A DNA stretch of 64,000 bases. It comes from Channallabes apus. Its lineage: Eukaryota; Chordata; Actinopteri; Siluriformes; Clariidae. Both the position numbers and the translations under genes were made by a program. Below, piece after piece: positions 1 to 64,000 of the stretch (position 1 is its first letter; each line of letters starts with the position of its first letter). The stretch spans positions 19,328,642 through 19,392,641 of the forward strand of contig CM060121.1 of NCBI GenBank assembly GCA_030522415.1. Direction: 5' to 3'. Below the pieces are notes generated by a model. That model saw only the letters and a list, made by a program, of their open reading frames with translations, searched no databases and was not told the DNA's origin.

Positions 1-834
1 GAACGCAGTGTATACACATTTTCATCCCATAAATTATTTGAAAAATTAGTTTATATTATGTCCTGCTTAAAATATACAGTAGCTTTGTGTTTAATTTACT
101 GTAAAGAAGTTAAATGTTCAACTCTTGTATTTAAAGCGTTTAAATGCTGCCCTTGTTGAAAGTGAGACAAATGAGGAAACGAATGTTATAAGGAATGGGC
201 TACATTTAATTACTTTTATTTAAAAAAATTTTTTTTGAAGGTTTAAAATGACAAAATCAGAGAAATATAATATCAAATCCAGATATTTCTAAAATCATGA
301 TAGTTGATACTTAGAGATAATCGCAATCAAATTGAAGCCTAGGTATCGCAATAACGTTGTATCCGGTGATTCCTATCCGTATTAGGTATAGGCTGTAGCC
401 CTCTTTGATGGATTCACTCAGCTAGCTAATGGTTTACCTGTACACCTTTCTGCAAGTTGGATGCTGAGTTGCAGCTCACTCATGCTGTTTCCTTTGAAAC
501 AATAAAACTGAAGATTCCTGATAAATGAGGCCAGGAATGCTTATCTCTCCCTGTCTATGACAATGCTGCTGCTGAAAAAGCAACTGGCAGCAGAAGTGTT
601 GACTTTCAGCATAAAACTGCTTTATTTTGAATGGCCCCTGAAATTGATCTAAAATAAAAACATTATTTAACTTTGAAGTAAAAGTATTTCTTAAATGTAA
701 TAGTTTTACTCTATAATCATGGTCTAAATAAATTGAACAGTCAAATCTTTTTTAATTTTGTACTTTACCAAAATTGTGCATAGCTTTTTACTTTCCTCCC
801 AAAAAGCAAGACTTCAGTGGCTGTGTACTTGGCT

Positions 835-1296
835 TCAGCAAGATTCTTCCCCCTGTAAGTGAAGTGTTGCAATGTCTTGGGATGAAGAAAAAAGTAGTCT
901 GGTGCCATTCACTTCAAAGGACATGTGCTGGTCCTTGGGGTCAACGTCTGAGCTCAAATATGTGTCCCATAATCCCACAGGCATATGCAGGAACTCCAGG
1001 TTGTTTGCATTGTTCTTCTGCTTGAACTTGAACTGGATAATGGTTTTAGTGTAGTGGTTGACGGCAGCGACAGCTGATGCCATGCAGGTAGCAAAGGAAG
1101 TCCAGGCCAAACTGGAGAGGAAATGGTGCAGAATTATCATTTATTTCAACGGTATGGAGTCATATTATTTCAAGCTAAATAGATTAACCAAATATGAAAA
1201 AACATCCACAACAGATAATTGACAAAAAGCAATATTTATACTGTAATAAATGTAATGAAGACGGAGTTTTGATATAAACCTAATTCTGTTAATCAG

Positions 1297-1378
<82 letters not shown>

Positions 1379-3112
1379 CAACAGACTCACTATTACTATT
1401 TCCACTGTCACACAAGCTGTATTCAAGTACAAGTATTTGTACTGTATGACCTTCATTCCTGGGTACCATGCTTGCTGAGTGCGGATTACTTAATAAATGT
1501 GCAAAAACAGACCATCAATCAGACTACATACTGTATACGTACCTCCCCAATTGATCACAGAAGAATTAATTAACCTGCCTGGCAGAATAGGAATAGTCTT
1601 CAGGAGGCAAGTGTAGAAATACTACTATTCACAGAAAAGTAAAAAAATTTCTACAAATAGGCCAAGATGAAAGAAATGAGAGCCTCCGGATTCCTGGAAA
1701 AATGCAAAATGCTCTGGACAGCTGAGCTGAAGATTAATAGAGTGATGGCAAGAGCAAGATGAAAACAAAAGGCACTGCCAGAGATCCAAAGCATTCCATC
1801 TAATCTATAAATCATGGGCCTATTTGGCTGCCACAGATACAATACCGGCTGACTTATCTTCATTGACTATACTGTATATCTGCCGATGGCAGTAAGAAAA
1901 TTAATTATAACGTGTCTAGAATCATCTGATCAGATCAAGTACAACATTAAAGGCCAATCTACAAAAAATAATATTGGCTTTATGTACAGTAGCTTTTACA
2001 TAAAATACCAGTCAAAAGTTTGCACACAATTTTGGATTTATTTTCCACATTCTAGAACAATACAGATTTTTTTTCAAACCTATAAAATACCACAATATGG
2101 CATTAGGTAATTAAGTAACAACAACAACAGTCAGCTGTTATTTTAAAACATGATGGTCAGCTGTTCTGTAATACATAGTTCTTGCAACATTATTGTCAAG
2201 TGCATTTGCAAAACCTACAGTATGAAGCACCATGATGAAACTGGCTCTCGTGAAGAACATCATCTCAGGAAAACAAGAGCAAAACTTACCTCTGCTGCAG
2301 TGGAGTAATTAACAATTAACAGGACCGATTAACAGCACCTCAGATTAGAGCCATTATGAAGGCTTTACAGATCATAAGTAGCAGATACATCTCAATATCA
2401 ACAGTTCAGAGGAGATTAGTGCATATTCTGGATGCCTTCAGCATCATTTACAATAAAGAAACAAATTATGAAAGATCATGGGATTAGAAGGTGTATCCAA
2501 ACTTTTGACTATCAATATGGATTTATTTTACTGCAGTAATTTTGTGTTTAAATTATTAAATTCTATGTAGTGAATTTAACTTAAAAACATTTTTACCATT
2601 ATTTATTATTACTTATATAAAAATTGTTTTTTGCATATTTGACTGGAGTAAAATAAAATGTTCATACATGAATCATTTTCAAATACCATGAATCATTTTC
2701 AAATACACTTTCTCAGGAGCTAGACCAGAGATTCAGATGGGACTCCAGCTGGGTCACAGCTGTCAACTCTTCATACTGTAGGCTTACCATCCCAAGTAAC
2801 TGGAGAGGCATGTCAAGTGACAGCACTGCCCAAGCTGTCAGTTATGCTTGCCATGACATGGAGCAAGTATTGTAACTGAACTTATGATGTTCCACTCTTC
2901 CTATTCTAATAAAAAATCCTATAAAACCCCCAGTGTTGATTTAATACTTTGAATATCCATCTGGACCTATATAAAACTATAGGTTATGTATCAGCAATGT
3001 TCAATATTAGTAAATGTGGCTTACAAATTATGCCAAAGTCTTCCCAAAGCTGATAGTATTCCATTTATTCATGTCCAAAAAATTCCCTTTGAGTTCAGCA
3101 AAGGAGTTTTGT

Positions 3113-3184
<72 letters not shown>

Positions 3185-6100
3185 CTTTTTCTTTTTTAAC
3201 TTTCAGACAGCCTGAGTACACCAGTGGAGAACCATCCCAATATCATGCAGGTAGTTTGGATGTTATGTTAATGTTATATTTTAATTTGTGCACACCGATC
3301 AGCCATAACATTAACCCCACACAACATTTAACACTGATTATCAATTATATGCCAGTAAACTAGTCATGGGCAACCAAGGCCTGTAGGGAGCAAAGGGTAG
3401 CCCATCTGGTCCAATCCCACACACATGCCAAAGCAGCAACTGCAGAAAAAAGGTTGGCCATGATAAAAAGGCACCAGAACACCAAGTGCACCAAAGCCCA
3501 TCATGCATTTGGCACAGAAGACAAAGAGCCCAAGGTCATCAACTCAATCCAATAGAACACTCCTGGGAACAAGCCCGATCCATGCAGGGCCAACATCCTG
3601 GTGCCAGAAATGTCTCGGGTTACTTTGCTGTAACGCTGTTCCCTGAAAAGGCAGGAACGAGATGCTAACCCGAGACGTTCCCTTTCAAAGGCTACGCTTG
3701 ATGCTGCGTGAAAACGCTATGGGAACGAGAGTACCAACGCTGCCGCACTGCAAGTGTCTGGACCCCAAGGTTGTGTAGCGTGTGCGCACAAGGCCGAGAA
3801 GGTCTCAGAACTATGTCTGGGAAGGACCCGTGAGCCCAGAGTGGCATGAACATCCAGACTATAAAATCTAACAAATGTGTGAGAAGAGGATCAACCCGCC
3901 GCGTCACACACTTGCCGCAGGGGAATACCTCTTGCTAGTGCAATACCTCTTGCTAGTGCAATAGATAAGGTGATCCCCCTGGTTGAATGAGCCCTGTAGC
4001 ATCTCTCACCCAGTGTGACAAGGTCTGCCATAACATATGAAAGCTGCTCTGACTTACGCCACTGGCTGGTGCAGTGGACGTAAATCTGAAGAGCACATAC
4101 TAGACACAGTAAGTGAAGTCTCTCCTGCTCCGAAGCTCTAAAAGGCGGAGGATAGAAAGCTTCAAGAACAACAGGGTGCATGGTTAAGAATGGAACTTTT
4201 GGAAGATAGTTCGGTGAGGATGCAAAATGGCCTTGACTAGCCCAGGGGCAAAGTCTAGGCAGGATAGGGAGACTGACAAGGTGTGCAGATCTCCAATCCT
4301 CTTCAGAAAGGTAACAGCCATCAGAAAAACCATCTTAAGGGTCAGAAACCTGACAGGCGCTGACTCTAGTGGTTCGAAAAGGGTGTCAATTAGACCTTCG
4401 AGCACGATAGATAAATCCCACGAAGGGACCGTGGCTCTAGTGGGTGACCTCAACCGTTTAGCTCCATGAATGAAACGGGCAACTAAAGGGTGTTTTCCCA
4501 CAGTAACCCCATCAATCAGAACGTGGCAGCCTGAACTAGCAGCTACGTACGTCCTGAGAGTACTAGGGCACAAGCCCGAGGACAACTTTGCCTGCAGAAA
4601 CTCCAGCACTGAAACAATTCGGCAGTGGACTGGATCTACCTGCTTCGTCATGCACCAACTTTCAAATACATTCCATTTCAGGAACAGTGGAGGGAGCCCT
4701 AGCTCTTAGAATAGTCTCAATTACGCTGGCTAGAAAACCCGCTTAACTTATTTGGTCATGTTCAGGGCCGAGTATGAAGGTTCCAAAGCTCGGGCTGGGG
4801 ATGAAATATTGTCCCCTGTGCCTGAGACAGAAGATCCCTCCTCACTGGAATCACCATGGTGAGCCGTCGAGGAGAGATACTGGATCCAAGAACCACACTC
4901 TGGTTGGCCAACAGGGCGCTATCAATAAGAGGCGCAAACACTGTTGACCGACCCTCGCCAAGACACCGGGAGCAGAGCTATCAGGAAAAACGCTCGGTAA
5001 CCTGGGCTACGCACGGGCCGTCTGCTTGGTCGCGCGAAGGGACATGTCAGTAGCCCGGCGTAATTCTGTGAATGCTATATCATTCACGGTACTGCTCCTG
5101 CTCAAATCCTTTAGCAGATCAGCCTGATACGCCTGCAAAACCGCCATGGTGTGCAAAGATGCGCCGGCCTGACCTGCTGCTTGGAAAGCCTTTCCTACCA
5201 GGGTAGAAGAAGTTCTACATGGCTTGGAGGGAAGTGTTGGCTTCTTCAGTGAGGATGATGTCCCAGGAGAGAGATAGCCCATGAGCGTCTCTTCTATCTG
5301 GGGAATCATAATATAACCTTGTGCTTTTGCATCAACAATATTCGCATAAAACAAAGTTGTTGGTTTGGTCCAGGAACGAGTTAATTCGTTATGGAAAAAG
5401 GGGAGAGAGCGGCGTTGTGGCTCCATCTCCTGGCCACCCGACAGGAATCTGTCATTTAATTTAGAATGTTTGGGGAAGACTTGCTCCTGCGGCCAATCAG
5501 TGTGCAGCCGTTCGACTGCGTGTGTTATGACTTCAAGCATCTCCCCATATTCCCTATCCTCCTTAGAGGAGCGTTCTGAGGTAGCTACTTCCATTTCTAC
5601 AGAAGCAAGAGCGCGAGTCTCTTCTAAACACTCACAAGAAACACCATAGCGCGCTTGTGAAGTGTAAAGAGAGACTTTGCGATCGGAAGAGAGGGCGAGA
5701 GAAAGGAGGCGGGACTCCGTCTCGCGCACCTCGGCCAGACCTGATTATGAGCCCTAGGAGTGCAGCGCGGTTCGTGGTTCCCTAAAGAACGTGCGGGAAG
5801 CACTCTCATGGGGAGATCACATCGTGATCCACGGAGAGCATGATTTTCGCCCAAACACTCAAAGCAAAAAGTGTGGAGATCGCCCTCCGAAAGGAAATTT
5901 TTGCAAGGAGGGGGACATCTCATTTTAAACTCGGCCATTTTATAGGTGAGTTAAACACTTTTCTTTGCTTTTAATAATGCATTGACTTTGCTTGTACAGT
6001 ACACACACATGCAAAATGCGGTGAAGACAAAAGATCTGAGGAATGTTTCCGGTTCACTCCTATTTATAACCTGCAGGTGCGTCTCATCAGATGACTGCAC

Positions 6101-9100
6101 CCGACCGAGGTTATATAAGCCAAAATTTGGCGGCAACACAAAAAGATGTTCCCATAGTGTTTTCACGCAGCATCGAGTTTAGCCTTTGAAAGGGAACCAC
6201 AGCACACCCACATAGGTCTTATAGAGTCATTCCCTGAGAGGCCAGGATGAGGGCAACCTACTGTATATGCTATTCAGTATAACATTTAGCATTGTATTGT
6301 TCTGGCTGATTGGTGTACTGTATATTGTGTATCAACAGTACATATGTAAAGGTACTAAACTAAACTTTAGTCCTGTACATATGTACAGGACTAAAGCATC
6401 CTCTATCATTAAAGGACTTGGTGTTTCCTACTTGAGACTAAAACAGGTTTAACATCCCTGATGTAGATCAACATTCATATACAGTATGCTTATTTGACTG
6501 GTTTTACAGTTAACCTCGGCAAATTGTGTTGCATTACTTGTATCCATTATACCAGAACTGCACAGTAAGTTCCAGTCAGTTTCATTGCGTATGTCTAACA
6601 TTGAATGCATCAGGTCAGTATGTCTAACTGACCTGATCTGTCTTTCCCATATTCCACCACAGTGAGATCCAGAAGGTGGGTTAAATGTCCACTGTATGTT
6701 CCTTTGAGTAAGGAAGCTTTCAATTTGTGACTGATTCCATTGCTAAATAGCCTCGCGCAGTTCAGTCTCAGCGCCTATGAAGTTTGTTGCATTGTCACTT
6801 CGCATCACTGACACCTGACCTCTCCTGTTTATAAAGCGTCGCATTGCATTCACACAAGAGTCTGTGTCAAGCGAATGAGCAATTTCAATGTGCACGGCTC
6901 TTGTTGTCAGACAAGTGAAAAGTACGCCATATCTTTTAACGTTACTTCTGCCACGTTTGACCTTGAAGGGTCCGAAGTAGTCTACTCCCACATTAGTGAA
7001 GGGTGGGTGGTCTGGTATTATTCTGTCGATTGGCAATTCTGACATTTTTTGCTCGTTTTTTGTCTTACGAGCGAGTTAGCAGTCGGAATCCAGTATTTCT
7101 GCCGAAATTCTGAGAGCATGTAATTTCTGCTACTGTGTCCTATCTTGTCATGAACGTCTCTTAATATTAACGTTGTGATATGTGAGTCTTTAGGTACAAT
7201 GACTGGGTGTTTAACGTGCTCTGGCATTGCGGACCTGCCGAGACGTCCTCCGACTCTCAGCAATCCATCCTGTAGCACTGGGTCCAGTTTGGACAAGCAA
7301 CTGTTTCTTTTTACAGATGCCTTGCGTTTTTGCTGTGTGTGAATTCCCTGTTTGAATTCTGCTGCTGCTTTACCCTTTTGCAACGTGAGAATTTCTTCCT
7401 TAAATTTTTGTCTTTGAGTAAATTTAATGATTTCGTTTTCTGCTCTTGTTAGTTCTTGAGCTGTTAGCGACTTGTGATTTTCTGTCTTTGGGTTATCTAC
7501 TTGTGTTTTGACCCTTTCTGTTTTTTGTTTGAGCAGGTCTCTGATGCGAAGAATCGAGGCAACAGATCTTTTTAACTTGTGCCAAACAGAGTGATGATTA
7601 ATCAGTTTACTCACTGCGTCTGCGCATTTTGTAACGCTCACAATATTCACTAAAGCTGAGAGCTTAATTTCATCATCATTTTCATCAAAATTTTCTTTTA
7701 TTGATGTGTCATGAATGTTTTCAGGCCATTTGCACTCTGCTTCTTTGAGAAAGGAGGGACCATGGATCCAGTTAACATTTTTCAAGGACTTTTCACAGGA
7801 TACCCCCCTGGAGGCAGAGTCAGCTGGGTTTTTTGAGGTATTAACATACCTCCATTGCTGTGACTTGATTGACTCTCTTATAATGGCAATTCTGTTGGCC
7901 ACGAAGGTTTTAAAACGAAGTGTTTCGTTATCAATGTATCTCAAAACAGTTGTACTGTCAGTCCAAAACATAGAGTCCAGCAATTTCAATTCTAGCTGTT
8001 CTTTCAACATTTTGTCATTTTTTTACAGCTACCACTGCCGCAGTCAGTTCCATTCGTGGAATGGTGGTTTGTTTCAGGGATGCTACACGGGAGTTCCCCA
8101 TCATGAATGCACAATGTGTAAGTCCATCAGCGTTTACTAACCTGAGGTATGAGACAGCTCCGTATCCCATTTCACTTGCATCCGAGAAGTGGTGGAGTTG
8201 TGCTGTAGCTGTAACTCCGAAGTCGGCTGGTTTTATGCACCTTGCTATGCTGAACTTGGACAGTCTGTGCAGCTCTTGCAGCCAGGTTTTCCATGCCGTT
8301 GCAAACTGCTCGGGAATGTCATCATCCCAGGCTAGTTTTTCTTTACATAGCTGTTGCATTGGGATTTTAGCTGGCAGTATGACAGGTGGGAGAAAGCCTA
8401 ACGGCTCGTATGTTGAGCTAGTGATTGACAGAATTCCTCTTCTTGTCACAGGTCGTTCCTTTAAACTAATCTTAAACTTGAACATGTCTGAATCAATGCA
8501 CCACAGCACCCCCAGAGCTCTCTCTATGGGCAGGGCATCTTTACTCAAGTCTAAGTCTCTCATGTCTTTGATCCTTTCGCTCTCGCGAATGACAGTCAGT
8601 AGGGCATGGCTATTGCTTGCCCATTTAGTGAGGTTAAACCCTCCGCTTGTACAGAGACTTGTGAGATCATTGTATAGGGCGACTGCTTGGTCATGACTCG
8701 AAACAAATTTCAGGCAGTCGTCTACATAAAAGTTTTTAAGCGCTGTATTAACTGTCACAGCAGATGCATTGCTGCGGTTTTCTTCTGCTGTCTTTCTGAG
8801 GGCTAAGTTAGCAACACTAGGCGACAATTTTGCACCGAACAGATGAACTACCATTTTATTTTCGACTAAGTTTTGGTTCACATCTCCGTTCGGCCACCAT
8901 AGGAAGCGCAGCAGATCTTGGGTCCTTGAAGGGATGTGTGACTGGGTTTTCTGTCGCTGGTTGCGGCATCCAGGTCTGTAGAGTGCGCGCAGCTTAGGTG
9001 TGCGTTGCTTGATTCAGTGACTGCGCTTTCGTTCGCAGACTGCGCTCCGCTGTTACCTGTTGAGTTGGAAAGGTGAGAGTGCGCGCTGCTCGGACGCGCG

Positions 9101-12100
9101 CTGCTCGATTCAATGAGTGTGCTCTCGTTCGCAGCCTCCGCTCGGCTGTTGCATGTTGAGTTGGAAAGGTGAGAGTGCGCGCTGCTCAGACACGCGCTGC
9201 TCGATTCAATGAGTGCGCTCTTGTTTGCAGGCTGCGCTCGGCTGTTGCATGTTGAGTTGGAAAGGTGAGAGTGCGCGCTGCTCGGGCACGCGCTACTCGG
9301 ACGCGCGCTTCTCGATTCAATGAGTGCACTCTTGCTCTTGGGCGATTGGCTGTCGTATTTGCGATCTTGACGTTGAAGCACTATTAATTTGGCATTATGC
9401 ATAGCGAGCGCTGTTTTGGTTTCCAGTCTTTCTTTTTTCGCTTTTAGTTGTGCCATTAGTTGTGCTTCCTCTATTTCTAGTCGTGCCTTTAGTTGCGCCT
9501 TTAGCTGTGCTTCCTCTATTTCTAGTTGGAGACGTTCTTCCAAGGTTGCAGCCTTTGCCAACAGCACTGCTCTTTCGGCTTCTTCTTTCTTTAGTCAGGC
9601 TGAGGATGATGTAGAAGTTACAGACCTTTTGGATGCTGCCATTATCAGTGACACGCTGACGCCCGGCGAGACATCTTCGCGTAGTCGCGACGTCACAGAG
9701 TGGCTCTTAGTGTCCTTGGTGTCCGCTATCCAGCGACCCACCTTAGCTATGAATTCTGTGCGGCCTTGAGCCTCAGGTGCGCCGCAGGCGACCTGATCGC
9801 GTTTGTGTTCGTCTTTATGAGTGTACACAAGCACATCAACGTTACTTCTCATGAAGTCCTCTCTCAGCTTCCCATATTCGGGTCTGTACTCAGTTTCAAG
9901 GATGTCTAACTTACGTGCATAGTTCATAGGTGTCTTTAATGCAGTAGACATTGCATTCAGACGAATTCGCTTGCCTTTTCTTGCATCCAGCGCCTCGTTG
10001 AGGTTCTTTCTGTTCCTCTCGTGGAGCGCCGTTAGGCTCCCCAGCCAAGTGCTGGGAGCGTTGTCCTCGTTGTTCGGCATGGTGAAGTTCGACGGCTATT
10101 CTCTTTTACTTTCCCTTTCAGCGTTCACTTGTTTTCGTTCAAACAGCGGAAAAGCTTTTGACTTTATGTAGATGCGGTCATATTATTTCACCAGTTTTGA
10201 CGCGTAGCTTTGTCTTAAAGTTTCACTCACACGACAGAAGTCCGATCTCTTTGTCTCTTGTAGTTTATTTTGTCAGCATCAAAGAATCAACACTTCATAC
10301 AGTCGTCTTGAGTAAATCCACTGTGATTACAGACACCAGTTGCTGCATCTTGCAAATCTCTGACTTTTACAACAACCTATTTACTGTATCTTGTAAATTA
10401 CAGTCTTAGCTTACGTATATACAGTAACAACACTCTTGTTGTATATCTCTACTTATGGGAGCTTACGGTTACAACAACCTAGTTGCTGTATCTTACATTC
10501 TTAGCTTACCGGGAGCTCTCGTTAGCTGACAGTCAAAAGCTTGTGTTTCCGTAGCCTTCCGCATCTAAACTGAACTCTCTTTCATATGACAGACAAATTC
10601 ATGTAATAGTACACACAAATGCATGTAATAGTAGAATGACATCACAGACCAACTTACGATTGTCAAAATGGATGCATAACTTAGACATTTAAAGCTTATG
10701 GCTTATGTAACAAACTTAATGCTTAATGCTTTACTAATGGATAGAACAAGGTAGAATAAATTAAATAACAAATAAAATAAAATAAAATAAACACAACAAC
10801 AAATTCATAACAAGTACGATATGGCTCTTACATGTGCCTTTATAAATGTTTGTTTGTTTATAAAAGTCTTGTGTTAATGTAAGTATGTAATTTCTGCCCT
10901 TATCTAATATGATTATTTGATCACTTTAACCATATTGTTTGGCTTTGCTAGACTTTGCTATGTAATGACCACTAAGCAATTTTGAGTAAATTGATTTTAC
11001 TTACAGATAGGACCAGCTGTAGTCCCAGGTTTTGGGTTTCCAGTCTTGACTGCAAGTTGAAAGGCTGTTGTGAACATGATATGGGCTACCATGCCAAAAA
11101 GACCTGTTAAACAATGACAACACCAGGCAACATACAGTATACTGCAGTATCCATGGTGATCATAGTGCACACCACAAGGGTGCAGTGTTGCACAATGTTC
11201 AGTGCTACTGAAAAAATAACAGCAGTTTCATTGTCAGTATTAAATACGTATTTGACTAAAATTCAGTTGTTTCATTTAATGATGATCGAAACGATAGTGG
11301 AAGGCAGAAAAAGAGGATTGTCTCCGCCAAAAAGCACTGCCCTACAATTAGAGCACAAACTGTCTTTTGTGTCTCTTGTCCATCTTGTTTAATTAAGTAA
11401 ATTAGAATGTGCCATTTTGTTGTGCAATGGAGTAATGAATAGATATTTAAAAAATCCATATACATAGCTGTACTGTTCTGTCTGAGCTGGATCAGTAGAT
11501 GTTAACCCTCTCAAGGCAGGCGTTGCAGATTTGCAACTAGATTTGCAACTACCTAAACAATGTAACAAAGTGCTTTTCAGTGGCAGAACAACAACAAAAA
11601 CAATATGAGATCCAAATCCAATATCTCAAATCCTCAAAACTTAATTTGAGCCTGAAAGGGTTAACCAGGCAAACAGGCTAGCAGGTGGAACAGCTGGATC
11701 AGCTGGCATTGTATAATCCCCCTCCCTTTAGTTCCAGTCAGAGGATCTCCTGCCTGCCATGTGAACTGCAGCCTCGGTGATTGTCTGTGCTTAAGATGCC
11801 TCAATACTCCAGCCAGGCTGCCTCTTCTTAACCCCCAGGCCTGTGGTTAGGGTACTCGATAAAATGTGATATGATTAACACTGCTTCAGGGGGACGAATA
11901 CCACATAGTACATTTCCACTTAAATAAAAGTACAAAAGTACTCATATTCAAATGTACTTAAGTATCAAAATCTTTACTTACTCACTCATCGTCTATATCG
12001 CTTTATCCTGTATACAGGGTAGCGGGACCCTGGAGTCTATCCCAGGAGACTTGGGGCATGAGGTACGTAGGGGTACGCCCTGAATAGGGTGCCAATCCAT

Positions 12101-12117
12101 CACAGGGCACACAGACA

Positions 12118-12155
<38 letters not shown>

Positions 12156-13979
12156 CGGGCAATTTGGGAACGCCAATTAACCTAATCTTCATGTCTTTGG
12201 AGTGTAGGAGGAAACAGGAGTACTAGGAGAAAACCCACCAAGCAGGCGGAGAACATGCAAACTTCATGCACACAGCTCCGCGGTGGGAATCAAACCCAGA
12301 CCCTGGAGGTACAGTACTGTATAAGGTGGCCATGCTAACCACTGGGCCACTGTTTTAATGTTGTATTAATATTTTTATAATTAGACACTTGCTTGATCTG
12401 CTCACTGAGGAGGCTCTTGTATCACAGATCTGTTAATATAATGTCATTAAATGAGTCTTTATCATGGCATTATCATGACAATAAACATGCAGATGAGTCT
12501 TTTCAATTAGGGAGATCTGAAATTCTGTGAAATGACAGGACTTGAAAACAGGCAAACCTTTTTAACATTTATTTTAAATCTATACATACGATCACATATC
12601 TGCCTACCTCTTTTTTTTTTTTAAGAATATAAATCAATGTTTCATCTGTTTGGTATGTAATAGAACTCCACTTCACTTGCTATATGTTTGAACATTAACT
12701 GCATGCAAAAGTAACTAGCCATGCACACGACATACACAAGGAAAGATTTCTCTGCTTTACAGCTCACCTCTCCCAAATGATGCGGACAAGGAGGGGGGCA
12801 AAATTATGTCAGTGACACCTGACTTTCTTATGAATAACACTCATTTCATTCAAAATATTATAAACACAGACCAATAATTTTCATTTATTTAATTGTGTGA
12901 AATGGCTAATAAGAATAGGTAATAAAAAACGATCATGATGTGGAGGTGAATTGGTTTAGTCTTGACTTCTGGTCGTGAGTGACAGCATTGGGGGAAATCT
13001 GTTGATTATTGAATCGTCGATTACAAAGTAAACACAAAAAGGCCAAAGCTGTCAGGTGCCCAATTTAGGAAAAAAAGAAAAGAAGATGAAGAGAAACGGG
13101 CAAAAGATAAAGGTATATAACAATGTTCTCTCTGTATGATTAATGTATTCATGTCATCATGTTAATTAGTGGTATAACGTTAACTCTTAGATTTGTTAGC
13201 CTTCTTGCTTATGATGCTTGCTATGCTTACCTTGCTAAAAAAACACACAATAAAAGCCTAGTATACAAACCAGCACAGAAATTCTAATGGTTTCTATTAA
13301 ATACCATTATGAACTATTAACTTTTTCCAGTGAAACTATTACAAAATTCCTTATTATAGTGTGTTTTGAGCACTTTGGGCACCGGGGGCGCCAGGAGGGA
13401 GTCTCGCCCGGGGAGCAATTCAGTGTAGAACCGCCACTGATGGTACAGTATGATGCCTGATGATTATCCAAGCATTCGTGAAATAAACCTTCCTTCAGGA
13501 GCCTCCTGTTGGGTTTTGGGGACATTTGAGCCTAGAAAACTCTCATCTCATCTATGACAGCTCCAGGATATCAGGGAGAAGGTGTCATGACAGAAAGTTG
13601 ATTTAACAGTAACTGTCAGCTGGATTAGTTATTTACTCTAGTGTACAGTACAGTATGCAGTGGGGCTATTTTATTCCACAAGTGTGTGACTTGTAGCAGT
13701 TATTTACTCATGGTGTGTGCTCTTACCTGAAAGTGCAGTGAACAGGGCTGCAAAAGAGTTCAGCTTAAGTCGGGTTGTTGTGTTACAGCAGTGATGCTTC
13801 TCCACTGCCATGAGTGAGACTCCAATAAATAGGAAAGTAATGTACAAACATTCACCAATAATGCACAGCCATAACACTCCTGAAAGAGAATAGAAATGTG
13901 ATTATTTTAGTAATGTAGCAGCAGCATTTTTCAAATACTTAGAAGTTTCTGCAAATACTTGTTCCTTGCTTGCATTTAG

Positions 13980-14025
<46 letters not shown>

Positions 14026-14831
14026 CAATTGAAACTGTGTGAAAAAACATAACAGTAATTTGAACAAATACTAAATAAATAAGGTGATAACTAATAACTT
14101 GAAATTAGTTATACAATGAAAAGTGAAGTTTGCAAAAAAAATTCATTTTTGAAATAGTAAAATTGGCACAATAGTTTAATAATAATAATAATAATCATAA
14201 TCATGATCACAATCATTAGGTTACATTAAACTGACGCATAAGCAATTCCATCCCAATCATGACATAATTTTAGTATGTAAAAGTGTCTGATTTGCACTAT
14301 TTGACATTATAGACATTCACATTCTCACTTCTTCACCTTTTTCATGATTAGATGCAATCTCTAAAAAAGCTCTACAGGTAAATCCTGTTAACAAAGAAAT
14401 TCTGGTTTGCATTTGTATATAAATGTTAATAATCGAACACTTAAAAAATAAAATCCATCATATTGTAATTTCTGCTTGAACTTTTCCACAATGTTCTCTA
14501 GATCGACTGAACTTGTAAAAGAATATTGATCTAACATTTCATACTTACCTAAAAGATCAACAGCCTGTTCGCAAGTGAACCAAATGCCTGTGTGAAATTT
14601 CTTCAACAAAAACTTTTCTTCTCCGGTCTCATAAATGTACTGCACCACATGCGTGTTGACATGGATGCAGTAATTCTGCTTGACTTTCACTGAGTCTGTG
14701 CACAAGGGCTTCACCACCTTCCTGGTCCCAGGACACCAGTAGCTGGTTGTTACTGCAGCCATGGCCAAAGTAAAAGCCAAGCAGTTTAAGGTGAAGGCCA
14801 GTGTAGCTTTCTGACCATGTGGAAATCTCAT
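835..14831 (-). CDS. gsg1l2: GSG1-like protein 2, four exons, frame broken in exon 3
   Basis: Four-pass membrane protein of the GSG1/GSG1L group in the claudin superfamily; GSG1L is an AMPA-receptor auxiliary subunit, while the role of GSG1L2 is not established. Exons on the minus strand are 14831-14549 (M1 to L94), 13879-13727, 11103-11005 and 1111-835, all with GT-AG borders. Exon 1 shows a hydrophobic span at about residues 9-30, then [13 protein letters not shown] and HTGIWFTCE of the first extracellular loop. Exon 2 gives GVLWL, a membrane span and [15 protein letters not shown]. Exon 4 gives [13 protein letters not shown] and a polar tail ending GEESC. Splice phases agree between exons 1, 2 and 3, but exon 3 is 99 nt long and leaves phase 1 where exon 4 needs phase 2, so the frame is lost. 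Intron 3 (about 9.9 kb) holds two retroelements on the same strand. I prefer GSG1L2 over GSG1L because of its neighbours rcvrn and gas7. Whether it still makes protein is open. Confidence 0.85.
1298..1376. repeat. (GT)n microsatellite
   Basis: About 79 bases of uninterrupted GT inside gsg1l2 intron 3, some 190 bases from the exon 4 acceptor. Confidence 0.97.
2008..2511 (+). mobile_element. Non-autonomous Tc1-like element
   Basis: About 500 bases with inverted ends (left CAGTCAAAAGTTTG, right CCAAACTTTTGACT) next to TA. It matches the 48835-49382 copy in inverted orientation: both share the region around TTGCAAAA, AAGCACC and the sequence with ATTAACAGCACCTCAGATTAGAG. Transposase similarity is limited to short decayed stretches. 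It carries a TACAGTA motif at 2216-2222 that is 5 bp longer than the homologous stretch in the other copy. Confidence 0.75.
3121..3183. repeat. (AT)n microsatellite
   Basis: About 62 bases of AT repeat in gsg1l2 intron 3. Open reading frames across it encode only alternating Tyr-Ile and are not genes. Confidence 0.97.
3740..4651 (-). pseudogene. Tyrosine recombinase of DIRS1-like element, broken
   Basis: The N-terminal part (4651-4184) contains [28 protein letters not shown] and [11 protein letters not shown], parallel in order to the recombinase of the second DIRS element (19440-20354). The catalytic part (4181-3740) has [11 protein letters not shown], the HxxR motif as RAHSTRG, and the downstream block [12 protein letters not shown] that holds the expected catalytic tyrosine. 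A frameshift near 4183 separates the halves and a TGA near 3891 interrupts the last block. It would catalyse integration of circular DNA; this copy is inactive. Confidence 0.8.
5007..5938 (-). pseudogene. Gag-like protein of DIRS1-like element, frameshifted
   Basis: Starts at 5938 with a short Cys-containing stretch ([21 protein letters not shown]) like the Cys/His-rich start of DIRS gag in the second copy, then shifts frame near 5650 into a second open frame (5729-5007) with [20 protein letters not shown]. The second frame parallels LQTYQAMCLAELGS in the 16.9 kb copy. It is probably the nucleic-acid-binding structural protein of the element. Assignment rests on position and resemblance between the two copies. 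Confidence 0.65.
6365..6396. repeat. Perfect 32-bp palindrome
   Basis: Perfect inverted repeat with no spacer, centred between 6380 and 6381; half-site CTTTAGTCCTGTACAT. It lies between the Tc1 relic end (6317) and the truncated BEL integrase. No function can be assigned. Confidence 0.9.
6520..7045 (-). pseudogene. BEL/Pao integrase fragment
   Basis: Minus-strand frame from 7045 contains [23 protein letters not shown] (first catalytic Asp in DYFGP) and [13 protein letters not shown] (second catalytic Asp in the SDNATNF block), typical of the BEL/Pao rve domain. After a stop near 6743 similarity continues with a tryptophan-rich stretch [20 protein letters not shown] that covers the third catalytic region. 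A one-base slip near 7045 separates it from the upstream polymerase frame. Confidence 0.88.
7018..8925 (-). pseudogene. BEL/Pao reverse transcriptase and RNase H, frameshifted
   Basis: Two main frames. From about 8881 to 8015: [20 protein letters not shown], the catalytic [43 protein letters not shown] and [16 protein letters not shown] (the start of RNase H). From 8010 to 7018: [32 protein letters not shown] and the zinc-binding linker to integrase (GHSSRNY, KKCQNCQ). The break between them lies in a run of A near 8015. The YVDD active site is intact, but the frameshifts and missing N-terminus make the enzyme inactive. Confidence 0.92.
8925..10080 (-). pseudogene. BEL/Pao gag with tandem repeats
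   Basis: Begins at the ATG at 10080 ([14 protein letters not shown]) and reads through a charged helical region to an in-frame TGA near 9595. The same frame continues with [16 protein letters not shown], a coiled-coil-like run, then about four imperfect 32-residue repeats built on [21 protein letters not shown] and AAN between about 9350 and 8980. A deletion junction near 8925 fuses it to the polymerase in another frame. The start and overall plan fit BEL gag; the repeats are specific to this copy or family. Confidence 0.75.
11005..11103 (-). CDS. gsg1l2: gsg1l2 exon 3 with internal frame break
   Basis: The first part reads [18 protein letters not shown] in the frame set by exon 2. The second part matches the family only in another frame, reading [16 protein letters not shown], and it is that second frame which joins exon 4 (L then AWTSFATC). 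The two overlap near 11047-11055. Compared with the usual length of this exon in GSG1L (about 112 nt, from memory) some 13 nt are missing. The acceptor (11104-11105) and the donor GTAAGT (11004-10999) are intact. Read without correction, translation runs into exon 4 in a wrong frame and stops within about 60 codons. Confidence 0.8.
11984..12350 (-). repeat. tRNA-derived SINE, family A
   Basis: Reverse copy of the common repeat whose plus form has a tRNA-like head (GGTGTAGTGGTTAGCAC and GGTTCGATTCC resemble A and B boxes), a middle section TTTGCATGTTCTCCC and TTTCCTCC, and a tail of GAATGAAT. Here it carries a (CA)n run at 12117-12152 and a double TACWGTA motif at 12310-12321. It lies in gsg1l2 intron 2. 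Confidence 0.85.
12765..13439 (+). mobile_element. hAT-like non-autonomous element, copy 1
   Basis: Shares its whole length with 50994-52903. The right end read inward is CAGTGGCGGTTCTACACTGA, a hAT-type terminus; the left end starts CACCTCTCCCAAATGA. Inside, a plus-strand stretch near 13045-13115 translates to [13 protein letters not shown], like the N-terminus of fish hAT or zinc-finger MYM-type transposase-derived proteins. No transposase domain follows. It serves as an unhit reference for two insertions and one footprint in copy 2. Confidence 0.7.
13979..14024. repeat. (ATT)n microsatellite
   Basis: About 45 bases of ATT repeat in gsg1l2 intron 1. Confidence 0.95.
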
Positions 14832-15393
14832 GGCTTCTTCGAGTCAATTAATCTCATACATCCAGTGACTGAATGATTCCTCTCTTTGAGTATGCATGAA
14901 GTAAATGCATTTTAGATTAGCTATTAATGCAAGGAAGGCTTTTTGCAGAAACAAAGCATCAGCATAATTTTTCAAATTCGCTCTCATCCTCTTTGTGAGC
15001 CTTTTTTGTGAGCTCTGGCTCTTTCTCTTTATATCCACCCACCCTTCTGTTAAAACCATTTACTGTTCATGGCAAAAAAGTGCATGTACTGTAAGCACTC
15101 AGGTTATATCATGTTCTATCCAAATCAATAGTAAATTTACAAACAGCAAAATAAAAGATTATCAGACAGATTACTCACCAATCTGGTGCATGGCTCTTCC
15201 TAGTGTTCATCTTGGGACTTTCTAGCATTACTAACATTCATTCTTCAAATGAAATTGCATAGAATTTTATTAGAATGTAGTAATAAAAAGATGATAAAAA
15301 TAAATTATATCAGTCTGTTAAGCATAAGGCAAAGACTGTTAGGTGTGTATGATGTCACAAGGCTTTAAGACATACAGATACATGCTGTCTCTC

Positions 15394-15433
<40 letters not shown>

Positions 15434-15477
15434 GCAGAGATGCAAATGACTGACATCTTTAATGATTATACAAGACG
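14832..15477. other. gsg1l2 upstream flank
   Basis: About 650 bases upstream of the gsg1l2 start. It would hold the 5' untranslated region and promoter, but I see no clear TATA box or CpG-rich patch. A (CT)n run lies at 15388-15434. The next feature is the DIRS-like element. Confidence 0.5.
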
Positions 15478-15898
15478 CGTTCCCTTTCAGTCGATTCACT
15501 CGGTACAACACATATTGTATGGGATATCACGCCCTCTCGTGTCCTGGCTGAAGCCACCTTTATTCACGCTGTAAGGCAGGCAAACCTGTGGTGACGTAGG
15601 TGTAGCCCCGCCTACACCTATAAACCCTCGTCGCCACGGTTGACCTTCAGTTCTTTCGCTCTTCACCTCACTGTGAACACCTTTCCGTAGAGTTTTCTAG
15701 GTGCTGCTAGTCAACTCTACATTTACTTTACTAGACTGCGCTTAAATCAGCTTAACTATTCCTGTTGGTGTTAGCGACAACAGCCTCATTTGGTGAGTCG
15801 TCTACCCGCGCTGATTTTAAGTTCCCTGTCAGTCGTAACATTAGCGACGTTTCGGTTCGGGTGGCTCCTGTTTAGCTGTGCTAACAGTGTAAGCTGTC

Positions 15899-17433
15899 AT
15901 GAGCATGGAAGCTAATGTGGCAAAGAGAAAGTCCGCTGTTCGCCCCTGTCCTCAGAAGTGTGGCTTCTCCCTGCACGAGAAGGACCAGCATGAGGCGTGC
16001 CCCGTCTGTCTGGGAATTCTCCACGCTAGGAGAGCGCTAGCTGAGCCTGAGTCATGTGTGCTTTGTCGCCAGCTCCGGCGTTCAACGCTGGAAAGACGGG
16101 TCACGTTCGTTGAGAGAACCCTGGGAAAAAATACAGTCGCTCAGCAAGACCCCCTCCTTTCCGGACTAGCAGTCCCAGCTTCGCCTGCGTCTGCTGACGA
16201 GGAGTTTTCTTCAGAAGTCCCCGCGCTTAGCTGGGCAGACCAAATGGAGTATTTCGAGGGGTCAGAGGACTGTGAGCTCTCCTACAGCGCTGGCCAGCAG
16301 CCAGGCACCGATCAGCGGCCTTTCGAGGACGAAGACGTGCTCGATATCGGCCTAGAGATGCATGGTTTGTCGGAGGACAAGCATGAACTCTTGCCACTCA
16401 CCCAGAGCTCCTCTGCTACTGCGCTACAGTAGCAGCACGGGACGACACTTCGTTTTTCGCCCTCTACCGGCGAGCGGCCGAAAAGCTGGAAGTGGAGTGG
16501 CCCTCCCCACAGCCAGCTCAAAAACCGTCAAGGTTCGCAGGATTTTTTCTCCCTCCTGAACCGACGACAGTTAAGAACTGCTTGCCTATGTTTCCCGACC
16601 TTGTCGGTGAGCTAACGTCGTCATGGAGCAAGCTGCTGTCGACCCGTGTATCAGTACCCGGTTACGGACAGTTTTTGGAATTGGACGGAGCAGAAAAAGC
16701 AGGACTAGTGAGCCCACCGCCGATGGAGCCATCTTCGGCTGCTTATTTGGCACCCTCGCAAAACCACGGAGTGTCTGGTCCTACTGTTCTTCCGTCCAAA
16801 CACTGCAGATTCTCCTCTGCCCAGCTGGAGAAGATTTACCGCGCTGAAGCGGGCACTGCTCGTGCGCTCAATTCTGTTACGCTGCTCCAAACATATCAGG
16901 CAATGTGTTTGGCGGAGCTCGGTTCACTGGTGCCTCAGGAGAGCCCACTATGTGCGCTGCTTAACGAGGTCAGGACCGCGACAGACTACATTCTGCGCAT
17001 GTCTCGTTGTGCGGCTCTTTCCCTCGGGAGAGGTATGGCGAGCGCAGTGGTAGCACAGAGGCATTTATGGCTCACGCTCTCTGACCTCCCGGATAGAGAC
17101 AGGGCCGTCTATTTGGATGAACCGGTGTCTGCTGAGGGTTTGTTCGGCCAGTCACTCGATGCCATTCAGACAAGGTTCGACTTCAAACGGAAGCAGGCTG
17201 AAGCGTTGCGAGATATCATCCCGCGACGCGAGGTGAAGCCCAAACAGGCTCTAAGAATGACCACTCCGCGGCCACCTCAGAAAAGACCACCGCCGGCAGC
17301 CAGCTCGAGCTCCCGGCCGGTGAAGCAACAACCTCCCGGGCAAAACCCACGGCAGTCGGCCTGGAGTAGGGGCCCCCCACCGGGCCTCCGGGAGGATTCA
17401 GCGACTAGGAGGAAGAATCCTCACTCCTCCTAG
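15899..17433 (+). pseudogene. DIRS gag, broken by a 5-bp footprint
   Basis: First frame 15899-16432 has a Cys-rich start (RPCPQKCGF, EACPVCLG, CVLCRQL) that looks zinc-binding, then an acidic region. It stops at a TAG inside a TACAGTA motif at 16425-16431. The second frame, offset by two bases, continues past 16492 to 17433 with LNSVTLLQTYQAMCLAELGS, DYILRMSRCAALSLGRGM and a Pro/Arg-rich C-terminus. Omitting five bases would bring both halves into one frame, consistent with a transposon excision scar. Presumed nucleocapsid-like protein. Confidence 0.8.
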
Positions 17434-17613
17434 CTCAGATTTCAAAGGGAGGGGAGCTCTGGCAGCAGGGAGACACTGTTTCTCCTCTCCCAATGCCGCC
17501 CAAGAGGCCGCTAAGTTATGTTCAGGGAATCAGTCCCAAACGGTGCTGCACTTTCCTAACATAGTCTCCCAAGCACAACCCCCCCCCCCTCACACACAAG
17601 TTATGAACCCCGG

Positions 17614-19436
17614 TTGGGGCGTGTTAAAAAATTTTCAGGGACTTACAGCAAGTGCCCCCAATGTTTACAGTTTGATTACTTCAAAAATTGTGCCTTTTGT
17701 AAACAATGTGAACGTTTCATTAAAACCAATAAAGAGTTTTCCTGTTTGCAATGTTGCAAAGCAAAAAAGCCCAGTTCCATTGATGAGGCTGCACTCTGGC
17801 AGAACGCCAGGGGGCAGCAGACCCCTTTCAGAGATCAGGGTGAGCCGGCTGGCTTCCCACATCCTCGAGTGACATCAGTCTCGACATGGGTGCAAAACAC
17901 GGTCGCTATGGGATACCGACTACAGTTTCGCACAAGGCCACCGCGCTTCTCTTCCGTAGTAAGCACAGTGGTGTCGGAAGCTGCAGCAGCGGTGCTTCGG
18001 GAGGAGATAAATTCTCTTCTGAGCAAAGGGGCGATTGGAATGGTTCCTTCTTCGGGAAATGAACTCAGGCTGGTACAGCCGTTATTTTGTCATTCCGAAG
18101 AAAGGGGGAGGGCTGCGTCCTATTTTGGATCTGAGAATATTGAACACGTTTCTAAGAACGTACAAGTTCAAAATGCTTACACTGAGGCAACTGCTAAATG
18201 CAATAGGCCCTGGGGATTGGTTCACTACGATAGATCTCACAGACGCTTACTTTCATATAGCGATCTTTCCGCGCCACAGAAAGTTTCTGAGGTTTGCATT
18301 CGAGGGCGTGGCCTACGAGTACCTAGTGCTCCCGTTCGGCCTGTCGCTCGCTCCCCGAACATTCACGAAGTGCGTCGAAGCAGCCCTGTCTCCTCTTCGG
18401 GAGAGGGGCGTTCGCATACTGGCCTATTTAGACGATTGGGCGCTGATAGCGAGCTCAGGCGAGCAGGCGGAGAAACAAACAGCGCTGGTTGTGTCTCACA
18501 TTCAGACTTTAGGGTTCTCAATAAACATGAAGAAAAGCTCATTGACTCCGAGTCAACAGTTTTCATTTCTGGGTCTGGAGATCTCATGTTTTTTCATTTC
18601 TGTCAGGGCTCTCCGATAGGCAGGGTGTCGTTTCACAAAGTGGTGTCAACAGATGCCTCGCTCAGCGGCTGGGGCGCTCTGTGCGACGGCTCCGCGGTCT
18701 GGGGGCGTGGTCACAGGAACAGCGCAGGCTTCACATCAACTGTTTAGAGCTGTTAGCAGTGTTTTCAGCCCTGAGGCAATTTCGTCTGACCCTGACAGGC
18801 CATCATGTCCTGATCAGGACAGACAACACAACAGTGGTATCATATATAAACAGACAAGGGGGGACTCGCTCACTCCCACTGCTAAAACTATCTCATTCTC
18901 TATTGCTATGGTCCAGTGTTCATCTTCTGTCACTCAGGGCCACTCACATTCCAGGGCGCCTGAATCTGGGGGCAGACCTTCTATCCAGAGGGGGCCCGCT
19001 TGTGAGGGAATGGAGGTTACACCCATGGGTGGTAGCTCAGATCTGGGAACGCTTCAGCAGGGCAGCAGTGGATCTTTTTGCATCAAAGGAGAACGCTCAC
19101 TGCCCGCTATTTTTCTCCATAACAGACCGCAATGCCCCTCTGGGGATCGATGCGCTGGCACACTCATGGCCCCCAGCTCTATTGTATGCTTTTCCTCCAG
19201 TAGAACTGATTCTGCCTGTCACAGAGAGGGTGCGCCAGCAGGGCCTGTCACTTATCCTGGTGGCCCCTTGTTGGCCGGCGAAGTTGTGGTATGCAGAGAT
19301 AGTCAGCCTGCTAGCAGCAGAGCCATGGAAACTTCCTCTCCTCAGAGACCTTCTGTCTCAGGCAGGGGGAGAGGTAGTGCACCCGCGTCCCGAGCTGTGG
19401 AACTTGCATGCTTACCTGTTGAAAGGTCCAATCTGA
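17614..19436 (+). pseudogene. DIRS reverse transcriptase and RNase H, frameshifted
   Basis: Frame 1 starts with a Cys-rich segment (CPQC, CAFCKQC, CLQCC), then SKGAIGMVP at the start of the RT domain. A shift near 18045 leads to 18035-18619, with YSRYFVIPKKGGGLRPILDL, DWFTTIDLTDAYFHI (catalytic Asp), LPFGLSLAPRTFTK and the active site AYLDDWAL. A further shift near 18600-18690 leads to RNase H (STDASLSGWGALCDG, then LLAVFSALRQF, RTDNTTVVSYINRQGG, HIPGRLNLGADLLSR), followed by the DIRS-specific AVDLFASKEN region to 19436. The RT and RNase H motifs are present but lie in different frames. Confidence 0.93.
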
Positions 19437-19439
19437 TAG

Positions 19440-20405
19440 CTAAAGGGCTTCCCCCGAATGTGATTGAGACAATTCAAAGTGCTCGGGCTTCGTCTACGAG
19501 AGGCTTATATGCTTACAGGTGGCGAGCTTTTGAGCAATGGTGTCGAGAACGTAAGGTTCTTCCATTTCAGTGCTCCATGGTGGAAGTTCTGTCTTTTCTA
19601 CAGGAACTATTAGAAAAGGGCCTTTCCTTCTCTACTATTAAAGTGTACTTGGCGGCTATATCAGCCTGTCATGTTGGTTTCGATGGAGTGTCACCAGGTG
19701 CTCATCCGCTGGCGGTACGACTTTTAAAAGGAGTACGACGTTTGCGACCCACTGTGAGGTCCAGTGTTCCGTCTTGGGACCTATTGCTAGTACTTGAGGC
19801 CCTCTGTGGGCCTCCTTTTGAGCCAATTGAGTCTATAGATATGAAAATTCTTTCATATAAGACAGCACTTCTTCTTGCTTTAGCGTCTGCTAAACGAGTG
19901 GGTGATCTCCATGCTTTGTCCGTGCATCCATCTTGTACGCAGTTTGCTGCTAATGGTTTAAAGGTTACTCTAAGACCGAACGCGGCCTATGTACCCAAGG
20001 TGGTCTCCACTGATTATAGTTCTATGATCTTTGACCTTCATAGCCTTTGCCCCCCCCCCTTTTGCTTCTGAGGAGCAGGGAAAATTGCATAATTTGTGCC
20101 CAGTACGTGCTCTACAGATCTACATGGATCGCACGGTGAATGAGCGCTCTTGTGATCAACTGTTCGTCTGTTTTGCCAGTCCAGTAAAGGGAAAAGCACT
20201 GTCTAAACAGCGGCTTTCCCATTGGATTGTGGAGGCTATTTCATTAGCTTATAGCAGTAAGAGTGTGCCACTGCCTCAGGGTGTGAGAGCGCACTCAACG
20301 AGAGCTATGGCAACATCGTGGGCGCTGTTCAAAGGGATGTCCGTGGGTGAGTAGCCAGCAGCCAGTTGGTCCTCACCTCACACTTTTGTCCGGTTCTACC
20401 GACTT
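19440..20405 (+). pseudogene. DIRS tyrosine recombinase, broken
   Basis: Overlaps the end of the RNase H frame and runs in the 18653-20071 frame: RGLYAYRWRAFEQWC, SFLQELLEKGLSFSTIKVYL (SAM-like domain), VPSWDLLLVLEAL, then AKRVGDLHALSVH. A slip in a run of C near 20050 moves to 20031-20354 with LCPVRALQIYMDRT and the catalytic HxxR in VRAHSTRAMATSW. An in-frame TAG near 20353 precedes PHTFVRFYRLDI, which holds the expected catalytic tyrosine. In DIRS elements this enzyme replaces a DDE integrase. Confidence 0.92.
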
Positions 20406-20574
20406 GATATAACGGCCCCCTCGGTGGCCCATTCGGTCCTCTCTGCGGGGCCCACGATGCAGTAGAGTAGCTACCAGGGTTCTTATGCCTGACTTTGGTA
20501 GATGCTCGGCGGGGCGTGAATATATGTCCCATACAATATGTGTTGTACCGAGTGAATCGACTGAAAGGGAACGA

Positions 20575-20828
20575 ATGGTTATGACTATAACCTCGGTTAC
20601 CTGAGGGAGAGGAACGAGGTACAACACAATGCTGCCCCGCCTCACAGTTACGCTCGGCGAAGAGCGGCTGTCGAACTGAAGGTCAACCGTGGCGACGAGG
20701 GTTTATAGGTGTAGGTGGGGCTACACCTACGTCACCACAGGTTTGAGGGCGTGATATCCCATACACTATGTGTTGTACCTCGTTCCTCTCCCTCAGGGAA
20801 CCGAGGTTATAGTCATAACCATTCGTTC
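20575..20828. repeat. Terminal palindromic module of DIRS-like element
   Basis: About 56-bp near-perfect inverted arms (outer part GGTTATGACTATAACCTCGG) enclose an inverted partial copy of the element's left end, with shared blocks TTTATAGGTGTAG and GTCAACCGTGGCGACGAGGG. The 3.6-6.2 kb DIRS copy has an analogous shorter module in the same relative place. Confidence 0.8.
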
Positions 20829-20959
20829 TTTACCTAATTTGTGTAATCTTAATTTAAAAAAGAGGTCTTGTTGTTTCATTAAATTTTGTGGCTTTACCTA
20901 TTCTTGGGTACAAATGGGTCTAAAATAGATTTTTAAATGCCATAATAGTGATTTGATGA

Positions 20960-20961
<2 letters not shown>

Positions 20962-21042
<81 letters not shown>
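20962..21042. repeat. (GT)n(GA)n compound microsatellite
   Basis: About 48 bases of GT followed by about 32 of GA. The stretch from 20830 to 21470 otherwise shows only AT-rich sequence with no gene. Confidence 0.95.
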
Positions 21043-21045
<3 letters not shown>

Positions 21046-21469
21046 GTGTGTAGTCATACAAAACTATTACTATTAAGTGAAATTATTTAATTACTAATGT
21101 TTATGTAAGTTTCTATTCATATAGTATAATCCTCCCCAGATGAAAGCTATGACTGTATGTAATGATACTGCAGTTACACTTAACATTAACCACAAGTTAA
21201 TATATATTAAATATATTAATTAATATATATATATATTTTCATAATAGGATGTTTTTTGTTCTAGTGACCTGCATCTGGATATATGATTTAATATTCCATT
21301 AACCATGATCAGTTCAGTGTCAGACATAAGCCTCCTTACTTTCTACAATGACGCAAAGCCACTTATAAGAAACAGATAAGAAGTGTTAAGCACATACAGT
21401 AGAAAGTAGATCACCGTACAGAATTAATACACACTGAATAACAAGAACCTGTAGCAATAAAGTTAATGC

Positions 21470-24088
21470 AACCATGGGGGGGAGTCCCAAGTCTGGATAA
21501 ATGCAGAGGGTTGTGTCAGGAAGGGCATCCGACGTAAAACGTTTGCCAAATCAATGATGCGAATCAGAAATATAATTTCCATACCGGATCGTTCGTGGCC
21601 CGGGTTAACAACGACCGCCACTGGTGCTGTTGACTTACAGCGTGCCGGTGGAAATTGGGCTACTGTTGGTTGAAGGAGGAGAGGAGGAAGGCGTGTTCGA
21701 AGGCAGAGAGAGAAGAGGAAAGGCAAGAGTTTAGGAGTGAAAGTAGGGACCTTGAATGTTGGGACCATGACAGGGAAGGCAAGAGAGTTGGTTGATATGA
21801 TGCAGAGAAGGAAGGTGGATATACTGTGTGTCCAGGAGACCAGATGGAAAGGTAGCAAAGCTAGAAGCTTAGGATCAGGGTTGAAATAGTTTTACCATGG
21901 TGTGGATAGGAAAAGAAATGGAGTAGGAGTTATTCTGAAAGAGGAGTTTGTAAGGAATGTCCTAGAGGTGAAGAGAGTATCAGACAGGGTGATGAGTCTG
22001 AAGCTGGAAATTGATGGTGTGATGTTCAATGTTGTTAGTGGTTATGCTCCACAGGTAGGATGTGTGTTGGAAGAGAAGGAGAAATTCTGGAGTGAGTTAG
22101 ATGAAGTGATGCAGAGCATCCCCAGAGGTGAGCGAGTTGTAATTGGTGCAGACTTCAATGGACATGTTGGGGAAGGGAACAGAGGGATGAAAATGTGATG
22201 GGCAGGGTTGGTCTTCAGGACAGGAATGTAGAAGGACAGATGGTGGTGGACTTTGCAAAGAGGATGGAAATGGCAGTAGTAAATACTTTCTTCCAGAAGA
22301 GGCAGGAACATGGGGTCACATAAGAGATCAGTGACTGCAAGGTGTTGGTAGGGGAGAGTGTAGCCAGACAACACAGAATGGTGGTGTGTAAAATAACCCT
22401 GGTGGTGAGGAAGGTGAAGAGGACAAAGGCAGAGCAGAGGACAAAGTGGTGGAAGCTGAGAAAGGAAGAATGTTGTGTAGTCTTTAGGGAGGAGTTGAGA
22501 CAAGGTATGGGTGGTCAGGAGGTGCTTTCAGTTGACTGGACAACTACAGCCAATGTGATCAGGGAGACAGGTAAGAGGGTACTTGGTGTATCATCAGGTA
22601 AGGGAAAAGGGGACAAGGAGACTTGGTGGTGGAATGAGGAAGTCCAGGAGTGTATACAGGGAAAGGGGCTAGCTAAGAAGAAGTGGGACACTGAGAGGAC
22701 TGAAGAGAGTAGACAGGAGTACAGGGAGATGCACCGTAAGGTGAAGGTAGAGGTGGCAAAGGCCAAACAAAGAGCATATGAGGACTTGTATGCTAGGCTG
22801 GACAGTAAGGAGGGAGAGGTGGATTTGTACAGGTTGGCGAGGCAGAAAGATAGAGATGGGAAGGATGTGCAGCAGGTTAGAGTGATTAAAGATAGAGATG
22901 GAAATGTACTGACAGATGCCAGGAGGGTGATGGGAAGATGGAAGGAGTACTTTGAGGAGTTGATGAATGAGGAAAACGAAAGAGAACAAAGAGTAGAAGA
23001 GTTGACTGTTGTAGAGCAGGAAGTAGCAAATATTAGTAAAAGTGAGGTGAGAAGGGCGTTGAAGAGGATGAAGAGTGGAAAGGCTGTTGTTCCTGATGAC
23101 ATACCTGTGGAGGTCTGGAAGTGCTGAGAAGAGGTGGCAGTAGAGTTTCTGACTAGTTTGTTTAACGAGATCTTGGAGAGTGAGAGGATTCCAGAGGAAT
23201 GGAGGAGAAGTGTATTGGTGGCGATTTTTAAGAACAAGGGAGATGTGCAGAGCTGTGGCAATTACAGAGGTATAAAGCTAATGAGCCATACAATGAAGCT
23301 GTGGGAAAAGAGTAGTGGAAGCTAGGTTAAGGGCAGAGGTAAGAATTTGTGAGCAGCAATATGGTCTTATGCCTAGAAAGAGTACATCAGATGCAGTATT
23401 TGGTTTGAGGATGCTGATGGAGAAGTACAGAGAAGGTAATAAAGAGTTGCATTGTGTCTTTGTAGATTTAGAGAAAGCGTACGACAGGGTGCGAGAGAGG
23501 AGCTGTGGTGTTGTATGAGGAAGTCTGGAGTGGCAGAGAAGTATGTTAGAGTGGTGCAGGACATGTATGAGAGCTGTAAGACAGTGGTAAGAGGTGCTGT
23601 AGGTGTTACAGAAGAGTTCAAGGTGGATGTGGGTCTGCATCAAGGATCGGCTCTAAGCCCCTTTTTGTTTGCTCTAGTGATGGACAGGATGACAGATGAA
23701 GTTAGACAGGAGTCTCCATGGACTATGATGTTTGCAGATGACATTGTGCTTTGTAGCGAGAGCAGGGAACAGGTGGAGGAAAATTTGGAGAAGTGGAGGT
23801 ACGCTCTGGAAAGCAGAGGAATGAAGGTTAGCCGCAGCAAGACGGAATACATGTGTGCGAATGAGAGGGACCCAAGAGGAACAGTGAGGCTACAGGGAGC
23901 AGAGGTAAAGAAGGTGCAGGATTTTAAGTACTTAGGGTCAACGGTCGAGAGCAATGGAGAGTGTTCAAAGGGGGTGAAGAGACGAGGACACGCAGGTTGG
24001 AATGGGTGGAGAAAAGTGTCAGGTGTGTTGTGTGATAAAAGAGTATCAGCGAGAATGAAAGGAGAACTATATTGTATGGAGTGTATTA
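21470..24088 (+). mobile_element. RTE-type LINE, 3'-truncated and degenerate
   Basis: The 5' part begins near GGGAGTCCCAAGTCTGG. The apurinic endonuclease domain (about 21740-22330) shows VGTLNVGTMTG, CVQETRW, RKRNGVGVIL, VVSGYAPQVG and VVIGADFNGHVG. A linker (22342-23127) leads to the reverse transcriptase (23134-24090): ESERIPEEWRRSVLV, NYRGIKLMSH, CVFVDLEKAYDRV and the active site MMFADDIVLCSE. Frames change near 22199, 23127 and 23325-23520. Similarity stops near 24088 before the usual end of the RT domain and the 3' tail. Family by recognition: fish RTE elements of the Rex3/Expander type. Confidence 0.9.
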
Positions 24089-24149
24089 ATTAAATAGCCT
24101 TTACAGTACATAATTAGTGAATAACAAATGAGTTCATTTTTCCGGCAGA

Positions 24150-24700
24150 TTTGATTTGAGCTTTAGCAGGTTCACACAGTTCAACATCGCTTCTGTATTA
24201 AGGTTTTTGGGTATTTGCTTATGCACAGCTCTCTTAAGGTCCTACCACAGCATTTCAACTGGGTAACGGTTTGGACTTTGACTTGGCCATTCCAAAACCT
24301 TGACTCTTTTTTCTTGTTCAGCCAGTCTAATGTAGATTTACTGATGCATGTCGGATCATTGTCCTGTTGCATGACCGAATTCCAACCAAACTTTAGCTGT
24401 CAGACAGACGGCCTCATAATTGCCTCTAGAATACTCTGGTATACAGAGGAGTTCATGATCAACTCAGTGACTGCAAGGTGCCCAGGTCACGTGGCTGCAA
24501 AACAAGCCCAAATCATCATCTCTCCACCGCAGTGCTTCACATTGTATAAGAGGTGTTTCTCCTGAAATGTTATTTTCCCAAAACATAGCATTGGCCATTA
24601 AGGCCAAACAACACCATTTTGGTCTCTATCCATACGGCATTGTTCCAGATGTTTTGTGGTTTGTTCAGATGCAATTTTGTGAACCTTAGTCATGCATCCA
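24150..24700 (-). mobile_element. Tc1/mariner transposase C-terminal fragment
   Basis: Minus-strand translation in decayed frames gives MMIWACFAA, MNSSVYQSILEA, VMQQDNDPTCISKSTLDWL and LKCCGRTLRELC. These match the DDE catalytic second half of fish Tc1 transposase, the QDNDP block carrying the second catalytic Asp. No terminal repeat is evident, so this is a fragment. Confidence 0.85.
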
Positions 24701-25612
24701 TGTTTTTTTTTCCAAACAGAAGAGGAGAAGAGCTATAATTGTTTTTCAGTTCACTAGTCAATCTATAGTATGCCATCAAGTCCTTCAACTGGTTTTCACA
24801 TAATCTTTTCTCTTTATTTCATGGTGGTATAGATCACATGAATTAATGACCAGTAACCTTTTGTATGGGGTTCATGGGGTAAAAAACTATAGTAGACATA
24901 TTTCTGTGTGCATGTAAGGTGTATAAGTTGAAAGTGGGATTTCCATTATTATTGCCTTAGTTTGTTTTTCACTTAACATTCTGTTACTGGAACACAATTA
25001 CAGATCCATTTAAATGTTATCATGCTTGCTTCTCTTTGCTGTCAAACGTAGACTATAATTAGGGCTAGATCTGTCTTGCCCTCTAATGCCTGAGCTCAAA
25101 AGGGACCCCTGCTTGCTGTTTGATGTGAGCAAAGAGATAAATGTACCTACATCTGCTTTCCATGCATACAGTACCAAGATATTTAAGTATTCTGCAAAAT
25201 ATTTCCTCCTGTGTTTACAGTATATGCCTCTTCTTAATGCCTATTTCCAGTCCATCAATGGAGTGCTTCTTTTCTATATTGCCTTTAATTAATTACTGCT
25301 ATAATGGATAATTAACCTACACGTACTACGTCTTAATACAAGTAATTTCAAGTAAATCACTGCTTCACATAGACTTGAAAAATTAAACAAAACACTTCAG
25401 ACCGCTGTAACTCTACAGTAGCTGTAATTACTACAACTAGAACGATAGGCAGAACTGTAATACCAATTAATGGTGGTAACTAACAGAACTAATCTTTCTT
25501 CATGAGGCCAAAAAAGTTAATGATATTTTACTGTGATAAACAGTTCCACTGCCATATAGGATGTCAGTATTATGTGACGTAGCTAATTAATCTTTCAGAG
25601 AGCTTGCCTGGG

Positions 25613-25637
25613 TATAATAAGATATATCCATAATCCC
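25613..25637 (+). promoter_or_regulatory. Candidate rcvrn promoter (TATA-like plus CRX/OTX-type site)
   Basis: TATAATAA at 25613-25620 and TAATCCC at 25631-25637, the core recognised by the photoreceptor factors CRX and OTX2, lie 140-165 bases before the recoverin ATG. A TAATC also occurs at 25588-25592. Recoverin is a photoreceptor gene, so the placement is plausible, but such short motifs can arise by chance. Confidence 0.4.
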
Positions 25638-25776
25638 ATCAAGCACATAGCTTAGTTGGAGTCAACACGTAGAGTGACCCAAGAAGATTTACACATTGAT
25701 CTATTTGGGTATTTGGCCAAAACCACCAGAGAAAACAGGAGGAAGAGACAGTGCTGGTATAAACTTAGAATATAGC

Positions 25777-26834
25777 ATGGGAAACAGCAAGAGCAGTGCT
25801 TTGTCCAAGGAGATCTTGGAGGATCTAAAAATGAACACAAAATACAGTGAGGCTGAGCTCAGCTCCTGGTACACCACCTTCCTAAAAGAGTGTCCTAGCG
25901 GGCGCATTACTAAGGAGCAGTTTGAAGGCATCTATGCCAGCTTCTTTCCTGACGCCGACCCCACCGCGTATGCACGGCATGTTTTCCGAAGCTTTGACCT
26001 GAATGCTGATGGCACGCTGGACTTTAAGGAGTACATAATTGCATTGCATTTAACCTCCTCAGGCAAAACTCTGCACAAGCTTGAGTGGGCTTTCGCTCTG
26101 TATGATGTCGATGGCAATGGAACCATCAGCAAAAATGAAGTTCAGGAGATTGTGAAGGTGTGTATATATACTGGTGTGTGTGTGTGTGTGTGTGTGAGAT
26201 GTATTTTAATTTAGTTCAACCTGACCACGGTGTAGAAATTTTTACTTAAACAAATTAAAAATTTTACCTAAAAGATTTTATTAGTGTAGTATGAAAATCC
26301 TTAGCATCTAGGTCGAGTTAATGCATCTTTGAATCAATTAATTACTCATTCTTTGTTCTCTCAAATATAGTCAATTTTCAATATGATTCCTGTTGAAGAC
26401 CAGGACAAACTTTCCGAGGATGAGAACACACCAGAAAAGAGAGCAGATAAAATATGGAACTTTTTCCAAAAGAAAGAAAATGGTAATTACACTTTAAATG
26501 TCCACATTAAAATATGTTGTGGAACTGAATGACACCAAAAACAATTGCATTACATAGGAGTAAATTATATTTTCTGTTTTTCCATGTGGGAGAAGCATTA
26601 TACAATGTAAACAAATGTGTGCAACAAAGTGGTAACCTGGTTGGTCAATGTTTTTATGAAAATATTAGCCAGTAATAGAATATTACACTTTCACGATCTC
26701 TCATTGGCTTTGCAGATAAGATCGCAGAAGGAGAGTTCATTCAGGGAGTGATGGACAACAAAGACATTTTGAGGTTGATACAGTTTGATGAGCCAAAGAA
26801 GATACAGGACAAACTGAAGGAAAAGAAGCCATAA
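25777..26834 (+). CDS. rcvrn: Recoverin, three exons, complete
   Basis: Neuronal calcium sensor of photoreceptors that inhibits rhodopsin kinase when calcium is high. Exons 25777-26157 (127 codons), 26371-26482 and 26716-26834 give 612 nt, 203 residues plus stop, against 200 or so in mammals. MGNSKS at the start is the N-myristoylation signal of the calcium-myristoyl switch. EF-hand 1 is degenerate (CPSGRITKEQF); EF-hand 2 has DLNADGTLDFKEY, EF-hand 3 has DVDGNGTISKNE and EF-hand 4 is degenerate with a Lys-rich C-terminus (DKLKEKKP). The ATG at 25777 is chosen over the upstream in-frame ATG at 25696 because the glycine after it is needed for myristoylation. All splice sites are GT-AG and phases agree. 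A (GT)n run follows the exon 1 donor. It converges on gas7. Confidence 0.98.
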
Positions 26835-27312
26835 CATTCAGGGCCGATTTCTCCTGAGACTGTGTGCTGCTCATTTCCTGTTTACACAGCTAAACTCCTT
26901 CTATGCCATTCTGGCACTGTTTTGCTCAAGCGGACCATCTGTGTGTGCATACAGTATGAATTGTCTAAGTTAACACAGCAGAGCCATGACCCTGATCAAA
27001 TATCTGTATTACTGTTGCATGTAAACAAGCCCTTTCAATCCACAGCATGACCATGAATTTCCACCACATAAAAAAAAAAATTCTGATCCATTACTTAAGC
27101 ATCTACCGTGCATTTATTTGCTTTATTAATTTATAATAACATGATAATTGGGTAAAGTCAAAATGCTGAGAGGGTAATTAGGCTCAGGTTATCAATCTCT
27201 CTGGCGTAATCAATCCTCTTAAAATGTGAAGGTCAATCCAGGAAAACTCTTAAGCCACTGGTAGTGTTGATTTTGTGTTGATAGATTATTTGTATGTGTT
27301 TTAGTATAACTA

Positions 27313-27318
27313 AATAAA
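27313..27318 (+). terminator. Candidate rcvrn polyadenylation signal
   Basis: AATAAA about 480 bases after the recoverin stop codon, followed by T-rich sequence from 27366. The 3' untranslated region would be 26835 to about 27340. Confidence 0.45.
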
Positions 27319-27339
27319 AGCAAATTTAATTCAACAAAT

Positions 27340-27738
27340 TCCAAAAACAAATATTATTTTAGGAATTCCTTTTTTTTTAGCTTTAATTTATGAACATGTG
27401 CAAACCGGTAACAGGTCTAGCTAATGAAAATAGATTTTTCATGTTTTCTAATGGTCCTAAATGCTATTTACAGAGCAGTGTAATGCAGTGTTATGCAGGA
27501 TTGCATATTTTCCCATGTTCAAACACATTTATTGTTGGGTTGTGATGGTGGAGGCAGTGTTAGTTTCTATATTTGTTGAGGTAAATGTCCTCATTTTACC
27601 ATAGATTCAGAACACAATGAAACTACTGATAAAAAAAAAAGAAGTAATCCTGTCTCCACATTTTCACAATATCATTTGGCCCTCTTCTGGATCTGCATTC
27701 ATGAGGAGGTACAGTAGTATGGAGTTGGCTCTGTTTCC

Positions 27739-27772
<34 letters not shown>

Positions 27773-29791
27773 CAAAATGTTCTAGGCTTTGTAGACTTCA
27801 GAATCTCATTATATAAATGCAAAAGACAAATCCTACAGTTATTCATTAACATGACTATTGTTATTGTCTTTACAGGATATCATATTGTGTGTGTCGGCTA
27901 CAACGATCTGTCAGAGGTTTCTTATTGATGACTATCACAGTCAGGTATTATTAACAAATGAGGGATTTGTTTCTGTTGATCTAAGGTGTAAGTCAGTTCA
28001 TTTCTCAGGTTTGAAAGTTTACAATTGTGCATGTTTTTAAAATAGGTCAATGCTCTGTGTCTACTTAAGTACTTAATAGGTACTTAACTTTTATTTTTTT
28101 TAATTAACTAACTCATTTTGGTCTCTGGTATGTATTGCATTTTAAGGGGAATACATGTAGAAATAAATCATAAATCATAGCAGCTCTGCTACAATGGAAA
28201 CCTTGCATACCTTTCATTTCTCTGCTCCTTCTTTGGCATGTTGCTGCTCTGCTTTGCCAGAGCTTTGGGGGAATGGTGAGAAATACAGTCATGGGCTTAT
28301 TTGTTACTTTGGATTAGGCTAATTCATGGCCTGGTTTCAAGAGTGGAATCCTGAGCTGCTGGAGCTGATTGGACCTGATGGAGTTGTAGGAGGACTGGTG
28401 CCAGAAGGCTACATTTCATCTGCTTAAATGGATCAGTTACAATGGCTGGGTTATTAAGGTGATGTGCAGCGGGAAATTAGACTTTCAGAAAGATGTTGTC
28501 ATCCTGTTCTCGTTGTTGCGGAAAATAAAATGTAGTTAAAATAATTAGATTTCATTATTATTTCTTTATTTTGGTGATTTCATGGGCATATTCAACAGAA
28601 ACATGATGATTCCATGAACATGTTGTATTTATGGGGACCATTAATTCGTAAGCAAATAAATCAACAATTACAGCATTTTTTAAAGATCTAGTTACATACA
28701 CATACATTTAACAAAACATTTTCTTTTTTAAAATACACATAATGCACAATGTTCAAGTTATTACACGTGTAATTCTGAAATGGACAATGCTAGACATGCA
28801 AACCTGCATAAAGGTACAGCAGCTACGCCCAGTGTTAAGCAAAAGAGGAATGATAATCAGTAGAAAATGAACTTTATTTAAAAAGAGGGGTGGGGGGGGG
28901 GGGGGCTTCTGTGTACTACCTGAAAATATCTGAGCATGTGCCCTTTCTTTAAACAATCAACTGTTGAAACCCATAGATCTTTTGTTTTATACATGACGTG
29001 ATACAGATTTACACCCATCCCCATACGCTCCCATTCAGCTCAGAGTCCCTGCATGGATTTATATCTAAACATACACTTAGAGTAAGACATTAACACAGAA
29101 CAAAGATGAATGCAATAAAAACATGCAGCTGCTTTCCTGTAGACTGCTTTATCGATTTCTAATCATGTTTATCCATTATGCATCAGTTAACTCAAATTAT
29201 TGCTCTTTTTTTCTGCAGACAGCCTTGATTTATGCTTGATAAAAAATATTTTAAAAATCTTTAAAATATCTGATCCATTTTTAATGGCTTTTCTGTACTT
29301 TTCCTACGTGCTGCATCTCCAAGTTATGTCCAGATTTCATTGGGCCGCATTAATCGAACATTTAGTAAAATTGTGTAAAAATATTTTTGTAGGCCAGACC
29401 ATACTGAAAAATTCCCTCAGTTTTATAAAGGTTTTTTGTTACAGCAGACTTTCTCTGCACTATATATGTAATCAGATGATGTTCTAGTGACATTGGTGTT
29501 TTACAGCAATAAAAAACGGTCCTTAAAATAAACCCATAACATGATGCTTACTTCATGACGAACAAGCATGGTGAGCGAGTGTTGTCCTCACAAAATGTTG
29601 TACTATGTCCACTACCACAGATCTACACCTCTTCCTCATGTCTTGTCATGTTTGCATGAATTCATTTCAGATTGCTTTCTCAAGTAACTCATCTATTATA
29701 TGATTATACTGTAATGATATTTTAAAGCAGTCACTCAAGGGAGTCTCCTTCTACATAAATATGTACAAACCCAGCTCTTGTAGGGTATGAA

Positions 29792-29849
<58 letters not shown>

Positions 29850-30976
29850 TGTATATATACATACTTTTTAATATGAAATTAACCTGCTTTTAATTTTTTG
29901 CGTAAATTTACTCAGTTTACAAATAAATACTGTAAGTTCGTTTCTAAGAATCGGGACCTCCAGTGTGTGTGTGTGGGGGGGGGGAATGAAAATCTGAAAT
30001 AAATTTTGCTAATATTATATAAATGATTTAATGGGTACAGTATTCAGCTGTGCCCCCCCATCCCCACCCCTTCCCCAACATGAACAGGTCTCAATTTTAA
30101 AAATGTTTAACCGAGATCTCAATACGTGAACAATCCCACATTAACTTACTATTACACAAGGATTTGCAGAGGATATGCTTATGACATTTGCAGACACCAA
30201 AAAAGAAACAACACGCTCGCACACACACACACATACACATATTTACATCTATATACAGACATATAACATACTGTATAATGAACATTCCAAGACAAAACTT
30301 TAGGCACTAAAAGGTGTACATTATACACTCTTAGAAACCTTAAGGGCTTGTCTGTTATCCCTCTGGGGGGGGGGGGGGTTCTTTAAAGGTTCTACATAGA
30401 CCTATGCAATAGTGTGATTACTTTCAGAAAGAGTAGTAGCAAAGAACCTTTTAATTATACATTAAAGTCTTAAAGAACCCTTAAAGAACCCTCCATTCCA
30501 AGAGTGTACATAATACAAATCATGATGTCACATTTTACTGTCACATATACTGTACAAGTACTATAATATACATGTATATGTGACAAATAAATGTTTCTTT
30601 TTTATTTAAATTAAAGCATTTTCTACACTCAGCTTTAAACACCAGCTCTAATAACTTCTATATCTCAACTTGAAATGAAAAAGCAGAATGAGATTATGAT
30701 GTAGTTGATCATGTTCTGCATAAAGAAGTTTCTTGGCTTTGCTTGAGGAAAAATTACATGATTGGGCTTATGAATACAGTGTTTTGCAGACACATACTCT
30801 ATGGACATAGTCAGTGGGCTGGAACTGTTTTACACAAATATTATTCTGTAGATGAAACCGAACTATTCATCACTGCATTTCTAAGAACTAAATGCTTCTT
30901 TGCAAAACACGTCTGCAAAAATATTTTTCAAAAATATCCGTACCTAGATAATGCATTTTGTTTAGGCTGTTTTCTT

Positions 30977-31007
<31 letters not shown>

Positions 31008-31763
31008 GTCAGGAAGAGTTCATGTTGTAGATTTAGGTAGGGTATGAATGTAATAAAAATTCCATATAATTTCTCATTGCAATGACATTACAGATATAAC
31101 AACATAACTATACAGTGACACTAGAATAGAATATTATTTTGCACAAATTCTACATCTGGGATCATGCTGGTTATTTAGGTTCAGACTGCTGGCTATGTCA
31201 GACTGCAGCTGGATTCACCTGCAGAATGAATTTTGAACACTACGATAAATGACGGATTTGCCTTTTTTTTTTTTAACCATTATTTTACAGAAATAATGGC
31301 CTGCATGCTTCCTAATGGGGTCATATTTCAGCATTCGTATGTGTTCCCATATGCAACATGAATGTTGCCTGACTGTTGTTAACTGCAACAAGTATTTTAA
31401 AAAGTTTGTCTGTTTACATTGTGTAAATGCATATGATTAACATGTTGAATCAGGAAGTAAAAGGACAAGATCTGTGTGTGCTGATCGATCGATAAGGCTG
31501 GTGGATTTTTAATCATGCAAAACGAAGTGCTGAGTAGATTAATGCACTCTGTCTGTGACCTGTTGGATATAAATGATATCACCACTCTTTGTAAGGTTGT
31601 AAGTCCCTGGAAAATATTGAAGGATGCAAATGCTGGCTTGAGTGGGACAATGCTGTTATGGCTTTGGCCCGAGAACTTGGAGTGTTGTACAGACAGACAG
31701 GCAGACTTGAAAAGTGTGTGAGGGATGTGTGTGGTTGTCTTCTAATATGGGGGTTAGTGTCCT
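27340..31763. other. Intergenic stretch and probable gas7 3' UTR
   Basis: Between two convergent genes. It contains a (GT)n at 27740-27769, a G run near 28887-28905, an (AT)n at 29794-29846, a short TIR element at 30326-30506 and an ATT run near 30977-31008. Open frames are short and AT-rich, with no recognisable protein. Part of the right side probably belongs to the gas7 3' untranslated region, whose end I cannot place. Confidence 0.5.
30326..30506. mobile_element. Short TIR element (MITE) with CACTCTT ends
   Basis: Begins CACTCTTAGAAACC and ends CCAAGAGTG, flanked by TA on both sides (30324-30325 and 30507-30508). The inside has repeated AAAGAACC and AGGTTCT motifs in inverted order and a run of 13 or so G. 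It has no coding capacity. Confidence 0.7.
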
Positions 31764-34700
31764 CTAAATGTCCATGTCCACAGGTCTCAGATCCCCTGTC
31801 TTGTGCTCCCGTACCCATAGTTCTCTGTCTTTGGCTGGAACCACACTCTGGAGGAGCTGGTCCACTGGCTCCAGGGTCTACAACACACATATCAAATATT
31901 ATTCATTTTTCAGATTGAACATTTAATGTGTTTCAACCTATTCTAAATACAGAGACAAACAAAATATGCATCATCCTTTTTAAAACCCCATTACGTGATG
32001 GATTTCTGGTGTTTATTTATGACCACTCCTACTTCAGGTATATAAAACAGATAAGTACGTATACAGAGTGCCACCGTTTTCATCCCAATATACAGTACAG
32101 TATACTGTAGACATGCATATACTGTAATTCCAACAGAATGATTCTTCACTCTCATTCACGAGAGCATCACTGTACTTAATTGTAGCTGTAAAATAAAGAG
32201 ACCTCTCTGTTTATTACTGTGTCTAACACTGATATTTGGCCGCCGGCCATCATTAAATCTACAGCTTTCACTATGAGTGAAAGCTTAAAAAAAGCTTGTT
32301 TGTTTACACCACTTGTTTACTCAGGTCTGTCTTGGACAGCTTGGTGACCGAAGCTCTAAGTGGTAGGATTTGCTAAAGCGTTTAGTTCTGGATGAAAGAT
32401 GTGGAGCATGCACTTTTAGTAACGAGATCATGGTTAATCCTTTAGCTGGACTAGTGAGCTGTTGTACTGTAAGAAAAGTGTGCATGGAAGTGCTGCATCT
32501 GATATTGCTGTATAGGAAGAATATTTGCGTACTGGCCCGACAAAAACTTTCACATGGTTAAATGTAAACATTTTCTCCTGTATAAATTTTGAGCGCTACA
32601 GGTTTTCCTGGAATGAATAACACTAGATTTCGTCATGTGACGTCAGTAGACCCCCAAAGTGAAAAAGCAATTCCGCGGAATGATGTCTAAACTGCCTAAA
32701 ATCAATATAATTGGATTTTTAAAATGTATTTATTTATTTTTTGAAAACCTGCAAAAGCTTAGAATTTATATTCGTTCACTCACTCCTAGTCTATACCACT
32801 TTATCCTATGTACAGGGTTTCAGGGGGCCTGGAGCCTATCCCAGGGCAGAAGGCAGGGTACAAGAGTAGAAGGGTGCCATTCCATCGTGGGGCACACACA
32901 CATACACACATGCTCGGGCAATTTGGGAATACCAATTAGTGTAATCTGAATGGGGGAGAGGCAGCGCGGTGGTGTAGTGGTTAGCACTGTCGCCTTGCAC
33001 CTCCAGGGTCTGGGTTCGATTCCCCGGCCAGGCTCGATTCCCGTCTCTGTGTGCATGGAGTTTGCATGTTCTCCCCGTGCTTGGTGGGTTTCCTCCGGGT
33101 ACTCCGGTTTCCTCCCACAGTCCAAAGATATGCAGGTTAGACTAATTGCCGTTCCCAAATTGCCCGTAGTGTGTGAGTGTGTGTATGTGTGTGTGCCCTG
33201 CGATGGATTGGCACCCTGTCCAGGGTGTACCCCGCCTAGTGCCCGAAGTCTCCTGGGATAGGCTCCAGGTCCCCCGCGACCCTGAACACAGGATTAAGCG
33301 GTATAGAAGATGAATGAATGAATGAATAGTGGAGCAAACCCGGACCCTGGAGGTGCAATTCACCAGTTTGACACCACTGTGCCACCTAAATATATTTCCT
33401 CAACATTTATTATTTTTTTAAGCCTTACAATTTGCACAAATTACTACATTAGCCAATGTTCATTACGGATTAAAGAAATAAGCTCATAAATGCAAAGTGA
33501 TGGTGTTAAAACAATATGTGAGTCTTTCCATTACTTACACTTTGGTTGAACATGTCTGTTTCACGACGTAGAGTTGTGTACTGGAGCAGGTGCTGCTGTA
33601 TCATCTCCACCCTCTCCACTTCAAGCCTTTCCAACTCCTGTGCAAGAAATCAGATGTGAGAAATCTGGGATACTATAAATGTGTCTAAGAATATTATCTA
33701 ACATTTATATTCAAAACAAGAATACAAATTGGGATTCAGATTAGGAATGTACAACAATTCTCCAGATTGGAAATAAAGTATGAGATTTCCTGACAAACAG
33801 TTTGGGCTACATACGTTGTTTAAATATATACGTTTAATTACCAGACTTGTAGTGACCATCTCTTCAAACCACTTAGATTGAGCTTGATTGTAGAGATCCA
33901 CACAGCGCATCAAGTCATCACCTATTACCAGCAAAACAGACATTCCTTTGCTTACAGAACCACAGACTCAGAGCTTTTTCACACCAGCAGGAGGCAGTCA
34001 CAGCTCAGACTTAGCTCAAAATAATATATCCTGTATATATTCCCTGGACAATATACTAAAATGAAAAAAAAAAAAAAAAACAATCTGGACCATTTGAACA
34101 TAATTGTATAGCTAAGATTGAGGAACCAAATATACACCATTTAAACAAAGTGACATATCCATGTATATTGGAATGAGCTGGTGCTTTTATTAATGTTTGC
34201 CTAAATAATTGGGAAAATATGATAACTGACATCAAGTAAGCAGCATCTAACCATGAATGATGTTTCCTATTTACAGCGGGAACTGTGCGTAGGTGTGTGT
34301 CAGTAGGGCTATACTTCTGAGCTCATCACCAAAAAAAAAAAAAAAAAAGGCATGCTGACACTTCTACATTTAAATGTGCAATGTGCGTCAGAGTAGAATA
34401 CAGAGCAGGAATTCAGTAAGGATTGCTGATTAGCCAAGCTGGAATATGTTTTTTCTTTCTTTTTTTTTTTCATTTAAATGCAGCCATATATAGTATATAG
34501 TTTACTGCTACTGCTGAGAGTTATAATAAACTGCATCTTCCCTGAACACTCACCCCCTGTAAACTCCAATTCCTGTATTGTTACAACCTAGAACTGCAAT
34601 AGATCTTGTACACTATATTCCCAAAAGTATTTGCTTGCCTGCTTTCACATGCAAATGAACTTCAGTAACATCAAATTCTTAATCCATAGGGTTTAATATG

Positions 34701-36268
34701 ATGATGTTCCATCCTTTGCAGCTCTAACAGCTTCAACTCTTCTTTTTTTAGTCAAAAAACTCTTCTAGGAAGGCTTTCCACAAGGTTTAGGAGAGTCTAT
34801 GGGAATTTTTGACCATTCTTCCAGAAGCGCATTTGTGAGGTCAGACACTGATGTTGGAATGAGAAGACTTGGCTCACAATCTCTGCTCTAATTCATTCCA
34901 AAGGTGTTGTATCAGGTTCGAGGTCAGGACTTTGTGCAGGCCAGTCAAGTTCTTCCACACAACTCGCTCATGCTTGTCTTTATGGACCTTGCTTTTTGCA
35001 CTGGTGCGCAGTCGTGTTGGAACTAGTGTGGGGTTGTTTTTCAGGAGTTGTCCTCAGTGAAAGGAACCAATAATGCTTTAGCATGCCAAGTCATTTTGGA
35101 AAATTTCATCCTTCCAAATTTGTGGAAAAAAGTTTGGGGATGGCCCCTTTGTGTTCCAACATAACTGCGCACCAGTGCACAAAGTAAGGTCCATGAATCC
35201 CTTATCCTTTTCCCATTGGACTTGGATGTTACTCAAGTTCATGTGAAGGCAGGCAAGCTAAGTTAAGTTAATCTAAGTTGACATTCATTCATCCATTCAT
35301 TCATTTTCTATACCGCTTAATCCTGTGTTCAGGGTCGGGGGGGACCTGGAGCCTATTCCAGGAGACTTCGGGCACTAGGCGGGTTACACCCTGGACAGGG
35401 TGCCAATCCATCGCAGGGCACACACACATACACACACCCACACACCCAATCACACACTACAGGCAATTTAGGAACGCCAATTAACCTAACCTGCATATCT
35501 TTGGACTGTGGGAGGAAACCGGAGTACCCGGAGGAAACCCACCAAGCAAGGGGAGAACATGCAAACTCCATGCACAAAGAGACGGGAATTGAGCCTGGCC
35601 GGGGAATCGAACCCAGACCCTGGAGGTGCAAGGCGACAGTGCTCTAAGTTGACATACGGTCTTTAAAATGTAAAATGTCTAGTAATAAAAGTTTATCTGC
35701 AAATATGTATATTTTAACGCTATGACACACACCCATTCGTGGAAGTGCACTTTTCTAGCTAATTATGTCACAAAGGCTTCCAAAGCAGGTGTTATGACCA
35801 TCCCTTTGCCCCCTTTTTTTCTTAGTGCCGGAAGAAGGATGAAGATCAAGAGGAAGATTCTTCATCCCACTAGGGTCATCTCTAGTGGGAAAATGAAATC
35901 TTATGTCAAAGCACAAAAAAGAAAAAATATGTTCTTTGTTACATTTATGCAAAGATCCACATGAAGATCTACAAATTGTCCAAAAGTGAGCCTGCACAAA
36001 CTAATGGATAATATTGATGTGGGGGATCTACATAGCTCGGGTTAGTCAAAAATGTTGAGATTGAATAATTATCTGCGCTCTTTTGATGTGAAATCTACCA
36101 GAAAATTAGCTTTGGTGAAAGCATTTGCCATCAAAGTCACATAATTAGATTATTAGAATAATCAAAGTTTCACAAACTTGGTACAATTACACTTGTTCTG
36201 AAAGAGAACATTCCTTAAAAGTGCAGCATCATGGAAATCAAGTAGCTATCAAAACAAGTTCAGGTTTT

Positions 36269-36305
<37 letters not shown>

Positions 36306-38330
36306 ATGGTTATTAATGGTTCATCTTTAAATCCATCACTAAAATGTGAAAGAATGCAGCACAACTGTGCATCCACCAAAATGCAGATACATTTATCTCT
36401 ATATTTATTTGTTTGTGGTTTTTTTTGTTTTTTTGTTTAGCACAGACCCTATGATTCGGGACACCACCAAAGCTCTGCGTTTTAGCCAAGCGCAGCAGAG
36501 GATGGCTATCAAAGAGACCTTTGACAATGTAATCTTTGCTGATGAAACAACTGTGGCTTTGGAGCGCTTTGCGTTAATGTGCTACAAAAAAAGGTGTCGG
36601 CGCGTAGCGAAACCTAAGGCCAAACATCCTGTAAAACTTCATGTTTGGCGGACCATATCCCGTCAGGAACCAGCACCAATAATTGTCTTTGAAGGTTAGT
36701 TCAATATAATGTAAAGCACATTTTACTTAACGAGAAACAGTAGCTGAATAGTTGATTAAATATGACTGAATTTCGACTTACTATAAGTTTACAGGAATTA
36801 TGGACTGGTATTATTATGAAGAAAGATGAATAAAATCTGCGCTGGTGCCATACATTCAACAACACTATAAAGGACCTCATCGCTTCTTCCAAGGTTAAAA
36901 ATAACGAGCTTGTGATATTTTAAAATTTCTGTTAGCAGAATATATGTGTGTTTTATAGTGTTCATAAATCATCAATGTGTTTTTATAATGTTTCTTTCAA
37001 TTTACGCTATAGACAATGACCTAAAGCATACAGCGAAGAGACAGTGTATTGCTGAGGTGGGGATCAACTGGGTGAAAACACCAGTCGAGTACCTGCCCTG
37101 TATATACCTGTGCCCCTGTGTTCGGTTATTTTAGATTAACTTGTTTAAGAAATGTTCACATGCAACTTGTTAAAATGTTTTCATTATTAATAAATAATAT
37201 TATAATAGCGCAAAACACAGGCACTACGGAATGACATCGACGTCTACTGATGCACATCCTGACAATGTTTGACTTTTATGGTACTTTCACTTAATGAATC
37301 TGCTACAAATAAAAAAAAAACACAAAGTACAGTATAAGATGACACAAAACCCATCATGCGTACTGTAGCGTTTCTAATTACACGTGATAAAATATTAAGT
37401 CTCACTGTGATAACGTTTACGTTGCTTAAATTCGATCCCAATAAGATTTAATTTCATTTAAATTCTAAATTCTAAACTCTAGACGAGCTGCGGCTCATTA
37501 ATTCTTGAGAGAATGAACTAAGGCCTGAGGCGTTAGTCTATAGTTATATAGCGCCACTCAGTGGTAAAAGCCAGCAAACGCACAAACCCAAATGCCGTCG
37601 TCGTGAGGCGCGGCGGTAAAAGTAGAATACCGCCTGTCTACCATTTGTAGTTCAAGGTGGTGTATACTTATGCATGCCTTTATATATTGTTTAACAATGA
37701 TACGGGGCATTCAGTAATTGATATTAACTCATACCAGTTAATATGTAACTGTAGGCACTGCACTTAACTGGAGATCTCAAATTCAAATTCAAATTCAAAT
37801 TTTATTAGTCACATACACAATCATACACAGTATAATATGCAGTGAAATGCTTTTATACGACCGCCAGTGACCTTAAAAAGAAAGAAAATAAGAAAATAAA
37901 ATCTTGTACGTAAAATAAATAATCAATAAAAAGGAAATACTAAGAAATAATTTTAACTAGTAAAATTTGTAAAATTAACTGTGCATAAGGGCATAATAAA
38001 ATATTGCAAAAATATAGAAATGTGGTATTAAAGTGACCGTGGTTGTGCAAAATGCATGAAAGGTGACATGTGCAATTGTCCAGATGTATGTATGAGTATT
38101 TAGTGCAAATCTTATATGGTAAGCTCTTATATGGAATGCTGTGCATTCTCTTATAATAAAAATCCTTTAAACACTTAATTTAATATTTACTCAAGCACAC
38201 CTGCTGAGTCATTTCGGACATGGCACACATCAGCGTTAACTTAACTAAAGGCTTAAGTGTTCAGACAGGGTGTGTCTCAGTCATCACCTGAGTTCAGATG
38301 TTCCTGGTGAGTTACACATAAGTGAATACA

Positions 38331-38367
<37 letters not shown>

Positions 38368-41300
38368 TGTTCTTGTTTTAATTAAAATTTTGTTATGCAA
38401 TACGCTATACAGTATGTCTGGTTTTGGAATTGTTTAGCCTAATAATATAAGTGCTAATAATATACTGTATAGCCATAACCCTATATTTGAACTGGTTTAT
38501 ATTCATGCTTGAATATGTGGAATAATAATTTGCCAGAATTTACTGCATCCTTCACTCCTCAAATCACTGAATGAGCTGGCAATGCTGGGCTGGGTGCTGA
38601 TATGCTGTTTTATCTGAATCATGGCCTGTTCTGCCTGAGTCATGTGCTGCTTTGCCCAAGCTGGGTGCACCATGGTTGCACCATGGTTTTGAGGATGTCA
38701 TGCTCTTAAGGAGTTTGTGCTCTTGACAAGCTTATGTACTGTATAAAGCTCATAAAACTTCCTTTCTTGTCCAGGCACAACTTTTGTTCCAAACAAATTC
38801 TCACCCAAGGTAGAAAAGGCAGCCTGTCCCTAGCCCATGTTGCTGTCTATGTTTCATGTCCACCTTTCTGCATCAAGCCATCATGGAAGTTACAGGGGGA
38901 CCAAGCACCAACCCAAAACCCATGCCAAGTTCCAGCATGCCAAGTTCCTCCTTAGTGCCATGACAATTTCCAGCCCATTACACATGTCTAGTCCTGGACT
39001 GGTGTCTATGCCAGGGTTCTTGAACTCCAGAAACTGTCCAACACAGTTTGATGATTATTCTGCACAAACACAGCTGATTTATCTAATCAGTTAATTACAC
39101 GTTTCATTGTGTGTGGTGAATTACAAACTGTGTTGGGCACAGGCCCTCCAGAATTGGAGTTTAAAAACCCTGGTCTATGCCAAGTTCCATCACAACCGTC
39201 ACCCCAAGCTCCCATTTACTGTATGTACCAGGCTCAGTTGCAGTTCAGTGTTTACTACCATGCTTTAGGTACAAAGCCTCAGAGTAAACTCTGCCACACA
39301 ATATGACAGCCTCAGCATTAGATGGCCATTTTTAAGTGGTGTGGTTGTCCTGGGCCACTTACAGTATAAAGGTGCTCTGGGATCTACCCCTTAGGAGACA
39401 GGTTCTGTCATGGTTTCCCTGTGGTGTTCCTGGATTTGTGATTTTGCACAGTCCTATTTTTGCACAGTGTCATATTTTAATGTTGTCAGCATTCTTGTTT
39501 GTTGTTTTGTTTAGTTTTTTTTTTTATTAAGTTCAGGTGTTCCTATTTAGCTTATCATTGGTGTTGGTGATTACGTTTCTTACATTATTTCATTCCATTT
39601 TATTCTCTGATTAAGCTTTCTGGATTCTATCTTTCTGGGACCATAAATGTATAAATGGTTGCTTATTCCTGATCAAATGTTTATACAGTGTATATGTGTT
39701 CGCACTGTCATTAATTACTAAAGTGTAACTGACCCTGGTAGATGCTCACTACAAAAACACAATTAAAGAAATATTTTATTATATTGTTTTAATTAAATCA
39801 TAACCAACAATTTACTGATAATCTGCATACAGTACTTACATGGCCATAAAAACAGCTGTGTGCTGATATATTTAATACATTGCAGTAAAATATGTGAATT
39901 TTTACATTTTATTTATTTATTTATTTATTTTGACAATTCAGTTTTGACATATTTTGGTACTTGTACTGTTTAACATGCTTGTATCTCCACGAAACCATGC
40001 ATAAAAAATTCTCTTCATATTTTATAACTTCTTGCCCCTTTTGAAAGTATTTTCTAAAAAAATTTGCAGGCAGATTGTGCATATGTTACAGGATAAACCA
40101 GTACACTGTTTGGATCAGTGACATCACCATTTAGAGCCATGTCAAGGAATAAACAAATAATTCTAAATATTTTTGCAGTTTGTTTTGTACAGCCCATACT
40201 CTATTCAAGGCACCTACAGTAAGGCGTTGCACTTTTTTGCATTGCGCCAATAAATGTATAACACAGAAAATTTAATTTTCATTAAAGAATAAGATCTGGT
40301 GTCTTGAGAGACTTGTACGTCAGGCAGGTTATATGAACAATATGAATCTGTCATGCTGATTCAAATAATCTCAGTCTGATGTTTCATCCATGGACCATAA
40401 AACATCTGTCATCTTTTGTACACCTTTCTAACCACAAGCTTCAGAATGCTAAGCCAATATATGTAGCTCTTCAACCTTGCATGCCTATACATACACACAT
40501 GATGTGTTCCGATTTTCAGTGGAAAACTAAACAGTAGAATGCTGTGACACAATTACATTTTGGAACAATAATTAATTACCGGACTAAATATACCGGACGG
40601 AAGTGTTCATGTAATATATACTGTAGCAATAGAATAGATAACATCAAACTGAAATTTATTACAAAACAGATAACTTTCCCTGCATATCTAGTCATCAGCT
40701 TTGAATATGTCCCTGCTGTGCTGTCTAATTTAAGAGCCTAAAGCAGGCACCAAACTGTTCTTCTTTGTATGTCTACACACCATTTTCTGCCTGGGCTCTG
40801 ACTGGGTGATAATACTCTCCCATGGTGTATCAGGCAGTTCTCAGCTTTCAAAAGCTGCATCCTGAAGGTTTCCACATCCTCTTCCTCTCAACAGTGCTGA
40901 ATGGCCAGCATTGAAATTTAGTATTGATAGTCCTGACTTGTTGAGGACAAACGTGTTGAGTGCGACTGATTTTAACTTTCTCTCTAATGCCATTATGCCA
41001 CTGTATCTGTACCGGATCTCCAGGCTTCAGCTGTGAGAAACTGGCTTCTTTAAAATGTTGGATCCTGGCAATGAAGCAAGAAACTCTTCCAAGGGCAAAA
41101 CAGTGTTTGCTAACTGACTTCACACTAGAGTGACACATGAAAAACTGCTTACTTGTGTTAAGGTATAATAAGGTAAGCTAGATAATGGCAGGCTTATTTC
41201 AGGAACATTTCTCAAGAGGAGGAAATAGAGAGGAGAGCAGGAAGTCATGAGCTCAATATACTGAGAAGGTGTAATGAGAAATTCTCATTCTTATTGTCCA

Positions 41301-41667
41301 GTAGAGGACTAAATCATATTCATATTGCAGAACTGAATTTTTGATTATGATTATGTGCCTGAGTTACATATTTACATGTGATTTTAAGTATGTGCCCACT
41401 TAAATCAGTTCTAGCATGTCTAAACTTAAAACAAAACCAAAGTCACTGAAAACTGGAATCTGGAATGTTGCTTAATGTTTATTACCTTTACATTTAGTAA
41501 GTGAAAAAGCAATAAATTTGAAGCTGCTAGAAAAACTACTGACCTGCTTGAGTGGATTTCCTTCGGGCCTTCTTGATGTCCTCTTCAGTCTTGTTGCTCA
41601 GTTTGATCTCCAGTTGCTGCGTCTTCACCTCCAGGTCCTTTTGCCTATCCGCCAAAGCCTTGCGAGC

Positions 41668-41735
<68 letters not shown>

Positions 41736-44700
41736 AATTTATCACTTCCAATTACCAAAATGTGTTTTGTTCCTCCTGTTTTATTCATAACTTATTCATA
41801 TTTTATTTTATTCATTAAATCTATTATCTCTGTTTGAACTGACTTTCCTATTGTCTGTACCTGTTTGGAGGAGAAATAAGTAAAGCATATAAATGCTGGC
41901 CCATTTCCTACCACTGTGGAGAACTGGTTAATTCCCCATAATGGGTAATAATGCGCTGTCAGGATTATCTACCCACATCTGTTGCTTTGGCTCTATCCAG
42001 GCTCATTATATGAAGCTCCTGACCTGGATCTGCATAATGCTATACATTGCTCCATCGCCACATGATTACCTGTCCGGAAAATAACATACAGTACGTGAGC
42101 TGGGATTTCTAATAAAGTGGCCAGTGAATTTAGCTATGTAGATACCATTAAATTGGTATCATTCTCTGTGTACCATAAGATAGGTCTCTTTTTTTTAACC
42201 ATGTAAAAGATACTTTGGATTCCTGTTTTATCCTTTGTGTTAGCCTCAATCATTTACTCAGAAGCCTTCAGAATGGCCTACACACTACAGCATTTTCATT
42301 TCTTCAGTAGTAAACAACTATTTTGTTGGTAGGAAGAAAAACATAGATCTGTCTCAGCCCAGTGCCTCACCCAGCCACCTGCTGAGGATGAGGCAATCTG
42401 GCCACAGATACAGTATGGTGTGGTGGTGATGCGTACAGCACAATCTGTTAATGCCATGGTTGCTCACTTACATTTGGACAACATTTTAAAGATATTTAAA
42501 CATAAATAAATATATACTAAAAAAAAACCCTGTACATTTTAAACCTTTAAATTTAGTCCTGTATCATAACCGGACTATGAGAATGTCATAGCAGATGTCA
42601 AAAATGTCATGTCAGTTCATGTCCAGTTGGAGAAAATACTGTAGTTATGTAACTATTCCTTGTAATTCCCATAGCTGACATTTTTACAGCTTAGATGGTC
42701 ATTTTTGCCAAATAATATTACATAATATGATCAAATATAAAATGCTTCCTCACTTGAAATAATCAGGCACTCCGATCTCACAGAAGTATGAGTGTGTGGT
42801 GTAGACTCATATAGACTCAAGCATCTATTGTGCAACATGAGTTTAGTGGGCAGTCGGGTATATCCGTGTTTTATCCAGCTAGCTTGCTGTGCGTGTCTCT
42901 ACAGGATTGGTTCTGAAGATATAATGAGCTGCTTCTTCCAGTTGCTAAGCTTGGCCAATTTAAAAGGGGGGTTTGTACTCTCACATTTGTTACTGAGGTT
43001 TGTTACCAAGGACAAAGATACTGTCTCAAAAGGTTGCCAGTGACAGACACAGAAAAAGACTGACCATCCCTTAGAGACCCTTTTTTTAAGAAGAAGAAGA
43101 AGAAGAATTGGTAGATTATATTTTACATAGACCTATACTGTATGTTTTATGCCTTTTGGCCTTTTGTCCACACACAAACCCTGCTTTGTAGGTCACTGAA
43201 TACTGACCTTTTTGAAAACTTCCTCCAGTTTCCTGTGGTGACGTGTAGACAAAAAAAACAAAAACATTTTTGGATTGTAAGAGCATCTGATATACTGTAT
43301 GTGTTGTATCTCCCTCCTGTGTTTGATGTCAGAGTAGGATATACTGTAGTAGTTGAGAACTATTTTTCCCTGGCTTCTGTCTGAACAACATGGGTTTCTT
43401 GTGAACAAAGGAAAAAAACTGTTAAAATAGCCTTTTAGCTATACATGTGGACTAGATCTTAATCTCTCTCTTTTTTTCTTAACCTAAAGTCTGCTTTTAT
43501 TACTGTATATAAATCTGCTGGATATAACAGATGCGATGGTGTACAGTTTTACAGGTGTACAATTTGCCTACAGCAGTTTTATCCTCCCCAGCTGAATCTT
43601 TTATCGCTAAATGTGCAAATTGCCCTCATTTTGTGTTTAGACTGAAGTTTAGACTGCCTGTAGTTATTATAATTATTGGCAGCCAGTTCTGGAGTAGCTC
43701 GTGTGTCACTCATCGTCTATATCGCTTTATTCTGTATTCAGGGTCGTGGGGGGCCTGGAGCTTATCCCAGGAGACTTACTGTAGGGCATGAGGCGGGGTA
43801 CGCCCTGGACAGGGTGGCAATACATCACAGGGCACACAGTCATTCACATACTACGGGCAATTTAGGAATGCCAATTAGCCTAATTACATGTCTTTTGACC
43901 ATGGGAGGAAATCAAAGTACCCGGGGGGAAACCCACTGAGCAGCGGGAGAAAATGCAAACTCCACACAGACAGAGACGGGAATCGAACCCAGACCCCAGA
44001 GGTGCAAGGCAACAGTGCTAACCACATCCATCCATCCATTTAGAAACCTCCGTAGTTCAACTATTCAATTCAATTTTATTGGTATTGCACTTTTAACAAA
44101 GCAGCTTTACACAATCAAAAAATGATAGAAGTTTGTATGAAATGTGAATGTGTATGAAATAAAATGATGATAAGATTTGGATAAGATTGGATTAGATAAC
44201 TAGGGATCATTGTGCCACTTGTATTTATTTTAACGACCGTGGTAGGACCTCTGGTCAACATTCACACACTATCGGCAATTTGTGAACGCCAGTTAGCCTA
44301 ATCTACTTCTTATAAGTTCTTATAAGAGGGTTCAGAGGAAACCCAACAAGTATGGAGAGAACATGCAAACTCCATGCACACTGAATTGAACACAGATCCT
44401 GAAGGTGCAATCGAAAAGCCACTAAGCCATCACCAGCTGTATGAAACATTTAAAAATTGAACAATACATGAACTGAATGCAACATATTTTCTGTGATAGA
44501 AAGTTAAAAAAGTGACAGTCATGGGAAAACTAGACCAAGTGACTACCCTGCTGCGTTAGCAATCATTATTTCATCTCTTGAAATAATCACACTAGTGGCT
44601 TTGTTTCATGATTTGCTACAAAACATGATATGACAGATCATACAGATCATAATTATAAAATATGTGCTAACTACAGTACATAAAAATATTAGGAAGGACA

Positions 44701-47700
44701 TTTAGGTGTAATGTTCTCAAATATGAAAGCTGTCATGATAGTTACTGTGTGGTTATGGTAACATGACACTCATACTGTATCACTGGATGTAAACGGCACA
44801 GAAGCTCATATCAGCATACAGTATGACATGGTTACAACATGGTTTTTCATGACAGATTTTCCTGACAGGGTTTAAGTAAGGTTTAAAGATGAAATGATAT
44901 AACTATAAGTAATAATATTCTAAAAATAGTCTGTGATGAGAGCTCTATAGAGATCATGATTATGGACCATACCTTCTCTACAGCAGCATAACGACTGACC
45001 AGCTGTTTCCGCAGGTCAGCAATGTGGTGGTCATATTTCTTCATGTCCTTCTTGAAGTTGTCCCCTCTGAATGTCAACAGTGGCTTCTCCACCTCACACT
45101 GAAGCTTTAAGGCAACAGTTGGACCGTTCACATGAAGAGGAAAAAAATCATTACTCTCATAACCAGCCCTTAACCACAGCCCACTCGCCCAACAATCCTG
45201 TCATCCATAGCCTTGTGTAGGTGTAGGTCAGTGTAAGTGCTGTAACCACACAAGTACTGTACCTGAGTGTGTGTGATGTGTGTGTGCATTTTTAGTGGGC
45301 AGCTGTGTTATCAGTGTGTGCATCCAGCTTTTTTGCTGTGTGTCTCTACAGGATTGGTGCTGCAGATATAATGAGTTGCTGCTTCCTGCTGCTAGACTTT
45401 TCCTTATTTTGGGGGATACATTTGAACCGGGTACAGAGTTCCTATCTTAGTAATAATTATTAAACTCTGAGAGAGCGCCATCTTTTTCATTGTGTCTCTG
45501 GAGTCCAGAAAGTTCCATGAATTATTCCTGTTTTTAGCAGCTGTACCAGAACATGTCTTTACTACTACTCTAAAAAGTAAAACCTATATTTGATGGGGTT
45601 TCTATAAAGTGTGTCTATAACAAAGGATGTTATTAATTAATTAATTTGTTTATTTATTTAAATCATGTTATTTCTATCTATTAGAACCTTTGTCCTTACA
45701 TGCTTTTTGGTAAAAGCAACATTTATTAAAAAACACACATTCAAAAAAACTAAACAAAAAATACAGTAAAAACTACTTGGTGACTGCAGGAAAGGAAACT
45801 AAATGTGTTCAATGGATTGTTGGAGAATGTTGATTAAGTATCATGGTCAAAGCTGTTACTGCCATTGTGGGTTTTAAAGAAGTCATGGACTACTTTGACA
45901 AAGCGCTGTCCTCATCTGCAAAAGAGATGCTGAAACTGGAAGTGGAAGTGGATGATGCATTGTCAACTAAACTTTTTGTATTATTTTATTAATTTATCTC
46001 AAGACTTTTTACTTTTTAAAAAGGTTCTGTATGCAACAAATTTGATTTTTACTTGTTTCAAATAGCTTCTAGTACAGAACACTACAGAAACACAATCAAG
46101 GTGCGGGATTGCTGTAGAAAAGTATGAGAGTTGGATTTATAGTGCTTTGCAAATAACTAACCAAAAAAGCTGTTTTCCCAAAACTGACAGAACAGATTTA
46201 TCTTGTTTTGCAGTGAAACCCATCATTTACACACAAATATGTGGGTGATACATATGGACAGATAGTCCATGTCTAATGTTAATTGTTTAAGCTTTTGCCC
46301 TTTTCACCATGAGACATCCCTCTCCAACAACTATTCAATTAATCTATTCATTATTTTATCCAACAATGGGTCTTTCTTCACAGCGTGATTTTCCTTACAT
46401 GTGTATTTTCAAGACAATACTACAGTATGTTTTGCTGGTTCCTACCTTTGAAGAGAATTTCAGGTGCACCTCTGCTTCATCAGCCAAACTTCTTTTTAGC
46501 TGGGCCCAAGCCTCACCGAGTGTCCTAAACCAAGACAGAATAGCCATTGGAGTGAAATAACGCTAGAATATACACACATGAATCACTCAGTCACTCTACA
46601 CACCCACACAGATGCCTGCCACTATCTGGTTTTACATACCCCTCTTCTTGAGCAGCAAGCGGAATCTGGGAAAGCTTGGAGAGGTTCTTGGCATACTCTT
46701 CTTCAATCTTTATTCTAGCACAGACAGAATATGCAGAAGAAAAACAGTCAGAACTGGCATCATGCTGTCCAGTAGGTAATGTCTGGCAAACAACTGAGGT
46801 ACTGACCATAAATCTGGTATAATAATATCGCTGGATACACCAACTGAGTTGAGTTTCCTGTTAATAATGTAATTACACACACAATGCGGGCATGGGGTAC
46901 AGCACTTGATGAGAATAAGCCATAGGCATAGTTGTGTAATAAGCCAGCATTGTTTTGAGGTAGGCAAAGAGACAGTGAGTCACTCTTCCCTAAAGCTGAA
47001 AGTAAGAAACCATGGGATTAAAGGAAATCTCATAAAATGAGCCACTCACAAAGAAATATCTTCAGCATAGGTGTCTTTTAATTTGTCTTGCACAGGGCCA
47101 TAAAAGTGGTCATTACAATCTATGTGATGAGCTGCTTTAATGAAAAACTGGTCAAGTTACAAATATGAGTAATACAAATGAAATCTAAGCTGTATGATTT
47201 ACCAAGATGCTCTAGGTACAGTACTATACTTTTCACATCAGGTTTTATAATACCTAAAACAGCAGGGCCATGATTTACAAAAGACCTTTCTACAGTACGT
47301 CTGGGTATTGTTTTCTGCTTCATTCATGTCATGTACAGGTATGTCACTACTACTACAAGACACTGGGTCTTTCATTTACATTTCACTTTGTGTTCATGTA
47401 CATATATGGAAATGCTCGTAGCTTAGCCTCTGTACCATGATATTTGTTTTCTTATTTACTTTATGGGCTCTTCACATTCTCAACAGAATACTAGATGCCA
47501 AAGGAACATAACATGCCACCAAAAATAAATATGGACTATTAAGGTCATGGGGTTCACAAAGGCAGCTGGCAGGGCAGGCTCTCACCACTGGAGAAACCTA
47601 CAGTACATGGTCACAAGAAGTGTGCATGAGGTAGCTCTTCACATACCATTCCAACAAGAGAACAGCAGCAAACGTTCATAGCTATCCAATATGAAATGAT

Positions 47701-50700
47701 TCCCCACCGTGCATGCCAATTCAAGGCTGATGGTACAGACTACAATGGTGTCCAAGTTGAAAAGACACCGTACTATACTCCAATGAAAGACTAACAGCTC
47801 AGCTTTCCTCAAAGGTCCACTGTCAGTGATGGTGATCCTGGAGGAAATTCACAGCCCAGCGCATTGGAGAGGTCAAACAAATGGCCTCCTGGTTTGGAAC
47901 CTGTCAAGCTCTCATGTCCTGGCTTGGTTTTCAGATCAAGTCCTGACCCAGTGCTCATTTTAAGTTTATAGCCCAGTGCTTGTTTTAAACACTGAGCCCG
48001 ACCTCTTGTTAAATGCTGGTTCAAAGCCTAAGCTAAATCCTGTTCCAGTTCTCTTGTTCCATCCTGCCCCATGAACAGTCCCAAGTCATGGCTTTAGCCC
48101 CATACTAGACCCTGACCCAATCACTATACCAAATGCAAGCCTAGTCCCAACTCCACTGTGCAGTTCAAGGCCTAGTTTCTATATCACAAACCCCATGCCA
48201 AGCCCCCAGCAAGACTCCAGTGTTACATTTTACTGCCTCAGCATGGGAGAAACTGACTGTAAAAGGTGGGGAGGGGTTCCTGGTCGACTGTTAGCCACAT
48301 TGGGTGTCAGAGGAGGTTAAATCAGGATTTACCTAACAGTGCACTACTGTGGCTTCTTATAGGAAACTTTTATGTTGACATGGACTTCAGTTTCCAGCAT
48401 TTTTTGTTTTAAGCTCAGTATCACTAGGTAATGTCCTTATTGTGTCCACATGTTTCTTATTAAGAGTTAATTAATCATCTGTCCAATCTTCTCTTTTCCA
48501 TTATATTCATGCTGTGTATGCTTCTGTCACCGCTATGAGGTGCTTGGTCTCTTGGTTAGTTTTTAGTTTGTGATCATGACATGAAGTATGCACTTACATT
48601 CCAGCCTCATCACATGCATGACAACTTGTTTTCGATGATGTTCTACAACATTACATGTAAAAAGACTTTTCATTCTTTAATTAATAGAAAATTGTTCGGG
48701 TTGAAGAATTACTGTTGTATAGTGGCGAATGAAACAGTTGGTAAGGTGTTGTTGATTAAACAAATATTTACTTTGTTTTAATAGATTCCACCATCCATGT
48801 TGATTATTTTGCTACTGTGTAACTACTGTATATACACTACCTTTCAAAAGTTTGGGGTCACTTTCTAACTCCATGATGGTTCCTGATTTTTCTTTCTTTC
48901 TACATTGTAAAGGAATGCTGAAGGCGTCCAAAAAATGCATTAATCTCCTTTGAACAGTTGATATTGAGATGTTTCTGCTACTTCTGCTCTGTAAAGACTT
49001 CATAACGCCTCTAATCTGAGGTGCTGTTAATTGGTCATTTTTCAGGCTGATAACTCTAAATGAACTTCTCGTCTGCAGCAGAGGTAGGTTTTGGTCTCGT
49101 CCTCCTGGGACGGCCTTCATGAGAGTTTCATTATGGTGCTTGACGGATTTTGCAAATGCACTTGACAATACTGTTCTTGCAAGAACTATTACAGAAAGGC
49201 TGACCTCTGTGTCTTAAAATAACAACTAACTGTTGTTTTTGTTGTTGTTACGTAATTACCTAATTCCATATGTGTTATTTTACAGTTTTGAAATCCGCAG
49301 TATTGTTGTAGAATGTAGAAAATAAATCACTATACAGAAACAAAGAAATTTGCAAGTGTTCTAAACCTTTTGAACGGTAGTGTATATGTACATTATGTAT
49401 GCGCTATCAACTACAGTAGATATACATAATATTGGTGTCTTTTGGTTTTGGTAGCATTAAAATGACCTCTATACAGTATGATCAACCAAAATCAATCAAC
49501 AAATATCTACTTCCTTTTAAGGTGACTAATGTAAACTTGAAAATTTGGTGTTTGGTAATGATTATTTGTCTCTTGGTCCTTTTATTTGCATGACCTTTAG
49601 ATTTTAATTGAATTTCTCTAGCATACCTGTATAAACTAAAGAGATGTGCTGGAGTAATAGAGTGTAAGAGATTGGCATACCTTTCCCTGATGAATTCAGC
49701 CATTTCCTTCTGCATCTGTTTGCCCTTCAGCTGTTTCTGTAGCAGCACCTCGAAGCCCGATACCGTGGTCGTCCCCTGAGGGTCTTTTTTATCGGCCTAA
49801 AGACCACAGACAAAACAGGGTAAAAAAATAGTTAAATAATAGTACAGTACGCCCACACAATACTCAAAACACAGCTTCAGTAAGTAACAGAAAATTATCT
49901 GCGTTTTTCTGTCTTATTGTTGAAGCTGCTTTTTTGTTTGTTCAATTGTTTAAAAATGTCTTGTTCATAAGGACCAATCAAATGTCCTCACAAAGGGCTA
50001 AACCATACCCCCAACATACTACTTTGACAAACATACACCAACCATTGTGCATGTTGATAACTAGGTGAGTCAGTGAGTGAGGGGATGAGCTTGTATGATT
50101 CAGAGGGTGTGTGTGGGCATGACATCACGTGTGGGGCTGTATGTGATTCAGGAGAGAAAGTGTTTCATCCTACATACAGTAAGTAATTGAGCATATATAT
50201 GTGTGTGTGTGTGGTCTTTGATGCACAAGCATGGAGGTTCACCAGTAATTCATTGTTTTTGTAAAACACCGAACAATACTAAACTTTGACTAGAATTGAA
50301 TGTGTGTGTATGTGTGTGTCTATAATTTGCAGGTCGGACAGCCACTGATGTACTGTACCTCCTCACACATAGCAACGGTGTCACATAATCTTCTCACTTA
50401 TAATTTGAGGAGAGCAATGCTCATTGAACTGTGGAACGCCTTGTGGCTACACACACCACAAACTGCAATATTACTAGAGCAATTAGAAAACTCAATCTTT
50501 ATTTAAATTCTAATACTGCTTTCTGTAGAAAACACTTTCTAATAAACGGTTTTCCGTCCTTTTTTTTCCCTAGGGGAGCATGTCAACATTATTATCACCG
50601 GTAATTACATATGTGTGGAGCCTCCTACATTGGGACATGTGTCCAAAAAAAAAAAAAATAGGTCAGAAGACGTGCACTCAGTTTAGTAGCCTCTGCGGAC

Positions 50701-53700
50701 AGATTCTAACCTAAATTTTGGTATAGTATCCTAATAAAATGACTCAACGGACTAACAACCCGAGCTAGCCAATAAAATTCCTTCTCCTTTCAAAATCTTA
50801 ATAATGTCTGTCAATAATTTAATTAAGCATATGGTCATTTAAACAATTCTTGGATTTTCCCTAAAGCAGACAACAGTTTATGCACTTGTGCCTTGTCTTT
50901 ATTAACCACACATTAACTCCACAATGGTTAGAGTATAATTAAAATCGCAAGTTTAAATAAACCTAAGACAAATACATTTTAGACGAATACAATTCACCTG
51001 TCCCAAATGAAGCGGACAAGGAGGGGGGCTAAATTATGTCAGTGACACCTGACTTTCTTATGAATAACGCACATTTCATTCAAAATATTATAAACACAGA
51101 CCAAAATAAACAAATTTTAATTTGTTGAATTGTAGGGCAGTGGTGGCTCAATCGGTTAAGGCTGTGGGTTACTGGGTTACTGATCGGAAGGTCGGGGGTT
51201 CGAACCCCAGCATCGGCAAGTTGCCACTGTTGAGCCCTTGAGCAAGGCCCTTAACCCTATCTGCTCCAGGGGCGCTGTAAGCTGGGCGACCCTGCGCTCT
51301 GACCCCAGTTTCCTAATTGGGATATGCGAAGAAGAAATTTCGCTGTGCTGTAAAAAGTACATGTGACAATAATTGAATATTCTTCTTCTTCTTCAAATGG
51401 CTAATAAGAATAGGTAATAAAAAATTATCATGATGTGGAGGTGAATTGGTTTGGTCTTGACTTCTGGTCGTGAGTGACAGCGTTGGGGGAAATCTGTTGA
51501 TTATCGAATCGTCGATTACAAAGTAAACACAGCGATGGAGAGATAAAGGCCAAAGCTGTCAGGTGCCCAATTTATGAAAAAAAGAAAAGAAGATGAGGAG
51601 AAACGGGAAAAAGATAAAGGTATGCAACAATGTTCTCTCTGTATGATTAAGGTACAGTATTCATGTCATTATGTTCATTAGTGGTATAACGTTAACTCTT
51701 AGATTTGTTAGCCTTCTTGCTTATGATGCACTCAAAAAAATAACTCGTTGAATGGATATAATTAAATTATGGAAAGAATTTCCACCTGATTTAATGGCTT
51801 TCGTTCAGCATTAAGCAATTTTGTTGGCCCAATTTAATGTTTTTAGGTTCCGTCAAAGTAATGTTATTAGGTTCATTTAACTTATTTACTACAGCTGCAT
51901 CCAACATAATTTAATACTGTTAACATAAATTAATAGGGTTGGTACAACAAATTTTTCAGTTGTAAATTAAGTTGATCCAACTCAAGTAAATTTAAATTTC
52001 AAGCCCTGGTCAACAGTATTCTGTGAAGGAAGGAAAAAGACAAATGGGATAAAATTGAGATTTTTATTTTACACCAGGAGCAACTTACAAATGAGGTCTC
52101 AATTTGAAAAGATGTACAAAACATAAAACACCACAAATAAGTATTAATTAAAAAAAAAAAAAAAAAACACCAACAGAAAAGTTTTGTACTTTATAACTGT
52201 ATGTTATGACTTTTAAATATGACCGTTAGATACGTTGGTCAGGAAACTCCTGAAGTCAGATGCAGACACGACACTTTCAGTCACAAACTCCTGTGAAAAA
52301 ATACAGAGATAGATATTCAATTAAAATTCATGATACTTAATTTAGCAAATGAACAATATTTAGTAAGAAATAAGCAAGAAATAACTTAAACCAAAATAAC
52401 GTGACTAAACATCGCTAAACAGGTGACATTTATGTTCAGTATTTCGTTTCTATTTAGAAAGATGGGAATTAATTCCTGCTTACCTTTTCCACAAGCCCGC
52501 CAACGTTTGTCTTCTCAAACTGTCTTCTCTTCTCGCGATGTCTTCTCGCGATATTTCCGGTTTTGCTATTTCCGGTTTTCATATTGACAAGATCTCGTTG
52601 GTTTATCTCAACATGATTGAATCTAGTACATGTTAAGTTGTTGAGTTTCATGCAAATACAACATAACTTATTCATGTTTAGCTTGGAAACATGAAATTAT
52701 TATGTACAAAACACATATTACATTTTAGTACATGTAACAGATAGCCATGTTCATTTTTTTTGAGTGGCTTGCTATGCTTACCTTGCTAAAAAAATAAACC
52801 ACACACACACAATAAAAGCCTAATATACAACCTTGGATGAGTGGCTTGGGGGCACCGGGAGGGAGTCCCGCCCGGGGTACAATTCAGTGTAGAACCGCCA
52901 CTGTTTGTAGGCCTCATTTGTTGCCCATGTGTTTTTTATTTTTAGTTCTGCCCACAAATTGTTGATTGGTCAGGGTCACTCTAATACCATGAATGTATTG
53001 TTCTTAAGCTATTATACCACGATTTTGTAAGTACAGTAGGCTTAAATTATTGTCTATTTGGAAGAACAATTTGTAACCAAGATTTATCTTCCTGACTGAT
53101 GTCTTGAGATGTTGCTTCAATATATTCACATACATTTCTCCATCCTGAGCACCCTTTCAGATTACATTTGCTCTTGTTTTACTGTGGATATAAATACTTT
53201 GCTGTCGTCCAGGGATTGATTCATCCTTTTAGTACCAAACAATCTCATTTTTTCTTAACCATAGACTGAATTATTTTGATTTTCCAACAATGTCAATCAA
53301 AGAGGCACTAAATTTAAAATTAAGCCTGATTGACTCCAATTAGCCTATCAAAAGCTTCTAAAACTACATCATCATAATTATCAGGAATTTTTGGAATTTC
53401 TGTTTTAAGGCCCAGTCAACTGAGTGTACAGGATGTAAACATTTGAAACCATAGGGAATTGAAATAATCCATCCGTAAACATTTGTTGGAAAAATTACAT
53501 CATAGATGAAATAGTTGTTCTAAAAGACAAGGCAAAGGATGAAGACAAAAATGTAACATGAAATCTGGTGGATAAAAAAATTAGCTTTAATGTCTTCAAC
53601 CTAAGTGTATGTAACTGTATAATGAAAAGGAAAGGATTACCTGTAGAAATTAAGATTTAAGATTGACAATCTTGCCAATTTTCCTAAACTCTCATTTTGA

Positions 53701-53795
53701 CTTACCCAGAAATAGTCGCAGTAGCTCCATTCATTGGGTTTGAGGAGTTGTTGCTCAGGCGTAGACTGTGACAATGGGAACGTAACGAAGTTGAT
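31764..53795 (-). CDS. gas7: Growth arrest-specific 7, F-BAR half (nine 3' exons)
   Basis: Membrane-bending, actin-linked F-BAR protein strongly expressed in neurons. Exons 5' to 3': 53795-53706, 49796-49681, 46714-46640, 46524-46446, 45104-44973, 41667-41544, 33921-33842, 33637-33539 and 31877-31764. Together they make 909 nt, 302 residues plus TAG, with every GT-AG border and phase in agreement. Readable blocks: EWSYCDYFW, GFEVLLQKQLKGKQMQKEM, IKIEEEYAKNLSKLSQ, LGEAWAQLKRSLADEAEVHL, FKKDMKKYDHHIADLRKQL, LEIKLSNKTEEDIKKARR, CVDLYNQAQSKWFEEMVTT, RRETDMFNQS and the C-terminus ELWVREHKTGDLRPVDMDI. The window enters just before the F-BAR domain; the SH3 or WW N-terminal exons are not found up to 64000. 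One residue is added in FRGDNF compared with the mammalian FREN form as I remember it. Confidence 0.97.
32774..33388. repeat. Family A SINE nested in another copy
   Basis: An outer minus-strand copy (32774-32950 and 33328-33388) is split by a plus-strand copy at about 32955-33327 that has a complete tRNA-like head, CCTCCGGGTACTCCGG middle and GAATGAATGAAT tail. It lies in a gas7 intron. Confidence 0.85.
34611..35200 (-). mobile_element. Tc1-like relic
   Basis: Starts near ACACTATATTCCCAAAAGTA. Minus-strand translation gives PAQSPDLNP and LWNELEQRLRAKPSHSNISV in decayed frames, matching the C-terminal part of a fish Tc1 transposase. Ends are approximate. It lies in a gas7 intron. Confidence 0.7.
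35283..35644 (-). repeat. Family A SINE
   Basis: Nearly complete reverse copy, from the ATTCATTC tail through CCGGAGTACCCGGAGG to the head ending AGGCGACAGTGCT. Confidence 0.88.
36271..36307. repeat. (AAAT)n microsatellite
   Basis: About nine units of AAAT just upstream of the Tc1-like transposase exons. Confidence 0.95.
36441..37110 (+). pseudogene. Tc1-type transposase with intron-like gaps
   Basis: Three blocks read as one DDE transposase only when two gaps are removed. Block 1, 36441-36694: FDNVIFADETTV (first catalytic Asp), KPKAKHPVKLHVW. Block 2, 36795-36893: GIMD, then SALVPYIQQHYKGPHRFFQ. Block 3, from 37013: DNDLKHT (second catalytic Asp) and GINWVKTP. The gaps 36695-36794 and 36894-37012 start GT and end AG, and both are phase 1 with the frame kept. 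Block 1 is itself preceded by TTTTGTTTAG, an acceptor-like sequence. One TGA interrupts block 2 and the frame is lost after about 37080, before the third catalytic residue. It lies antisense in a gas7 intron. Confidence 0.75.
37777..38160. repeat. Dispersed repeat, class not known
   Basis: Begins with AAATTCAAATTTTATTAGTC and contains CACATACACAATCATACACA and GCAGTGAAATGCTT, a wording I recognise from many fish intergenic regions. There is no coding capacity and no terminal repeats are visible. Confidence 0.5.
38334..38370. repeat. (GT)n microsatellite
   Basis: About 36 bases with one interruption (GGG). The surrounding 38.2-41.5 kb of gas7 intron shows no gene; 38540-39480 has scattered CATGCCAAGTTCC-like phrases that suggest an old, eroded repeat. 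Confidence 0.9.
40848..41138 (-). other. Open frame of unknown origin, possibly retroelement debris
   Basis: A 96-codon minus-strand frame with HFKEASFSQLKPGDPVQIQW. The LKPGD phrase resembles the tail of LTR-retroelement polyproteins, but no other domain is found and no family can be named. It lies in a gas7 intron with no splice evidence. Confidence 0.2.
41668..41733. repeat. (CA)n abutting a gas7 splice acceptor
   Basis: On the gas7 strand this is (TG)n followed directly by TAG and the exon that begins GCTCGCAAGG at 41667. It replaces the usual polypyrimidine tract. Length about 64 bases. Confidence 0.95.
42838..42955 (+). repeat. Dispersed repeat, copy 1 of 2
   Basis: About 115 bases sharing GTCTCTACAGGATTGGT, AGATATAATGAG and CTGCTTC with 45290-45410. 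Same strand, both in gas7 introns. Class unknown. Confidence 0.7.
43705..44024 (-). repeat. Family A SINE with a 5-bp footprint
   Basis: Reverse copy from CATCGTCTATATCGC to GGTGCAAGGC. At 43777-43783 it reads TACTGTA where sister copies at 56232 and 63870 have plain TA. Confidence 0.88.
44063..44430. repeat. Old composite repeat: dispersed repeat plus SINE remnant
   Basis: 44063-44180 shares AGCTTTACACAATCAAAA and GTGAATGTGTATGAA with 55265-55380. 44258-44430 is a decayed reverse family A SINE (GGCAATTTGTGAACGCCAGT, ACATGCAAACTCCATG). Confidence 0.65.
45290..45410 (+). repeat. Dispersed repeat, copy 2 of 2
   Basis: See the similar segment at 42838-42955. Shared blocks include GTGTCTCTACAGGATTGGTG and AGATATAATGAGTTGCTGC. 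Confidence 0.7.
47480..48560. other. Repetitive-looking gas7 intron segment without gene
   Basis: Contains many short phrases on the theme of AAGTCCTGACCCAGTGC, AAGCCTAAGCTAAATCC and TGCCAAGCCCCC. This may be an eroded minisatellite or element, and the 38.8-39.2 kb segment has a similar flavour. No reading frame of note. Confidence 0.35.
48835..49382 (-). mobile_element. Non-autonomous Tc1-like element
   Basis: Left end CACTACCTTTCAAAAGTTTG, right end AACCTTTTGAACGGTAGTG, flanked by TA on both sides. It is homologous to the 2008-2511 copy in inverted orientation. Minus-strand text retains a short helix-turn-helix-like stretch of a Tc1 transposase ([22 protein letters not shown]) but no catalytic part. 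Confidence 0.8.
51134..51394 (+). repeat. tRNA-derived SINE, family B
   Basis: Head GGTGGCTCAATCGGTTAAGG and GGGTTCGAACCCCAGC resemble tRNA A and B boxes. The body has GAGCAAGGCCCTTAACCC and the tail is (TTC)n. Inserted in hAT-like copy 2. It is not a functional tRNA gene, because no acceptor-stem pairing follows. Confidence 0.85.
51729..52766 (-). mobile_element. TIR element with CACTCAAAAA ends
   Basis: Starts CACTCAAAAAAATAA and ends TTTTTTTTGAGTG, flanked by G on both sides (51728, 52767). hAT copy 1 shows the site without insertion. The minus strand has two short protein-like stretches with splice-like borders, near 52660-52490 and 52300-52205 (EFVTESVVSASDFRSFL), possibly fragments of a captured gene. 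No transposase is visible. Confidence 0.7.
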
Positions 53796-53893
53796 CTACA
53801 GAGTGATAAAGTAGAAAAACAGGACCACGTAAGGAGAAAAAGCAGAATTCAGCACAGAAATTGTAATCTCAGGCTTCATAGTAAAAAACATAA

Positions 53894-53915
53894 ATATATA
53901 TATATATATATTTTA

Positions 53916-53967
<52 letters not shown>
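53894..53967. repeat. (AT)n microsatellite near gas7 exon
   Basis: AT and GT runs about 100 bases upstream of the first visible gas7 exon, in the intron. A (AAT)n run follows at 54251-54304. Confidence 0.93.
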
Positions 53968-53970
<3 letters not shown>

Positions 53971-54250
53971 TTATAAAATACATAGATGATGGGAGCTACA
54001 AATCAACCTGCACATACTGTATGGAAGGATGGGAAAAAAGGATTCACAATACACATTTTTTCCTATGTCAACAACACAATAAAATAATACATAATAACCA
54101 CAAAAAAAAACTGCACAAAAGCACCTGAAATAAGTCTAGAACACTTATTTAAAGAAAGTTTAAGAAAGTTAAATTGTTTGACTATGTCTACAACTGAGAT
54201 TAAAATATGAAAGATAAACAAAGTGCATTTGCATTACTGCTGCCTGGTTA

Positions 54251-54305
<55 letters not shown>

Positions 54306-54348
54306 CAGTTGAAGCACAGGATTAGATACTGTATAAATAATATGTAAT

Positions 54349-54512
54349 GAGTGTGTGTGTGTGTGTGTGTGTGTGCTCTGCGATGGATTGGCACGCTGTC
54401 CAGGGTGTACCCTGCCTTGTGCCCTGAGTCTCCTGGGATAGGCTCCAGGTCCCCGCGACCCTAAATACAGGATAAAGCGGTATAGAAGATGAATGAATGA
54501 ATGAATAAATAA
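54349..54512 (+). repeat. Family A SINE, 3' part only
   Basis: Starts in the GT-rich section and continues CTGCGATGGATTGGCACGCT to the GAATGAATGAAT tail; the tRNA-like head is missing. Confidence 0.85.
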
Positions 54513-55264
54513 TGTGTTTTAACCTCTATGAAGTAGTAGCCCCTTTACTGTCATTCTGGCCATACACAAGAAAACAGTAAAACAAAATAGCATTCTCAAA
54601 GGCCTTAGTGCCATGTATTATAGAAATCTGACAGCAGTGTGATACACGATAATCACCATACATAATGCACATTGTTCAAGTAGTACCAGTGCTGCACCAT
54701 AAACACAACACAGTAGAACAGTTGTAAGACAATGCAGGCAATGTTAAACAGACAGAAAACACCTAGATGTGCTAGCCACTTATTCCTACACTTCACAATC
54801 TCCTCGTTTCCACGCTGTGATTCACATTGTCATGAATGTCTCAATGTGTAAAAAGAAATGCTTTAAGTGCTAGTTGTTACGTATTCCATGACTCAATGGT
54901 TCACAAAACAAACACAATAAAATTTTATCCAGAGTTTAAACCCATATGCACTCTGAAATCTACACTTGATGGCCAAACAATAAAGGTGCACACTCAAGAT
55001 TTCATTTGCCTTTATCTTTGATTATGGTGCACAATGGGGCAAACAATTCATGTGTAAAAATAATTCCTTAAGCTCTCAGAACCACTCTTTCACAATTTTT
55101 CCACATCTATGGAGAAGAAATCTCCATAGATGTGATATCCAGGTCAATCGAACCACCAAACATCTTTTCGAACAGCTCGCTCACGCACCATTGTGGGCGG
55201 CGTAACACACTCGGAGGACAGCGTTAGCTGCTCCTTCCGCTTGTGTGAGCTCACAGACGCCCTG

Positions 55265-55760
55265 ATTCAGTTTATTTATTTGTATAGCGTTTTTAACAAT
55301 TGACATTGTCTCAAAACAGCTTTACACAATCAAAAGAATTATTTAAGTTGTATGGAATGTGAATGTGTATGAATCAAAATGTTCAGATATTCCCTGGTGA
55401 GCAAGCCCGAGGGCGACAGTGGCAAGGAAAAACTCCCTGAGATGGTAATAGGAAGAAACCTTGAGAGGAACCAGACTCGACAGGGAACCCATCCTCATCT
55501 GGGTGAAACAGATAGCAGGAAATGATCTGCATTTATACAGTGTTAAGTGTTAGGTTCAGCTATAATAGTTGATTGACTGTAGAGCCGTGATTAATGTGGG
55601 AGCACTAAGTACCTCTCATCCCTCTCCTCTGAGAGAGCTCGGCCAATCAGCTCTCTCTAGACCTCTGGCTGTGAGAGGTTAAAGCATCACCCGGGAACTG
55701 AACCAGAGATCTCCGGATGATAGGGCGAGCACTTTACCACTGTGCTATTCGGAGACCCCG
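55265..55760 (+). repeat. Dispersed repeat, class not known
   Basis: Contains TTTATTTGTATAGCGTTTTT, AGCTTTACACAATCAAAA, AAGGAAAAACTCCCTGAGAT and GAGAGGAACCAGACTCG, a repeat common in fish genomes. No coding capacity. Confidence 0.6.
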
Positions 55761-56160
55761 AATCACACTTTTTGAACTATTTACGTATACGCATTCTCAT
55801 GCATTTTCACATTAAATTTGTTAAAATCAACAAATTCCTTAAAAGCATACAGTATGTATGAGAAATGACATCACACAAGTTAGAAAATATCAATCCATAT
55901 TACATACTGTTAATGGTTTTAATGTATGTGAGAAATATAGCTGCCTGAAATAAATCCTACAATAAACACAAACTATACTAATACAGTTAAACAATGGTAT
56001 GGTTTCCCTTGAAGTCGTGGTCTGTCATGAGACTTTTTTTATTAGCATTATTCTCTCTCTTATTCCTCACTGATTTTTGTTTGTTTTTTGCATTTCAAAA
56101 AATAATTTTTTTATGGTTTTACAAACATACTGTATTATCTTGTAGAAAAACCACATTTCT

Positions 56161-56465
56161 CATCTCATTGGCTATAATGCTTTATCCTCTATACAGGGTT
56201 GCAGGGGGCATGGAGTCTATCCCAGGAAACTTAGGGCACGAGGTGGGGTACACCCTGGATGGAGCACCAATACATCGCAGGGCACACAACCCAATTAAAC
56301 TAATTCGCATATCATTAGACCGTGGGAGGAAACCAGAATACTCAAAGGAAACCCATCCAGGACGGGGAGAACACGCAAACTCCTTGCACACATACCCGAG
56401 GTGGGATTCAAAACCTGGACCCATTAGGGGCAAGGCAACACTTAGCCAAACACTAAGCCACCATG
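56161..56465 (-). repeat. Family A SINE
   Basis: Decayed reverse copy. At 56232-56233 it keeps TA in AACTTAGGGC, the unhit state of the 43777 footprint site. Confidence 0.8.
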
Positions 56466-56526
56466 CCATCTTATGCCACATTTGTGAAATATATTAATGA
56501 AATCTTACAGTATTATATATATATTT

Positions 56527-57558
56527 GGGCTGCACAATATTAGGAAAATATGCGATATTGTTGTTGATATTGCGATATAACGATATAACGATATTTCTTG
56601 CGATATAACATTTCCCTAGAGAAATGCACTTTTTATTATTATTATTATTATTACTATTTTTTTATTATTATTTATTTACAGTATATGTAATGATCATACT
56701 AAAATAAACAGGTAATAGATATTCGTCTGATGTAATTAAATCTAATTCAGGCTAAAAAGAAACTATATGTCAAGGAAGTTGCAAATATTTAGACTTCAAA
56801 ACACTATGAATGACTTAAAACCCTCAGCAGATATTCTGACTTCTGGTTTGCTGTTACTATAAACCTTCCAAGACAATATGAATTACTTTCAAACATTACT
56901 TTTTATTTACGTGTAACCATACACTCATCAATAGTGTCTTAAAACAAGAGCATCTTTTAAACAAAATATTCTCTTTGGCTTGCCTGTTTTTTTTAAATAA
57001 AAATAAATATTATTAAACAAAAATTTAATTAAAAAAATACTATTTGTCACACACACACACACACACGCACGCACGCACGCACACACACACACTCGCTCCG
57101 CGTCCGGCACTAGGACCTGGAAGTAATGCGGGCGCGAACCCGGAAGTATAAGAGGAGTAAACAAACCATTGCATACAGCTTAGTCACTGAGTTCGCCATG
57201 TCGGTTCAGATTGTTTACTTTCTGATTCGAGTGTGTGTTTATAGGACGCGGGTTAAATGTGTGTTTTTCCTTGCTCCCCTTCTGTGAGAGTCCTTAAACT
57301 AATTCGCGTGGTTATCCTGCCTACTCGCTTGCTTCTGCGTTTGGGTTTACCGTCCACGCTACAAAGGGCTAACGGCTAATCGCTAGTTCTTCTGATCATC
57401 CCGGTTTAGTATATATATATATGGCCCACCCATCTGGTTGGTCAAATTTGGACACAAATGCTTGGCAAATAAAGTATTTATCGCAACTCTTAAAAATACT
57501 GGTTATCGCGCATGCCATTATCGCGATAACGATATTTTTTCGATATATCGTGCAGCCC
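56527..57558. mobile_element. hAT-like non-autonomous element with GGGCTGCAC ends
   Basis: Left end GGGCTGCACAATATTAGG; the right end read inward is GGGCTGCACGATATATCG. Both are followed by CGATAT-rich subterminal repeats. The internal 57050-57400 part is GC-richer and unlike the ends. No transposase is found. Confidence 0.7.
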
Positions 57559-59247
57559 TAATATATATATATATGCGTGCAAGTTGTTTATAGGGGGACC
57601 AAACAAAGGATGTGGGGATATCTAATAGCTTTAATCCTGTATGGACATTTGGCTGCTCTCTGTAAGAAAACTACTGTTTTAGAATAAAAACCTTCCCTTA
57701 CTGAGGTTACCCTGCATGAACAATTATGTCAGCAGAAGATATAGTGACTGCCTTATAAGCAGCTTGATGGGTGAATGTGTAAAGGTCAGCAATGGACTGG
57801 TCATCTGAGTTATTACCTAACATGTACAAGGAAGGGAAGGAGAAGGAGAAGAAACTGCATCATGATCAAACTGAATATGATTTTCCCCTACACTATAGTT
57901 ATAGCTAATCCAGCTTTAATGTGGCATTGATCCAACAATTAGTCAGAAATCAAATGTACCCACCAATAAAACACACTCAGTTTGAGTATACACTCTTGCG
58001 TCCACAGCCTCTCCAATTAGCTTGTTAGACCTACAATTAAGTAATGTTCACCATCTGCCCAGCATCTCTGCAACTGCCAAACAGATAATTTCCAAAGATT
58101 TGCCCATAATTAAGATAAGATGTTCCCATAGATTTTTAAACATTACTTGGGATATTAATGCCATATCAGTATTTAAATGATTCATGCCAATAATTGGAAT
58201 TTAAATTTTCCCCAAAGGAAAATATGCAAACATGGGTTGAATCGTGGCAAAACCAAAACTACTAATATGCATTTCCATGTCATAACCTTCTCAGAAATTT
58301 TGTTGCCATAGCTGTTTCTGATGTTGATTACTGTATTTTATGCATTATATTCACATAAATACTCCAGGTACATTAAGTGCCTGAGATTATATTCTATGTA
58401 CATACAGTACTCTGCAAACACTACACACTCAAGCCTACCATCACATACTCACACAACCTCATGTGCCCCAGGTGTGCTTCAGTCGTATGTCTTGATTTAC
58501 ACACTTGTGCTCAGTCCCTTTTCATTACCTCGCTGGGAGATCATACCAATTGTCACGGCCACTGGGTTTTCCATTACGCCACCTCAACATTTGTCATTGC
58601 TGTTGTTTAAATCAGCTTCCCATCATGCTCTAAATTAGCTCATTTATCGGCACTGCAGTGCTCGTACACCACTCCACCCCCCTCGTTAGCCTCAGTTTTG
58701 CCTCTGCTCACTGCTCAGACTGGAAAGCATCAAACGTCTGACAAAACCTGGAATACAGCACTTTTGGGAAAGCTGTACATCATTATAGTAACAATTCCTA
58801 GCAAAGCGAGATAGTTAGGATGATCTCAGGGAAATTCGTAAAGGAGTAGGCAAACATTCTATAGCATTGATGTTGTTGGTGCCATTACTGTGGAGAAGAA
58901 TTCTGACATGTTTGAAATTCTCTAAGGGCAGAAGTAGTTATTTAAACTACTGTAGTGCTGTACAATTAAACATTTTGCTTTAAAATTGAAATTGAGTGAA
59001 AATTATTTAATTGCAAAAGGCAGCTACTCACAACCATAGCATTAACATTGCTACCAAGTAAATTGAATAACATTGATTATCAATTATATACCAGCAAACT
59101 GGCAACAGGATCAATGTCTCCAGGGAACCAAAAGCCAGCTCTTCCTGACTGATCCCAGAAAAAAAGCCAATACATCACAAACTGACAAAAAAAGTAAGTG
59201 CTGGCAATGACAGAAAGGCATAAGTGGATCATAGCCCACCATGTGTA

Positions 59248-60800
59248 CACTGTAAAAAAAATTTTAACAGTAAAATACCGTATAAATGCTACAGAATAAA
59301 ACCGTATTTCACAAAACTTGGGATAACCGTAGAATTTACAGAGAAAAACTGTAATTAGTTTTACAGAGTACGACCTTAAATTTAAAAGTTAAAAACATAT
59401 GAAAATATGGTTTATTACAGTAAAACTTACGATATACTGTATTTATAAAAAGGAAAACATTATTTTGTCTTCGTCAGTTTAAGCATTATGGATATGACAT
59501 TATGCGTTGACATTATGTAACATATAAACTCTCAGAAAAGGTATTTGTTACTAATGTACTGAAGCATCAGTTTCTATTTTACTAAACCTTTGTTGACAGA
59601 GTTTAAAAATCAGACAAATATCTGCTCTGTAAAAAATAAACCGTAAATTTTACGGTAAAAAAATGGGAGCTGTGGTTGCCAGAAATTTACCATAAAAAAT
59701 ACGGTAGCAACGTTATTGGTTGTACGGGATTGCACTCATTATACTGTATATTTTAAGGATTTTAATATTTTTTTCTACGGTTTAAAGCCGTCTAATTTAT
59801 GTTAACCAAGGACTTCAAAGTCGTGAATGATATTCCTCCCTTTGATCACTGTGGCAAGGACAGCCGCTAGCACGCGCCACTTTGCCCACCGCCACTACTC
59901 ACCAGCCTGTGCCTGCATGCCAGCAGGGCACTGCCCAACAGATCTGCACGTGCACACCTTTGCTTCCCTTTTTCCCTTCCTCCCTCTTTTAACCCTTTCC
60001 TTCCCTAAGTAAAATTACCCCTTTTCCGTAAAGTTGTAATAAAAGTCCTTCTATAAAATTATATGCTTAGATGTCTGCCCAAAACGCTTAAAAATGTCCA
60101 CCCTGACATTTGTATATTTGATTTTGAGAATTTAAATATTGTTTTGCTGTCTTTATTAAAAAATCTTTTTAAATTTTTCCAAGTCTTCAATAAATTTTGA
60201 TGGGTTTTGATAATTTGTTTTAGGTTTGTATTCATCAATTAGTATAAAATTATTCTTAATAGTTTCTTAACAGTAAAATCTGAATGCTTAGCAATGTAAC
60301 TTATATTTCTTTAAGCTCCCAGCTAGTGTGATAAAATGATGCTTTCACAGAATTGCTGAATGAATTCACTGTTGTTATTCATAATAAAAAAAATTGTCCA
60401 ACAACGACAGCAATTGTGTAGCAAGCATGGTAGTGTAGTGGTTAGCACAGTGGTTCCACCTCCAGGGTCCAGATTTGATTCCTGTCTCTGTGTGCATGGA
60501 GTTTGTATGTTCTCCCTGTGCTTGGTGGGTTTCCTCCAGGTACTTCCCCCCACCCCCCTATATACAGGATAAAGTTGTATAGACGATCAGAGTGAGTGAG
60601 GTTTGAGCTGTAAAAAAAGATGGAAATAAACCGTTATTATTACAACATACTGTAAATCTTTAAATTAGAGCGTTCTGAGCTGTAAAAAAAACATGGTTAT
60701 GATCCGTATTTGTTATAATGTAAACCCTGGAATTTGACGGGAATAAACAGTTTTTATAACAACATAAAAATGTTAATTAGACAGTTTTTTTTTTACAGTG
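59248..60800. mobile_element. TIR element with CACTGTAAAAA ends
   Basis: Starts CACTGTAAAAAAAA and ends TTTTTTTTACAGTG, with TA on both sides. The interior has paired TTTACGGTAAA and TTACAGTAAAA motifs, the phrase GGAGCTGTGGTTGCCAG known from many fish genomes, and an inserted partial family A SINE at 60424-60600. No transposase. Confidence 0.75.
60424..60600 (+). repeat. Family A SINE, shortened
   Basis: Head GTAGTGTAGTGGTTAGCAC and middle TTTGCTTGGTGG-like section, with an internal deletion before the GTATAGACGATCAG end. It lies inside the CACTG-ended element. Confidence 0.8.
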
Positions 60801-60823
60801 TATGCTTTAGCAGGGAAAGAGTT

Positions 60824-62656
60824 CACCCTAAAAAATGCTGGGTTAAAAACAACCCAGTCTGGGTTGTTTTTAACCCAGCTGCTGGGTAAATATAGGACTA
60901 ACTAAATGCTGGGTTAATTTAACCCAGCAAGATGGGTTATTATTATTTTCATGTTTTACAGTGAATCTGTAAAAAAAAAAAAAAAAAAAAAAAAACCACC
61001 CATGTCTATTAAACAGTTAAATTATTTTGATATACTGGTCTATTACAAAAAAAACATACATATATGCAATAAACATCCTATTACATGTTCTTGGAAAAAA
61101 TATTTATTTTTCAAAAGCACAAGAACAGATAATCAACAGTGACCTCATTACTATACTATTACTGATAAGGGCAGAATGGAGTAATTGCACAAATAGACTG
61201 AGGCAGCTTCTACAGAGCAGGATCTCTCTGTGACTTAAGATATCTTTTCTGCAGAACAAAACTATCCAGCCCTGGTCTCATTTTAACATACAAACACTAT
61301 GACTTTTCAGGTAGGCCTCGCTATTTCATAGCAAAATTACTGAGAGCAGCGCTGGTCATTATCTCCCAACGTCAGGATGTAGGGGTACGGCCTCGACACT
61401 TCAGCCACAATGTTGGTTCCAACCTTAGAAAGAAAGAAACGAAAAAGTTAAAATTTTGTTGAATAGCAAAGATTAAACTGAATAAGACTATTAATTTAGT
61501 GTGAAATAGGATTGATACTAAAAAATTAAAGCTGCCCGTTAAGACAGGGTATAGGTAACCTAAAACAAAAACATGGAGACAGCTACTACCAAAAATAAAA
61601 CAGCAAAATAAGCATGGCTTTTAGGATACAGCTCTTTATGTCAGACTAGTTGATAGTGGTCTACATTGATTTTAAGCTAATTACCGAAAAAATTTCATAG
61701 CTGGTGTCATACTGGTACATTACAATCACCAAAATATTAATACTTCCATCTAGTAGTCATCTGTACCGCTGTGGTACTTTTTCCTGTAGTTGGCGCGCTG
61801 ACTGATAGTTAATTTAACTTTGGTTAAAGAGAGCTACCTGGTTAGCTTACATGCTATTACTGGTGATACATTTGCATACTTGCCAAAGGGGGAAATGTGT
61901 AAAATATTGTTATAACTCGGGAGAAACGCAGGAGAAATTTGACCGCAGAGTAAATTACTAGCTAGTGAAAAACAGGAGGGTTAGCAGGTCTGTATATTTG
62001 TGAGAGGGTCAGTGTTTTGTAAAACACCAGCATTTTATTGTCTCAAGCAGTGAGATTAATAAAGTTCTAAAGTGGTTGCTAACGCTAGCAAACTAACTAA
62101 ATGGCTGCGTCATGCTAACACTACAGTTAACAGTTTAGCGTTCATTCATCACTTCACCATCTTCGTAACCCTGCAAACATTCTACAGAGAAAGCTAAAAA
62201 GCTCAGACATCTTAGCCGTTTCTTTCATACACAGGTGGGGTGGCTAGCAGCTATTCTCAGCTAAATTATCATCCAGTACCTCAGACCAGCCGGAAAGTTT
62301 GTGTGTAATCTTAACACGGTAACAGCAATAAATGTTACATATAGTAATAATTTTTCAGTCATATATGAATTAGGTGAGTGAACATGTGTATACAGACCTT
62401 GTATTTAACGTCATTTCCCCTTAAATGTCCGAGGAGGATGAACCGTCATCAGCGGTGTGGGAGCTCAAGAGACACAAAGCTGAGTGACAGCCGCTGAATC
62501 CACCGGTGAACTTTGGGGGAGGGGCCAATCAAACTTCAACCCAGCAGCTGGGTTACACAAAAACTACCCAACTCTCTGTAAATAACCCAGAAAAATGACC
62601 CAACAGCGGCAACCCAGCGTTTGGGTGGAAAAAACAACCCAGCATTTTTTAGAGTG
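60824..62656 (-). mobile_element. TIR element with CACYCTAAAAAATGCTGGGTT ends
   Basis: Left end CACCCTAAAAAATGCTGGG; the right end read inward is CACTCTAAAAAATGCTGGG. It is flanked by TT on both sides. AACCCAG motifs repeat at both ends. A minus-strand stretch near 61419-61330, preceded by an acceptor-like site, reads VGTNIVAEVSRPYPYILTLG then DNDQRCSQ and a stop. This resembles a piece of SAM-domain-type fish proteins, recalled only weakly. No transposase. Confidence 0.72.
60970..60995. repeat. Poly-A run
   Basis: About 24 A inside the CACYCT-ended element. Confidence 0.9.
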
Positions 62657-63152
62657 TTCAAGGATGTTGAAAATGCCTTCAAATTCCCCAGATCCCATTC
62701 CGAATGAGCACCATGGGATGAACCTTGCTATTGTTGCTATTAACCTAGATAAATACATTTTAATACTAAACAACCATATAAATTGCAGTCACATTGTGTG
62801 TCAAAATAATCACAATGTAAATATTTGGCCACACTGTGCAGCCCTACTTTAAACCCTATTTTTGCAGTTTCATGAATCAATTATACAGTATACTGTATGT
62901 AAATAATATTCTGATTACTCTTTCATTAAATGAACCCATTTTTGTACTAATGCAGGTCTTTGCTATCAACATAGACAATGTGGCAGTATCTGATCACAAA
63001 CTAGATTAAACAAATCATGTTAATTTCAAGATGTTCAGTTCACTATGGCATGTGTCCAACAACTTGGACCAAAACCTGAGAAAAGTATCCTCCTCTTGAG
63101 AAACGTGTTCTCACATAAAGCAAAGACTTTTTCTCACTTCTACTTAGGCAAC

Positions 63153-63440
63153 TTAGGTGGCATAGTGGTTAGTCTCACATCTCCAGAGGTTAGGGTACGG
63201 TTCCAGCTTTTGTGTCTGTGTGTATAGAGTTTGCATGTTTTCCTTGTGCTTGGGGGGATTATTCCAGTTACTCTGGTTTCCTCCCACAGTCCAGAGACAT
63301 GCAGGCTAACATAGGCTAATCGGCGTTATCAAATTGCCTGTAATGTGTAAGTGAGAGAGTGATTGTGTGTGCTTGTGTTCCTGCGATGGAGTTCAACCCC
63401 TCATGCCCTGAGTGGGATATATACAGTATATACAGTATAA
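63153..63440 (+). repeat. Family A SINE, decayed
   Basis: Head GGCATAGTGGTTAG, middle TTTGCATGTTTTCC and GGTTTCCTCCCACAGTCCA. The tail is replaced by TATACAGTATATACAGTATA. Confidence 0.82.
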
Positions 63441-63605
63441 ATATCTATCTAAAAACCCTATCTTTTTATTATTTTCAGATGCTAATAAATATACAGATAT
63501 AATAATAAACAGAAATAGGAGATTACAATGTGCACAACAGTAGAGTCCAGGTCTCAGGAGGTTAAGATATTTTTTAATTTTTTATTTTCTTGGGCTGTGT
63601 CATAT

Positions 63606-63980
63606 TTGGCGGCACGGTGGTATTGTGGTTAGCGTTGTCGCATTGCACATCCAGGGTCCGCAAAAAAAAAGCATTCTGGGTGCGATTCCTGTCTCTGTCT
63701 GCATGGAATGTGCATGTTGTCCCTGTGCTTGGTGGGTTCCTCTGGGAACTCCGGTTTCCTCCCACAGTCCAAAGACCTGCAGATTAAGCTAACTGGCGTT
63801 CCCAAATTGCTGGCATTCCAAAAGTGTGTGTATGCCCTGCGATGGATTGGCATACCACGCCTCATGCCCTAAGTCTCCTGGTATAGGCTCCAGGCCCCCC
63901 TCAACCCCGAATATAAATATGGTTAAAATATGGAATATTGAATATGGATAAAATGGTGTAGACGATGAGATGCTGTCTCA
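63606..63980 (+). repeat. Family A SINE
   Basis: Nearly complete: GGCGGCACGGTGG head, CTCCGGTTTCCTCCCACAG middle, tail running to the window end. The stretch between 62730 and 63150 shows no gene. Confidence 0.88.
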
Positions 63981-64000
63981 TTTTCATCCTAGAGGTTGCC

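Follow-up and report, generated by a model that had tools for sequence, protein, structure and literature searches.

The mechanism by which Sleeping Beauty (SB) transposons are excised is already known, and the available sections of the reports concerned describe its footprint sequence, the 5-bp gain and the 3-nt overhangs (PMC4378557, PMC7827188). These laboratory footprints come from engineered events in tumours or cells, for which the same sections estimate numbers of 153, 139 and 8 per tumour, and the footprint word TACWGTA (that is, TACAGTA or TACTGTA) is placed there at more than 300,000 sites of the mouse genome (PMC4378557/PMC7827188). The ZB element of zebrafish, called “very similar” to SB, has a preference for ATATATAT targets like the one described below, and leaves footprints of 0-3 bp in transfected cells; the natural survey of ZB, in the accessible part of that paper, covers elements and not scars (PMC7913693).

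Among catfishes, Tc1/mariner elements are the largest repeat class of the channel catfish, with 8.8% of the genome in one report (PMC5953449) and 4.2% as cited in another (PMC4683633). The termini of fish Tc1 elements read CAGTTGAAGTCGG. The available text of both reports annotates element copies and contains no scar count that we could find; “footprints” occurs once in PMC5953449 and there apparently denotes element copies. PCR with a primer for an SB-type terminus has no product listed for two bagrid catfishes in the accessible part of PMC4683633.

Natural excision scars have been followed by a genome-wide comparison of two rice species, whose available text reports 94 putative excisions, 8 of them perfect and the others with deletions and/or filler DNA (PMC4423477). 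In a literature search that lay mostly outside subscription journals, we found neither a genome-wide count of natural SB-type footprints in fish nor a natural footprint density of the order reported here. The DNA analysed in this work, a stretch of 64,000 nt from the catfish Channallabes apus (hereafter, the window), has in common with the SB footprints of the laboratory the words TACAGTA and TACTGTA and the 5-bp gain at TA, to which the 3-nt overhangs described for SB correspond. Unlike the engineered SB events, the scars here would be inherited and natural, and unlike the excisions of rice (PMC4423477), they are uniform and can be recognised from one sequence.

A dense field of one exact word

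The window holds 93 copies of TACWGTA, 51 of TACAGTA and 42 of TACTGTA, two numbers that are about equal (p = 0.41 against 1:1) and that face a joint expectation of ~11. The excess amounts to ~80 copies, and the density of 1.45 per kb lies ~1.3 per kb above expectation. The mouse genome has a size of 2.7 Gb, at which the published mouse figure would correspond to ~0.1 per kb, near or below chance, against 1.45 per kb here. A first-pass annotation of this DNA had estimated ~90 copies against ~13 expected on composition, both close to the exact count and to the 12.5 copies computed from base composition alone. Among the 18 coordinates that it cited, 12 are exact and 6 are displaced by 1 to 7 bases (30541 is in reality 30548, 38401 is 38408, 47216 is 47217, 49474 is 49472, 55851 is 55848, and 58401 is 58403).

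Dinucleotide shuffles (n = 100) yielded a mean of 10.75 copies (sd 3.46, maximum 20), and an order-2 Markov model predicts 14.1 copies with the motif included and 11.0 with the motif collapsed. Markov simulations of orders 3, 4 and 5 (30 runs each) trained on motif-collapsed sequence had means of 11.0, 9.3 and 6.4, the largest single value being 18; with the motif left in the training sequence the figures were 17, 27 and 61 (largest 82), the last of which is mainly the motif relearned by the model. The first-pass annotation had proposed a Markov-corrected count near expectation as the result that would speak against its reading, and the reading withstands that check in the window, where 93 copies stand far above 6-11.

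The excess belongs to the exact word. Control words on the + strand occur 4 (TACGATA), 1 (TAGCATA), 0 (TAACGTA), 8 (TAGATTA) and 3 (TAGTCTA) times. One-base neighbours, counted on both strands as observed versus expected, lie below expectation for TACAATA (9 vs 15.8), modestly above it for TACAGGA (22 vs 14.0) and TACTATA (14 vs 9.0), and at 7 vs 9.8, 12 vs 16.1 and 15 vs 16.5 for TACAGTC, TACAGTG and TACAGTT; the one-mismatch decay products of the motif, taken together, show a weak excess (243 vs 220-226). No other TANNNTA word in the window has an excess comparable to that of TACWGTA, the next by ratio among words with at least 6 copies being TAAAATA (63 vs 31.7). The remaining footprint classes of Tc1/mariner elements (2-nt, 4-nt and other 3-nt) show no comparable excess either: TACACTA occurs 10 times (10.1 expected) and TACGTA 10 times (5.1 expected), while the big excesses among TANNTA and TANNNNTA words are those of microsatellite words, and the top non-microsatellite words of these two classes have small counts (for example TAGTAATA, 8 vs 2.5).

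Putative target-site flanks and nested motifs

Scored on AYA-TA..TA-TRT, the flanks of the 82 isolated copies reach 3.37 out of 6, versus 2.30 in a comparison set of 341 other TANNNTA sites (p = 1.1e-10). Taken one by one, the positions reach significance in five of six cases, the exception being +3 T (p = 0.18); in a ranking of the 64 palindromic half-sites, ACA-TA-TGT comes first and ATA-TA-TAT second. This insertion preference for an AT-palindrome around TA is of the type reported for ZB and SB, and all six positions are matched at 43293 and 63422. The flanks of the 93 copies are mostly unrelated to one another, with the exception of the pair 48824/49412, which flanks a Tc1-like derivative with CAC ends, immediately outside its two inverted termini. 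Motifs are also found nested or clustered (Table 1), and three pairs have one TA in common, versus 0.13 under random placement and 1.2-1.3 in simulated re-insertion at TAs.

Comparison with empty sites in the window

A usable paralogue, defined as a repeat copy more than 200 bp away in the window, exists for 5 of the 93 motif copies, at four places (88 copies are without one). Removal of the putative footprint improves the alignment in all 11 paralogue comparisons, which cover these 5 copies, and is preferred at 4 of 23 control TANNNTA loci; in a gap analysis, a majority of 5-bp gaps also occurred at 3 of 25 control loci. When deletion length was scanned, three places gave an optimum of exactly 5 bp, and the nested double motif gave one of 10 bp. 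Two of the four places are backed by one paralogue each, and the nested place by one partner. In the repeat around 43777, two of the six shorter copies keep the TA itself (CTTA-GGGCA), and a seventh other copy has a longer gap of 14 bp. The gain of 5 bp at TA relative to an empty site, which the first-pass annotation had expected, is found in this way at all four testable places (as 10 bp in the nested case) and in repeat copies of three families, with the copy at 10382 as the counter-case.

Another copy lies in a gag-like frame of a DIRS retrotransposon, where the motif creates a stop that ends frame 2, and frame 1 continues. Two conserved anchors are 53 nt apart here. Both could be located in 16 relatives, of which 12 have 16 residues (48 nt) between them; the spacing varies, with 13, 14, 17 and 17 residues in the other four.

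Table 1. The word field and its individually described motifs in the window
Position	Strand	Feature	Comparison or basis
75..63437 (starts 75 to 63431)	.	Field of 93 TACWGTA footprint-like words	~11 of the 93 expected by chance
2216..2222	+	TACAGTA, putative footprint inside a Tc1-like relic	Sole paralogue 48844-49328 (77%) without exactly 5 bp
10382..10388	+	TACTGTA, counter-case, not a 5-bp gain	Nearby partner 10469-10509 (79%) reads TGCTGTA there
12310..12321	+	Putative nested double footprint TACAGTACTGTA in a repeat copy	Copy at 32976-33091: best fit is a deletion of exactly 10 bp
13644..13655	+	Nested double motif TACAGTACAGTA, two motifs with one common TA	
16425..16431	+	TACAGTA in the gag-like frame of a DIRS retrotransposon	Frame and anchor spacing
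32091..32126	+	Four-motif cluster: TACAGTACAGTA, TACTGTA 7 bp on, TACTGTA 17 bp further	
43293..43299	+	TACTGTA, all six AYA..TRT flank positions matched	Flank scoring
43777..43783	+	TACTGTA, putative footprint in one copy of a multi-copy repeat	Six other copies exactly 5 bp shorter
51653..51659	+	TACAGTA, putative footprint	Sole paralogue 12900-13217 (91% identical) exactly 5 bp shorter here
62884..62897	+	Adjacent motifs TACAGTATACTGTA	
63422..63437	+	Two motifs 9 bp apart, TACAGTATATACAGTA	Copy at 63422 matches 6 of 6 AYA..TRT positions

Search for a source element

The source element stays out of sight here, because the 64,000-nt window yielded neither an element with CAGT ends nor a terminus of SB type, in agreement with the first-pass annotation, which had seen no intact element with matching CAGT ends. 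Paired TACAGT...ACTGTA ends gave two weak pairs, matching at 16 and 15 of 25 positions, and none of the 27 TA-flanked inverted repeats of the window has CAG ends. The best match to an SB terminus has 7 mismatches in 25 positions and was equalled or beaten in 32 of 200 shuffles; a candidate terminus at 50935 was rejected on this frequency of matches as good or better. A search of the window with peptide patterns found no Tc1 transposase core motif, short patterns alone being matched three times (GRPR) and once (WP..SPD); a Pfam scan took in 10 frames of the window. The relics at 48833-49384 and starting at 34609, which we take to be Tc1-like, have CAC ends, which predict TACACTA, the word that is present at its expected frequency.

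Four blocks of the window taken as young transposons (Pao-type, DIRS, LINE-like and inverted-repeat; 14.18 kb) contain 1 of the 93 copies, versus 13.1 expected by their share of TA, or ~9.6 by our own arithmetic when the inverted-repeat block is left out. Since these blocks were drawn by hand after the gaps had been seen and are also richer in G+C, we give no weight to a p-value for this depletion.

Probable excision footprints and rival explanations

With a probability of roughly 0.9, most of the TACWGTA words (~82 of the 93) are excision footprints of Tc1/mariner elements with CAG termini, most likely from the Tc1 clade and of the Sleeping Beauty/ZB type. The first-pass annotation had already read them as Sleeping Beauty/Tc1 footprints, a reading that is supported by the excess and its exactness, the flank preference, the 5-bp gains against paralogues, the frame break in the DIRS gag, the near-equal numbers of the two forms and the nesting. 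An element would insert at a TA, preferably within ACATATGT or ATATATAT, and duplicate it; its transposase, probably of that clade, would later cut 3 nt inside the non-transferred strand, so that each flank keeps a CAG overhang. The two overhangs would then be united by end joining, presumably in the germ line, with an A:A mismatch to be resolved to CAG or CTG, so that TA would become TACAGTA or TACTGTA, with a gain of 5 bp. The footprints appear to be fairly young, because the one-mismatch decay products are hardly in excess; our own arithmetic, which carries a wide error, suggests a mean age of roughly 3-4% divergence and at most ~9%. From the range of ZB footprints in the laboratory (0 to 3 bp in the accessible text; PMC7913693), scars of lesser length are to be expected as well.

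Base composition, microsatellites or chance could be invoked for an AT-rich DNA with TATA-rich stretches, more so as 61 copies come out of an order-5 model whose training sequence included the motif; this account is already refuted by the counts, since models without the motif in training give 6-11 and since TACGATA, TAGCATA, TAACGTA and TAGTCTA each occur 0-4 times on the + strand, where the two forms of the motif reach 51 and 42. Hardly more credible is that the words form the termini of short inverted-repeat elements or are parts of a single repeat family. Fish Tc1 elements do start with TACAGT, according to a primer in the available text of PMC4683633, but the excess is limited to TACAGTA and does not extend to TACAGTC, TACAGTG or TACAGTT, the search for paired ends gave just the two weak pairs, and the flanks are unrelated save for one pair.

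A functional palindromic word, such as a binding site spread and maintained by selection, would account for the palindromic and exact nature of motif and flanks and for the few one-base variants in excess. However, repeat copies of three families carry the motif as a gain of 5 bp, one motif copy disrupts a frame in a retrotransposon, and selection on a binding site predicts neither the nested forms nor the ranking of insertion-type half-sites, which makes this explanation highly improbable. Pogo-type elements have CAGT ends (the string “cag” is absent from the main text of the paper on one of them, Passer), and footprints of the same kind could derive from such an element instead of the Tc1 clade, an origin that we hold to be unlikely. 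Passer uses a TA target, leaves footprints of 0-4 bp and, in a table row as we understand it, has 17 copies in Clarias magur, 5 of them intact, with 100% transposase identity; the target palindrome given in the accessible text is AAGTACTT (PMC9976928), but the AAG-TA-CTT palindrome is not the one preferred here, where AAG ranks 21 of 64 and ACA and ATA lead.

Implications

The probable origin of these words as Sleeping Beauty/ZB-type footprints bears on what a genome can tell about its transposons. From the ~80 surplus words of the window, such a genome may hold a countable record of past jumps. The remaining genome is presumed to be similar. There is an even chance that about a million SB-type germ-line excisions occurred in this catfish lineage within a few percent of neutral divergence and that scars far outnumber elements; the conversion of TA into TACWGTA would then rank among the most frequent insertion mutations of this genome, and a single assembly would suffice to count excision at each locus. 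Counting the copies of DNA transposons reveals just the elements that stayed. In the window the scars had no CAG-ended element next to them that we could find, so that this activity would escape an annotation restricted to element copies. In a genome with exact, dense and recognisable scars, excision events could be counted and dated and their number set against that of insertions; such a record would show the frameshift and indel load caused by cut-and-paste elements, and would expose element families since lost.

Excess of one seven-base word

TACAGTA occurs 51 times in the window and TACTGTA 42 times, and the 93 copies of this putative footprint word (TACWGTA) confirm the roughly 90 claimed by the first-pass annotation, against a mean of 10.75 and a maximum of 20 in 100 dinucleotide shuffles. 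Nor does a Markov correction bring the count near expectation, which is about 6-11 copies for orders 2-5 once the motif has been collapsed to TA before model training: orders 2 and 3 predict 11.0 and 11.1, while simulations of orders 3, 4 and 5 yield 11.0, 9.3 and 6.4. Among TANNNTA words, TACWGTA stands alone at the top (93 versus 14.1 expected); of those with six or more copies, TAAAATA has the next highest ratio (63 versus 31.7). Words with one base changed lie around expectation (243 in total, 220-226 expected), and the strongly over-represented TANNTA and TANNNNTA words are microsatellite words. The excess amounts to about 82 copies, or 1.3 per kb.

The field of motifs is not one repeat family. 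Their flanks appear unrelated to each other, and an all-against-all comparison of the 60-bp flanks of the 93 copies, excluding pairs less than 130 bp apart, returned a single similar pair, 48824 and 49412 (motifs are named by their start), alike over 23 bp and lying just outside both inverted ends of the CAC-ended Tc1-like derivative at 48833. The CAG and CTG forms do not differ significantly in number (p = 0.41), as would be expected if two CAG overhangs paired with an A:A mismatch that was resolved at random, a step that we infer from the 3-nt overhangs described at excision (PMC7827188).

Two motifs share a TA in three pairs (12310, 13644 and 32091), and in three further pairs the separation is 7 to 9 bp. 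Under random placement 0.13 shared-TA pairs are expected, and none of 2000 runs reached three; a simulation of repeated insertion at TAs (82 events, 60 runs per setting) yields 1.2-1.3, and 13-15% of its runs contain at least three.

Comparison with empty sites

A gapped self-comparison provided aligned partners for four motif loci, three of which have a gap of precisely 5 at the motif position (in 1/1, 6/7 and 1/1 partners), versus 3 of 25 control TANNNTA loci with a majority of 5-bp gaps. In a direct test, motif surroundings were aligned with and without the footprint to partners more than 200 bp distant. Usable paralogues existed for five motif copies at four places, and removal was favoured in all 11 comparisons, three of which had no qualifying alignment for the sequence with its footprint intact. 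Paralogues were available for 23 of 360 control TANNNTA sites; four of these favoured removal, one overlapping footprint 51653, one in an AT repeat and two representing a single event at 63307-63312. When deletion lengths from 1 to 14 were scanned with one partner per place, the optimum was 5 bp for 2216, 43777 and 51653 and 10 bp for 12310, the site of two nested motifs; 12310 shares its repeat family with 43777, so the four places represent three families. Within the window's paralogues, the proposed 5-bp gain at TA thus held at three loci, and as 10 bp at the nested one, and failed at 10382, where a nearby 79% copy shows no such gap and carries TGCTGTA.

The repeat copy at 12065-12070 carries an additional 5 bp with TACGTA that five other copies lack and that may be a different kind of footprint; TACGTA has 10 copies versus 5.1 expected. 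A further 5-bp gain relative to several copies, at 63302-63315 (GGCTAACATAGGCTAAT), looks like a short duplication and not like a footprint.

An interrupted DIRS gag frame

Frame 2 of the DIRS element (15893-16432) terminates at a stop created by motif 16425, and the rest of the gag-like protein continues in frame 1 up to 17433. Two conserved gag anchors, both present in 16 of the 74 relatives found, are 16 residues (48 nt) apart in 12 of these and 13, 14, 17 and 17 in the remaining four. In the window copy they are 53 nt apart, which is no whole number of codons and exceeds the common spacing by exactly 5. This scar is probably recent, because the terminal repeat pairs of the copy are 97-99% identical.

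Target preference and source

Scars of inserters like Sleeping Beauty (SB) or the zebrafish Tc1-type transposon ZB should carry the insertion preference in the bases outside both TAs. Scored against the insertion consensus AYATATRT (AYA-TA..TA-TRT), the 82 isolated copies reach 3.37 of 6, versus 2.30 for 341 sites with another TANNNTA word (p = 1.1e-10), and across all 93 copies five of six flank positions differ from TA background, the sixth not (p = 0.18). With the ZB preference ATATATAT, described as very similar to that of SB (PMC7913693), the scores are 2.73 and 1.94 (p = 2.2e-7).

No CAG-ended element was found within the 64-kb window, in agreement with the earlier statement that no intact CAGT-ended one is present; Tc1-like relics with CAC ends do occur, and the footprint word predicted for them shows no excess. 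Pogo-type Passer elements would be an alternative, much less likely source, with AAG|TA|CTT as target palindrome (PMC9976928), but in a data-driven ranking of 64 palindromic half-sites this ranks only 21st, ACA|TA|TGT and ATA|TA|TAT being first and second. The likeliest source is CAGTT-ended elements of the kind represented by a fish Tc1 terminus primer starting TACAGTTGAAGTCGG (PMC4683633). In channel catfish, another siluriform, Tc1/mariner is the largest repeat class, at 8.8% of the genome (PMC5953449), with 32,000 copies of Tipnon, about 4,000 of Tip2 and 150 of Tip1 (PMC4683633, citing others). The table of PMC4683633 lists no product of the terminus primer for two bagrid catfishes, and its insertion table includes one Thm3 insertion in blunt snout bream with right flank TACAGTACTA, the target of which may itself have been a footprint-like word.

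Features of the window
Feature	Position	Remarks
Tc1-like derivative, second diverged copy	about 2010-2515	contains footprint 2216
Pao-type retrotransposon		Peptidase_A17 domain
Minisatellite, 96 bp, 3.3 copies	8980-9299	within open frame adjoining Pao-type reverse transcriptase frame
GSG1-family exon	near 14.4-14.8 kb	Pfam E 2.4e-32
DIRS element (our label)	18035-18616 (reverse transcriptase match)	gag-like frame, many fish relatives
LINE-like stretch (our label)	about 22.3-24.1 kb	single frame tried against Pfam, no match
Recoverin exon	near 25.7-26.2 kb	100% identity over 99% of length to Clarias magur; 98% to Hemibagrus guttatus; points to a siluriform catfish, probably in or near Clarias
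Relic beginning TACACTATATTCCCAAAAGTATTTG, presumably a fish Tc1 family	34609 to about 35250	between inverted common-repeat copies 32983-33327 and 35287-35643
TA-flanked Tc1-like deletion derivative	48833-49384	inverted ends CACTACC(T/G)TTCAAAAG; footprint 48824 adjoins
Element taken to be a tRNA-like SINE	about 51130-51370	interrupts repeat whose uninterrupted copy is 12758-13217

Age and significance

The reading of the motif field as excision footprints is supported within the window, and we put at about 0.9 the probability that most of its TACWGTA words are SB-type footprints. One-mismatch neighbours are in excess by only 17-23, versus about 82 intact copies, a weak excess that points to an average age equal to a few percent divergence. 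Applied to a whole catfish genome, some 950 Mb in size (from 417.8 Mb being 44% in channel catfish, PMC5953449), the window's density would correspond to about 1.2 million scars, a number for which a single window is insufficient. A limited literature search found no report of natural inherited footprints of one type this dense. The excision mechanism is already known; the unusual feature is the density of these inherited, natural footprints of a single exact type, which is high enough for the eye to pick them out in raw sequence.
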